Origin: Bolinopsis microptera
Taxonomy: Eukaryota > Ctenophora > Tentaculata > Lobata > Bolinopsidae
Reading direction: 5' to 3'
Length of the DNA stretch: 64,000 nt
NCBI RefSeq assembly: GCF_026151205.1
Contig: NC_087084.1
Span: 7,363,394 to 7,427,393 of the forward strand
Of the stretch, positions 1-64,000 are shown piece by piece; the first letter of the stretch is position 1, and every line of letters starts with the position of its first letter. The notes beneath the pieces were generated by a model. It was not told the origin of the DNA and searched no databases. It was given only the letters and a program-made list of their open reading frames with translations. The translations under genes were made by a program, and so were the position numbers.

Positions 1-1775
1 GGTTCTGACTGTCTTACTAGAAGGTTCTGACTGTCTTACTAGAAGGTTCTGACTGTCTTACTAGAAGGTTCTGACTGTCTTACTAGAAGGTTCTGACTGT
101 CTTACTAGAAGGTTCTGACTGTCTTACTAGAAGGTTCTGACTGTCTTACTAGAAGGTTCTGACTGTCTTACTAGAAGGTCTGACTGTCTTACTAGAAGGT
201 TCTGACTGTCTTACTAGAAGGTTCTGACTGTCTTACTAGAAGGTTCTGACTGTCTTACTAGAAGGTTCTGACTGTCTTACTAGAAGGTTCTGACTGTCTT
301 ACTAGAAGGTTCTGACTGTCTTACTAGAAGGTTCTGACTGTCTTACTAGAAGGTTCTGACTGTCTTACTAGAAGGTTCTGACTGTCTTACTAGAAGGTTC
401 TGACTGTCTTACTAGAAGGTTCTGACTGTCTTACTAGAAGGTCCTGACTGTCTTACTAGAAGGTTCTGACTGTCTTACTAGAAGGTTCTGACTGTCTTAC
501 TAGAAGGTTCTGACTGTCTTACTAGAAGGTTCTGACTGTCTTACTAGAAGGTTCTGACTGTCTTACTAGAAGGTTCTGACTGTCTTACTAGAAGGTTCTG
601 ACTGTCTTACTAGAAGGTTCTGACTGTCTTACTAGAAGGTTCTGACTGTCTTACTAGAAGGTTCTGACTGTCTTACTAGAAGGTTCTGACTGTCTTACTA
701 GAAGGTTCTGACTGTCTTACTAGAAGGTTCTGACTGTCTTACTAGAAGGTTCTGACTGTCTTACTAGAAGGTTCTGACTGTCTTACTAGAAGGTTCTGAC
801 TGTCTTACTAGAAGGTTCTGACTGTCTTACTAGAAGGTTCTGACTGTCTTACTAGAAGGTTCTGACTGTCTTACTAGAAGGTTCTGACTGTCTTACTAGA
901 AGGTTCTGACTGTCTTACTAGAAGGTTCTGACTGTCTTACTAGAAGGTTCTGACTGTCTTACTAGAAGGTTCTGACTGTCTTACTAGAAGGTCCTGACTG
1001 TCTTACTAGAAGGTTCTGACTGTCTTACTAGAAGGTTCTGACTGTCTTACTAGAAGGTTCTGACTGTCTTACTAGAAGGTTCTGACTGTCTTACTAGAAG
1101 GTTCTTACTGTCTTACTAGAAGGTTCTGACTGTCTTACTAGAAGGTTCTGACTGTCTTACTAGAAGGTCCTGACTGTCTTACTAGAAGGTTCTGACTGTC
1201 TTACTAGAAGGTTCTGACTGTCTTACTAGAAGGTTCTGACTGTCTTACTAGAAGGTTCTGACTGTCTTACTAGAAGGTTCTGACTGTCTTACTAGAAGGT
1301 TCTGACTGTCTTACTAGAAGGTTCTGACTGTCTTACTAGAAGGTTCTGACTGTCTTACTAGAAGGTTCTGACAGTCTTACTAGAAGGTTCTGACTGTCTT
1401 ACTAGAAGGTTCTGACTGTCTTACTAGAAGGTTCTGACTGTCTTACTAGGTACGATGACTAGAGTTCTGACTGTCTTACTAGAAGGTTCTGACTGTCTTA
1501 CTAGAAGGTTCTGACTGTCTTACTAGAAGGTTATGACTGTCTTACTAGAAGGTTCTGACTGTCTTACTAGAAGGTTCTGACTGTCTTACTAGAAGGTTCT
1601 GACTGTCTTACTAGAAGGTTCTGACTGTCTTACTAGAAGGTTCTGACTGTCTTACTAGAAGGTTCTGACTGTCTTACTAGAAGGTTCTGACTGTCTTACT
1701 AGAAGGTTCTGACTGTCTTACTAGAAGGTTCTGACTGTCTTACTAGAAGGTTCTGACTGTCTTACTAGAAGGTTC
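1..1775. repeat. 22-bp satellite array, about 80 copies
   Basis: A near-perfect 22-bp unit (GGTTCTGACTGTCTTACTAG plus AA) runs from the window start to about 1775, with single-base variants and one irregular unit near 1450. It begins 13 bp downstream of the donor of MMP exon 16 (1788, minus strand), so it lies in an intron of that gene. On the minus strand the unit contains ACAGTCAG and GTAAGA, resembling the exon 16 end (ATCAGTCAG followed by GTAATA). It may have grown from that donor region. No coding capacity is claimed. Confidence 0.95.
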
Positions 1776-1787
1776 TAATTATATTAC

Positions 1788-4700
1788 CTGACTGATAAGG
1801 CCATGACTGTGGCTCTGCGTACACACCAGTACTTGGAGTCCACAAGTAGTACTCGCTCTCGAACAGAAACAAAACGTAGTCACGGTAACTGTGGGAATAG
1901 TGTGAGTTGAATGTATCTATTATGTGTATATATATGTTATATGTAACTATTATGTGACCATTATCTCGGAATGACTTTTTTCAGACAGTTCAATAGATAC
2001 ATTTTATGCCAAGACGTTTTGATGTTAATATGAGTTAAAAAACACAGCTCAAATGCGAACGCGCGGCTCAAACGAACCTAGCAATCCCCTTGATTTCCGT
2101 CTGAGGAAGAGGAGCAAAGACAGTGTTTTCCTCATCTTCTCCGTCCATCTCCATCCTAGACTCGTTCCAGTTCCAGCAGTACACTTTCCTTCTTCTGAGG
2201 TAATATGTTGTTTTAAAATGTTATTACTTGCATTTATTAGCATTGATTAGCATTATTTAGCATAAATTAACATTAATTCTTAGTATTAAAATATCTTAAC
2301 TGATTAGTTAGAAACTATAACAAGTTTGCTTTTTCAAATACGTCAGCTTAAAATAATTAAATCCCTCCAACTTGAAAACGACCCTTTTGAAAAGTGTATT
2401 CAAACTCACGGGTAGCTGTTAACAAAGAAGAAGGTCCTGCCATTGTCGTAGTCTGTGAAGGCTGCGTCTACTTCACCCTCCACTCCCGGCCATTGTTCAG
2501 CTACATTCTGGGGGTACCCTTCTGATACAACCGGCATGTTCCTGGTTAGTTTGGTTAGTGTAGTTAGTGGGTTAGTGTGGTTAGTGTGGTTAGTGTGGTT
2601 AGTGTGGTTAGTAGGGTTAGTGTGGTTAGTGTGGTTAGTGTGGTTAGTGTGGTTAGTAGGGTTAGTGTGGTTAGTAGGGTTAGTGTGGTTAGTGTGGTTA
2701 GTGTGTTTAGTGTGTTTAGTGTGGTTAGGGTGGTTAGGGTGGTTAGTGTGGTTAGTGTGTTTAGTGTGGTTAGTGTGTTTAGTGTGGTTAGGGTGGTTAG
2801 TGTGGTTAGTGTGGTTAGTGTGGTTAGTAGGGTTAGTGTGGTTAGTGTGGTTAGTGTGTTTAGTGTGTTTAGTGTGGTTAGGGTGGTTAGGGTGGTTAGT
2901 GTGGTTAGTGTGGTTAGTGTGGTTACTGCATGGTTTCTATGGTTACTGCATGGTTTCTGTGGTTACTGTGTTCAGGTTCACATTACTTTTTAAGTCAGCA
3001 ACGTTTTGTCTATTTTTGACCTCTCTGCCACCCCTTATCATTAAACAATAAACCCTGCTAAAACTGTGACCCACCTTTCATCAGCCTCCAGTCTGACGTA
3101 ATAAACCCTGCTAAAACTGTGACCCACCTTTCATCAGCCTCAAGTCTGACGTAATAAACCCTGCTAAAACTGTGACCCACCTTTCATCAGCTTCAAGTCT
3201 GGCGTAATAAACCCTGCTAAAACTGTGACCCACCTTTCATCAGCCTCCAGTCTGGCGTAATAAACCCTGCTAAAACTGTGACCCACCTTTCATCAGCCTC
3301 CAGTCTGACGTAATAAACCCTGCTAAAACTGTGACCCACCTTTCATCAGCCTCCAGTCTGACGTAATAAACCCTGCTAAAACTGTGACCCACCTTTCATC
3401 AGCCTCCAGTCTGACGTAATAAACCCTGCTAAAACTGTGACCCACCTTTCATCAGCCTCCAGTCTGACGTAATAAACCCTGCTAAAACTGTGACCCACCT
3501 TTCATCAGCCTCCAGTCTGACGTAATAAACCCTGCTAAAACTGTGACCCACCTTTCATCAGCCTCCAGTCTGACGTAATAAACCCTGCTAAAACTGTGAC
3601 CCACCTTTCATCAGCCTCCAGTCTGACGTAATAAACCCTGCTAAAACTGTGACCCACCTTTCATCAGCCTCCAGTCTGACGTAATAAACCCTGCTAAAAC
3701 TGTGACCCACCTTTCATCAGCCTCCAGTCTGACGTAATAAACCCTGCTAAAACTGTGACCCACCTTTCATCAGCCTCCAGTCTGACGTAATAAACCCTGC
3801 TAAAACTGTGACCCACCTTTCATCAGCCTCCAGTCTGACGTAATAAACCCTGCTAAAACTGTGACCCACCTTTCATCAGCCTCCAGTCTGACGTAATAAA
3901 CCCTGCTAAAACTGTGACCCACCTTTCATCAGCCTCCAGTCTGACGTAATAAACCCTGCTAAAACTGTGACCCACCTTTCATCAGCCTCCAGTCTGACGT
4001 AATAAACCCTGCTAAAACTGTGACCCACCTTTCATCAGCCTCCAGTCTGACGTAATAAACCCTGCTAAAACTGTGACCCACCTTTCATCAGCCTCCAGTC
4101 TGACGTAATAAACCCTGCTAAAACTGTGACCCACCTTTCATCAGCCTCAAGTCTGACGTAATAAACCCTGCTAAAACTGTGACCCACCTTTCATCAGCCT
4201 CCAGTCTGACGTAATAAACCCTGCTAAAACTGTGACCCACCTTTCATCAGCCTCAAGTCTGACGTAATAAACCCTGCTAAAACTGTGACCCACCTTTCAT
4301 CAGCTTCAAGTCTGACGTAATAAACCCTGCTAAAACTCACTAAAACTGTGACCCACCTTTCATCAGCCTCAAGTCTGACGTATGTACCACCTGAGATGAC
4401 GTAGGCATACTTTTCCGTGGGGTGGTTGAAGGCTGCGTGGATCTCAGATAGGCAACCTCTTCCATCTTCTGAAATGTAGTGATGTTAGTAATCTGCACTC
4501 TAGGGGATGCTTGCCTAATAAAACAATTCAGTAGATTATCACGATAGTTTAAAGTTTTGGCGTGATTCTGTATAACGCTTGAATATCACTTATATGAATG
4601 TACTGATAACAAATTGATATCAATAAAACTTTTACCAGATTCTGGAAAGTCTCCAATTTCAATGTTGTCAGGTCCAATTCCTTCAGTGGCTCCTTCTTCA

Positions 4701-7700
4701 GAGTCACTGTCCTCTCCCTCAGAATCATCACCACTGGATCCACCGAGTGGCCTTACCGCACCGTTTCCTTCCCCTAATATAATCCCACATTATTAACGTT
4801 ATAACATATGTTAAGCGTTATAAAATTTCAATATTTCAACTATGTTCAAATTAAAAGTTATTGCAATTATCATATGCCAGATATTCGGTGCAAAATGAAT
4901 AACGTTTGCACGTAATCTACTGATCAGCTTCTAAATTTTCGTACTTAATTTTACCACTCTAGAAAATTAACTGTCCACTAATCTAATAAAACACGAAGCG
5001 TTAAATAATCGTCAATCGTACAAATAAACGTTTATTTTACTGCAGCATGACTTACCGAAAAGAGCTCTGGCTGCTGTAATGTCATCATCAGTTAAATCAA
5101 TCTCTGTCTTGTACCCTGAAATCAAATAGGTTTTAAAACTAGATTCATGACACATATCAAATCACACATTTGTCATTTTCACAGCAATTTAAAGCCAATT
5201 CAGAGTTTTTCAAATCAATTGTTGTTGTTTTTGTTGGCCATAACTTGGACCATATATAAACTTAGAAGTTTCACATATTTTGATAAACTGAACAGTAAAG
5301 AACTGCTATTATCAGAAGTCAACGACTAAACAGGGTTATTGTAATGAAAATGAAATGATGGCGTCTGGACTTGAAAGTTTCACTTTCATTTTCAGCTCGC
5401 AGTATATTACATTATATATACCAGGATAGTAAGGTCCCATCACAGCTTTCTTCACGTCAGTGTGTCTGATACCTAACACGTGACCAAACTCATGTGTAGC
5501 TACGTAGTAGAGATTGGTTCCGGAATACTGGTCAGCAGTGAACTTCTCATCATCATCAAAATGCATCTGGGTTGTTATTGTATTGGTTACTGTGGTAACT
5601 GTATCTGGGTTGTTATTGCATTGGTTACTGTGGTAACTGTATCTGGGTTGTTATTGCATTGGTTACTGTGGTTACTGTTGTTACTGTGGTTACTGTGGTT
5701 ACTGTGGTTACTGTGGTTAATGTATATGGGTTGTTATTGCATTGGTTACTGTGGTTACTGTGGTTACTGTGGTTAATGTATATGGGTTGTTATTGCATTG
5801 GTTACTGTGGTTACGGTGGTTACTGTGGTTACTGTGGTTAATGTATATGGGTTTTATTGCATTGGTTACTGTGGTTACTGTGGTTACTGTGGTTACTATG
5901 GTTACTGCATATGAATTGTTATTGGATTGGTTATTGTGGTTAATGTGGTTATTGTGGTTATTGTGATTACTGTTGGGTTGTTATTGCATTGGTTAACAAT
6001 GCGAAACAAGCAAGCACACAGAAGCTAGACCGTCGAACAAAATTTAGGTAAAGAATGCATTTTCTCACAGTAATCAAATTTAATGAAATCAAATTTAAAA
6101 TGAAATAGTCAAATAATTGAACCACTCACTTCTCCTTTTCTGGGATAGTAACCGTGTGCTAGCACACCACCAGGTCCTGAAAAAGCGTACTTATCTCCGT
6201 GATTTCCAGAACCAAAACCTATTGACACATCTGCATCATCTTCATTGTCAACCTGGGGAGAGAAAAATCTTAAAAAGATTGCGCTCTATTTTTCAAATGG
6301 CTGATCTCTGTCGGTTTATTCCTATGCACGTATAAACGGTAAAGATTGGGTTTATTTAGCGTAAACAAACAAAAAATCCACAAAAAACCTCTATGAAGTT
6401 TATTTGAGCTACTTCCGTCCATTCCCTGAGCCCCCTTTCAATTTCTCTTCTCTGAATTTCTAGGGAGAGGTCCTCTGTGTAAGATTCGAAGAAATACCTG
6501 AAAGATTATGTAAAAGAGAAAAATAGTTATAGTAAAGGTAACGGTAACGGAATATTTGGCCACCCAAAACAACAAAAACAACTTTTATGATAGTGCAGCC
6601 TGCGAAAGAACATCCGAATCATGAATACGTACTTGAAATCCCCGCTTTTCCATGTCCGGCCGGAAACAACTTCCCATCTTTTCTGTCTGCTCAGTGATCT
6701 CCTTCTTCTATCAAGATATTCTGAATTTTCTTCGTTTTCCTGTTCAGCGATACAGTCAGGAGTTTCTGTGGAAAAATCAATACGGTTACCGGTTGATTAC
6801 CTCTTCATAACCTTTTTATCGATATCAGATTAAAGAGACTATAAGATAGTAGTCTTAAGTTTAATTTAAACTCACCACATAAAATGAAAAATATAATAAA
6901 CTAGTAACCTTCTCAGGACATATTGCGCACATACACTCAGTGTTTTATATTATAATTTTTATGGAATAAACACACATAACTGGTGACCTTTGCGTCCCTG
7001 TGGTAACCTGAGTAGCTTTAAATTCCTAGCGTAATCTAATAAGCAGGATTTGCAGGATATTCAGCCTTGCAGAATGCTGCGATCCTATTGGCTAGTAAAA
7101 AGGTTCACACTCCCTTCTCATTCGATAACGAAGTTAGCTTCCTCACTGATCTGATTTCTGCTGCAGTATTTTAAAATATATTCGCCCTGCTGTTAATGTT
7201 ATTATGCAACGTGTCCATTATATTCCTGAAGGTAGCTCTAGTACTGGGTTTTTCGTTATGGTTCCCAGGGTACCATTCAAACTCAGTACACGTAGCACCA
7301 CAATTTTACAATTAATGGTATTTTCCGGCTTTGGATTTACTATTTCATTCTACCCTAATGCATATTCACTTTGATAATGTTAATCGTTTGTTTTTGATAA
7401 TTTTAGGCTTGTCTCTCGATGCGGACACCAATTATCATGGTGATCCGGCTGGAATGTTATTGTTCAAACGTGCTAGCTTTTATCGACTATCACTGTGTTT
7501 TAGACGTATTATAACTATAATGATTTTGCATATCCTTTTTCTGCCAAGTTTTCAACTCCATTTAAGAGAATTGATTTTAACGGAGAGTCAATTTTTGGCC
7601 AATTTTCAGAGCTTTTAGCCGTTGCCGGGGAGATTTTGCCAAGTTTAAAATATAGTATCGATAGAAGGTAAAAACTTACCACATCCAACATCAGGATTGC

Positions 7701-10700
7701 CACACCTCTCTTTAGTCATCAGTTCCCTGGTTTCCTTGGTGAGCCGTCCTGAGGGTTCCAATTTGTTGAACACTTGGAATTCCTTGATAGCTTGTGTGAT
7801 CGCACATGGGGGTATCTAGGGGAAGGTTGTTTGGTTACGTGGGGAACACGTGCAGTCACACGTGCAGTCACACGTGCAGTAACACGTGCAGTCACACGTG
7901 CAGTCACACGTACAGTCACACGTGCAGTCACACGTGCAGTCACACGTGCAGTCCGATACATTTTAATATATTTGTAAGTGTCGAAGTACTAAAGTAATAA
8001 TAAAATCGATAACATTGAATCCACATTATAAAGTTATAACAAAGAAGTACATACTTATTATCTAATGATTGAATATATTAATTATTTAATGATTTTCTTA
8101 CCCCTCCTTGGTAGTTCTCAAGTTTGTTGGGTGACATTCCTAAAACCTTGGCAAAGAAACCGAACGTTCTGAGGTAACCCTGAGAAAGGATTTCTGTTTT
8201 TAAAATATGTTAATTAAAATTAATTATATTATATATATGTATATATATATTATATATATATTATTATTATACATTTATTATCATCTTCAATCTTCATTTG
8301 ACAATAAAAAAGACTTTACGATTCCTTGGTGATTTTAGTTATCCTGTCTTCCTGTAATCTTTTAATAAAGCTTACCACGACAGTTTTAGTCTCCCCAAAT
8401 ACTTTAGTTATCAGGGAGGTCAAGGGTCCAGACACAGGTTCTGTGATATCAACATCTCCCTCATCAAAGTTCTCGTCTGCAGGATCTTGAATGAGTCGTC
8501 CTAACATTCTCCGGAACATGGAGTCAGCTGCGAGTTTAAGATTGGTTATTATAGTTACTATGGTTAGTTAATATAGTTACATGGAGTCAGCTGCGAGTTT
8601 AAGATTGGTTAGTATAGTTACTATGGTTAGTTAATATAGTTACATGGAGTCAGCTGCGAGTTTAAGATTGGTTATTATAGTTACTATGGTTAGTTAATAT
8701 AGTTACATGGAGTCAGCTGCGAGTTTAAGATTGGTTACTATAGTTACTATGGTTAGTTAATATAGTTACATGGACTCAGCTGCGAGTTTAAGATTGGTTA
8801 CTATAGTTACTATGGTTAGTTAATATAGTTACATGAAGTCAGCTGCGAGTTTTGCGTTTATCAAATTTTTGGATGAAAAATGGGTAAATTTTCATTGCTG
8901 AAGGGTGTGGGAAGCAGCATTAAACGTTGCAGCTTTGCTTACGTTTTTTAATATTCCTTGCGATTACTTTGCGAATGAACCCTCCCATTGCAGTACCCTG
9001 AATCTTCTGGATAAGTTTATCAATCGTGTTCTGTTCAGTCGGGTCTGAAATTAGTTTAAACTTTAAAATAGGTTTAAAATAGGTTTAAAATAGGTTTAAA
9101 ATAGGTTTACCAACGCATTGAGATATCGTTTGACTACTGGGGAAAATGAAAGTCTATTCATTTTGAAACAAGATACGTCGATATATTGTCAACGTTACGG
9201 GTATACATGCCTTTGTCATTTCGTCCTCAGTTTGACAACAAAGAAACAAATTGATGGATTATACGAGTTGACACACGGACTGACTTACCGACACCAATAA
9301 AGTTAACAACACAAACAAACATACACACTGACTTACCGACACCAATAAAGTTAACAACACAAACAAACAGACGCACTGACTTACCGACACCAATAAAGTT
9401 AACAACATGAACAAACATACACACTAACTTACCGACACCAATAAAGTTAACAACACAAACAAACAGACACACTGACACAATAAAGTTAACAACACAAACA
9501 AACATACACACTGACTTACCGACACCAATAAAGTTAACAACACACAAACAAACAGACGCACTGACTTACCGACACCAATAAAGTTAACAACACAAACAAA
9601 CAGACACACTGACTTACCGACACCAATAAAGTTAACAACACAAACAAACAGACACACTAACTTACCGACACCAATAAAGTTAACAACACAAACAAACAGA
9701 CACACTAACTTACCGACACCAATAAAGTTAACAACACAAACAAACAGACACACTAACTTACCGACACCAATAAAGTTAACAACACAAACAAACAGACACA
9801 CTAACTTACCGACACCAATAAAGTTAACAACACAAACAAACATACACACTAACTTACCGACACCAATAAAGTTAACAACACAAACAAACAGACACACTAA
9901 CTTACCGACACCAATAAAGTTAACAACACAAACAAACAGACAAACTAACTTACCGACACCAATAAAGTTAACAACACAAACAAACAGACATACTGACTTA
10001 CCGACACCAATAAAGTTAACAACACAAACAAACAGACACACTAACTTACCGACACCAATAAAGTTAACAACACAAACAAACAGACACACTGACTTACCGA
10101 CACCAATAAAATCAACAACACAAACAAACAGACACACTAACTTACCGACACCAATAAAGTTAACAACACAAACAAACAGACACACTAACTTACCGACACC
10201 AATAAAGTTAACAACACAAACAAACATACACACTGACTTATCAACACCAATAAAGTTAACAACACAAACAAACATACACACTAACTTACCGACACCAATA
10301 AAGTTAACAACACAAACAAACATACACACTAACTTACCGACACCAATAAAGTTAACAACACAAACAAACATACACACTGACTTACCGACACCAATAAAGT
10401 TAACAACACAAACAAACAGACGCACTGACTTACCGACACCAATAAAGTTAACAACATGAACAAACATACACACTAACTTACCGACACCAATAAAGTTAAC
10501 AACACAAACAAACAGACACACTGACACAATAAAGTTAACAACACAAACAAACATACACACTGACTTACCGACACCAATAAAGTTAACAACACACAAACAA
10601 ACAGACGCACTGACTTACCGACACCAATAAAGTTAACAACACAAACAAACAGACACACTGACTTACCGACACCAATAAAGTTAACAACACAAACAAACAG

Positions 10701-12317
10701 ACACACTAACTTACCGACACCAATAAAGTTAACAACACAAACAAACAGACACACTAACTTACCGACACCAATAAAGTTAACAACACAAACAAACAGACAC
10801 ACTAACTTACCGACACCAATAAAGTTAACAACACAAACAAACAGACACACTAACTTACCGACACCAATAAAGTTAACAACACAAACAAACATACACACTA
10901 ACTTACCGACACCAATAAAGTTAACAACACAAACAAACAGACACACTAACTTACCGACACCAATAAAGTTAACAACACAAACAAACAGACAAACTAACTT
11001 ACCGACACCAATAAAGTTAACAACAGAAACAAACAGACATACTGACTTACCGACACCAATAAAGTTAACAACACAAACAAACAGACACACTAACTTACCG
11101 ACACCAATAAAGTTAACAACACAAACAAACAGACACACTGACTTACCGACACCAATAAAATCAACAACACAAACAAACAGACACACTAACTTACCGACAC
11201 CAATAAAGTCAACAACACAAACAAACAGACACACTAACTTACCGACACCAATAAAGTTAACAACACAAACAAACAGACACACTAACTTACCGACACCAAT
11301 AAAGTTAACAACACAAACAAACATACACACTGACTTATCGACACCAATAAAGTTAACAACACAAACAAACATACACACTAACTTACCGACACCAATAAAG
11401 TTAACAACACAAACAAACATACACACTAACTTACCGACACCAATAAAGTTAACAACACAAACAAACATACACACTGACTTACCGACACCAATAAAGTTAA
11501 CAACACAAACAAACAGACGCACTGACTTACCGACACCAATAAAGTTAACAATACAAACAAACATACGCACTGACTTACCGACACCAATAAAGTTAACAAC
11601 ACAAACAAACAGACGCACTGACTTACCGACACCAATAAAGTTAACAACACAAACAAACATACACACTGACTTACCGACACCAGCAAATCGTTCATCGTTC
11701 TCGTCAAACTGACAGCTGAGTACCTCCTCCTCTGAAGAATCGCCAGAATTAAGTTAATAACAATAAGAAACAATATCAGACTTAACCTTGGCTAGATTTG
11801 TTACTTTTTCATGTTGCAGATTTTGGAGCTCAACAATGACGACGAGGTACCCTAGGAGAAATTCTTTTCAAAAACAAGGTGGGAAGCAGAACAGTGTTTA
11901 CAACTTTACGAGCAACCCAGAATGGAACCTAACAAAAATAAAAACAATCCAGTGTTTGTATATTTTTAACATTTTATCCACAATTTTATACCTTCATACC
12001 AAAACTTTTGAGCTTCTGAGTTCACTTTTACATTAAAACATTTAGCCATGATGATAAATGTAAAAATAAATAAGAATTTTAAAGACGTAAAAATACATAT
12101 AAAGTAATAACAAACCAGGAGCTTCAGGAGCTTCAGGAGGAGTTTCAGATTCTGATTGAGGAGCTGCCGAATCTGCAGGAGCTGCAGAATCTGCTTCAGC
12201 TTCAGGAGCTGCAGAATCTGCAGAATCTGCTAATTCATCTACAAAATCAAGATCTGCTTGAGAGAGCGCCCCAATGACCAGTAGCGAGAGCAGTGATATC
12301 ACCACTACTACCTTCAT
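1788..12317 (-). CDS. Secreted matrix metalloproteinase with hemopexin domain (16 exons, 3' end outside window)
   Basis: Zinc endopeptidase of the matrixin (M10A) family, secreted as a zymogen. Exons (minus strand): 12317-12116, 11731-11675, 9044-8943, 8527-8376, 8179-8102, 7815-7680, 6765-6633, 6497-6389, 6252-6130, 5566-5422, 5115-5056, 4773-4636, 4468-4357, 2541-2410, 2194-2078, 1888-1788. All are GT-AG with matching phases, giving about 632 residues to the window edge. Signal peptide is about residues 1-20, followed by an acidic Ala/Ser/Pro segment. The prodomain ends in the cysteine switch ERCGNPDV (Cys235; the canonical form starts PRCG). Furin-type RQKR is at 269-272. The zinc site [11 protein letters not shown] has His389, His393, His399 and catalytic Glu390, with Met-turn Met407. 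An acidic Ser/Asp/Glu hinge precedes hemopexin blades in exons 13-16. A TGA at 2070-2068 would end the protein if exon 15 is not spliced, but the in-phase donor at 2078 and the blade-like exon 16 (YLW, SWPYQ) favour continuation. Most introns hold minisatellites. Exon lengths 6-11 equal those of the paralogue at 31177-61675. Confidence 0.9.
2545..2930. repeat. 9-bp minisatellite next to MMP exon 14 acceptor
   Basis: About 40 degenerate copies of GTTAGTGTG lie immediately upstream (in gene sense) of the exon 14 acceptor at 2541. Read on the gene strand, each unit gives CACACTAAC, so the intron 3' end is an array of CTAAC, a good metazoan branch-point match. Open reading frames through this array are repeat artefacts. 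Confidence 0.9.
3046..4378. repeat. 53-bp minisatellite carrying the exon 13 end and its splice donor
   Basis: About 25 copies of a 53-bp unit fill the intron between hemopexin exons 13 and 14. On the gene strand each unit holds about 24 bp of the exon 13 end (reading VRLEADE), the donor AAAG followed by GTGGGT, then a pyrimidine-rich stretch ending in TTTTAGCAG. The array starts inside exon 13 itself. Each unit therefore repeats a potential 33-nt exon whose frame matches exon 13, with only 20 nt between units. Confidence 0.95.
5578..5995. repeat. Compound minisatellite upstream of the catalytic exon
   Basis: Degenerate repeats of GGTTACTGTG are interspersed with GGGTTGTTATTGCATTGG. On the gene strand the longer block reads AATAACAACCCA, similar to the true acceptor of exon 10 (AACAACCCAG before ATGCAT at 5566). 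Some units contain ACCCAGATACA, so part of the array looks derived from the acceptor and exon start. Confidence 0.85.
7846..7951. repeat. 12-bp minisatellite upstream of the cysteine-switch exon
   Basis: About nine copies of CACGTGCAGTCA lie 30 bp upstream (gene sense) of the exon 6 acceptor at 7815. Each unit contains a CACGTG palindrome. Confidence 0.9.
8517..8845. repeat. 63-bp repeat carrying the exon 4 acceptor, 6 copies
   Basis: Copies start at 8517, 8580, 8643, 8706, 8769 and 8832. On the gene strand each has intron 3' sequence TTAAACTCGCAG followed by the first bases of exon 4 (CTGACTCCATG). Only the copy at 8517-8527 is continuous with the rest of exon 4, so five decoy acceptors lie upstream of it. 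Confidence 0.93.
9062..9109. repeat. Short 11-bp repeat upstream of MMP exon 3
   Basis: Four copies of TAGGTTTAAAA lie just upstream, in gene sense, of the exon 3 acceptor at 9044. Confidence 0.8.
9279..11680. repeat. 48-bp minisatellite carrying the exon 2 donor, with 1049-bp higher-order duplication
   Basis: About 50 copies of a 48-bp unit fill intron 2. On the gene strand each contains GGTGTCG followed by GTAAGT or GTTAGT. This repeats the last 7 nt of exon 2 (ending at 11675) plus its donor. Diagnostic variants (for example ACATGAAC at about 9405 and 10454) recur 1049 bp apart, showing two higher-order copies. Because 48 is a multiple of 3, the exon 2 reading frame stays open through at least 1.2 kb of the array, encoding a hydrophobic 16-residue period ([10 protein letters not shown] and so on). 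Confidence 0.95.
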
Positions 12318-12376
12318 ATTGTTCTACAAGGGTCGCTTAGTTACAATATGTAAAATGTGGACCAGTTAAACTATCG

Positions 12377-12384
12377 TTTATAAA
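12377..12384 (-). promoter_or_regulatory. Candidate TATA box of the MMP gene
   Basis: TTTATAAA lies 60-67 bp upstream of the ATG at 12317 on the minus strand. That spacing would give a 5' UTR of about 30-40 nt. The cysteine protease gene at 58803 has a similar TATA-to-ATG spacing. Inferred from sequence only. Confidence 0.45.
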
Positions 12385-13406
12385 CATATAAATATGCGTT
12401 GTTAATTGAAAATAATTATCTCTTGCAGTCCCAAGCTTTAGCTGGATATTTGTGTAAAAAGGTGCCCCACGGTTACCACTTACACTCTCATAGGTGAATC
12501 GGTTAACATTTATAAAACCAAAACGAATATAGTTTACTACCACACATTAAAAAATCAGACCATACCAGTAGGTTGCATATTTAAAAATTTTAAAAAAAAT
12601 AATAAAAAAAACAGACCAGTCGGAGAATCAATTTCGAGATTTCCTCTTTAAAGATGAAAGAATGTATAATGATAAAATATTGTTTGCTGTAAAAAATGTT
12701 TGACAATGACGATAATTGTGCTGATCGAGTAAAACGTCAAAGTAGGAAGAATGCTGAAGCAAAACATCACAGTGCAGTGTGTAGCGCCCCATTAAATATT
12801 TTATGAATATTTTATAAATATTTTAGGGAATGATCCCCTATTAATTACGTTGATCGGATTATCGTGTTTATGGAGATTATATGGGAGGTTAATAATCGTG
12901 TTACCGTGTTTATATGGAGAGACATGTCCAAAACATTTACCAGTTGAACATTAGTAAGCCATCATTAGTAGACATTTAATGTTATTCAATACGGAGTACG
13001 TAAGTTTCAACAGTATAATTATATTTAAGAAATTCATAAATGTAAAAGGTAGCTTATTAAGTACGATAAAATTTAAATATAAAATTTAAGTGTAAAATGT
13101 AAATGTGAAATGTAAAAATAAAATGTAAATATAAAATGTAAAATAATCAGCGAATGACTAGATATTGGACGACATAAACGAATTATCCCGCAATTTCCAA
13201 CAGGAAAAAAAAGTGCAAACGGTAGGAATGTATTCCATGGAACTCTGTCAGATTAATCATGATGTGATTTGGGGACAAAAATATAACCGATTTTAGTGCT
13301 TCAGCCTTGAAATATATATGCCCGGAAGATTTAATTTTGCAGCCTTGCAAATTTTGTAATCAGATACTTCGTTAGGCTCGATCACTGTTAGGAGATTAAA
13401 CCAGGA

Positions 13407-13806
13407 AATGTCAGAGTCAGAGTCAGAGTCAGAGTCAGAGTCAGAGTCAGAGTCAGAGTCAGAGTCAGAGTCAGAGTCAGAGTCAGAGTCAGAGTCAGAG
13501 TCAGAGTCAGAGTCAGAGTCAGAGTCAGAGTCAGAGTCAGAGTCAGAGTCAGAGTCAGAGTCAGAGTCAGAGTCAGAGTCAGAGTCAGAGTCAGAGTCAG
13601 AGTCAGAGTCAGAGTCAGAGTCAGAGTCAGATTCAGAGTCAGAGTCAGAGTCAGAGTCAGAGTCAGAGTCAGAGTCAGAGTCAGAGTCAGAGTCAGAGTT
13701 AGAGTCAGAGTTAGAGTCAGAGTCAGAGTCAGAGTCAGAGTCAGAGTCAGAGTCAGAGTCAGAGTCAGAGTCAGAGTCAGAGTCAGAGTCAGAGTCAGAG
13801 TCAGAT
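13407..13806. repeat. (TCAGAG)n hexanucleotide array, about 67 copies
   Basis: An almost pure 6-bp tandem repeat of 400 bp with four single-base changes. It is open in several frames: Ser-Glu on the plus strand, Ser-Asp on the minus strand. The minus frame has non-repeat flanks (222 codons, 13961-13293), but nothing else supports a gene. Confidence 0.95.
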
Positions 13807-15324
13807 CCGTGACCCTGTGCAGTACTCCACAGTTTGGTATTTGCAGGTTTTATCTTTTGAAAAATATACACAATACATTTGTGCTGTTTTTGATCAAAAA
13901 TCCAAAAATCTGTGACTTTATCTCCGGCTAGAAATAAATCGTTATGTTTTGCAGTGATCATGAAAGAAGCTGCTTCGTCTCAAGTGGTTTTCAGTTTTGT
14001 GCTCCAGCCCAGAGGTAACGAGGACATTTTAATTAGTCTCAACGAACATTTAATACTTCAATATTATAAAGATGGTTAATAAAATGTAAGACTAGAATCG
14101 AATTACCACAATATCCCAAATATCATACATATTACGAAAAAAGGAGAGAACGGAAGAGACAGAGAGAAATGAGAAACATCAGGACGTTTGAATTTCCGAC
14201 TTTATATCCGAGTTGCAACTTGAAGAACCGTGCAGGATCACCCAGCACCCAGGAGTAAACAATGATAATTCCAGTTCCTATAGCCATGTGATTTGAGCTC
14301 CTCCTTGGTTTCACACGCAGCAAATCATGCATAATCTTTTAGTTGAGGTTCCTCAGAATTAAACAAATTGAGAATATTGTTCGATTTTATTTCCAGAATT
14401 ATGCATTTAAGACGCTTGATTTCGATTATAGATGGTTAAAACGAAAATAAAATGAAAAAATGTAGCCGAATCTTGGCGTATTATACCCACAACTTCAACA
14501 ATATAAGCATCAAATAGAACATCATTGAATGAACTTGTTGAATTTCTATACGACCCCTATTATAGTTTAATATGAATGAAATGGATTTGTAATAGATACC
14601 GCGGAGGATTGCAAATTCACAGAGGACTACGAACTGATATTTTCTGACTGATAACAAGGTGACGCCTCTTCCACAACCCTCTCCTTACCAGGGTGGTACT
14701 ACAGACGCCTCTTCCACAGTCCCCATTGCGCCTCCCACACGGAGAATTCTTGCAAATCATCAGAAGTGTGAACACAATGACTTCCTAGATGTGCAATATT
14801 ATCGAATTTTATTTCATTTATGGTCATTTATCACCTCTGCAGATCCTTTGCTTCAGCCAGTTGATTCGGTTAACTTTAGGAAAAATGTTGCAGGCCTTTC
14901 AAAACTATATACTATATATATATATATATGAATATTTCAAAACTGAGTACATGAATATCGTTGCTCTGAACTTGTTTCAGCCGATCACAGAAATCAAAGG
15001 TACAGTTAAAATTAAAGCAACGACGGTTAAGGAAGTGAATTCCATAGTTCATACTGCTGATATCTGGATATTATCCGGTTGGAAGAGACAAGGACAAGTG
15101 AAACAAGGAAGTTAGGAGTAAGGGCAAATTTTCGGCGTCAACGCCATCTTCAGGCTAAAATTGTTATAAATGTTAGTATATATTTTTCATACTGCCTTCA
15201 CTGCATTGTGCTGCTATTCATTTAACCCACCTTTACATTTCCGATCATTCGGCTCAGTTATACAAATCACAAATGCATGTGATATTGCATAAATCCAACG
15301 GAATCCTTAACTCACTAGACTAGG

Positions 15325-15392
15325 GGACGCCCAGATTCGAACCACCAATCTCCGGGTTATTGAAAAACGATACCACTCGGCGACCCAGCCAT
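15325..15392 (-). repeat. tRNA-like / SINE-like fragment with Pol III A and B boxes
   Basis: The minus strand shows an A-box-like TCGCCGAGTGG (15373-15383) and a B-box GGTTCGAATCT (15333-15343) at tRNA-like spacing. The T-arm and acceptor stem do not pair well, so a functional tRNA is unlikely. A tRNA-derived SINE head or tRNA pseudogene fits better. Confidence 0.4.
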
Positions 15393-16398
15393 AAAAACAT
15401 TGAAAAATGTTTGTCCAATGTTTGTCCAATGTTTGTATTATGTTCTGCCCAAAATTTCGGTTGAGTCTTTAGTCTTATTCAGGTAGCAAATAGCATTATT
15501 GATCGTAAGCTGTTAGATATAAAAAAAGTGAATAATGTGTTATCATCATAACATCATATTTCATATTAACATTGACTGAAACATAAAATACGTGAATCAA
15601 AAGCGTTACTTCTACAAGTTTAAATAACATGACCATGAATAATTGAATATTACTGGCCAGCTACTGAACGTCCACAATTTAGCTCGTATTATTAGTAATT
15701 ATCAAACCGGTATTTAACTGTGATACAGTTTTGTTGATTCATTGGCAAAGAATTTTGCGTTAAACTTCTTTAAAAAAAATCCCGGTTCGGTCCCGGTCAC
15801 AATTCGGCATTTTGGCTGGGATTCCCGGTCCCGGCCGATTTTTGAACGGGACCAGAATAAAGCTAACTCGGAGACAAGTTTCACAAAAATTCAGGCTGAA
15901 GCATATAACTTTCAGAATATATTCTAAGGACCATTTAAAGGAGATTATAGACTGAACGAACATTTTTTATTCGTTTTTGAAAATCTCGGATCTCAAAAAA
16001 TCTCCATTAAAACGATTTGAATGCTTACGAATTAACATGAGATGCCTATAATTTTTTTAGACAAAGATTTCTTGGCAAAGTGAGATAGCACTGTTTACAG
16101 TTAAAATGATTCGGATGTTTACAGTCAGGAAAAATGTTTGAACAAATCATCGGACCATCTTTGAATAAATTCGAAGCAGGCGTTTTTCTGCAGTTGTTGT
16201 TGTTGTTGTTGTTGTTGTTGTTGATCTATGTTCGAAACTATCTTTAGTAATTATCAGCCATGAACTAGAACCACGGTAATTTTATAATCATTATTACATT
16301 CTAGGATACATTTTCATTTTCATTATCCCGCATTTATTTTAGAGTGTGCTGATAATGAAAACGAGTAGATTCGGAATCTGTAAAATCAAGTCTTGTGC

Positions 16399-16457
16399 TG
16401 TAATTATGTAATTATGTAATTATGTAATTATGTAATTATGTAATTATGTAATTATGT
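16399..16457. repeat. (TAATTATG)n microsatellite, left block
   Basis: About seven copies of an 8-bp unit abut the 3' end of the LINE fragment at 16458. The same unit resumes at its other end. Confidence 0.95.
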
Positions 16458-17025
16458 GAGAAAATACTACAATATAATCAAGGTACGATGTTGGATACCT
16501 GAGTTCTATATCTTTCGATAGCAACTCCATCTATGTATCTGCTTAGCTTCCATCACTGATCCTGGTACTTGAGATTCCAGGTGTGGCTTTAAACAATGTT
16601 TTAAGGGCCCAACACTCAGCTCACTCAGTTGATGGTAGAACAGTGGGTCTTTGTGCGATGTTGTAGCAGGGACTCCACTTCTTGTTTTCTCTTGCTAACC
16701 AGATTGCATAGGAACATCTGAGAGCAACCAAAGCCGCCTCTTGGAACACTGCTTTCTTTACTCTCTTTGTAACACCAAAGTAGTTTAGTAGGGCTGGTAA
16801 GGTATGATGCCAGAAGCCTCTACACCCAACCTCTACCGTAAAAAGCTAAGCTTTCCACCCACTGCCATGCAGCCCAGGAATAAGCTCTCTGTTGTAACGT
16901 GCTTGTTTACGTTCTACATGGTGACTAAAGTTACTCTCGTCACCAACTGTCAACTCTACTAATATGACCACCTTTCCTTTATCAGACCAGACTACAATAT
17001 CGGGACGTTCTGCAGTTCCGTAGTG
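16458..17025 (-). mobile_element. 3' fragment of an R2-like LINE inside an 8-bp microsatellite
   Basis: This is the reverse-complement match of the 3' third of the LINE at 21530-23812. On the minus strand it reads the restriction-like endonuclease signature ERPDIVVW followed by VELTVGDE, with both positions that are stop codons in the other copy still open here. The coding frame ends shortly after at a stop shared by both copies. It is 5' truncated at about 17025 and flanked on both sides by (TAATTATG)n. Confidence 0.85.
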
Positions 17026-17361
17026 TATGTAATTATGTAATTATGTAATTATGTAATTATGTAATTATGTAATTATGTAATTATGTAATTATGTAATTAT
17101 GTAATTATGTAATTATGTAATTATGTCATTATGTAATTATGTAATTATGTAATTATGTAATTATGTAATTATGTAATTATGTAATTATGTAATTATGTAA
17201 TTATGTAATTATGTAATTATGTAATTATGTAATTATGTAATTATGTAATTATGTAATTATGTAATTATGTAATTATGTAATTATGTAATTATGTAATTAT
17301 GTAATTATATAATTATGTAATTATGTACTTATGTAATTATGTAATTATGTAATTATGTAAT
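17026..17361. repeat. (TAATTATG)n microsatellite, right block
   Basis: About 42 copies of the same 8-bp unit as at 16399, with a few substitutions. Confidence 0.97.
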
Positions 17362-18099
17362 TGTAATCATGCTTAATAATAATTTATCCTGGAATCCAAT
17401 GAAATATAGTGTGTATTATATCTTTTAAGATTGATGATCTGATGAATTAGAGTCAAACTCTTTAAAACCGTGTCTATGAAACGTTTACTCCGACAAGTTC
17501 TCCAAATTTATTTAACCAGGTTACAAAGAAATAGTTCCAATATTAACAAGAAATGCGGCCGCTTTTCTTTTGTGGATGGCCGCTCAATTTCCCGATCCGT
17601 GATGGCGTATTTATTATATTCCATCATCCATACAACCTGGGGACGGCCCAGTCTTTACTGTTTATATAAACATGCAAATATGGCGAAGTGACATGCCGAC
17701 TGCCGAGCGCCGCCCAGTTAATATAATTCTATATTGAATTTGAAAATCGTGTATACTTTTATGTAACCACATGTTTATTGTTTATGCAACCTGACACGGA
17801 TCTGTGCAAAATAGTAATACTAACTCAAAATAATAATAATATGCTATCAATTAGTGCCTAGTGGGATACGCACATGATGAAATTAATAATGTACTTGGTT
17901 GGTTCAGCGCCGCGCGCCAACAATTATATAATTCAGATTATCACGCAAAATAACTTTGCGCAGGTAGTCACGTGGGCGATAACAGTGCTCGCAAGCACGT
18001 ACGGTGGTCGCACACTCGCAGGTCGCAAAGCTACCATATTTTAAAAAAAACCTCGATCGCTAACCCTTGTCCTTGACTCTTTTGTGCCTTCGGCACGAG
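17362..18099. other. Intergenic segment with short palindromes
   Basis: No gene seen. It holds a CACGTG site near 17970, the palindromic TGCTCGCAAGCA, and near 18080-18103 a hairpin (GTGCC-TTC-GGCAC) just past the transporter stop. These resemble pieces of the hairpin-rich elements at 27117 and 54516 but do not form a clear copy. Confidence 0.4.
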
Positions 18100-20341
18100 T
18101 CATGGATCGGGAAAAAATACACCAAGTCCTGAAATTGCAGTTATAGTTGGAATTTGACTCTTTTCCGTCAACGACAGGGCTGATAGGACAGTCCCAAAAA
18201 TAGAAGAAAGGCTTAGAACGGTGTTGAAGATCTTAGCAGATTGTTCTCCGAGGTTACTATTGTCCAAACTCCACTTTTTGTAAAGGTAGAACTTCCTGGG
18301 GGTATACAGGTTAAGATGACACGCCTCCCCTATCCCCATTAGAATCAATCCTATCAACAACTGGTGTGTAAATTCCAAGAATTTGAAATCACATGTTGTG
18401 GCTCCGAATGCAACTACTGCTCCACAGTGATAGAAAAAGCTTCCAATTGCCATTGTGGTGATGACATTAAGCGTTTTGATTCTACCAGCTATAAAGCTCA
18501 ATGTTAACGCAGAAATTAATGAGGCAATGTTAGAGATGTGCACTAATTGTACGGCTAACGAAAGGGAAATGGTGGTGGAATTCAAGATCCTTGCCGGAAG
18601 CACATACAGTATGAGATCACTTAACGCATTATTCAGGAACAAGACTATATCGGGAAAGTATAATGCGATGTTTTGTGACCAAAGTGGAATAGACTGAGGG
18701 CCGATGCTGTTACTTCGATCTGTCAATTCTGGGGACTCGGTGGAATCAACTTTTTGTTCATTATTTTCTTTCACCTCTATATTTGTTAGGAATGGAAATA
18801 CTAAAAGAGGGAGGATGTTGAAGGAGGCTATACCAAGACCAACTAATACCCACCCACCAGCTACAAATAGCTCAGTGCCCAATATTGCTGAGAGGATTGC
18901 CCCAACTTGCATGAAACTGCTTATCAAGATCATCGCATTTTTATCTTCCTTAAGATACAAATCTATAACCTCGCCCTGAAATATATCATGAATAACTGTT
19001 CCTGCAATATAAAAATATTAATAATTCTAAATTTGCAATTTTTGGAAGCTGTAAATCATATGCTCTGCACAGTATAAAATATAAATTAGAAAAAACAGAT
19101 GGCCGCGCAGATGGAATAAATATAATTCCTCACCTAAACAAACACATGCATTATGCCAATTGCAAACCCTTGAATACCCCTCAGTAATGCTATAGTTCCA
19201 AAAATAATAGGAGCATCACAGTTCATATCAATGAATACTTGAATCAAAGCCATCATGGAGGAGCAGGTCAGGTTCAAAAGGCTCGCACAAAAATATCTTT
19301 TGAAAAGGGACGCGTTTATGATGGTTTTTGGAAGAAAGTTGTAGATGTATGGGCCAGCAGGCGAAGTTATTAGAGCTGCAGAAATGGAAACAGCTTGCCT
19401 GAAAAAACAGTGATTGTTTTTTACTTTAAATTTTATATAATTGGTTAAACTCTTGAAGAAGTGCTATAGGTTTTCTACTTTTAAATTAATATAATTTCAC
19501 TTGAGTTTAAACTCTCGATGCATCTTCCTTGGAACTACAGCTTTACGTAATGCAAACATTTTTATGCTTGGAAAATCTTGAAGCTAATTAAATATTAAAT
19601 ATGTATTATTATCAATATTCAATGAAACAAGAAATTTTAATGAAACAAGAAATTTAATTTTAGCACATTTTACAGAATAAAAAGATGTAAAACAATTTAT
19701 AAAATATAAATATAATGCCCATTTGGTGTATGACTTTTTGTCCTTGACTGCTAGTTTGGTTTTGGAAGGACAGGTAACTAACGTGGCAAGGAATGCGCGT
19801 GCCTGAAAGCTTTTGCACACACCGAAACGCTAGTTTAGTTACGTTTTTTAGAGACAAGGCTCATATTAGCCATTAGGACTAGAAGAACATTGTTAGCAGA
19901 CATTAGGGGTTCTGTTTATAGTTGTTACTATAGGTTGCAGTCTTGTTGTGACAAAAAGTCTACACTATAAAACATGCTTTAGTTTATATTGTGTAGTTCA
20001 AGGATATAAAATGCAGCTTCAAGGTGGATATTGGAGAGCTGGCGAAAGATTATGACCTTTGTATCAATGGTAATAATAAATATTATATATTGAATATTGA
20101 ATATGTATTCAGCCGCTTTGAAATCGGCAATTTTTATTTTTACTAATATTGGTTGCTGATATGAGCAGGATACAAATGCTTCATTTCATTATGTAATCTC
20201 AATTACCTATTATGGTACTGAAGCCAGATTGTTTAAGGAAGTCTAGATAAAATCCGGACGGATACAGTCGGGTCAAAAATACGACGTACATTCCAATGCA
20301 GGCAAAGATCACTATAGTCATCCAATGGCATGTTGTCATTT
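18100..20341 (-). pseudogene. Major facilitator transporter, SLC18B1-like; exon phases inconsistent
   Basis: Three exon blocks on the minus strand encode membrane segments of a 12-TM major facilitator. 20341-20207 has an in-frame ATG at 20339 and the first TM, ending FSTIIG. 19398 to about 19134 carries TM2-TM4 with SPAGPYIYN and LLRGIQGF. 19001 or 18975 to 18100 carries TM5 to about TM11, with QVGAILSAILG resembling motif C. Similarity to vesicular amine/polyamine-type SLC18 members is from recollection of the family. Problems: joining block 1 to block 2 at the obvious acceptor shifts the frame. Block 2 reads a TAG directly at its best donor. The last block ends at 18100 with no twelfth TM, although a donor (CTTG then GTGTAT) precedes the stop. 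It may be a decaying gene, an assembly error, or a gene using alternative sites that I cannot confirm. Confidence 0.6.
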
Positions 20342-20641
20342 CTGCAAATGTTATAGTAATTGATATGAAGGTAATCTTAAATATTTATAATTTGAAGAGA
20401 TACGACCGGATAACTGATGCAATGAACGAAGTTTGGATGACTCGGAGCTAGGTAATCTAAAAAGTAAAACTGAATACAGGAGAGACTGAGTTAGTTAAAT
20501 ACATTATCAAGACTGTGTTAAAGAACAATCTCCCTCAAGCAGAAGTGAATATTCACCATTCAGTTTATTGATAGCAAGCTGGAAGAGTCAAGAGATATAA
20601 GACTCGCCACTTTCTCGAACCCTTCTTGATAGGCTACGTAC

Positions 20642-20941
20642 CAGTGGCGTAACTTTGCCTGTTGGCGCCCCCCCCCCCCCCACCGAAAAATCGCCCCCCT
20701 GTTGGCGCCCCCTCCCCTTTTGGTGCCCATCCCTAAAATTGAACAAATTAGGTGATTTTAGAGGATACGCTAAAATCTCTAAAAAAGTGTGTATCTAGAG
20801 CAAAACGCGCAGTTTTGCTAGTACTTTAGTTAAGTTTTTGAAATTGTCCCACATTCAAACGACGATTTGGCGCCCCCCTAAGACGGCGCCCCCCCCCCCC
20901 CCCGCACAGCGGGGTCAGCGGGGCCCTTCGTTACGCCACTG
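20642..20941. mobile_element. hAT-type MITE, 300 bp, with perfect 8-bp target duplication
   Basis: Terminal inverted repeats CAGTGGCGTAAC and GTTACGCCACTG are perfect. They are flanked by an 8-bp direct duplication CTACGTAC at 20634-20641 and 20942-20949. 8-bp duplications and CAGTGG-type ends are characteristic of hAT elements. The inside is C-rich (runs of 14-15 C) and non-coding, so this is a non-autonomous copy, and its intact duplication suggests recent insertion. Confidence 0.92.
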
Positions 20942-21529
20942 CTACGTACACGATATATCAAAAGAAATAACCTTAACTTCGTATCGCTGGTAGTGGTAAC
21001 GTTTTACTCAGACCCAGGTATTCTAGAATCTAGATGCAGATGTATATCAAGAATGCAGAATGATCACGAAGTAAACCTTGATATGTAATTACAATTCTCT
21101 GCGAAGAAACAATAGGCCTTAGAGAACATTTGTCGATGAAATATGGGCTTGTTAAAGGACAATGCCAATATTGCAATTGATTCTACAACAAAGCATTAAG
21201 CAATAAAGCACACAGTGGTCGACCGGGGCCCCGGCCCCGGCAAAAATCACAACCCCCGGCCCTTCCTGGCCCCGGCCAAAATTTGGCAAATCGCCGGGGG
21301 TAAACCCCGGCCCCGGCCCCGGCCAATAAATTTAACCCCGTCCCCGGCCAAAAACCATGCATTTGCTAGAGGCACAGCCGGGGATTTCATGAACGATTTT
21401 GGCACATTTTTGAAAGAAATCAAACACAATTTAATGGTAATTATGAAATTTCAAAGTTGAAAAATTTATTGTCTACGCTGAGTACGCTTAAATATTTATA
21501 TAGAAAAATACAACATACGGCTTAAATTA

Positions 21530-23812
21530 GATGGTATTAGATGGAAGAGTTGAAGGATGCCAAATCTAATAGACGACAGATCTTTGCAGTTTGGGTGGAC
21601 CTAATGAACGCTTACGGCTGGGTTCCCGACAACTTGATAATATATGCTCTAAGACATTATAAGTTCCCAGACTGGCTCATAGAATATATGTTTAAGTACT
21701 ACGATGAGCTGATTGTGAGAGTGGTGACAAAGGACTGGAAAACAAACTGGTTCTTTTATATGTTAGGTCTTTTTCAGGGCGACCCTCTATCGGTTGTACT
21801 GTTCTTAATAGTTTTCAACCTACTATTGGATCTCCTGAAAAATCAAAGCGACTTGGATTACAAGCCGTCTTTTAGTTCTGGCAGAACGTCAAGTCGTGCT
21901 TTTGCTGACGACCTAACGCTGATGTCTCCCAGGCTGGAAAAGATGAAGAAGCTATTAGCTAATAGATGTGATGGAAAGATTTCGTACTTGGCCAAGGAAA
22001 ATGAAAGCCAAGCCGAGTAAATGTGTATCCCTGGGGATGAAGGTTATAGATGGAAGGTATGTGTCCTATGACCCTGAAATTTTCATAGATGGAGCTCAAA
22101 TCCAGTTTATTGGAAATACACCGATGAAGTTCCTTGGCCACTGGATATATGTGGATCTGGGCCTCAAAGATACCAAGAAGCTGATAGAAGACAAACTGAT
22201 TACACTGTTTCAGGCAGTGGACGGATCAGGCCTTAATGGAGTGATGAAATGCTGGATTTACAACAACCTCCTAAGTCCTAACCAGCAAGCTCTCCTGGGA
22301 CCTGATGATCTACAATCTCCCGGTTAGTTTTGTCAAAGATCTTGAAGCAATATGTACGAAGTATCTGAAGAAATGGCTAGGTGTAACAAAGACAATTACT
22401 GTCAGTGTGCTTTACAGAAATAAGGATTGCTTTGGATTAAATCTTAAAAGACTATCGGACTTATACAAGTTCCTTCAGGTGTCCAAAGGTTACTCTCTAA
22501 AGAACAGCAAGGATCCTAAAGTTAAGGAGGTCTACGAGCACAGGGCCAAGAAACAAGAAGGGAGCAGTCGGTGGGGTTACACTAATGCGCTGAGTGCTAG
22601 AGAAAGAGATCTTTACTTCAGAGAGTTAGTAGGGGTAACAGTGCAAGGCAGGATGGGCCTGGGATCCAAGAGGAGTTTATCCAGTGAAAAGGAAACACTG
22701 AAAGAACTGGTATCCCACATCTCAGAGCAGGATATCCTGTTGACACTGGTAGACAAGGGAGTTCAAGGACAATTCTCAACATGGGAAAACACCATGCAGC
22801 TAGACCTAGGTTGGAACAACCTTATTTACAACTACAAGATGAGCCCTGCTCTTCTTAAGTTCCACCTCAATGCAACCCATGACGTTGCAAATACTCCAGC
22901 AAACATGAGCCTGTGGAACTATGCTGACACAGGACACTGTCCACTTTGCGGATGGAGACACTGCAACATTAAGCACATTTTGGTAGCTTGCAACTTCTCG
23001 CTGAACAACAAACGATACAATTGGAGGCATAACAACGTGCTGCGGGTCATTGCAAAATCCCTACTGGATCAAATAGAGAAGTTCAACAACAAAGATTTTA
23101 AACTTGAAGTTCAGGACTGGACAGGCTTCAAGTCATCTAGCAGCTGTTACCAAAAACCAAAGACGAAGATGAAAAGAGAGAGCCCTTTTGAGAAAGACCA
23201 AGATCGGCAGTTTATCTGGGACGAAGATGACCTCCCGGCACAGTTCCCCCAGCACATCTACGGAACTGCATAACGTCCTGATATTGTAGTCTGGTCTGAT
23301 AAAGGAAAGGTGGTCATATTAGTAGAGTTGACAGTTGGTGACGAGAGTAACTTTAGTGACCAAGTAGAACGTAAATAAGCACGTTACAACAGAGAGCTTA
23401 TTCCTGGGCTGCATGGCAGTGGTTGGAAAGCTTAGCTTTTTACGGTAGAGGTTAGGTGTAGAGGCTTCTGGCATCATACCTTACCAGCCTTACTAAACTA
23501 CTTTGGTGTTACAAAGAGAGTAAAGAAAGCAGTGTTCCAAGAGGCGGCTTTGGTTGCTCTCAGATGTTCCTATGCAAGAGAAAACAAAAAGTGGAGTCCC
23601 TGCTACAACATCGCACAAAGACCCACTGTTCTACCATCAACTGAGTGAGCTGAGTGTTGGGCCCTTAAAACATTGTTTAAAGACACACCTGGAATCTCAA
23701 GTACCAGGATCAGAGATGGAAGCTAAGCAGATACATAGATGGAGTTGCTATCGAAAGATATAGAACTCAGGTATCCAACATCGTTCCTTGATTAAATTGT
23801 AGTATTTTCTCG
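21530..23812 (+). mobile_element. R2-like LINE with restriction-like endonuclease, 5'-truncated and degraded
   Basis: Non-LTR retrotransposon of the group whose single ORF ends in a restriction-like endonuclease. 21541-22020 holds reverse transcriptase motifs (VWVDLMNAYGW, LFQGDPLS, FADDLTLMSP). The frame then shifts (21968-22327: KPSKCVSLGMK) and again (22305-23273: thumb-like KYLKKWLGV, zinc knuckle CPLCG with IKHILVAC). A TAA at 23271 precedes the endonuclease signature RPDIVVW and VELTVGDE, and another TAA follows at about 23377. Two frameshifts and two stops make it inactive. It sits inside the GC-rich TIR element, between AAATTAGA and CGGCTAGTAAC, which are nearly contiguous in the second copy at 24420-24440. 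Confidence 0.88.
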
Positions 23813-24128
23813 GCTAGTAACATAAAAACCGTGGTTCTTCCTCAGTATGATCAGACTTTTCAATTAATCGTCTCCGAGAAATTTGCGATAAAACATACGT
23901 AGAAACTAGAAAGTATATAAAAATACTGCACTGCAGCTAAAACTTGATCGTGTGTGTACCAATATATATTTTGTAGGAGTAAACATTTTTATGTGAATAA
24001 AACTCCAATTTTGTCCTGCTCTATCATAATATATTGTAACTGTATGTATATTGGATTTCAAAAGAGAATATTTGAAATTGAATTGCTTAACTAAGTTACG
24101 CTGTAAATTATGCTTATCTGCCGAGTCC

Positions 24129-24570
24129 CAGTGGTCGACCGGGGCCCCGGCCAAAATCACAACCCCCGGCCCTTCCCGGCCCCGGTCAAAATTTGGCAAA
24201 TCGCCGGGGCTAAACCCCGGCCCCGGCCAATAAATTTAACCCCGGCCCCGGCCAAAAACCATGCATTTGCCGGGGGCACAGCCGGGGATTTCATGAACGA
24301 TTTTGGCACATTTTTGAAAGAAATCAAACACAATTTAATGGTAATTATGAGATTTCAAAGTTGAAAAATGTATTGTCTACGTTGAGTACGTTTAAATATA
24401 GAAAATACAACATACGGCTTAAATTAGACTACGGCTAGTAACATAAAAACCGTGGTTCTTCCTCAGCATGATCAGACTTTTAAATTAATCGTCTCCGAGA
24501 AATTTGCGATAAAACATACGTACTCGTAGAAACTAAGAAAGTAAAAATACTGCACTGCAGCTAAAATTAC
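24129..24570. repeat. Uninterrupted second copy of the GC-rich repeat
   Basis: Near-identical to 21213-21529 joined to 23813-23940 and lacking the LINE, so it records the empty-site state. It begins with the same CAGTGGTCGACCGGGG end. Confidence 0.88.
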
Positions 24571-25565
24571 GGCTCAACGTAAACTACAGAGCCTAACATT
24601 TATGGTAAATTTTTGTGAACCGAGCCATATTTGGATGTGGGATTAGTTTTAAATCCCGAGGTCCAGATAAAGTAACAGCTTGAGGATTAGAAATTAAGTA
24701 TGGATCTCAGGATAATGAGGATTATCCTGAGTTGGTTCACAGCACGAAGTTGCGGTTTAATCCTCAAGTCGGTGAGGATAAGCCGCACCTTGAGTTTAAT
24801 CCTTCCCGATTGCATCACACCAGCCTAAATTATTATCAAATTCATGTTTCAATTTCTGACTTCAGTTTGGTGAACTACCCCCGGCCCCGGCCCCGGCAAA
24901 ATGGAAGATTTCCCGGCCCCGGCCGCGGCCAATTCTCAGTGGTCAGCCCCGGCCCAGACCCCGGCTATATTGGGGCTCCCCTGCCCCGGTCAGAATCCTG
25001 CCCCCGGTCGACCACTGAAAGTGAAAGCACACGATAATGCTATCAAAGTTTTCTATTTTAATCTTCGAAGTTCGAATTTTACCGATATTCATTTTATTTA
25101 TAAGGATTTGTCATGACTCCAGACTCAATATTTCTGCATTTTTGGAAATTTTATTCAATTAATGATATTGTAACTAATAACTATATAATGATGATGTAAC
25201 AAGGTTACATAGCATAGAAGCATAGTTCAAGTATGCAGAGTGCAAAAAATATTAGTATTACTTCTATTATCTTGCCAAATTTATCGCCGATAACCGATAT
25301 TCTCTCATGATCAGTGTGTAACTGTCCATAATGTAAAAGTTGTTATCTCACTCTTGTTTACGCTAATATAATGCATTAAATAGGGGTGCAATAACTGGGA
25401 GGGCAATAACTATTGTTATCGCACTGGTCCATCCTTATCTCTTAAAATTGTTACAGGTCGCTGAGATGTTGCTAATTATTTTAAATTGGTCAAATATAAG
25501 CTCAGTGAAGCTCACACTCACACAAAACTTGCCACAAATGTTTGACTACTTGTTATTGATAACAT

Positions 25566-25779
25566 GAGTTACACAGCTCGGTCAAACCTCGGTAGTGTAA
25601 CTCGTTTTATCCAACTCGTCAAACTCGTTGGATAAAACTATTTTCACAACTCAAAGTTGAGAAAATAATGTTATCACATTATAAGCAGTGATGTAACTGC
25701 TTATTATCGCGATAATTTTGAAAAAGTCAAATTATAAATTTTTTGGCGAGCTTCGCGCCAAAGCCTGAACCAAAAAATT
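25566..25779. repeat. Run of five consecutive hairpins
   Basis: Stems: GAGTTACAC 25566-25574 with 25595-25603; GTTTTATCCAAC 25604-25615 with 25627-25638; TATTTTC(A)CAACT arms spanning 25639-25667; ATAAGCAGT 25681-25689 with 25696-25704; AATTTTTTGG 25737-25746 with 25770-25779. The first three touch with no spacer. Layout resembles the left ends of the elements at 27117 and 54516, but a matching far end is not clear. Confidence 0.7.
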
Positions 25780-25924
25780 GTCGGGTAAGGTCAAGGACAA
25801 AAGGAAATTGTGGCATGTGCGGAATCGCGATTTTTTCAGTTCTCCGCGACAAATTGCGCATTTTTCTTTAAATCTGAGGACCAAATTCGCGTATTTTCCT
25901 TCAAATCTGCGGGCCAAATACCAC

Positions 25925-26347
25925 GTTTTCTATCACCTTAATAACACCAGGATGTGTGTGTGTCTGTCTGTCTGATCGTCTGTGTGTCCGTCCGTGTGTA
26001 ATTTCCGGTCGGTTATACAAAAAAAAAACGGTAAGAGTTACGGGACTGGTTTTTTCGGTATAGTGCCGACAAAACTCTGATGAAGCCCATAAGAAATTTT
26101 TTTTTAAATCGGCCGGTGGTAAGTGGTTTAATTGATGGTTTTGTACCACAAATGTTACATAAAATTGCTTGAGCAGAACGGCAAGAGTTACGGGGCTTCC
26201 TCTCTCTCTCTCATTACTGTATGATATGTTATAGCTGCATTTAAGTAGCGTCATAATTGGATTAGCCCGGAAGATTCGCTGTAATTTTATACCATAAGCT
26301 TATTAGGGGATGGGGGACTGTTAGTGTTTGGGGTCTGTTTGGACTGC

Positions 26348-26385
<38 letters not shown>

Positions 26386-26725
26386 TTCATACGATAATGT
26401 TATGCGTGTTTTCAAATATAATAGGCGGGTGTGGTGCGGAGTTAACAAGGGTTAATTTCTATAACGATTTAAATAAAAATGGAAAGCGGTTCAAGACGGG
26501 AGTGATGAGGTGTAATAGTCGGTGTTCAGACCTTATGATCATGTAATGTGGTGCCTCATGGCTAATAATGACTTAATTATCCACAATACAAGGAATAGCT
26601 GATTATGAGATTATTGTTTAAGAAACTATTGGGTCACCTAATGCGGGTTTTGACTCAGCGGGTAATTACTCCTACCCTTTTTAACTGCGGCAGTGAAATC
26701 CCGGCCGAAGGCCGGGTTACACTAG
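25925..26725 (+). mobile_element. Helitron-like non-autonomous element (3' end clear, 5' end guessed)
   Basis: The right terminus has hairpin CCCGGCC-GAA-GGCCGGG (26700-26716), then TTACA, then CTAG (26722-26725) followed by T. This is the classical Helitron 3' end (hairpin a few bases before CTRR, insertion next to T). The 5' end is not established; TCTATCACC near 25928 is one candidate, but the preceding base is not A. No Rep/helicase is present. Inside are a GAGA run (26346-26385) and two copies of AAGAGTTACGGG. Confidence 0.55.
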
Positions 26726-26796
26726 TAAGTATATAAAACCAATCACATCAACAGCCTTCCGTAAGTTCCGAATGTAGGTACGGACTTCAGAAATCC

Positions 26797-27060
26797 GAAA
26801 AAATATTTTCGGCTCATAATGATCAGGGTAGCACGAAACATAAACAAAAGTAGTTTCCAAGATGCAAGAAAACTTTGAAAATTTTTGACTTACAAAATTT
26901 TTAGTAAAAAAAACTCGAAAAATTATTTGTTTCCTAAAAAAGTTTAGAAAAAAATATTTTCGGTTCATAATGATCAGGGTAGCATGAAACATGAACAAAA
27001 GTAGTTTCCAGAAAAACTTTGAAAATTGTTGACTTAGAAAAATTTCGGTCCGAGTCATTC
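26797..27060. repeat. Two copies of an interspersed repeat, third copy at 28112-28200
   Basis: A 110-140 bp sequence containing CATAATGATCAGGGTAGCA and CAAAAGTAGTTTCCA occurs at 26797-26935, 26948-27060 and 28112-28200. The third copy lies on the other side of the hairpin-array element at 27117-28060, so that element probably inserted into this repeat block. Confidence 0.85.
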
Positions 27061-27116
27061 TCGATACGTACCTCTGAAGGCAGAGCTCCCGCTTCCGAGA
27101 TCGCATTACAACACAC

Positions 27117-28060
27117 ATAACCCCGGCAAGCGCAGGGATTATATTTCAATTTTTCCCGCGACGCGCGGGAAAAATTTATAATAATTTCGAGTGCGAAGCA
27201 CGAGGGATTATTATGAAAATAACCCCGACGTGCTTTAGCACGAGGGGTTATTTTAATATAACTTAAGCGTGCCGGTTTTATGTGTTATAAACCCGTCCGG
27301 GTTAGTGCTAGGACCAGCAATTTGACATTTTACTCTTAATTCTAGCTATATGAGATCAGTATGGAAAATATGAAATGGAATTGGGGACTACCAAATAAAT
27401 ACAACTAAGGTACTATGACATTTGAAATTGGCGTTATATCTAAACATTATTCCTCAGTCAGAACGTTGAATGAATATGAATATTGATAATATAAGGGGCG
27501 TCGAGTTAAGCCTGGCAAGCGATAAAAGGTGGAGCTAATAATGATATCGTGTCATGAAGTTCATCAAAATAGACGACTATAGGTATATAATATAATACAT
27601 GGCTTATAACAAACACGACAAAATTAACCGGACAAAATCAAATGTAACCGTCGAGACAAGTTCTGGAATTGGTCCAATTAATGTAAGAGTTTAAGTAATG
27701 TAAGCAGTGTGCTGGAGTTTTGCCAGCGCCTGCAATTAGACCGATACGTAGATCAAGTGTATTAAATAGTTCTTACGTTAAGCCATAGGTCACGTGACAT
27801 TTTTTACCAATGCGCGTCGTAGTAGTTAGTCACGTGATACACGTCATCAAAACACGTGACAGTGCGCGGTTGAAATTATCATGTAATATCAAAACAGAAC
27901 AAATCTAGTTGAGCCAAATAACCGGGGCGGGATTATAGAAGCTGTGCCGGGGTTATTTATTCAGCGGGAAAAAACTAACAGCGGGAGCCGGGATTATCAG
28001 AATCTATTTAGCGGGAGCCGGGATTATCAGAATCTTATTCTGACCCGGAGGGGTTTATAA
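27117..28060. mobile_element. Hairpin-array element 1 (unassigned family)
   Basis: Left end has four successive stem-loops: 27117-27142, 27148-27176 (13-bp perfect stem, 3-nt loop), 27181-27214 (weaker), and 27216-27254 (11-bp plus 5-bp stem). The right end (27920-28060) has unpaired motifs that repeat the 3' arms of those stems in the same orientation: GGGATTAT 27929, GGGGTTATTT 27949, GGGAAAAA 27966, and GGGATTATCAG 27990 and 28020. Before it lie three CACGTG sites (27791, 27831, 27853). No ORF of note. Exact boundaries and target duplication are not resolved. Same layout as the element at 54516. Confidence 0.65.
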
Positions 28061-28701
28061 AGGGGAACCCTCGAACCCAAAATCGTATATCGAATTAAGG
28101 GGTAGGTGTGGACAATATTTTTGGCTCATAATGATCAGGGTAGCATGAAACATGAACAAAAGTAGTTTCCAAGAAAACTTTGAAAATTTTTAGAAACCTA
28201 AATTAAAAATTCGGCCCCCTCCCCGCTTCCTACACCCCTGACCATGAATATTACTGGCCAGCTACTGAACGTCCACAATATCAATTTAGCTCGTATTATT
28301 AGTAATTATCAATTTAATTAATTGTATCGATAAACTCAAATTGTCCACGTAAAAATCTGGTAAACTTTTTTCAAAGCTGGGATTTGTCACATAAATGCAA
28401 AAAATATAAAACACTGTTCAATATTTTCATATAAATCTGATCATTGCCAATTTTGCGACAATGTAATTGTCATAAGACAGTAATGATATGGCAATATTTT
28501 AGGCGAATCACTCTGATAAGTCACAGACAGTACTTGCAGCCTCATAACTCAACATTTATCTCCTGGGAACAATCATTCCTCCCCTGAAACGAAATTAATA
28601 TTATAATATCATCACTGAATACTTGCTTTAGAACCATTTCCAATGTTTTACAACATGGTCGGCTTTAAAGATAAGTATACCAATTTTCCCTTTAATATGA
28701 A

Positions 28702-31015
28702 TAATCCTGGACCAGGCAAAAGTCCTGCTCACATTGGGACACTGGCTAAGTTTCTCGATGTAATCCGACTTATATGACCCTAAATAACACAATTGACTCG
28801 GGTACACTTTTTCACCAGTGGGCATTTCTCGGAATCACGCCCTTTTTGACCGCACCCATATCGCGTCCCCCACTATAAATTATCTCGGCTTCTGATTGAG
28901 ATACAGACCTCAGCCATGAACCAAAATGTGCCTAAGATGCATGTTTATATTAGTGCTATGAAGAAACTTAAGGCCTAAGAGACTTAGTTTTTGAGAAATC
29001 GCCAAAAATCCGATTTTACTATACTATCAGTCTCGAGAGTAACAATTATCACACTTATTTCAAGATATCTCCGCTTCTGATTGGAGCTAAGCGCTCATCT
29101 TGGGCATTAAAATGGTCAGAATCATCATATTAAGTGGGGTATAGCATGGTTTCAAAGTCTTCAGACTTCAGGTTGTTCAGTTATTAGGTCAGATCCAATT
29201 TTTACGCTCTCGCGAATAGCGATTGATGCACTTATTTCAAGATATCTCAGCTTCTGATTGGAGTTTAACGCTCATCTTGGGCATTGAAATGATCAGAATC
29301 ATCATATTGAGTGGGGTAGAGCATGGTTTTAAAGTCTTCAGACTTCAGGTTGTTGAGTTATTAGGTCAGATCCCATTTTTACGCTCTCGCGAGTAGCGAT
29401 TGATGCACTTATTTCAAGATATCTCAGCTTCTGATTGGAGTTTAACGCTCATCTTGGGCATTGAAATGATCAGAATCATCATATTGAGTGGGGTAGAGCA
29501 TGGTTTCAAAGTCTTCAGACTTCAGGTTGTTGAGCTATTAGGTCAGATCCCATTTTTACGCTCTCGCGAATAGCGATTGATGCACTTATTTAAAGATATC
29601 TCAGCTTCTGAGTGGAGCTAAGCGTTCATCTTGGGCATTGAAATGATCAGAATCATCATATTGAGTGGGGTAGAGCGTGGTTTTAAAGTCTTCAGACTTC
29701 AGGTTGTAGAATTATTAGGTTAAAACATATTTTTACACTCTTGCGAGTAGCGATGGACACACTTATTAGAAGATATCGCAGCTTCTGATTGAAGCTAAGT
29801 GCTTATCATGGGCATTGAAATAGTCAGTATGATCATATTAAGTGGGGTAAAGCATGTTCCTAGTGCTAGAGGTTTTAGTGACATTTTTACTGATATTTCT
29901 TGGCAAACAACTTTTTCCTGGCGATTAATTACAGTTCATTTAATAAATATTTTCACCATTGCGACCATTCTTGCGAGAGCATAAAAATAGGGTTTAACCT
30001 AATAATTTAATAACCTGAAGTCTAAAGACTTTAAAACCATGCTCGATGCTACTTAATTTGATAACTTTTACTATTTTAATGCCCAAGATGAACGCTTAGC
30101 TCCACTCAGAAGCTGAGATATCTTTAAATAAGTGCATCAATCGCTATTCGCAAGAGCGTAAAAATGGGATCTGACCTAATAGCTCAACAACCTGAAGTCT
30201 GAAGACTTTGAAACCATGCTCTACCCCACTCAATATGATGATTCTGATCATTTCAATGCCCAAGATGAGCGTTAAACTCCAATCAGAAGCTGAGATATCT
30301 TGAAATAAGTGCATCAATCGCTACTCGCGAGAGCGTAAAAATGGGATCTGACCTAATAACTCAACAACCTGAAGTCTGAAGACTTTAAAACCATGCTCTA
30401 CCCCACTCAATATGATGATTCTGATCATTTCAATGCCCAAGATGAGCGTTAAACTCCAATCAGAAGCTGAGATATCTTGAAATAAGTGCATCAATCGCTA
30501 TTCGCGAGAGCGTAAAAATTGGATCTGACCTAATAACTCAACAACCTGAAGTCTGAAGACTTTGAAACCATGCTATACCCCACTTAATATGATGATTCTG
30601 ACCATTTTAATGCCCAAGATGAGCGCTTAGCTCCAATCAGAAGCGGAGATATCTTGAAATAAGTGTGATAATTGTTACTCTCGAGACTGATAGTATAGTA
30701 AAATCGGATTTTTGGCGATTTCTCAAAAACTAAGTCTCTTAGGCCTTAAGTTTCTTCATAGCACTAATATAAACATGCATCTTAGGCACATTTTGGTTCA
30801 TGGCTGAGGTCTGTATCTCAATCAGAAGCCGAGATAATTTATAGTGGGGGACGCGATATGGGTGCGGTCAAAAAGGGCGTGATTCCGAGAAATGCCCACT
30901 GGTGAAAAAGTGTACCCGAGTCAATTGTGTTATTTAGGGTCATATAAGTCGGATTACATCGAGAAACTTAGCCAGTGTCCCAATGTGAGCAGGACTTTTG
31001 CCTGGTCCAGGATTA
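28702..31015. mobile_element. Foldback element: 2.3-kb inverted repeat with internal 177-bp tandem repeats
   Basis: Positions x and 59717-x are complementary from 28702/31015 inward to about 29755/29962, leaving a loop of about 200 bp. The outer arms are near-identical and the inner parts more diverged. Each arm carries about four tandem units of 176-178 bp (CACTTATTT with AAGATATCT at 29052, 29229, 29407, 29585 and 29761). Long arms made of tandem repeats recall Foldback-type transposons. GAA occurs next to both ends, but a target duplication is unproven. It lies just downstream of the last recognised exon of the second MMP gene. Confidence 0.88.
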
Positions 31016-31176
31016 GAATAACTATTAATATGGTGCGTTGGGAGCTTAAAACAAATCCAACCGAATTGAAGATTTGAAAAGACAGGGAGTGGAGGCGGAG
31101 CACAGCCCCTGTTTATGAGAATGCATTATATTATATTAAATGATTATTAGATGTTGAATAATTAACATAATATTAC

Positions 31177-34100
31177 CTTCCAACTCTTCAGAGTACTCGA
31201 ACACTCGCACCTCTTTCAATTCCAAGCATTTTCTTTTGTTCCATTTTTCCTTTTGTACAATTTTCACGGAAGTTGCTGAAATCATACGAAATATTGTTTT
31301 ACACCATACATTTTTTAATCGGCCACTTGCTGTTAAGTAATTAACCAGTTAATAGCCGGTAATTAGCCATTAATTAACCAGTTATTAGCCGGTAATTAGC
31401 CGTTCATTAGCCATTTATAAATCAGTTATTACTTATTAGCCAGTAACAAACCTAATCTGCCCCCACAGTTGACCGAGTAAGTTTGCCCCTCTGTTGAGGC
31501 TACTTCTGTTACTTGTACTCTACCACACAAAAACTTTTCGAACCCGTGCTCACCGTAAACCTGCAAAATAGTGAAGTAGTTATTATCATGTAATAAAGCT
31601 TACTTTGAAGATTTACTGGAAGAAAAAGATGGGAGATTAAATCATTTCTCGTTGGTTTGAGTATTAGTATACTCTTATCTCCCGCAAGTAATTCAGGGGC
31701 CAAATATTTTATATTTGTTTACTTGGACACTTGAGTAAAATGCGAAAACAATGTACCTGCTTTGAAAAGTAAATTAAAAAGAAGCAGTTAAATTACCATA
31801 GCTTTGTCTAGTTTCCCTCTCTTTTTGTCATTATTTCCGTTTACTATTTCCACTTTTCCAACACTGTGTGGTTCAGCTAGCTGCAACCAAAGATTAATTA
31901 GTAGCCATATCAGTAATAGTAATTAGGTAATTAGCAGAAATGAAGTTATTAGTAATAATATCAGTAGTAGTAATTAGGTAATTAGCAGAAATGAAGTTAT
32001 TAGTAGCAATATCAGTAGCAGTAATTAGGTAATTAGTAGAAATGAAGTAATTAGTAATAATATCAGGAGGCTAATCGAGAGAAACTATAACAAATGATCT
32101 ATAAGATAACTATATCAAAATAAACTGTATAAGTTCAAACTCTAGGTAAATACTAAATATGTGTTAAGGGGTTAACAATTAATACAGAATATCAAGCTAT
32201 TAGCGATTAGATTCGAACATGATGAATTGGTCCCCATTTAATTTAATCGCGATAAATTGGCAAGAATAAAACATGAAACACCGCTTTTTTGCATCTTTTG
32301 AAGATTTACAACGGATCTTAATTTTTTTAATGCTTACAATTACATTGATAAATAGTTATTTAAGAATGTTTTTGTACCGTGTATTTGAACCAGGAGTTAG
32401 CTTTACCGGTACATCCGGTTTGTGACCTGCAAGAGGGTATTTGTACAGATTTCATTGTGAGACGAGATAAAAATAATATAATATGGTTACCGAGAATAGC
32501 TTACTGGTGGAATTTCTATTTAAGTATTAAAGATTATTTCATTCTACTTAGAAGAAGCAGTTTTGTTGAACAAAATTAAAAACATCACTTACTTGGTGTC
32601 AAGGTCACCATCAACTGCCAAGGAAGCTGACAAGGATTTTGCTGTACTGCTTTGAGACACCTCAAAGTGGGCTGAAAGTGAAAGCGAAAGTGAAAGAGGG
32701 AAATATTGATTTAATTGTTAGATAACGAAACCATTATTTTTAAAAACTTTTCATTCAAATTTTAAGTTAAATTGATAAAATAGAACCTTGCGTTTGAGAT
32801 AATGTAACTTACGGATCAGTTGTACCACGTCCAATCCTGTGAATATATCAAAGTTCAGTTTTATGAAAATATTAATATACAATATAGAAAAGCCTCCACA
32901 GAAACGGCGATTCTAGACTGTAAACTCTGCATTCTTGCCAATATGATATGAATACAATAGTCTCTTTATTTATTTTGGGCACATAAATCTATAAATTTAT
33001 TTAAGGATATCAAAGACTCGATAAGAAAATAACACTGAAAATCAATAATTACGTATTACACCTACCAGGCAAAGTAGGACACTCTTGTGTATTACAGTTC
33101 CTAGTCTCTGAACCTGCCCCCACACAGTCAGCACCACCGTTTTTAGGAACCGGATCTGTGCAGGTTTTGCTCCTGCTCTGAGTCCCTCCCTCGCACTCTG
33201 CGGAGCATTCTGACCAGTTACTCCAGTCACTCCATCCGCCGTCAAGAGGGACTGAAACGTTTTGATGTTATCCATAATCAAGAGGTACTGAAAAGTTACC
33301 AATACATTTGCCGAAACAAGGCCTAATCTGTGTGGGTGACCCTTAAACCTACCAATACATTTGCCGAAACAAGGCTGAATCTGTGTGGGTGACCCTTAAA
33401 CCTACCAATACATTTGCCGAAACAAGGCTGAATCTGTGTGGGTGACCCTTAAACCTGCCAATACATTTGCCTAAACAAGGCTGAATCTGTGTGGGTGACC
33501 CTTAAACCGACCAATACATTTGCCTAAACAAGGCTGAATCTGTGTGGGTGACCCTTAACCTACCAATACATTTGCCTACCTACCAATACATTTGCCTAAA
33601 CAAGGCTGAATCTGTGTGGGTGACCCTTAAACCTACCAATACATTTGCCGAAACAAGGCTGAATCTGTGTGGGTGACCCTTCACAGTCTGCACCTCCGTT
33701 CTCTGGTACCGGATTAGTACAAGTCTTAGTTCTGGTTTGGGTTCCTCTTCCGCAGTCGACTGAACACTCCGACCAATCTCCATACTCACTCCAACCACCA
33801 TCAACTGATAATAAGTAATTAGTTATTAGTAAGTGGTACCATTACTCACTCCAACCATCATCAACTGTGTTTATTATCTGAGATACATATTTTGGAAGCA
33901 TTCTGATGATTAAAATTGTCTAACATATCTGGATTTACTGCCGTATTATCACTAAAATATCTCAACACAGAAAATATCTCCACACAGAAAAACATATTTC
34001 TTACCAGCAGGAGGCCCTTCATCGACATCAGGCTCCTCTACATCTGAGAGTTAAAAAGTATGGAAATTCAAGTTGTATAACTCGAATATATTAACAAATA

Positions 34101-37100
34101 TAACTATAACTACTTCTTTTTGATAATGTGGAAATTCGATTATTTCTTTAAAATAAATTGATATTAACCTCCGCTGATTCCGTAAACTTTAACTTCCTTT
34201 AAATCCAAGCAATTTCTCTTGTTCCACTTTTGCTCTTGTACAATTTTCACAGAAGTCGCTGAAACGATTAAACTTAGTACATCTACTTTGAATATTCATG
34301 AAATAATAATGGTTAATTCATAGTTGTGAGACTATTCAATAAAACAAACCTTAAACTGAAGAAACCATTATAAGATTATACACATTAATCAGTCCCTTCC
34401 ACCCCATCATAAAGCAGCATAAAGAACTTAAATGACGTACCAACTATGCCCCCACAGTCGACAGTGTAAGTCTGGCCCCTGGTTGAAGTGGTGCTAGTAA
34501 CCGCTATCCTTCCACACTCGACCCATTCCGACCCGGTCTCCGCGTATACCTGTACAGAGTGGTGTAGAGTATAATAGAGTACACACTATAGTTATTATAC
34601 ATATAAATAGAGAATATATATACATAGATAATACATATACATAAAGTATACATATACATAGATAATACATATACATAGAGTATACTTATAGTATACATAG
34701 TGATGTAGAGTATAATAGAGTATACACTATAGTTATTATTCATATACATAGAGAATACATATACATAGATAATACATATACATAGAGAATACATATACAT
34801 AGAGTAAACTTATACAAAGAGTATACTTATAATATACATAGGTATAATGACAATGATTCTAGGATTTCATTGGTCAATAAAAAAAACTAATACTAAACAA
34901 AATCAAAAGTCAACTGATTGACTAAAATTAAACTAAAATTAAACTTAAAATAGACTCAAAGTAAATCTCAAATCGACTTCATCATTTGCCGGAAGAAATG
35001 GCGGAACTCCGTCAAGAACTCCGAAGCATATGGTAGTTTCCACAGTATTGGCTCGGATCACAGAGTAGTCGTAGCAAGGGTAAAGCTTAGTCTACGGATA
35101 AGCAAGACGGAGAAGAGGGCTCCGGTTCTGGACTGGTCTAAACTTAAAACTGATATCGCTCTACAAGAGAGGTACACAGTGGAAGTTAAAAACCGCTTTT
35201 CCATACTTGAAAAGGATGATCAGACGGCAACAGAAAGGTACCAATGCTTTATTGATGCGAATAGGACAACTTCTCGACTTTTACTACCTGAAAAGGAGAA
35301 AAAGAAAAGATGTAAAATCTCAGCGACTCCAAGTGTTGAGATTGCCAGGCTGAAGCTGAGGGAATGTAGCATAAAATACCACTCAGATGCTACAGAAGAC
35401 AACCGAATAGCTGTTCAAGAGGGCAAACAGAAGCTAGGCGATGCTTATCAAGCAGCCAAAGAGCACCTGCTAGAGGGGCAGGTCCGGGAACTGGAGGAAG
35501 CAAGTTGGCAGGGCCCCAGGAAAAGTTACCGGCTGGTGGTGGTACTAGAGTTGGTTTAATTTAAACAGACGGCTCGACCTCGCGCGCGACAACGAGCATG
35601 ATTTGCACGCGTGGCGTATTCCAATGTTCAAGCAGCTACCATGTGACACAATTCAGCCAACCAGAGTACAGGAATCCGCAAAGTTAAAGTTGCAAACTTT
35701 TGATCGGCCCGAAAGGGGACTTTTCTGGAGATTTTGAGATAACTCATTAATTACGTTGTCTTGAATTTTCCTCCTGGAGAGGTAACGTTACTTTTAAAAG
35801 AGGAACATGTTACAAAAAACCGGAAGTCTCCAACTCTTTTACTTTCAAAGTTAAGCCCCATCCGGTCAGGGTTCCTGGGTGCAGCTGGCTGACGCCGAAT
35901 AGGGTGTTTTGGCCGTTCTAACTTAAGACTTTTAAGAATTAAAGCAGCCGTATTGATCTTCCAAACCTACAACTTTCAAGGGCTAGAATTCGCTGTATTT
36001 TGCCGTTAAAACACAACTTGTACTGTTTCACTTCATGATTGGGCCGTAATTCAAAAGCAAATTGGCAAGAAGTGGTGCTCACGGTCTCACTTAACGTCAC
36101 TTATCGCTCAGTTAAGAGCGACCATGGTCTTAAGCGACAGACAGCCTGCAGGCATATGATCCGAATACGAAATATCCTTGTGTTCGGCATTTAGTAGCCC
36201 TAATTGGTTACTTCTTACCCAGGAAAAGTTACCGGCTGGTGGTGGTACTAGAGTTGGTTTAATTTAAACAGACGGCTCGACCTCGCGCGCGACAACGAGC
36301 ATGATTTGCACGCGTGGCGTATTCCAATGTTCAAGCAGCTACCACGTGACACAATTCAGCCAACCAGAGTACAGGAATCCGCAAAGTTAAAGTTGCAAAC
36401 TTTTGATCGGCCCGAAAGGGGACTTTTCTGGAGATTTTGAGATAACTCATTAATTACGTTGTCTTGAATTTTCCTCCTGGAGAGGTAACGTTACTTTTAA
36501 AAGAGGAACATGTTACAAAAAACCGGAAGTCTCCAACTCTTTTACTTTCAAAGTTAAGCCCCATCCGGTCAGGGTTCCTGGGTGCAGCTGGCTGACGCCG
36601 AATAGGGTGTTTTGGCCGTTCTAACTTAAGACTTTTAAGAATTAAAGCAGCCGTATTGATCTTCCAAACCTACAACTTTCAAGGGCTAGAATTCGCTGTA
36701 TTTTGCCGTTAAAACACAACTTGTACTGTTTCACTTCATGATTGGGCCGTAATTCAAAAGCAAATTGGCAAGAAGTGGTGCTCACGGTCTCACTTAACGT
36801 CACTTATCGCTCAGTTAAGAGCGACCATGGTCTTAAGCGACAGACAGCCTGCAGGCATATGATCCGAATACGAAATATCCTTGTGTTCGGCATTTAGTAG
36901 CCCTAATTGGTTACTTCTTACCCAGGAAAAGTTACCGGCTGGTGGTGGTACTAGAGTTGGTTTAATTTAAACAGACGGCTCGACCTCGCGCGCGACAACG
37001 AGCATGATTTGCACGCGTGGCGTATTCCAATGTTCAAGCAGCTACCACGTGACACAATTCAGCCAACCAGAGTACAGGAATCCGCAAAGTTAAAGTTGCA

Positions 37101-40100
37101 AACTTTTGATCGGCCCGAAAGGGGACTTTTCTGGAGATTTTGAGATAACTCATTAATTACGTTGTCTTGAATTTTCCTCCTGGAGAGGTAACGTTACTTT
37201 TAAAAGAGGAACATGTTACAAAAAACCGGAAGTCTCCAACTCTTTTACTTTCAAAGTTAAGCCCCATCCGGTCAGGGTTCCTGGGTGCAGCTGGCTGACG
37301 CCGAATAGGGTGTTTTGGCCGTTCTAACTTAAGACTTTTAAGAATTAAAGCAGCCGTATTGATCTTCCAAACCTACAACTTTCAAGGGCTAGAATTCGCT
37401 GTATTTTGCCGTTAAAACACAACTTGTACTGTTTCACTTCATGATTGGGCCGTAATTCAAAAGCAAATTGGCAAGAAGTGGTGCTCACGGTCTCACTTAC
37501 ACCCCGGCGAATGCCGCGGGCTTCTTGTTGCTACGCGTGTCGCAGAAATTTTTGGACAGAAATTCGTCAGAAGATTGGTTGTCATTTCAGCTACGAACCT
37601 TTTGGGGATATAAGAGAACTACAGTTCCTTTCCTTAAATGATTTGCAATAGTGGCATTGAAAAATAAAACATCAAATTCTGTCATCCGAACATAAGTGGA
37701 GGTCCTAATGAAATCAAATCAAGACTTCAAATCGCGTACAATCATTTACACTAAAGAAGTATTGTCAATTGTGATTCCTGATCACAGCAAAGTATATAAT
37801 GTTGTATGCAAGCTATAATTAGGAGAAAACATCATGATAGCATAATATTACAGCTTTACAATAATAAATATAAGTATAATATCAAAATTTAACTATTACT
37901 CACAGTTAATATAAAGACTAGCTTAGCAAATTTAAAACTGGCGGATCTTGAAACTAATCCGCAGCTTCTTTTTTAATGCAACAAAAACATTGAACAGTTA
38001 TATACATCAAACAGTAATTCGAATCTTTAAAAGAGATCTCACACTATTAGTCATTACATATTATGACTATATAAATAGATCGTACACATCAACAGCCTGA
38101 CTAGCTTGAGCGCCTAATTTCCTAGGCCGAAACCAGAGATGACTGGTTCGATGCCAGCCGTTGGCCATCTACATTTTTTTGAAAAAGTCGCTGTTTAAGA
38201 GGGTCCAGTAGCTCATTTTCTCCCCACATAACTTATATTGACTGTTGAGTCTCAACAAGATCTATCGTATTTTCCAGGCTTCAAAGAGTATAGTTGTTCC
38301 GTGTCCCAATTAATTCTAACTCTTCGATTTTAATATCAGCGATCGAGTCCTGAAATATCAATGTAACAATAAGTATCCATCTCAGTTAATTTTAGATCAC
38401 AATTATATAGCTATTGTGTTAAAATATAATGATAGAGTAATTATTTAAAAGCCCCTCTTATCTCAAACTCCTAGTTGTTCATTTTGAATCGGGAGACCAC
38501 CTTCTCCAAGATGGAATCTGATACAATACAATTATACTCCTATAATAGTCAGTGATTTAGCGTACGATTTTCTTGAAACTTTCCATAAAGAAAGGTGGTT
38601 ATAGAACGGATAATCTGTGTAAGTTTGGGTGAATTTCTATTGGCCAAATTAGAGATATCACTTCAAACACAAGAAAAGAGTACTGCAGACGCCGTGTTAC
38701 CACCAAAAATGGCGCGGCGCGGCTCAAAAAATACAGCGCTGCGCTAAAACTCTATTTGTTTGTTTGTAATTATATCAAATTCTCGAAGAATCCAGAAGAT
38801 GCCAGTAGATGAATCCATAAATTTGGGACATGGGCACATCGCAGTATTGGCCGTATTTGAGTGCTGGGAAGGCTCAGTTCGGTTTTCTAAGATGGATATA
38901 GCCGTAAGCTAGGCCTAGGAGCCATTAATAGTCGTATAAAATTACCCATGGAATGACCAGAAATGAACGAAAATGAACATTCTTCTCAAAGTGCTCAGAA
39001 TGGTTTAAAATTGGTCGGAAAGTGTTTATATTAGTCCTAGGACCACTCAAACCAAGTTTGGGAATCACTGCATGTCTAGAACCGATGTTACCAATGTTCC
39101 AAAATGTTCCAATTTTGGGACAATAATCCTCCTGAGAATCCAGATTTTTGGAACATGGGCACATCGAAGTATTGGTTGTATTTAAGTGCTGGGAAGGCTG
39201 AGTTCGGTTTTCTTAGATGGATATAGCTGTAGGCTAGGCCTAGGAGACATCAAAAGTCGTATAATATTACCCATGGAATGACCAGAAATGAACGAAAATG
39301 AACATTCTTCTTAAAGTGCTCAGAATGGTTTAAAATGGGTCGGAAAGTGTTTACATTGGTCCTAGGACCACTCAAACCAAGTTTGAGAATAACTGCATGT
39401 CTAGAACCGATGTGAGGGTGGTTCCAATTTTGATTTTTGTAACCATTTTGGGAAAATTGGGACATCGAAGTATTGGATGTATTTAAGTGCTGGGAAGCCT
39501 CAATTCGGTTTTCTAAGATGGATATAGGTAAAAACTAGGCCTAAGAGCCATCAAAACTCAAATAACATTACCCAGGTTCATGGAATGAACGAAAATGAAC
39601 AAAAATTAATATTGTCCTAAAAATGCTCAGAACGGTTTAAAATTGGTCGGAAAGTGTTTATATTACTCCTAGGACCACTCAAACCAAGTTTGGGAATCAC
39701 TGCATGTCTAGAACCGATGTTACCAATGTTCCAAAATGTTCCAATTTTGGCACAATAATCCTCCTGAGAATCCAGATTTTTGGAACTTGGGGACATCGAA
39801 GACCGAAGTATTGGCTGTATTAAGTGCTGGGAAGCCTTAATTCGGTTTTCTAAGATGGATATAGGTAAAAACTAGGCCTAAGAGACATCAAAAGTCAAAT
39901 AAAATTATCCAGGTTCATGGAATGAACGAAAATGAACAAAAATGAATACTGTCCTAAAAATGCTCAGAACGGTTTAAAATTGGTCGGAAAGTGTGTCCGA
40001 TTTGGAAACATGTTTTTGGCTGTGTATGTCCGTAAACAGAGTTGGATTTACACTGGTATGATACAGTAACTAGAGTACTAACATTTTAAGCTTCCTGTGA

Positions 40101-43100
40101 AATATTTCTATGATTCATAGAATGAACAAAATGAACAAAAAATGAACATTATCCTAGAATTGCTTAAAATGAGCTGAAACCGATTGGTATCGGTTGGTAT
40201 TGATACCAAATAATTCTGCAGCATCTTGCCAACTCCTTTCATATGCGATTATCTATTACCTACTGCAATTTTAGCTGTTGTCTCTCACTGTTACATTGTT
40301 ACTTTTCAAGCAATCAGAGAAATTCGTATTAAAGTGTACAGTGTACAGTGCAGTGTACAATGTACAATGTACAATGTACAGTGTTCACTGTACACTGTAC
40401 AGCTAATCACAATTGACAGCGAGTACACATTATAGTGACTAGCAGGAACCCGTCTAATCTAACCCGTATAATCTAACCCTCAAATCAGAAGATGAATCCG
40501 AGTTCGTGGAAACATTTGTGTCCGATTTGGAAACATGTTTTTGGCTGTATATGTCCGTAAACAGAGTTAGATTTACACTGGTATGATACAGTAACTAGAG
40601 TACTAACATTTTAAGCTTCCTGTGAAATATTTCTATGATTCATAGAATGAACAAAATGAACAAAAAATGAACATTATCCTAGAATTGCCTAAAATGAGCT
40701 GAAACCGATTTGTATCGGTTGGTATTGATACCAAATAATTATGCAGCATCTTGCCAACTCCTTTCATATGCGATTATCTATTACCTACTGCAATTTTAGC
40801 TGTTGTCTCTCACTGTTACATTGTTACTTTTCAAGCAATCAGAGAAATTCGTATTAAAGTGTACAGTGTACAGTGCAGTGTACAATGTACAATGTACAAT
40901 GTACAATGTACAGTGTTCACTGTACACTGTACAGCTAATCACAATTGACAGCGAGTACACATTATAGTGACTAGCAGGAACCCGTCTAATCTAACCCGTA
41001 TAATCTAACCCTCAAATCAGAAGATGAATCCGAGTTCGTGGAAACATTTGTGTCCGATTTGGAAACATGTTTTTGGCTGTATATGTCCGTAAACAGAGTT
41101 AGATTTACACTGGTATGATACAGTAACTAGAGTACTAACATTTTAAGCTTCCTGTGAAATATTTCTATGATTCATAGAATGAACAAAATGAACAAAAAAT
41201 GAACATTATCCTAGAATTGCCTAAAATGAGCTGAAACCGATTGGTATCGGTTGGTATTGATACCAAATAATTCTGCAGCATCTTGCCAACTCCTTTCATA
41301 TGCGATTATCTATTACCTACTGCAATTTTAGCTGTTGTTTCTCACTGTTACATTGTTACTTTTCAAGCAATCAGAGAAATTCGTATTAAAGTGTACAGTT
41401 TACAGTGCAGTGTACAATGTACAGTGTTCACTGTACACTGTACAGCTAATCACATTTGACAGCGTGTACACATTATAGTGACTAGCAGGAACCCGTCTAA
41501 TCTAACCCTAAAATGGTGTCAAGACTCAAGAAAATATAGTAAGATTTTCATTTAAGAAATGTTAGTACACATGTCCCTCTACCATACCAGATCGATTTCA
41601 AGTCAGTCCAGGCATAATTGTAAATTGCGGCTACAAAGGCATGTTTCCAAATCGGACACAATTCTGACACAATTCTTTTTTCCTTAATTAGGCTTAATTG
41701 TCACCTCTAATTTTGTTTACTCTACACTCTACAGACATGTTTAGTTGTACCCTATCTGGATGATATCTATTCTTATCACGTGACCGGCCTACGTGTTTTC
41801 CGATGCTAATTTCAGACCTACTTGATCAGGGGAACGCGAAGGGTAGTGCTTCAAATGTTCCAAATCTGCTGTTTAAATTATTAACTATTTTAGATTTAAT
41901 GATAATAATAATAATAACTTGTTCTGAAAGTACGGTATTTTTATTTTTATACTATGGGGATATCTAATCAAAGCATGCTATTCAAAATAAAGTACATACC
42001 ATCGTTCAAAGTCTCCAATATCGGACGGGCTGACGATCGTTATTGTATCGGCTGTGATCTCATATTCGAGCTAATTTAAGATATAAATGCTTATATATCA
42101 AACAATTTCATGGTGCATTATCTCCAATCATCTCGATATACACAGTATAGTTGCTGTAAGCAGCAACAATCAATAGCCACAGTAAATGAAAGATCGGCCG
42201 AGAGTAAATTAGATTGCAAATATAGCGTAAACCTATTACCAATGACCAATGCGCAATTACAATGAATGAACAATGACGCGCATTCAAGAAAAATGACTGC
42301 AGAAGCAAAGAGATGGAGTCTGAAATCGAATCCATAGCAACAGAGTTCTATTATCCAACGCGAAATACCAAGCATCCCTATATCTTCAAATTTGCGCAAA
42401 TCATAACATCCTTATGCGCGGCACATTGGTTGTAGATTTTCAAAATTCAAATCATAGCCAAAGTTATGGTTAATTTTAAAGCAAAATTTTGAACCAAATT
42501 TTGCGTGTAAATTATCCATTTTTTGTTCATAATTGCTCATAACTTGAACAACTTACGTTGAATCGAATTAAATTCTGCGGTATTTGATAAATGAAACAAT
42601 TTTCTTCAAAACAAAATAATTTTAAACCTAAACATTCACAATTTGACTAAACATGAGTTTAAGGGAAATTCTAAAAATAAAATTTACGCGTTTTGAGCGA
42701 CGTACGAAGCCCGCGGCATTCGCCGGGGTGACTTAACGTCACTTATCGCTCAGTTAAGAGCGACCATGGTCTTAAGCGACAGACAGCCTGCAGGCATATG
42801 ATCCGAATACGAAATATCCTTGTGTTCGGCATTTAGTAGCCCTAATTGGTTACTTCGTACCCAGGAAAAGTTACCGGCTGGTGGTGGTACTAGAGTTGGT
42901 TTAATTTAAACAGACGGCTCGACCTCGCGCGCAACAACAAGCATGATTTGCACGCGTGGCGTATTCCAATGTTCAAGCAGCTACCACGTGACACAATTCA
43001 GCCAACCAGAGTACAGGAATCCGCAAAGTTAAAGTTGCAAACTTTTGATCGGCCCGAAAGGGGACTTTTCTGGAGATTTTGAGATAACTCAACAATTACG

Positions 43101-46100
43101 TTGTCTTGAATTTTCCTCCTGGAGAGGTAACGTTACTTTTAAAAGAGGAACATGTTACAAAAAACCGGAAGTCTCCAACTCTTTTACTTTCAAAGTTAAG
43201 CCCCATCCGGTCAGGGTTCCTGGGTGCAGCTGGCTGACGCCGAGTAGGGTGTTTTGGCCGTTCTAACTTAAGACTTTTAAGAATTAAAGCAGCCGTATTG
43301 ATCTTCCAAACCTACAACTTTCAAGGGCTAGAATTCGCTGTATTTTGCCGTTAAAACACAACTTGTACTGTTTCACTTCATGATTGGGCCGTAATTCAAA
43401 AGCAAATTGGCAAGAAGTGGTGCTCACGGTCTCACTTAACGTCACTTATCGCTCAGTTAAGAGCGACCATGGTCTTAAGCGACAGACAGCCTGCAGGCAT
43501 ATGATCCGAATACGAAATATCCTTGTGTTCGGCATTTAGTAGCCCTAATTGGTTACTTCGTCTACCCAGGAAAAGTTACCGGCTGGTGGTGGTACTAGAG
43601 TTGGTTTAATTTAAACAGACGGCTCGACCTCGCGCGCAACAACAAGCATGATTTGCACGCGTGGCGTATTCCAATGTTCAAGCAGCTACCACGTGACACA
43701 ATTCAGCCAACCAGAGTACAGGAATCCGCAAAGTTAAAGTTGCAAACTTTTGATCGGCCCGAAAGGGGACTTTTCTGGAGATTTTGAGATAACTCAACAA
43801 TTACGTTGTCTTGAATTTTCCTCCTGGAGAGGTAACGTTACTTTTAAAAGAGGAACATGTTACAAAAAACCGGAAGTCTCCAACTCTTTTACTTTCAAAG
43901 TTAAGCCCCATCCGGTCAGGGTTCCTGGGTGCAGCTGGCTGACGCCGAGTAGGGTGTTTTGGCCGTTCTAACTTAAGACTTTTAAGAATTAAAGCAGCCG
44001 TATTGATCTTCCAAACCTACAACTTTCAAGGGCTAGAATTCGCTGTATTTTGCCGTTAAAACACAACTTGTACTGTTTCACTTCATGATTGGGCCGTAAT
44101 TCAAAAGCAAATTGGCAAGAAGTGGTGCTCACGGTCTCACTTAACGTCACTTATCGCTCAGTTAAGAGCGACCATGGTCTTAAGCGACAGACAGCCTGCA
44201 GGCATATGATCCGAATACGAAATATCCTTGTGTTCGGCATTTAGTAGCCCTAATTGGTTACTTCGTACCCAGGAAAAGTTACCGGCTGGTGGTGGTACTA
44301 GAGTTGGTTTAATTTAAACAGACGGCTCGACCTCGCGCGCAACAACAAGCATGATTTGCACGCGTGGCGTATTCCAATGTTCAAGCAGCTACCACGTGAC
44401 ACAATTCAGCCAACCAGAGTACAGGAATCCGCAAAGTTAAAGTTGCAAACTTTTGATCGGCCCGAAAGGGGACTTTTCTGGAGATTTTGAGATAACTCAA
44501 CAATTACGTTGTCTTGAATTTTCCTCCTGGAGAGGTAACGTTACTTTTAAAAGAGGAACATGTTACAAAAAACCGGAAGTCTCCAACTCTTTTACTTTCA
44601 AAGTTAAGCCCCATCCGGTCAGGGTTCCTGGGTGCAGCTGGCTGACGCCGAGTAGGGTGTTTTGGCCGTTCTAACTTAAGACTTTTAAGAATTAAAGCAG
44701 CCGTATTGATCTTCCAAACCTACAACTTTCAAGGGCTAGAATTCGCTGTATTTTGCCGTTAAAACACAACTTGTACTGTTTCACTTCATGATTGGGCCGT
44801 AATTCAAAAGCAAATTGGCAAGAAGTGGTGCTCACGGTCTCACTTAACGTCACTTATCGCTCAGTTAAGAGCGACCATGGTCTTAAGCGACAGACAGCCT
44901 GCAGGCATATGATCCGAATACGAAATATCCTTGTGTTCGGCATTTAGTAGCCCTAATTGGTTACTTCGTCTACCCAGGAAAAGTTACCGGCTGGTGGTGG
45001 TACTAGAGTTGGTTTAATTTAAACAGACGGCTCGACCTCGCGCGCAACAACAAGCATGATTTGCACGCGTGGCGTATTCCAATGTTCAAGCAGCTACCAC
45101 GTGACACAATTCAGCCAACCAGAGTACAGGAATCCGCAAAGTTAAAGTTGCAAACTTTTGATCGGCCCGAAAGGGGACTTTTCTGGAGATTTTGAGATAA
45201 CTCAACAATTACGTTGTCTTGAATTTTCCTCCTGGAGAGGTAACGTTACTTTTAAAAGAGGAACATGTTACAAAAAACCGGAAGTCTCCAACTCTTTTAC
45301 TTTCAAAGTTAAGCCCCATCCGGTCAGGGTTCCTGGGTGCAGCTGGCTGACGCCGAGTAGGGTGTTTTGGCCGTTCTAACTTAAGACTTTTAAGAATTAA
45401 AGCAGCCGTATTGATCTTCCAAACCTACAACTTTCAAGGGCTAGAATTCGCTGTATTTTGCCGTTAAAACACAACTTGTACTGTTTCACTTCATGATTGG
45501 GCCGTAATTCAAAAGCAAATTGGCAAGAAGTGGTGCTCACGGTCTCACTTAACGTCACTTATCGCTCAGTTAAGAGCGACCATGGTCTTAAGCGACAGAC
45601 AGCCTGCAGGCATATGATCCGAATACGAAATATCCTTGTGTTCGGCATTTAGTAGCCCTAATTGGTTACTTCGTACCCAGGAAAAGTTACCGGCTGGTGG
45701 TGGTACTAGAGTTGGTTTAATTTAAACAGACGGCTCGACCTCGCGCGCAACAACAAGCATGATTTGCACGCGTGGCGTATTCCAATGTTCAAGCAGCTAC
45801 CACGTGACACAATTCAGCCAACCAGAGTACAGGAATCCGCAAAGTTAAAGTTGCAAACTTTTGATCGGCCCGAAAGGGGACTTTTCTGGAGATTTTGAGA
45901 TAACTCAACAATTACGTTGTCTTGAATTTTCCTCCTGGAGAGGTAACGTTACTTTTAAAAGAGGAACATGTTACAAAAAACCGGAAGTCTCCAACTCTTT
46001 TACTTTCAAAGTTAAGCCCCATCCGGTCAGGGTTCCTGGGTGCAGCTGGCTGACGCCGAGTAGGGTGTTTTGGCCGTTCTAACTTAAGACTTTTAAGAAT

Positions 46101-49100
46101 TAAAGCAGCCGTATTGATCTTCCAAACCTACAACTTTCAAGGGCTAGAATTCGCTGTATTTTGCCGTTAAAACACAACTTGTACTGTTTCACTTCATGAT
46201 TGGGCCGTAATTCAAAAGCAAATTGGCAAGAAGTGGTGCTCACGGTCTCACTTAACGTCACTTATCGCTCAGTTAAGAGCGACCATGGTCTTAAGCGACA
46301 GACAGCCTGCAGGCATATGATCCGAATACGAAATATCCTTGTGTTCGGCATTTAGTAGCCCTAATTGGTTACTTCGTACCCAGGAAAAGTTACCGGCTGG
46401 TGGTGGTACTAGAGTTGGTTTAATTTAAACAGACGGCTCGACCTCGCGCGCAACAACAAGCATGATTTGCACGCGTGGCGTATTCCAATGTTCAAGCAGC
46501 TACCACGTGACACAATTCAGCCAACCAGAGTACAGGAATCCGCAAAGTTAAAGTTGCAAACTTTTGATCGGCCCGAAAGGGGACTTTTCTGGAGATTTTG
46601 AGATAACTCAACAATTACGTTGTCTTGAATTTTCCTCCTGGAGAGGTAACGTTACTTTTAAAAGAGGAACATGTTACAAAAAACCGGAAGTCTCCAACTC
46701 TTTTACTTTCAAAGTTAAGCCCCATCCGGTCAGGGTTCCTGGGTGCAGCTGGCTGACGCCGAGTAGGGTGTTTTGGCCGTTCTAACTTAAGACTTTTAAG
46801 AATTAAAGCAGCCGTATTGATCTTCCAAACCTACAACTTTCAAGGGCTAGAATTCGCTGTATTTTGCCGTTAAAACACAACTTGTACTGTTTAACTTCAT
46901 GATTGGGCCGTAATTCAAAAGCAAATTGGCAAGAAGTGGTGCTCACGGTCTCACTTAACGTCACTTATCGCTCAGTTAAGAGCGACCATGGTCTTAAGCG
47001 ACAGACAGCCTGCAGGCATATGATCCGAATACGAAATATCCTTGTGTTCGGCATTTAGTAGCCCTAATTGGTTACTTCGTACCCAGGAAAAGTTACCGGC
47101 TGGTGGTGGTACTAGAGTTGGTTTAATTTAAACAGACGGCTCGACCTCGCGCGCAACAACAAGCATGATTTGCACGCGTGGCGTATTCCAATGTTCAAGC
47201 AGCTACCACGTGACACAATTCAGCCAACCAGAGTACAGGAATCCGCAAAGTTAAAGTTGCAAACTTTTGATCGGCCCGAAAGGGGACTTTTCTGGAGATT
47301 TTGAGATAACTCAACAATTACGTTGTCTTGAATTTTCCTCCTGGAGAGGTAACGTTACTTTTAAAAGAGGAACATGTTACAAAAAACCGGAAGTCTCCAA
47401 CTCTTTTACTTTCAAAGTTAAGCCCCATCCGGTCAGGGTTCCTGGGTGCAGCTGGCTGACGCCGAGTAGGGTGTTTTGGCCGTTCTAACTTAAGACTTTT
47501 AAGAATTAAAGCAGCCGTATTGATCTTCCAAACCTACAACTTTCAAGGGCTAGAATTCGCTGTATTTTGCCGTTAAAACACAACTTGTACTGTTTCACTT
47601 CATGATTGGGCCGTAATTCAAAAGCAAATTGGCAAGAAGTGGTGCTCACGGTCTCACTTAACGTCACTTATCGCTCAGTTAAGAGCGACCATGGTCTTAA
47701 GCGACAGACAGCCTGCAGGCATATGATCCGAATACGAAATATCCTTGTGTTCGGCATTTAGTAGCCCTAATTGGTTACTTCGTCTACCCAGGAAAAGTTA
47801 CCGGCTGGTGGTGGTACTAGAGTTGGTTTAATTTAAACAGACGGCTCGACCTCGCGCGCAACAACAAGCATGATTTGCACGCGTGGCGTATTCCAATGTT
47901 CAAGCAGCTACCACGTGACACAATTCAGCCAACCAGAGTACAGGAATCCGCAAAGTTAAAGTTGCAAACTTTTGATCGGCCCGAAAGGGGACTTTTCTGG
48001 AGATTTTGAGATAACTCAACAATTACGTTGTCTTGAATTTTCCTCCTGGAGAGGTAACGTTACTTTTAAAAGAGGAACATGTTACAAAAAACCGGAAGTC
48101 TCCAACTCTTTTACTTTCAAAGTTAAGCCCCATCCGGTCAGGGTTCCTGGGTGCAGCTGGCTGACGCCGAGTAGGGTGTTTTGGCCGTTCTAACTTAAGA
48201 CTTTTAAGAATTAAAGCAGCCGTATTGATCTTCCAAACCTACAACTTTCAAGGGCTAGAATTCGCTGTATTTTGCCGTTAAAACACAACTTGTACTGTTT
48301 CACTTCATGATTGGGCCGTAATTCAAAAGCAAATTGGCAAGAAGTGGTGCTCACGGTCTCACTTAACGTCACTTATCGCTCAGTTAAGAGCGACCATGGT
48401 CTTAAGCGACAGACAGCCTGCAGGCATATGATCCGAATACGAAATATCCTTGTGTTCGGCATTTAGTAGCCCTAATTGGTTACTTCGTACCCAGGAAAAG
48501 TTACCGGCTGGTGGTGGTACTAGAGTTGGTTTAATTTAAACAGACGGCTCGACCTCGCGCGCAACAACAAGCATGATTTGCACGCGTGGCGTATTCCAAT
48601 GTTCAAGCAGCTACCACGTGACACAATTCAGCCAACCAGAGTACAGGAATCCGCAAAGTTAAAGTTGCAAACTTTTGATCGGCCCGAAAGGGGACTTTTC
48701 TGGAGATTTTGAGATAACTCAACAATTACGTTGTCTTGAATTTTCCTCCTGGAGAGGTAACGTTACTTTTAAAAGAGGAACATGTTACAAAAAACCGGAA
48801 GTCTCCAACTCTTTTACTTTCAAAGTTAAGCCCCATCCGGTCAGGGTTCCTGGGTGCAGCTGGCTGACGCCGAGTAGGGTGTTTTGGCCGTTCTAACTTA
48901 AGACTTTTAAGAATTAAAGCAGCCGTATTGATCTTCCAAACCTACAACTTTCAAGGGCTAGAATTCGCTGTATTTTGCCGTTAAAACACAACTTGTACTG
49001 TTTAACTTCATGATTGGGCCGTAATTCAAAAGCAAATTGGCAAGAAGTGGTGCTCACGGTCTCACTTAACGTCACTTATCGCTCAGTTAAGAGCGACCAT

Positions 49101-52100
49101 GGTCTTAAGCGACAGACAGCCTGCAGGCATATGATCCGAATACGAAATATCCTTGTGTTCGGCATTTAGTAGCCCTAATTGGTTACTTCGTACCCAGGAA
49201 AAGTTACCGGCTGGTGGTGGTACTAGAGTTGGTTTAATTTAAACAGACGGCTCGACCTCGCGCGCAACAACAAGCATGATTTGCACGCGTGGCGTATTCC
49301 AATGTTCAAGCAGCTACCACGTGACACAATTCAGCCAACCAGAGTACAGGAATCCGCAAAGTTAAAGTTGCAAACTTTTGATCGGCCCGAAAGGGGACTT
49401 TTCTGGAGATTTTGAGATAACTCAACAATTACGTTGTCTTGAATTTTCCTCCTGGAGAGGTAACGTTACTTTTAAAAGAGGAACATGTTACAAAAAACCG
49501 GAAGTCTCCAACTCTTTTACTTTCAAAGTTAAGCCCCATCCGGTCAGGGTTCCTGGGTGCAGCTGGCTGACGCCGAGTAGGGTGTTTTGGCCGTTCTAAC
49601 TTAAGACTTTTAAGAATTAAAGCAGCCGTATTGATCTTCCAAACCTACAACTTTCAAGGGCTAGAATTCGCTGTATTTTGCCGTTAAAACACAACTTGTA
49701 CTGTTTAACTTCATGATTGGGCCGTAATTCAAAAGCAAATTGGCAAGAAGTGGTGCTCACGGTCTCACTTAACGTCACTTATCGCTCAGTTAAGAGCGAC
49801 CATGGTCTTAAGCGACAGACAGCCTGCAGGCATATGATCCGAATACGAAATATCCTTGTGTTCGGCATTTAGTAGCCCTAATTGGTTACTTCGTACCCAG
49901 GAAAAGTTACCGGCTGGTGGTGGTACTAGAGTTGGTTTAATTTAAACAGACGGCTTGACCTCGCGCGCAACAACAAGCATGATTTGCACGCGTGGCGTAT
50001 TCCAATGTTCAAGCAGCTACCACGTGACACAATTCAGCCAACCAGAGTACAGGAATCCGCAAAGTTAAAGTTGCAAACTTTTGATCGGCCCGAAAGGGGA
50101 CTTTTCTGGAGATTTTGAGATAACTCAACAATTACGTTGTCTTGAATTTTCCTCCTGGAGAGGTAACGTTACTTTTAAAAGAGGAACATGTTACAAAAAA
50201 CCGGAAGTCTCCAACTCTTTTACTTTCAAAGTTAAGCCCCATCCGGTCAGGGTTCCTGGGTGCAGCTGGCTGACGCCGAGTAGGGTGTTTTGGCCGTTCT
50301 AACTTAAGACTTTTAAGAATTAAAGCAGCCGTATTGATCTTCCAAACCTACAACTTTCAAGGGCTAGAATTCGCTGTATTTTGCCGTTAAAACACAACTT
50401 GTACTGTTTCACTTCATGATTGGGCCGTAATTCAAAAGCAAATTGGCAAGAAGTGGTGCTCACGGTCTCACTTAACGTCACTTATCGCTCAGTTAAGAGC
50501 GACCATGGTCTTAAGCGACAGACAGCCTGCAGGCATATGATCCGAATACGAAATATCCTTGTGTTCGGCATTTAGTAGCCCTAATTGGTTACTTCGTACC
50601 CCAGGAAAAGTTACCGGCTGGTGGTGGTACTAGAGTTGGTTTAATTTAAACAGACGGCTCGACCTCGCGCGCAACAACAAGCATGATTTGCACGCGTGGC
50701 GTATTCCAATGTTCAAGCAGCTACCACGTGACACAATTCAGCCAACCAGAGTACAGGAATCCGCAAAGTTAAAGTTGCAAACTTTTGATCGGCCCGAAAG
50801 GGGACTTTTCTGGAGATTTTGAGATAACTCATTAATTACGTTGTCTTGAATTTTCCTCCTGGAGAGGTAACGTTACTTTTAAAAGAGGAACATGTTACAA
50901 AAAACCGGAAGTCTCCAACTCTTTTACTTTCAAAGTTAAGCCCCATCCGGTCAGGGTTCCTGGGGCAGACATGCTAAAAGCTGGACCATGATCAACAAGA
51001 TCACAGGTAAAGCTCCATCATATACTGGCAAAATCAAGGGAAACTCACCAACGGAAAGGGTTCAGAAATGGAAGGACTATTTTGCTACTCTTCTCGGCTC
51101 ACCACCGACGGTAGAGAACGCGGAAGAGGATATTGATCCAGTCCACCCACCTCTGAATATCGGAACAGAACCGTTTACGTTGGATGAGTACAGGAAAGCA
51201 AAGTCCAGCATAAAGGAAGGGAAAGCATGGGGGGACGACAACATAGCCCCAGAAGTCTTAAAACGATGCGACCTTGATCAAATTGTCTTAGACTTCTGTA
51301 ACAATGCTCTATTGAAAGGTGAGAAACCAGACCAATGGTCAACTGCCAACATCATACCAATTCCAAAGAAGGGCGACCTTAGCGAACCAATGAACTATCG
51401 GGGAATAAGCTTGTCATCCCTAGTTGCCAAGTCTCTAAACAAGATGGTTCTAAATCGGTTGAAGCCAGAAATCGAGACAATTCTGCGTAGAAACCAGAAT
51501 GGATTCAGACCAGGAAGGTCAACAACTCAACAGATATTGGTACTGAGACGTCTTATAGAGGGTGTCAAGAGTCGGAAATTGCCAGCTGTTCTGACATTTA
51601 TAGACTTTAAGAAGGCTTTCGACAGTGTACATCGTGGGAAAATGCTAAAGATTCTAGAAGCTTACGGCATTCCAGTCAAAATCGTGCAGCTTATACGGCT
51701 CATGTACGAGAAGACAATGGCCAAAGTCCTAACTCCAGACGGAGAAACTGAATTGTTCGAGATACTTGCAGGTGTGTTACAGGGTGATACCTTAGCACCT
51801 TACCTCTTTGCAATAGTCATCGACTACTGTATGAGGCAAGCCATAGGCGATGATGCGGAGCGACTTGGACTCACCCTCGAACGTAGAAAAAGCAGAAGAG
51901 TGGGGCCCAAGATAATCACCGATGTGGACTTTGCAGATGATATAGCACTTATATCTGAGGACATGGACAAGGCTAACGAGTTCCTGCTCAGAGTAGAATC
52001 GGCGGCAGCAAGCGTGGGACTACACATAAACGAAGGCAAGACCAAGGTCATGACACTGAATATGGAGGATCGATCTAGCGACCTACAAAGTCGATCCGGG

Positions 52101-55100
52101 GAAGCCATAGAAAATGTAGATGATTTCATCTACTTAGGCTCCTGGATTGAGAGCACAGATAGGGAGATAAGGGTTAGAAAGGGAAAAGCGTGGGGTGCCC
52201 TACATAGACTGAAGGATATCTGGAAATCCAAACTCTCAAAGAGCCTAAAGATTAGATTGTTCATAGCGGCTTGTGAATCAGTACTGCTCTACGGATCAGA
52301 AACCTGGACACTGACAAAGGCTCAAGAGAAAAGTTTGGACGGGACATACACAAAGATGTTGCGTATGGTGCTGGGTATCTCATGGAAGGACAAGGTCAGC
52401 AATATAACTTTGTATGGTAGCCTCCCAAGGCTGTCAAACAAGTTACGAAGCAGGAGATTAAAAATGGCGGGACACTGCATCCGACATCCTGAGCTACTTG
52501 CCAGTGATTTAGTCTTATGGGAACCTACGCACGGTAGAGCACAGCAAGGCCGACCAAGACAAAGCTACTTGTCTATGTTACTGAAGGAAGTTGGGACAAA
52601 CTCTAAAGAGGAACTGCGAACCCTGATGCGGGACAGGGATATATGGAGGGGGTTTTCTGGCGTAGATCGGACTTAGCTCCGACATAGTAGTAGTAGTAGT
52701 AGTTAAAATAGACTAAAAATAAACTAAAAATGAACTAAAAATAAACTTGATAAACTATGGATATTGGATAATCTATTAACAGACTATAAACTTATAAATA
52801 TAATATTACATACCACAGCATTGTCCAGCTTATACCGCTTGTTGTCATAGTTACCGTTTACAATCACCACCGTCTCTACTTCACTTGCTATTGCTAGCTG
52901 CCGAGAATTGTAATTCATATAAAGTTAAACAATTTTATTCATATAATATAATTCATATAAACATTTTTATGCGTTTAATTTGCCTATTTTAAACGTGAAA
53001 TATGCGAAGAAATGGAAATTTAAAACATGTCCAAGTATAGTGCAAGATCAAAGTGAGAAGAAACAGCGGCCAAGAAAATTAGATCATTAAAATACCGTGT
53101 ATTTGAACCAAGCATGTTCCTTTCCTGAGCATTTAGTTTGCGACCTGACAAATAAAAGCTCATGTTAACCATCTGCAACCATCTGCAACATAAATAAATA
53201 TAGAAATAAAATCCGAGTGATAGTAACTAGTGACGACAGCAAGGAGATAAACAAACTCATGCTGGATAGACAGATTTGGAAAAAAACTATTTCTGTGCGG
53301 ACGTTGAAGCCGCCCTTAGTCGAGTAAGTCGAGTAAGTCGAGTAAGTCGAGTAAGTCGAGTAAGTCGTGATAGTAAACAAATATATTTAATTATATCAGT
53401 GGGCCGGTGGGGAGATGCACTATCTTCTTCTGTCTAGCAACAGTGATTACCAAATCAGCTTCTAGCAGAACCCAAAATCACAGCCACGTGTCAAAACAAA
53501 CACGTGTCAAAACAAACACGTGTCAAAACAAACACGTGTCAAAAAAAACATGGGCTCACTTCTCCTAAACCTTATGAATATGATCATGAGTAAATGAAAA
53601 GCTCACTTTGTCCTCAGATCTCCGTCCACAGCGAGGGAAGCATACATTGTTTTAAGAGTACCACTTTGTGTCACCTCCCAATGTGCTACGACAGTGAAAA
53701 GGTAAGGTTTTTCGATACAAGGAACAAGAAAATAAAATAAACTATGCACTTAACAAGTATGAATTCAAGACTTCCTGTATAGCTATTACTGTATAGCAAT
53801 TACTAGTTTTTGTTGTTGGATAAATCTCACTTACGAAGTAGACCAGGTACACCAGGTTCGACAGGCTCCACAGCTTCTGCGGATATAAAGAATCTCAGCG
53901 CTCATTAATTGTTTTTACCGATAGCTCAATTTATAATGACAGACATAACACGAAAATGGAAATGCAACGTGTGCACTGTGCAGGGTGTTGTAGGTTTATA
54001 ACCTTATAACGTACCAAGACGCGCGCCGAGTTGGACTCGTCGACAGTCTTGATATTTGAAACAAATATTTTACGAGTATCAGTGATCACCCGTTAATGCA
54101 GGGTGTCAAGGTAACAGATATCAAAACTCACCAGGACATGCTTCAGTATTACAATTCCGAGTCTCAGAGTCCCCTCCCACACACTCCTCACCACCGTTCT
54201 TAGGAGGAGGATTAGAACAGGTCTTAGTCCTGGTCTGAGACCCCCCTCCACACTCTACTGAACACTCCGACCACGCCCCGAAATCGCTCCACCTTCCGTC
54301 TATTGGAACTGTAATTGTTAGCGGGAATATTATTTTGTAAATGCATGTGTTTGGGTTTCAGAGAAGAAATTAAAACTTTATTTTCTCTCTCTGTATTCAT
54401 TATTATTCAGAAGTTATAACAATCGTTTTCTACTGAATAACATTAGATAACTAAATAAAACTTACCAATACAGTCCACCATATTGCAAGTCCTCATCTCG
54501 GTACCATCTAGATAATAACATAAACCCGCCACGCAAAGGGTTTATATAACAGATCATCCCGCGCTAGCGGGATGATCTGATAAACACATACGAGTGCGCG
54601 CAGCGCACGAGTTTTGTGTTAATATGTAATCCCGAAGCGCCAGCTGAGGGATTACATTTATTTAGCCCTGAGCGTGAAGTGTTTATGGATTATAATTATC
54701 TCCGGCGATTTCGACAAGGGATTTATACTTTAGAAGAGATTGGAAAGCAGTTCATCAATCTGAATGTCAAACCGATCTGTCATAGTGGAGCAATAGCTTG
54801 AACGTTAGCAGGAACAAGAGCTGCATGGAAGGAGAGCAAGCAAAACAATACTATTTTTAGGGCACGGACAAGGGTAGCTGGCTAGTCGCCAACTTCTCAC
54901 GCCACGCGTTGGAGAAATTCCAAGAATTAGCTGCTTTGGCAACGTTCCCAGGAATTTGCGTGTATAAGAAGTGGACGGTTACGATGTTTCATATCACGTG
55001 GTGCGCTTTCGTGTCACGTGGTATAGACTCGGCGTATGCTATTGGTGGCACGTGGTACGCACGTGACGCGCCCACGTGATCGCGCGTCTAACTGTTCTAC

Positions 55101-58100
55101 TATTATCGAGTTCTAATCAGCAGTATCATTGATTATTGTAAGTCGGAGAATTGAATGATAAACATCAGTTACGACTAAAAAGCGGGCCGGGTTTATACAA
55201 ATTTCCGGGGCGGGATGATATCACCTTGAGATGTTTATCTAACAGCGGGCCGGGCTGAGTGATAATATGATCCCGCGTCGAAATCCCGGAGATATTTATA
55301 ACTAAATAAAACTTACCAACACAGTCCACCATGTTGCAAGTCCTCATCTCGGTACCATCTAGATAACTAAATAAAACTTACCAACACAGTCCACCATATT
55401 GCAAGTCCTCATCTCGGTACCATCTAGATAACTAAATAAAACTTACCAACACAGTCCACCATATTGCAAGTCCTCATCTCGGTACCATCCCCCGTACACT
55501 CTGCCCCACCATCCCCAGGTACTGGGTTGGTGCACGTTCTCGTCCGGGTCTGTACACCTCCTCCGCAGACTGTGTTACAATCTGACCAATCTCCGTACTC
55601 GCTCCATCCACCGTCAACTACTAAATAAAACTACCGGTTATAATCTAATTTTCAACTGCTTAGAGTGTATTCGCTCCATCCACCGTCAACTACTGGATAA
55701 AACTACCGGTTATAATCTAATTTTCAATTGCTTAGAGTGTATTCGCTCCATCCACCGTCAACTACTAAATAAAACTACCGGTTATAATCTAATTTTCAAC
55801 TGCTTAGAGTGTATTCGCTCCATCCACCGTCAACTACTGGATAAAACTACCGGTTATAATCTAATTTTCAATTGCTTAGAGTGTACTCGCTCCATCCACC
55901 GTCAACTACTAAATAAAACTACCGGTTATAATTTAATTTTCAACTGCTTAGAGTGTATTCGCTCCATCCACCGTCAACTACCGGTTATAATTTAATTTTC
56001 AACTGCTTAGAATGTCAACTACCGGTTATAATTTAATTTTCAACTGCTTAGAGTGTCAACTACCGGTTATAATTTAATTTCAACTGCTTAGAATGTCAAC
56101 TACAGGTTATAATTTAATTTTCAACTGCTTAGAGTGTTTTGAATTTTCATTTTATAACGATTGTTGGGTTAAATTTTGGCATTAAGAAATAAGAAGAGTT
56201 CATTTTTTCGACTTACCAACAGTTTCGGTTTGACGATCGGTCAACTAGGTTTGAACTTGAATTTTTCGATTGTCAATTTTTTAAGTGTTTAAACTTTTAT
56301 TTTTAATGCTTTAAGGATTATTTACAGTCATTAAGAAGTAATTAAGGATAGTACAGCAATGAAAACATACTTCAATTTTTTCTCTCGACTTACCAACAGT
56401 TTCGGTTTCACGGGCACCTGAAATAGTAATGTGATCCCTTATCTCGAACAATAATTTTAAATTGGAAGATTGTCACTTAGTCAGTAAGATCCTAGTTCAA
56501 TTTGTTACGGAGTTTTATGTAAACAGGAGGTGATGTAACATAGTAGAGGCTCTTACGGGCAAAAAGACGTGTATTCTGCTACGAGTTTAGAGACCTAACC
56601 GCTAATTAGACACAATGGTATGATGTCTAAGGATCGATAATATGTTAAGAAGTATAAATTTGGCCTTATTAGTCACGTGCTATACCAATGCGCGTTTTAA
56701 ACTTTGACAGTCTATTACTCTAAGGCAAATAGAGTAATTATATTTATATTTTTTCAGCAATAAGATCACATTATTTTCTATTTGGTGTGAAAATATGAGC
56801 TAGAACGGACATAATCTCGCTGAGTTATAGCTGTTTGAAATTTATGATGAACGCGCGGATGCCAATTGATAACAACTAAATGCTTTTGCGCGTAGTGCGC
56901 GTCGAAAATTTGGCAAAAACGCTTGCGGAGTGAAAATATTCAAACTTCGATAAAGTATATGAAGTGGGTACTTCTCGGAAAGGAAAAATTTAGGCAAACA
57001 CGATGTGACTATTTTTGGGTTGATTTAATATAACTGCAACAAATTATTCAAACTTCAAGCAAAAAAGTCAAAGTTTTTACCACTTTTTTGGATTTTTAAC
57101 TGCGCTAAAATAGAGGGATTTGTTTTATTTTTATACCATCTTGTGCAGCTGTCTTTTAGCTATCTTTATGCAAGTTTTGCCGACATGCCAACAAAATGAA
57201 CTTGCTCAAATTATCAAAAAACATGGTTTTTTGGCCTATTTTTGGCCCAAAAATCGGTTTTTTGCGATTTTAACCGCGCTAACTCAGTCCAATTATCTTG
57301 AAACCACTTTTAATCGATTATACGGTCAAAAATACGGCTAGTAAGGTGTATCTGGGGTCCCTAGCGTATCGTGCAGACAATGCCCGTAAGAGCCTCTACT
57401 AACAGAGTCGATATATTTTAATGTTGCTATGGGGTGGCAAGTCCCAATTTATTGTAGTCTAATAGTTTCGCTGCATCCAAACATATTTTGTTAAACTCTC
57501 CAAGATTGAAATATTCACAGTTCTTACCAAAGAGGGTTACTGCAGCGCTGATATCGTCTTCAGTAAGATTTATCTCCTCTTTAAATCCTGGGATATGACA
57601 ATTAATTAATTAAGAAGGAGCGCTTTTTCGGTATTTTATACGAAAAATCGTCCAATTTGGCATCAAAATGTACCGGATCCCAGAAAATATTTGGGCCTAC
57701 AAAAAGCTCCATTGTTTTTTAAATATCGTTTGGACATGAAGTGGTAAATACTACAAGTGAGTAGACTCACCAGGGTAACAAGGGTAATACAGCTACAACG
57801 TATTTAAACTAAATACTACAACGAGGGGACATTTACTCGCATTTTTATTGTAGATCAATTTCTACGGGGTATAAAGGCTGACGATCGTTCTTGCCAGCAT
57901 TGTGATCTAGGGGTTAGATTTAGTAGTACATTCACCTGGATAGTAAGGGTACATAACAGCTCCCTTAACGTTCGTGTGTCTGATACCGAGCACGTGGCCG
58001 AATTCGTGGGTAGCTACGTAGTAGAGATTGGTTCCAGAAAACTGGTTAGCAGTGAAAAACTCGTCGTCATCAAAATGCATCTGAAAAAGAGAGGATTTGG

Positions 58101-61100
58101 CGTCATTTTCTGATTTTTAGTTTTAGTTTTTAGTTTTAGTTTTTAATTTTTAGTTTTAGTTTAGGTACGTATAAACCTCAGGTTTTTCAAACCTGATGCC
58201 TTCGGTATTGGCACTGTTGAAGTAAGGAATCCTTAATGATAAGTAAAAAAGTGAGAACTGTAATCCTTGAAACATGTCTGACTGTTGTGGAGTTAAGGTC
58301 AGAAGTTTACTAAGTTTTTCATTGTAACTTTGTTAAATTCAGACGCGTGAATGTAGTTAGCAAGTTTTCAGAGTGAATCAAACATGTGGAGTGACATTGT
58401 TGGCTGTGGTAGAGTAACCAGCACTTTGAAGTTTAAACAAAAGAAAATACTGAGTCGAGAACAGCTTAGACAGAAAAAGTTTACAGAATTCCAAAAATTA
58501 TTAAGCTGTTATATACTCATTACTCACGTGTGAAACTATCAGAGAACAAACTTCTCAGTCAACAACAAAATAGTTTTCTGACATGGCAGAGGTAACAAAA
58601 ACAAGTGGAGAAGATTTGTTATGATGGTGTGCTAAGTGCTTAATATGGCTATTATGTTGAGCTGGAACAAAGGAAAAGTGTTGAGGTGCAAGTTGTAACA
58701 ACCTGCCACCTGGATAGCCCAACACGCTTTATAAATCAGCCCCTTCTTCAACTCAACATCACAATCTGAATCCAGCCTTCTAGACAACTATACCTAGTGG
58801 AAATGATGCTCGTTCTAATTCTTGCCCTGTTTGGTGCCTCTTTGGCAAAAGAATCCTACCTGAAAGCTGTCCTGCGATCCCCTAAAGAAACCCTGAAGCT
58901 CTATGACAATTTCAAGGCAGAGCAGCACCTCGCATTCGACCGAGTTGAGGATAGACTGAGGTTCCGACTGTTCCGGAAGAACGCTGAGATGGTAGCAGAT
59001 GAAAACTCTGTGGACGAAGAAACTGCCGAATTTGCTTTGAACTTCTTCTCTACAATGACTGAATCGGAGCAGATCTCATACAGAGGTCTCAATGTAACAG
59101 GACACAACAAAAACGCTAAACCTGCCTTGAGGAGCAGTGGAGAAGATGCTGCACCTGCAAGCAAACTCTGGACAAATGAAGGAAAGGTCACAGCAGTTGA
59201 AAACCAGGGACGCTGCGGATCTTGCTGGACTTGGGGAGCTGTTGGTGGACTGGAGACGAGATACGCAGAGATGTCAGGTGTGCTGAGAAAGTTTGCTGAG
59301 CAAGAGTACTTGGACTGTGTGTACGAGGGATCTAGAGACGGCTGCAACGGTGGATGGCCTGATGACTGCTATAAGTACTCAGCAAATAACGGAGGAAGAC
59401 TAGCTAGCAGTGCTGATTACGCTTACACACAGAGAGATGGTTCCTGCCAAGGTTCCAGAAAACCAGACGCTATGATAGCTGCTAAAATCAGAGGAGTAAG
59501 GAAGGTAGGGAGCACTGAAAAAGCCAACATTGAAGCTCTAGCTTCAGGATCTCTCTCTGTGGCCTTTGAAGTGACCGACAAGTTTCAGCAATACTCCAAA
59601 GGTATCCTAAAAGACACAACGTGCACAGGCAGGCCCAACCATGCCGTCACCGCTGTGGGGTACACCGAGGATTACGTACTGGTAAAGAACTCCTGGGGAA
59701 ATACATGGGGAGACAGCGGATACGTTAAGTTCGCCAGGAACCACCACAACTGTAACCTGTGGGATTACAGCAGCTACCCTGTACTTGCCTCTACTGGTGC
59801 CTCTGATAACGGAGGTAATGATGAAGCAACTAACTACCACGCTGATGATGAAGATGATAGTGGTCCTGCACCAGATCCTGACTGTGTGGACTCCTACTCA
59901 CCTTGCTACGAGAGCTGGTGTGATACGGATTGGATTGTGGAGGACTACTGCCAGAAGACCTGTGGAAATTGCGGTGGTAACGATGGGGATTGTCTTCCCG
60001 GTACCATCAGGTGCGATGACGGAGTCTGCAGGCACGAACACATGTGTTAGACTCACACTCTTGACTTGGTTCTTATGTTTCATTAGAATCTTACTTTGCA
60101 TTTACGTCCTTCGTTTTACTTTGTTCATCACATGAAAATTATTATCCCAACGTCCAGGGAAAATATAGGTACAACCTCAATTAATTAAGATCAGTTGTTT
60201 ATACAATTAAAAATCTGTCGCCGAGGTTACGCCACACACGAGTAAATATTCCTACTATTGGCGTTACTGTTTAAATCGATCATTACACTTACAGACAAAC
60301 AACCTTATGGCGTAATTGTGGCATTTGCTGCACTATAATGAATAAATTCGCCACTTTTAGAATATAAGGACACTGGAAAGTAATGAAACCTGAAATGTAC
60401 TTGTTGAAACCTGGAATGTACTGAAACCTGAGGACGGAGTCTGCAGGCAAGAACACATGTGCTAAATTCTGAACGTGATGCCCATTTTTATTTACATTTT
60501 ATCTTGCATTCATATCTTCGTTTTCCTTTGCTCACAGTTATATCTTAATAATCAACCCAGCAAATTTAAGCATCCCCCCGTTGGCACAAGCAATCACAAT
60601 TAAATAAACATAAAACTCACATCTCCTTTCCTGGGGTAGAACCCATGAGCTAAGACACCACCAGGCCCCGAGAAGGGATACTTGTCACCATGGTCCCCAC
60701 CTCCAAAGTCAATCCTGATATCTGATTCTTCTTCAGTGTCTGTCTGAGAGTTAATACTTAGTTTCTTATTATAATACTTGGTTTGATTTGAAACTTTTAT
60801 CAAATAATACAAAAATATATAACATACAAACTTATGTTGTATTTTTGGGAAGAAGGTTTAAAACTTTAAAAGAATGGGAGAAATATTGTTTTATAATGTA
60901 CCTCGTAAAAGTTAACGTTTGCAACATCTGCCCATTCCTTGAGAGACCTCTCTATTTCTGCTCTTTGGACTTCTTGAGTCATATCATCAGTGTATCCTTG
61001 GTAAAAGTACCTGCAATAGTAAATAATCAGCATAACCAAGATGTCACATTTCTGTGCAATCACTACAGTCAAAGAATCAACAATGATATGCAGATGTGAA

Positions 61101-61675
61101 CACCTCAAACGTAAAGAGGTAAAGCAACTATCATCACACATATAGTGAACTTTACAAAAATTGGAGGACTTCGCCGCTTCGACTAGCATTCTTGCTTCGC
61201 ATCGAAGATCCTTAGCAGAGCAACGCTCGGAAGGGTTGACAACGTCAATCAATACAAAAAAACTTTAATCTTCCGGACTCACTTGAAATCCCCGCTTTTC
61301 CATGTTCTACCGCTCACGACCTCCCATCTCTTCTGCCTGTTTAGTGATCTTCTTCTTCTGTTAAGATATTCCGAAGCTTCCTCTGCCTCTTTATCAGCGA
61401 TACAGTCAGGAGTTTCTGAGGAAAAATTAAAGTTGGTTACCTGTAGAATATCCATTACCTCGATTTGATAAGATTCATCACAGTCACACCCACAAAACGA
61501 AAAATTATATATAATAATAAATTGGAGATAAAAACTGACCACATCCCACATCAGGATTACCACACCTCTCCTTCTTCATCAGATCCCTGGTTTCTTTAGT
61601 CAGGGTTCCAGAAGGTTCCAGGTTGTTGAATAATTGGAACGCTTTCACTGCTTCTGTTATAGCACATGGAGGTAT
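31177..61675 (-). CDS. MMP-like metalloprotease with TSP1 and F5/8C-like domains (24 exons seen; both ends open)
   Basis: Secreted matrixin-type protease with a modular tail. Exons, minus strand: 61675-61540, 61415-61283, 61010-60902, 60743-60621, 58080-57936, 57587-57528, 56417-56394, 55617-55447, 54308-54132, 53876-53835, 53685-53607, 53144-53096, 52897-52814, 34549-34441, 34258-34169, 34043-34005, 33804-33637, 33251-33066, 32836-32813, 32671-32593, 32426-32378, 31880-31797, 31560-31452, 31275-31177. All are GT-AG with matching phases (about 789 residues). They encode cysteine switch ERCGNPDV, furin-type RQKR, zinc site [11 protein letters not shown] and Met-turn AVM. Then come TSP1 pairs ([19 protein letters not shown]), short acidic/proline linkers, and two five-exon galactose-binding (F5/8C or fucolectin-like) domains with AVDGD, SWFKYT and KIVQ. 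Signal peptide exons lie beyond the window. The C-terminus is unknown; a possible last exon starts at about 31111 after CATAAACAG. The prodomain-to-catalytic exons have the same lengths as the gene at 1788-12317. One intron is 18 kb; another contains a cysteine protease gene on the opposite strand. Confidence 0.88.
31885..32080. repeat. About 63-bp repeat upstream of F5/8C exon 31880
   Basis: About three copies containing GTAATTAGGTAATTAG and GAAATGAAGTTATTAG lie in the intron immediately upstream, in gene sense, of the acceptor at 31880. Confidence 0.8.
33298..33660. repeat. 53-bp repeat carrying the TSP1 exon end and its donor, about 7 copies
   Basis: On the gene strand each unit repeats the last about 43 bases of the TSP1 exon ending at 33637 (reading [11 protein letters not shown]), plus the donor (TTG then GTAGGT) and a few intron bases. 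The first copy is the real exon end; the rest fill the intron as decoy donors. Confidence 0.93.
34560..34845. repeat. AT-rich (TACATA)-type repeats upstream of exon 34549
   Basis: Degenerate repeats of ATACATATACATAGA lie just upstream, in gene sense, of the acceptor at 34549, whose exon begins GTATACG. Confidence 0.8.
38095..38165 (+). repeat. tRNA-like fragment with A/B boxes
   Basis: TAGCTTGAGCG resembles an A box, and GGTTCGATGCC at 38145-38155 matches a B box with a perfect T-stem (CTGG/CCAG). Other arms are not convincing, so it is probably a SINE head or tRNA relic inside the 5.2-kb element. Confidence 0.35.
38829..39992. repeat. About 325-bp direct repeats, four diverged copies
   Basis: Copies begin near 38829, 39155, 39450 and 39785. 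Each has CACATCG..GTATTGG, TTCGGTTTTCTAAGATGGAT and GGTCGGAAAGTGT. The last copy is interrupted by the TIR element at 39993. Confidence 0.88.
39993..41659. mobile_element. Nested 1.67-kb element with 20-bp TIRs and three internal about 528-bp repeats
   Basis: GTGTCCGATTTGGAAACATG at 39993-40012 is the exact complement of 41640-41659. Inside, the same left end recurs at about 40521 and 41050, giving three direct repeats of about 528 bp. Each contains a palindromic block (GTACAGTGTACAGTG with CACTGTACACTGTAC; the third copy has one substitution). No transposase ORF. Small frames beginning [10 protein letters not shown] are repeated with the units and are not treated as genes. Confidence 0.8.
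53318..53368. repeat. 10-bp GTCGAGTAA-type repeat in an MMP-TSP1 gene intron
   Basis: Five copies of GTCGAGTAA(G) lie between exons 53607 and 53144. A second short array of ACACGTGTCAAAACAA (four copies, about 53482-53545) follows in the same intron. Confidence 0.85.
54459..54515. repeat. Separated copy of the TSP1 exon-end repeat
   Basis: One 65-bp unit identical in type to those at 55304-55447 (exon end reading [11 protein letters not shown] plus donor). It is separated from them by hairpin-array element 2, which inserted into the repeat. Confidence 0.9.
54516..55297. mobile_element. Hairpin-array element 2 (unassigned family), 782 bp, 4-bp target duplication
   Basis: Comparison with intact 65-bp repeat units shows an insertion with ATAA duplicated at 54512-54515 and 55298-55301. 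Left end has four successive stem-loops: 54520-54545 (8-bp stem), 54551-54578 (perfect 12-bp stem, GCTA loop), 54581-54621 (GTGCGC core) and 54625-54656 (9-bp stem). The right end repeats the 3' arms of the first two, in order: GGGTTTATA at 55189 and GGGATGAT at 55212. Five CACGTG sites lie at 54995-55078. Both hairpin-array elements end in CCCGGAG followed by TTTATAA. There is no convincing ORF; a 61-codon frame at 54616 is unrecognised. Confidence 0.72.
55304..55447. repeat. 65-bp repeat carrying a TSP1 exon end and donor
   Basis: Tandem copies of the last about 43 bases of the exon 55617-55447 plus its donor (GTTG then GTAAGT) and about 20 intron bases. With the copy at 54459, four units exist. 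Confidence 0.92.
55598..56115. repeat. About 72-bp repeat carrying the TSP1 exon acceptor
   Basis: Units on the gene strand read TTTAGTAG then TTGACGGTGGATGGAGCGA, which is the acceptor and first bases of the TSP1 exon at 55617, plus intron sequence. About five full units are followed by four shorter ones lacking the exon part. Confidence 0.92.
56208..56235. repeat. Duplicate of the 24-nt mini-exon end and donor
   Basis: Repeats ACCGAAACTGTTG and GTAAGTCGA of the 24-nt exon 56417-56394 about 185 bp downstream in gene sense, without a matching acceptor. Confidence 0.8.
56541..57401. mobile_element. MITE with 21-bp perfect TIRs in an MMP-TSP1 intron
   Basis: TAGTAGAGGCTCTTACGGGC at 56541 is complemented exactly by the sequence ending 57401 (21 bp in all). 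ACA flanks both ends, suggesting a 3-bp target duplication. No transposase. A 73-codon frame at 57120 is AT-rich and unrecognised. Internal CACGTG and ACCAATGCGCG at 56684-56703 resemble part of hairpin-array element 1. Confidence 0.82.
58106..58166. repeat. TTTTAGTTT-type repeat upstream of the catalytic exon
   Basis: Short repeats of TTTAGTTTTAG lie just upstream, in gene sense, of the acceptor at 58080. On the gene strand they give an array of CTAAAACTAAAA. Confidence 0.8.
58730..58735 (+). promoter_or_regulatory. Candidate TATA box of the cysteine protease gene
   Basis: TATAAA (within CTTTATAAATC) lies 68-73 bp upstream of the ATG at 58803, suggesting a short 5' UTR of about 40 nt. Confidence 0.55.
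58803..60050 (+). CDS. Secreted papain-like cysteine protease with ShK-like C-terminal domain, intronless
   Basis: Cysteine endopeptidase of the C1A (cathepsin/papain) family, 415 residues. The start is ATG 58803; a TAG at 58795-58797 closes the frame upstream. The signal peptide is about 1-16 ([13 protein letters not shown]). An I29-type inhibitor prodomain follows to about residue 115 ([16 protein letters not shown]). The mature domain has oxyanion Gln135, nucleophile Cys141 (QGRCGSCW), His280 (NHAV) and Asn296 ([13 protein letters not shown]), plus the conserved GCNGGWP. A Gly/Asp/Glu-rich linker leads to a six-cysteine ShK-like module (about 361-390, ending CQKTCGNC). A four-cysteine tail follows ([15 protein letters not shown]). 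The whole gene lies inside the intron between MMP exons 60621 and 58080 on the opposite strand. Lack of introns suggests a retrocopy or an ancestrally intronless gene. All catalytic residues are present. Confidence 0.93.
   Translation: MMLVLILALFGASLAKESYLKAVLRSPKETLKLYDNFKAEQHLAFDRVEDRLRFRLFRKNAEMVADENSVDEETAEFALNFFSTMTESEQISYRGLNVTGHNKNAKPALRSSGEDAAPASKLWTNEGKVTAVENQGRCGSCWTWGAVGGLETRYAEMSGVLRKFAEQEYLDCVYEGSRDGCNGGWPDDCYKYSANNGGRLASSADYAYTQRDGSCQGSRKPDAMIAAKIRGVRKVGSTEKANIEALASGSLSVAFEVTDKFQQYSKGILKDTTCTGRPNHAVTAVGYTEDYVLVKNSWGNTWGDSGYVKFARNHHNCNLWDYSSYPVLASTGASDNGGNDEATNYHADDEDDSGPAPDPDCVDSYSPCYESWCDTDWIVEDYCQKTCGNCGGNDGDCLPGTIRCDDGVCRHEHMC
60430..60540 (+). pseudogene. Fragment duplicating the 3' end of the cysteine protease gene
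   Basis: GAGGACGGAGTCTGCAGGCA and the following bases read [11 protein letters not shown] then a stop. They match the last 11 codons of the gene ending at 60050, and similarity continues into the 3' flank (ATCTTGCATTCATATCTTCG versus the region at 60090). No upstream coding part is present. It is a partial tandem duplicate or relic of a second copy. Confidence 0.85.
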
Positions 61676-62749
61676 CTGGGGGAGGAAAGTGTTTACTGTT
61701 CAGTGTTAAGTTACATTTTAATTTATTTATAAACTTATAAAGATGAGTCAGTAAGTTCAGAGCTAATGTACTATACCATTATATACTTCAATGAACAGTA
61801 ACTAATAAAGCTTCAATTATACATAACTCAAGTAGGTCGGATTAGAACCTGTAAAACTCAGGTAAATCGAGGACGTTCAAAAGGTGCACGATGTTCAGCG
61901 CGACAAAATACCGGTGGAAAATATTTCGTAGGCCCTAAAATGACTCCTGCAGATCCAGTTTTAACCTTTAATTGGTTATTGGACATAACTCACTCGCTGA
62001 AGAAGCTCTGCAGATACGTATGACTGGCCTCCAGCTCGCCATTTTTGAGATTCAAGCAAATCGAGGACATTCAAAAGGTGCACCATGTTCAGCGCGACAA
62101 AATATAGGTGGAAAATATTTCGTAGGCTCTAAAATTACTTTCCAACTTTATAATCACAATGCTGGCAAGCATTACCGTCGCCCTTATATTCACAATACTA
62201 TTTACCCCCTATACTATTATATCCCCTTTATTGTTTTCCAGGCATCAAGACTTTTTCGAAAGTAGTTCAGCAGGTACATTTAAGTTCAAAACATTCTAAT
62301 TCAATGTTAAAGATGACAGGAATAAGAAATAGTTATATGGAGGTTTTTAAGAAATTTGCGCAAAATACGCGCCAGCATGTTATACGAAATTAGGTAAAAA
62401 ACCCAAAATCGCCATATTCAGGTGCCTTAAAAACCATGTTAAAATTGAGTTAGAGATCTGAAACTTTGCAGGGCGTCTAGACCTTGCCTAAGTCGACAGT
62501 AAACAAATTTCATGTTTCAGGAGTATCGGGAAGTGGGTTTTCTGGAACCCCTGTTTTACAACAGATTGTCGTGAAGATATATAATAATATGTATAGACGC
62601 TTTTTGCAGTCAATTGTAGCCTACATTTAGGTGTCCGTAGATTCAAAAGTATAAAAGATACAGTCATTTCGAACCACAGGTTTTAAAGATAATCGTTTAT
62701 ACTTTACTTTACTTTATATTGAAAAATAATTTATCATCATCATCATCAC

Positions 62750-62765
62750 TTGATGACGTCATCAA
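62750..62765. promoter_or_regulatory. 16-bp palindrome containing a CRE core
   Basis: TTGATGACGTCATCAA is a perfect palindrome with the CREB/ATF consensus TGACGTCA, preceded by (ATC)n. Whether it regulates anything is unknown. Confidence 0.35.
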
Positions 62766-63604
62766 TTTAAGTGTTTTTAAAACTTGATTTTTGACAAAAC
62801 AACAACTTTTCAAATCGATTTTACACCATTAAAGAGTAATTTTATTCAAAATCTGAGGACATTTTTACCTTAGATAATTGTTCAAGCATTCAAAAAATCT
62901 ACCGGAAAAGTTTCCTACCTTACTCCTTCATAAAGATATTTGCTATTGAAGTTAGTGCTTTTTTGAAGAATAATTTTATAAAAACACAAAAGTTGTGAAT
63001 TAGTATTCTCTGGTGTTGGGCTATCCCTTGGGTTGTGGAGCTCAATTTTGCTTCTTAAAGGTGTAAATTGTGTTATAGGCTAGTTTTAAAGTTAAAAATC
63101 GAAAAGTTGCACACGTGGGGACACGCCCAAATTGATTTAAAATAGCTAAAATCACTACAAATTTTGATTTTCACGATTTTTATCAACTTTGGAGTCCCGT
63201 TGTGATCCAAGTTCTTTTTGAAATCTTCTGAAACTTTGCATGCTTATCAAACTATATATTAAATACCACTATGCAAAAATTTACGGTGATTCAATATTGT
63301 ATGCGCACGCAACGTCCGCTCAAAGTTTGCACGTGCGAAAGGTGAGAATTTTGCTCATTCGTGATTTCGAATATATTCTGCTTTCCACGATATTTAAATG
63401 GCATTATATATGAATTTAATGCCAACTTGAATGAGTAAAAAGTGCCATATTCAGTCGGTTATCGACAGATATACCTAACTAAACACAAGGAAACGTTTTC
63501 AAAGGCAGAATTTCGAAATCGTCGAAATTACCTCCTTGTTAATGAAAGAATGAAGTTTCGACTAGCTGTGTAAATTATCCTGACATGATAATCAAAAAGA
63601 GATG

Positions 63605-63937
63605 ATATTTGACCAAAACCCATAATCATGGGTAGAGTGTACCGCTGCCAGTGTCTCTCTTTTCCAAACAAAAGGAAATGATATTAATTTGAGGAACAGT
63701 CCGCTAATGCAAATTGATACCGAGAATGAAATCGGTTGCTCGCTTTTTCCATTCGATCACGGCTCACGAATTGTAATAAAGCTTATTGATTTGAAAAAGC
63801 GAGCGACCGATTTCATTCTCGGTATCAATTTGCATTAGCGGACTGTTCCTCAAATTAATATCATTTCCTTTTGTTTGGAAAAGAGAGACACTGGCAGAGG
63901 TACACTCTACCCATGATTATGGGTTTTGGTCAAATAT
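63605..63937. mobile_element. Foldback MITE: 145-bp inverted arms, 43-bp loop
   Basis: Positions x and 127542-x are complementary from 63605/63937 inward to 63749/63793 with only a few mismatches. No ORF. The target duplication is not clear in the AT-rich flanks. Confidence 0.88.
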
Positions 63938-64000
63938 ATTAACAACGATATATTATGTAATAATTTGGTAACATGATGAATTAGTACGTCATTTAACTTA

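Follow-up and report, generated by a model that had tools for sequence, protein, structure and literature searches.

Exon borders caught up in minisatellites of two ctenophore metalloprotease genes: mirage-type arrays probably explained by tolerated tandem growth

Tandem arrays whose repeat unit contains both the edge of an exon and its splice site occur repeatedly in a 64,000-nucleotide stretch of the Bolinopsis microptera genome (hereafter, the window), and raise the question of whether tandem duplication is triggered at splice sites or strikes blindly and persists at exon borders where a working site is kept. Both genes concerned lie on the minus strand. Exon borders were predicted from open frames, Pfam matches, and splice consensus. 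Gene A contained M10 (Pfam E 3e-17 and 3e-10) and PG_binding_1 (E 1e-5) matches, a hemopexin match in exon 12 (E 3e-5), and a putative signal peptide read by eye; the Pfam search returned no match for exon 13, and the gene probably extends past the low end of the window. Gene B showed an M10 match (E 4e-17) and four TSP1 exons (TSP_1, E 2e-13 to 1e-11), together with two short exons at 34.5 and 31.5 kb that had no Pfam match above the cut-off; a "lectin-like" label for these two was dropped, the Pfam search giving it no support. We treated the exons of gene B as one gene, although they possibly represent more than one.

Tandem Repeats Finder (TRF) and direct reading confirmed six arrays with the exon edge and splice site in each unit, at or near the places named in the original prediction, whose exon 13 donor is the exon 11 donor in our numbering (Table 1). 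Their units were 48–72 bp long and present in 3 to 51 copies, the boundaries involved were four donors and two acceptors, and 90 of the 98 junction copies were intact at the splice site. TRF ended the exon-11 array at 4337, and it was followed by eye to about 4382. The TSP1 exon of the 65-bp array matched TSP_1 with E 3e-13, and the 72-bp array merged into a 41-bp array reaching 56137.

Table 1. Genes, border-including arrays, and arrays beside splice sites in the window. A slash marks the exon–intron junction; TRF, Tandem Repeats Finder.
Position	Strand	Feature	Splice site	Copies (intact)	Exon bases	Basis
1..1776	-	22-bp array starting 11 nt past exon-13 donor				TRF and reading
1788..12323	-	Gene A, matrix metalloprotease: propeptide, M10 catalytic, and hemopexin exons				13 exons modelled
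2543..2968	-	9-bp array adjoining exon-12 acceptor			0	TRF and reading
3047..4382	-	53-bp array at exon-11 donor	GAAAG/GTGGGT, 4357/4356	25 (all)	26, with extension by eye	TRF and reading
5565..5995	-	Array of 38–83-bp units taking in exon-9 acceptor AG			2	TRF and site location
7846..7953	-	12-bp array about 31 nt upstream of exon-5 acceptor				TRF and reading
8516..8852	-	63-bp array at exon-4 acceptor	CGCAG/CTGACT, 8528/8527	6 (all)	12	TRF and reading
9062..9109	-	11-bp array 17 nt upstream of exon-3 acceptor				TRF and reading
9279..11682	-	48-bp array at exon-2 donor	GTCG/GTAAGT, 11675/11674	51 (47)	8	TRF and reading
31450..61675	-	Gene B: M10 catalytic exons, four TSP1 exons, two similar short exons				Pfam and splice consensus
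31907..32066	-	51-bp array about 24 nt upstream of acceptor			0	TRF and reading
33297..33681	-	53-bp array at TSP1 donor	33637	7 (4)	45 in unit	TRF and reading
34553..34841	-	17/141-bp array about 8 nt upstream of acceptor	34545			TRF and reading
55298..55489	-	65-bp array at TSP1 donor	TTG/GTAAGT, 55447/55446	3 (all)	43 in unit	TRF and reading
55595..55981	-	72-bp array at TSP1 acceptor	55618/55617	6 (5)	23	TRF and reading
58114..58162	-	6–20-bp array about 33 nt upstream of catalytic-exon acceptor				TRF and reading

Further arrays had been described as abutting splice sites. These indeed lay nearby, at distances from 0 nt (2543–2968) to about 33 nt (58114–58162), except that the array at 5565–5995 includes the acceptor AG and two exon bases and is therefore nearer to a junction array than had been stated. 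Of all 6-letter words, CTAACC showed the greatest enrichment in array units (10 occurrences versus 1.3 expected), and three gene A arrays beside acceptors carried CTAAC/GTAACC-like words on the sense strand. A branch-point role was rejected, because CTAAC was equally frequent on both strands (4 sense and 4 antisense among 105 arrays with known gene strand).

We compared the frequency of border-including arrays with that expected from uniform placement. For arrays with units of at least 30 bp in bounded introns, allowing at most 45 exon bases, six of eight included a border versus 2.45 expected (P 0.003); allowing at most 60 exon bases gave 2.70 expected (P 0.006), and counting all array rows of the window, including those with short units, gave six versus 2.69 expected (P 0.03). 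All three P values are post hoc, since the window was chosen for its border arrays. The coverage profile, for which 48 of 50 splice sites could be located, showed that arrays in gene A covered 10% of the last exon bases, 16% of intron bases 1–6, 21% of bases 7–20, and 31–38% of deeper bases, and in gene B 12% at the exon edge and 19–32% beyond 20 nt. The original prediction had reasoned that repeats arising at random in introns would not take in the exon boundary time after time; this premise was not supported, as about one third of gene A intron bases more than 20 nt from splice sites lay in arrays and coverage dropped towards the exon. The border arrays appear striking in gene A because arrays occupy half of the gene.

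Elsewhere in the same genome (264.65 Mb), comparable arrays were found at exon ends of unrelated genes, at ion-channel (Pfam E 2e-9), dynein-like, sushi-like, and TSP1 exons, the dynein-like and sushi-like exons lying below Pfam cut-offs. To place these against a background, we called 99 donors and 99 acceptors from 146 HMM matches in 107 loci outside the window, leaving out 94 of 292 possible sites where the splice consensus was weak or distant. The loci were hand-picked and non-random, mostly exons with short open frames, with further stop-containing matches left out, and the sites are partly non-independent because several TSP1 exons are recent tandem copies. An earlier sample of 88 donors and 88 acceptors, with two sites in arrays, lacked HMM matches with internal stops and was thus biased against border arrays; 16 rows were later restored. 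Some arrays resembling border arrays were left uncounted: L072, whose splice words lie antisense; L094 and L095, whose donor-like unit is near an exon end but opposite to the gene strand; and the L029/L030 pair of two-copy 15-bp duplications, located at acceptors of adjacent TSP1 exons outside the 146 matches.

Three of the 198 sites were inside an array, and coverage showed no peak at splice sites, either at these outside sites or in genes A and B, being flat or falling towards the exon; the idea of repeats centring on splice sites was not borne out. Long-unit arrays covered 1–2% of junction bases versus 0.8–3.6% of intron bases at the 198 sites, and in the absence of a coverage peak, triggering of duplication at splice sites, one of the two explanations originally proposed, lacks support. 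Outside the window, 5 of 19 long-unit arrays touched a known exon end versus 3.0 expected (P 0.16); the excess at boundaries elsewhere in the genome was not significant in this sample, which came close to the outcome named as speaking against the original prediction, and long-unit arrays at splice sites may be in up to about twofold excess. In the sampled loci, border arrays were about as frequent per base as long-unit arrays within introns. None of the 198 sites had its border exon base covered by a short-unit array (9–27 bp), whereas long-unit arrays do cover such bases; both observations fit the second explanation, that only duplications keeping a working site survive.

These data suggested that the arrays are probably minisatellites arising from blind tandem growth that is tolerated at exon borders, of the type known as "mirages". 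Ordinary tandem duplication, by slippage or unequal exchange, would strike without regard to gene structure. If the initial duplication happens to span an exon border, normal mRNA would still be produced from the copy directly adjoining the exon (the first donor or the last acceptor), so that minisatellite growth would be tolerated there. All further copies would land in the intron, where the array could grow and homogenise; with normal mRNA kept and the copies intronic, a border duplication would be nearly neutral. The intact state of nearly all decoy copies fits homogenising neutral arrays.

An alternative is that tandem duplication is triggered preferentially at splice sites, above all at strong GTAAGT 5' splice sites, for example via DNA breaks coupled to transcription or splicing. 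Besides the border arrays among the long-unit arrays of the window, this reading draws on the over-representation of donor words in arrays. Word-match counts, which are dominated by long arrays, gave 17,659 GTAAGT triples genome-wide versus 1,478 to 6,931 for five other words including the acceptor-like TTTCAG, and 1,726 pairs of AGGTAAGT versus 41 for the reversed word, while single copies differed little (10,764 versus 7,968). However, CTGTAAGT, a poor donor context, was as rich in pairs as AGGTAAGT (1,669 versus 35 reversed; pair counts only). Among the matches listed, about the first 100 rows, AGGTAAGT arrays occurred at 8 places in about 3.1 Mb, two of them sharing a unit, and CTGTAAGT arrays at 16 in about 37 Mb; the former appeared denser, the number per Mb being inferred from listing order. 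Among the repeat units of 140 arrays (147 loci plus the window), GTAAGT occurred 6 times versus 2.4 expected, but donor-context words were near expectation (AGGTAA 2 versus 3.3, GGTAAG 3 versus 1.7, and GTGAGT 2 versus 1.6). A very strong donor (score of at least 7) was present in 2 units versus 0.24 expected among 89 arrays, both at related CUB loci and on the strand opposite to the gene. The whole-genome motif excess was consequently abandoned as proof of targeting, given the equal richness of CTGTAAGT in pairs and the lack of donor-context excess in array units.

We also read the exon context of these arrays, calling exon ends by eye from protein-like open frames, a procedure that non-coding exons would escape. 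Independent GTAAGT arrays lay at a protein-like exon end in 5 of 14 cases. AGGTAAGT arrays did so in 3 of 7 cases versus about 10 of 40 single sites (P 0.38), and in 2 of 3 versus 10 of 40 when restricted to the same strand and region (P 0.18), neither difference being significant. The 40 single sites were those listed first on the C1 plus strand, after removal of one of a close pair, sites in arrays, and seven of eight copies of a cluster spaced at about 1 kb. Together with the flat or falling coverage, these comparisons make preferential triggering unlikely. A modest bias of arrays towards donors may nevertheless exist, because GTAAGT is several-fold over-represented in arrays genome-wide, even in poor donor context. 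The stronger version, in which duplication is biased to strong 5' splice sites, with minisatellites seeded at donors and exon ends multiplied by a process coupled to splicing or transcription, is, taken as a whole, rather improbable; it would place a sizeable share of AG/GTAAGT arrays at true exon ends, and exact AG/GTAAGT sites carried a second copy 18–48 nt downstream about 30 times as often as the reversed word did.

The arrays could instead be functional and selected, with many splice-site copies strengthening splicing or permitting variable exon ends. The high proportion of intact copies would agree with this, as would the exon-2 array, in which one frame stays open for 418 codons and each 48-bp unit would add 16 residues in frame. 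Near-identity is, however, expected from homogenisation alone. The 53- and 65-bp units disrupt the reading frame, and in five of the six arrays, by our reading, use of an inner copy would introduce a frame shift or a stop codon; in the exon-4 array, for example, stop codons would enter if an upstream acceptor copy were used. No shared motif or phase was seen among the arrays, and we consider selection for function very unlikely. It is highly improbable that the exon models are mistaken here and the arrays are plain repeats within introns or within exons: the models were built as described above and some donors are weak, but the called sites lie close to the ends of TSP1 (E 3e-13 to 1e-11) and M10 exons, the reading phase matches by eye at TSP1 exons and at exons 11–12 of gene A, and the arrangement recurs at the ion-channel, dynein-like, and sushi-like exons.

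The boundary-spanning arrays belong to an already described class, the "mirages" of lancelets. In amphioxus Adh3, troponin C, the globins BflGb6 and BflGb9, and PGBD5, two reports describe minisatellite-like tandem duplications of 5' and 3' intron–exon boundaries, with units of 10–72 bp (Adh3) or about 150–160 bp (globins) and AG/GT kept in many copies (PMC3087553; PMC3902484); RT-PCR is reported there to suggest undisturbed splicing (PMC3087553). As in amphioxus, the units here span the boundary, both 5' and 3' boundaries are affected, and AG/GT is mostly kept. The ctenophore arrays differ from the amphioxus cases in reaching 51 copies and in affecting several genes unrelated to one another; the amphioxus work looked at splicing and instability, whereas the arrays here are known from the sequence of one assembly. 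No common ancestry of the two sets of arrays is implied. The mirage reports found in the literature all concern lancelets, and related human tandem-repeat work also exists; we regard the cephalochordate occurrence as a circumstance of discovery rather than as defining mirages. Ordinary intronic minisatellites (VNTRs) likewise consist of near-identical head-to-tail units, to which the arrays here add exon bases and a splice site. Human introns are said to derive from tandem arrays, reportedly in work of Zhuo et al. from 2007.

Intron gain in potato RdRp is reportedly proposed to proceed via tandem duplication of AGGT-containing exon segments (PMC4974935), which likewise duplicates splice-signal sequence, although there a new intron is proposed and here an existing border is multiplied. 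Tandem repeats altering human gene structure, compared by outline alone, also involve minisatellite expansion inside genes (PMC2812944). In another ctenophore, Hormiphora, the genome report gives 14 Mb (13%) of repeats by Tandem Repeats Finder (PMC8527503).

The presence of mirages in several ctenophore genes suggests that genomes rich in both tandem repeats and introns generally give rise to them as a by-product, and that they provide a lasting supply of new splice sites, and perhaps of introns. With about fifty identical donors behind one exon, the exon-2 array also constitutes a natural experiment on spliceosome choice between equivalent sites, with an outcome that is readable from RNA-seq.

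Six tandem arrays in the window have units that hold both an exon edge and its splice site, as the original prediction had claimed; they were confirmed by reading the 76 rows returned by Tandem Repeats Finder on the gene strand. The arrays take in 8 to 45 exon bases, and 90 of their 98 recognisable junction copies were unchanged in the searched motif. By our own reading of the sequence, inner copies, if spliced, would introduce frame shifts or stops in five of the six, the exception being the 48-bp exon-2 array, where one of the exon's frames stays open for 418 codons.

Features of the window (C13:7363394-7427393) and strict cases at other sampled loci
Feature	Position	Strand	Unit or basis	Junction copies/intact
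Gene A, matrixin metalloprotease	from 12323 down towards window start	-	Pfam, modelled exon borders	
Gene B, metalloprotease with TSP1 exons	61675 down to ~31450	-	Pfam, modelled exon borders	
Donor array	donor at 11675	-	48 bp	51/47
Donor array	donor at 4357	-	53 bp	25/25
Donor array	donor at 33637	-	53 bp	7/4
Donor array	donor at 55447	-	65 bp	3/3
Acceptor array	acceptor at 8528	-	63 bp	6/6
Acceptor array	acceptor at 55618	-	72 bp	6/5
Seventh array, acceptor AG and 2 exon bases in repeat	5565-5995	-		
Near-identical copies	35050-52676		~703 bp apart (ORF list)	
Reverse-transcriptase-like frame	50940-52676		578 codons	
Papain-family protease gene	58770-60050	+	Pfam Peptidase_C1, E 1e-51	
Minisatellite arrays	29052-29856, 29973-30665		177 bp	
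GTCAGA array, 66 copies	13410-13805		6 bp	
TSP1 acceptor in array	L024			
Ion-channel acceptor in array	L077			
Ion-channel donor in array	L073		Pfam E 2e-9	

Matrixin exons (Pfam M10, E 3e-17 and 3e-10) occur in gene A together with one exon for the propeptide and one for hemopexin (E 3e-5). Matrixin exons are also present in gene B, whose other exons are four of TSP1 type (E 2e-13 to 1e-11) and two short, similar ones that matched no family in the Pfam search. The block of near-identical copies lies between exons assigned to gene B and adjoins the reverse-transcriptase-like frame. The papain-family gene lacks introns, sits inside a gene B intron on the opposite strand and, by our reading of its sequence, appears to carry an ShK-like tail; nested genes in introns have been reported for the ctenophore Hormiphora (PMC8527503). 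The two 177-bp arrays are inverted relative to each other, face to face, and the GTCAGA array has several open frames on both strands.

The repeats had also been described as centred on splice sites, which did not hold: array coverage, measured at 48 of the 50 window splice sites (the script gave no location for two), showed no peak there in either gene. In gene A, coverage rose from 0.10 at exon bases -5 to 0, through 0.16 (intron bases 1-6) and 0.21 (bases 7-20), to 0.31-0.38 deeper in the intron; for gene B, the values were 0.12 up to base 20 and then 0.19-0.32. The share of sequence lying in arrays was 50% across the gene A span, 19% in the gene B tail and 3% in the catalytic part of gene B. 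Of the eight arrays in bounded introns whose units measure 30 bp or more, six held a border; uniform placement would give 2.45 if up to 45 exon bases are allowed (P 0.003) and 2.70 if 60 are (P 0.006). When every array row, short units included, was counted, six held a border against 2.69 expected (P 0.03). All three P values are post hoc, because the window was picked for its border arrays.

At the other loci sampled, no significant enrichment at splice sites emerged. The assembly searched was 264.65 Mb long, with 13 large contigs among its 232. The comparison sample of 107 loci spanned 174 kb and was built on exons that matched models for TSP1, M10, kinase, ion-channel, CUB and fn3, with 99 donors and 99 acceptors callable from 146 matches. 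Long-unit arrays lay at a known exon end in 5 of 19 cases against 3.0 expected (P 0.16), and arrays with 28-120 bp units covered 1.0-2.0% of junction bases, compared with 0.8-3.6% of the bases in introns. Where units were 9-27 bp long, arrays covered 0.2-4.5% of bases 6 nt or further in and none of the 10 exon bases nearest the border, the border base itself included (0/198 sites). Three of the 198 sites, the strict cases of the table, lay inside an array (95% interval 0.3-4.4%). A filter against matches with internal stops had dropped the ion-channel donor locus L073; such filters thus conceal border arrays.

Words were counted genome-wide as triples at 20-50 nt spacing, each against its reversal: 17,659 versus 3,157 for GTAAGT, 6,336 versus 5,482 for GATAGT, and 6,931 versus 1,478 for TTTCAG. 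GTAAGT in a good donor context, AGGTAAGT, formed 1,726 pairs versus 41 reversed (single copies, 10,764 and 7,968), and GTAAGT in a poor donor context, CTGTAAGT, formed 1,669 versus 35; the similarity of the two indicates that the excess tracks the GTAAGT core in either context. Over-representation of GTAAGT in tandem arrays across the genome is several-fold, whether its donor context is good or poor. Among the matches listed, AGGTAAGT arrays occurred at 8 places, two sharing one unit, in ~3.1 Mb, and 16 CTGTAAGT arrays occurred in ~37 Mb, a higher density of the former that leaves room for a donor effect. Across 140 arrays, each counted once, taken from the window, from loci L001-L107 and from loci L134-L173, which had been chosen around single AGGTAAGT sites (147 loci in all), units contained GTAAGT 6 times against 2.4 expected, donor-context words were near expectation, and CTAACC, ACTAA and CACGTG were enriched; CTAAC showed no strand bias in arrays. 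Scoring donors in 89 arrays gave 3 with a score of at least 5 (1.7 expected) and 2 with at least 7 (0.24 expected); these last two come from CUB loci that are related to each other, and lie antisense to the gene. A 30-bp array (C1:2294645-2295738, minus strand), whose unit reads TTTCAG, 11 nt and GTAATT, resembles a micro-exon repeated together with its acceptor and donor signals.

Flanks were read for 15 GTAAGT arrays, 14 of them independent. A protein-like exon end was found at five (L109, L111, L113, L114 and L121), an apparent acceptor on the other strand adjoined L116, and no clear exon was seen beside the rest. The exons appear sushi-like at L111 (Pfam E 0.004) and dynein-like at L113 (5e-5) and L114 (0.002), all with scores under the curated cut-offs; L109, the fourth locus scored, gave no Pfam score. 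At L114 (C1:884400-885500), the dynein-like exon beside the donor array has its own coding sequence directly duplicated. Protein-like exon ends accompanied 3 of 7 AGGTAAGT arrays versus ~10 of 40 single AGGTAAGT sites (P 0.38).

In the samples examined, the rate of border-spanning long-unit arrays was close to that of intronic ones, short-unit arrays avoided exon edges, and decoy junction copies were intact. A duplication straddling a border would leave a functional splice site directly at the exon edge and place the remaining copies in the intron, so that selection would barely see it; the array may then be homogenised by unequal exchange. Our literature search found no earlier report of border-spanning minisatellites in ctenophores, and we therefore place these arrays as a further case of a known class, the 'mirages' of amphioxus (PMC3087553, PMC3902484), probably in another phylum.
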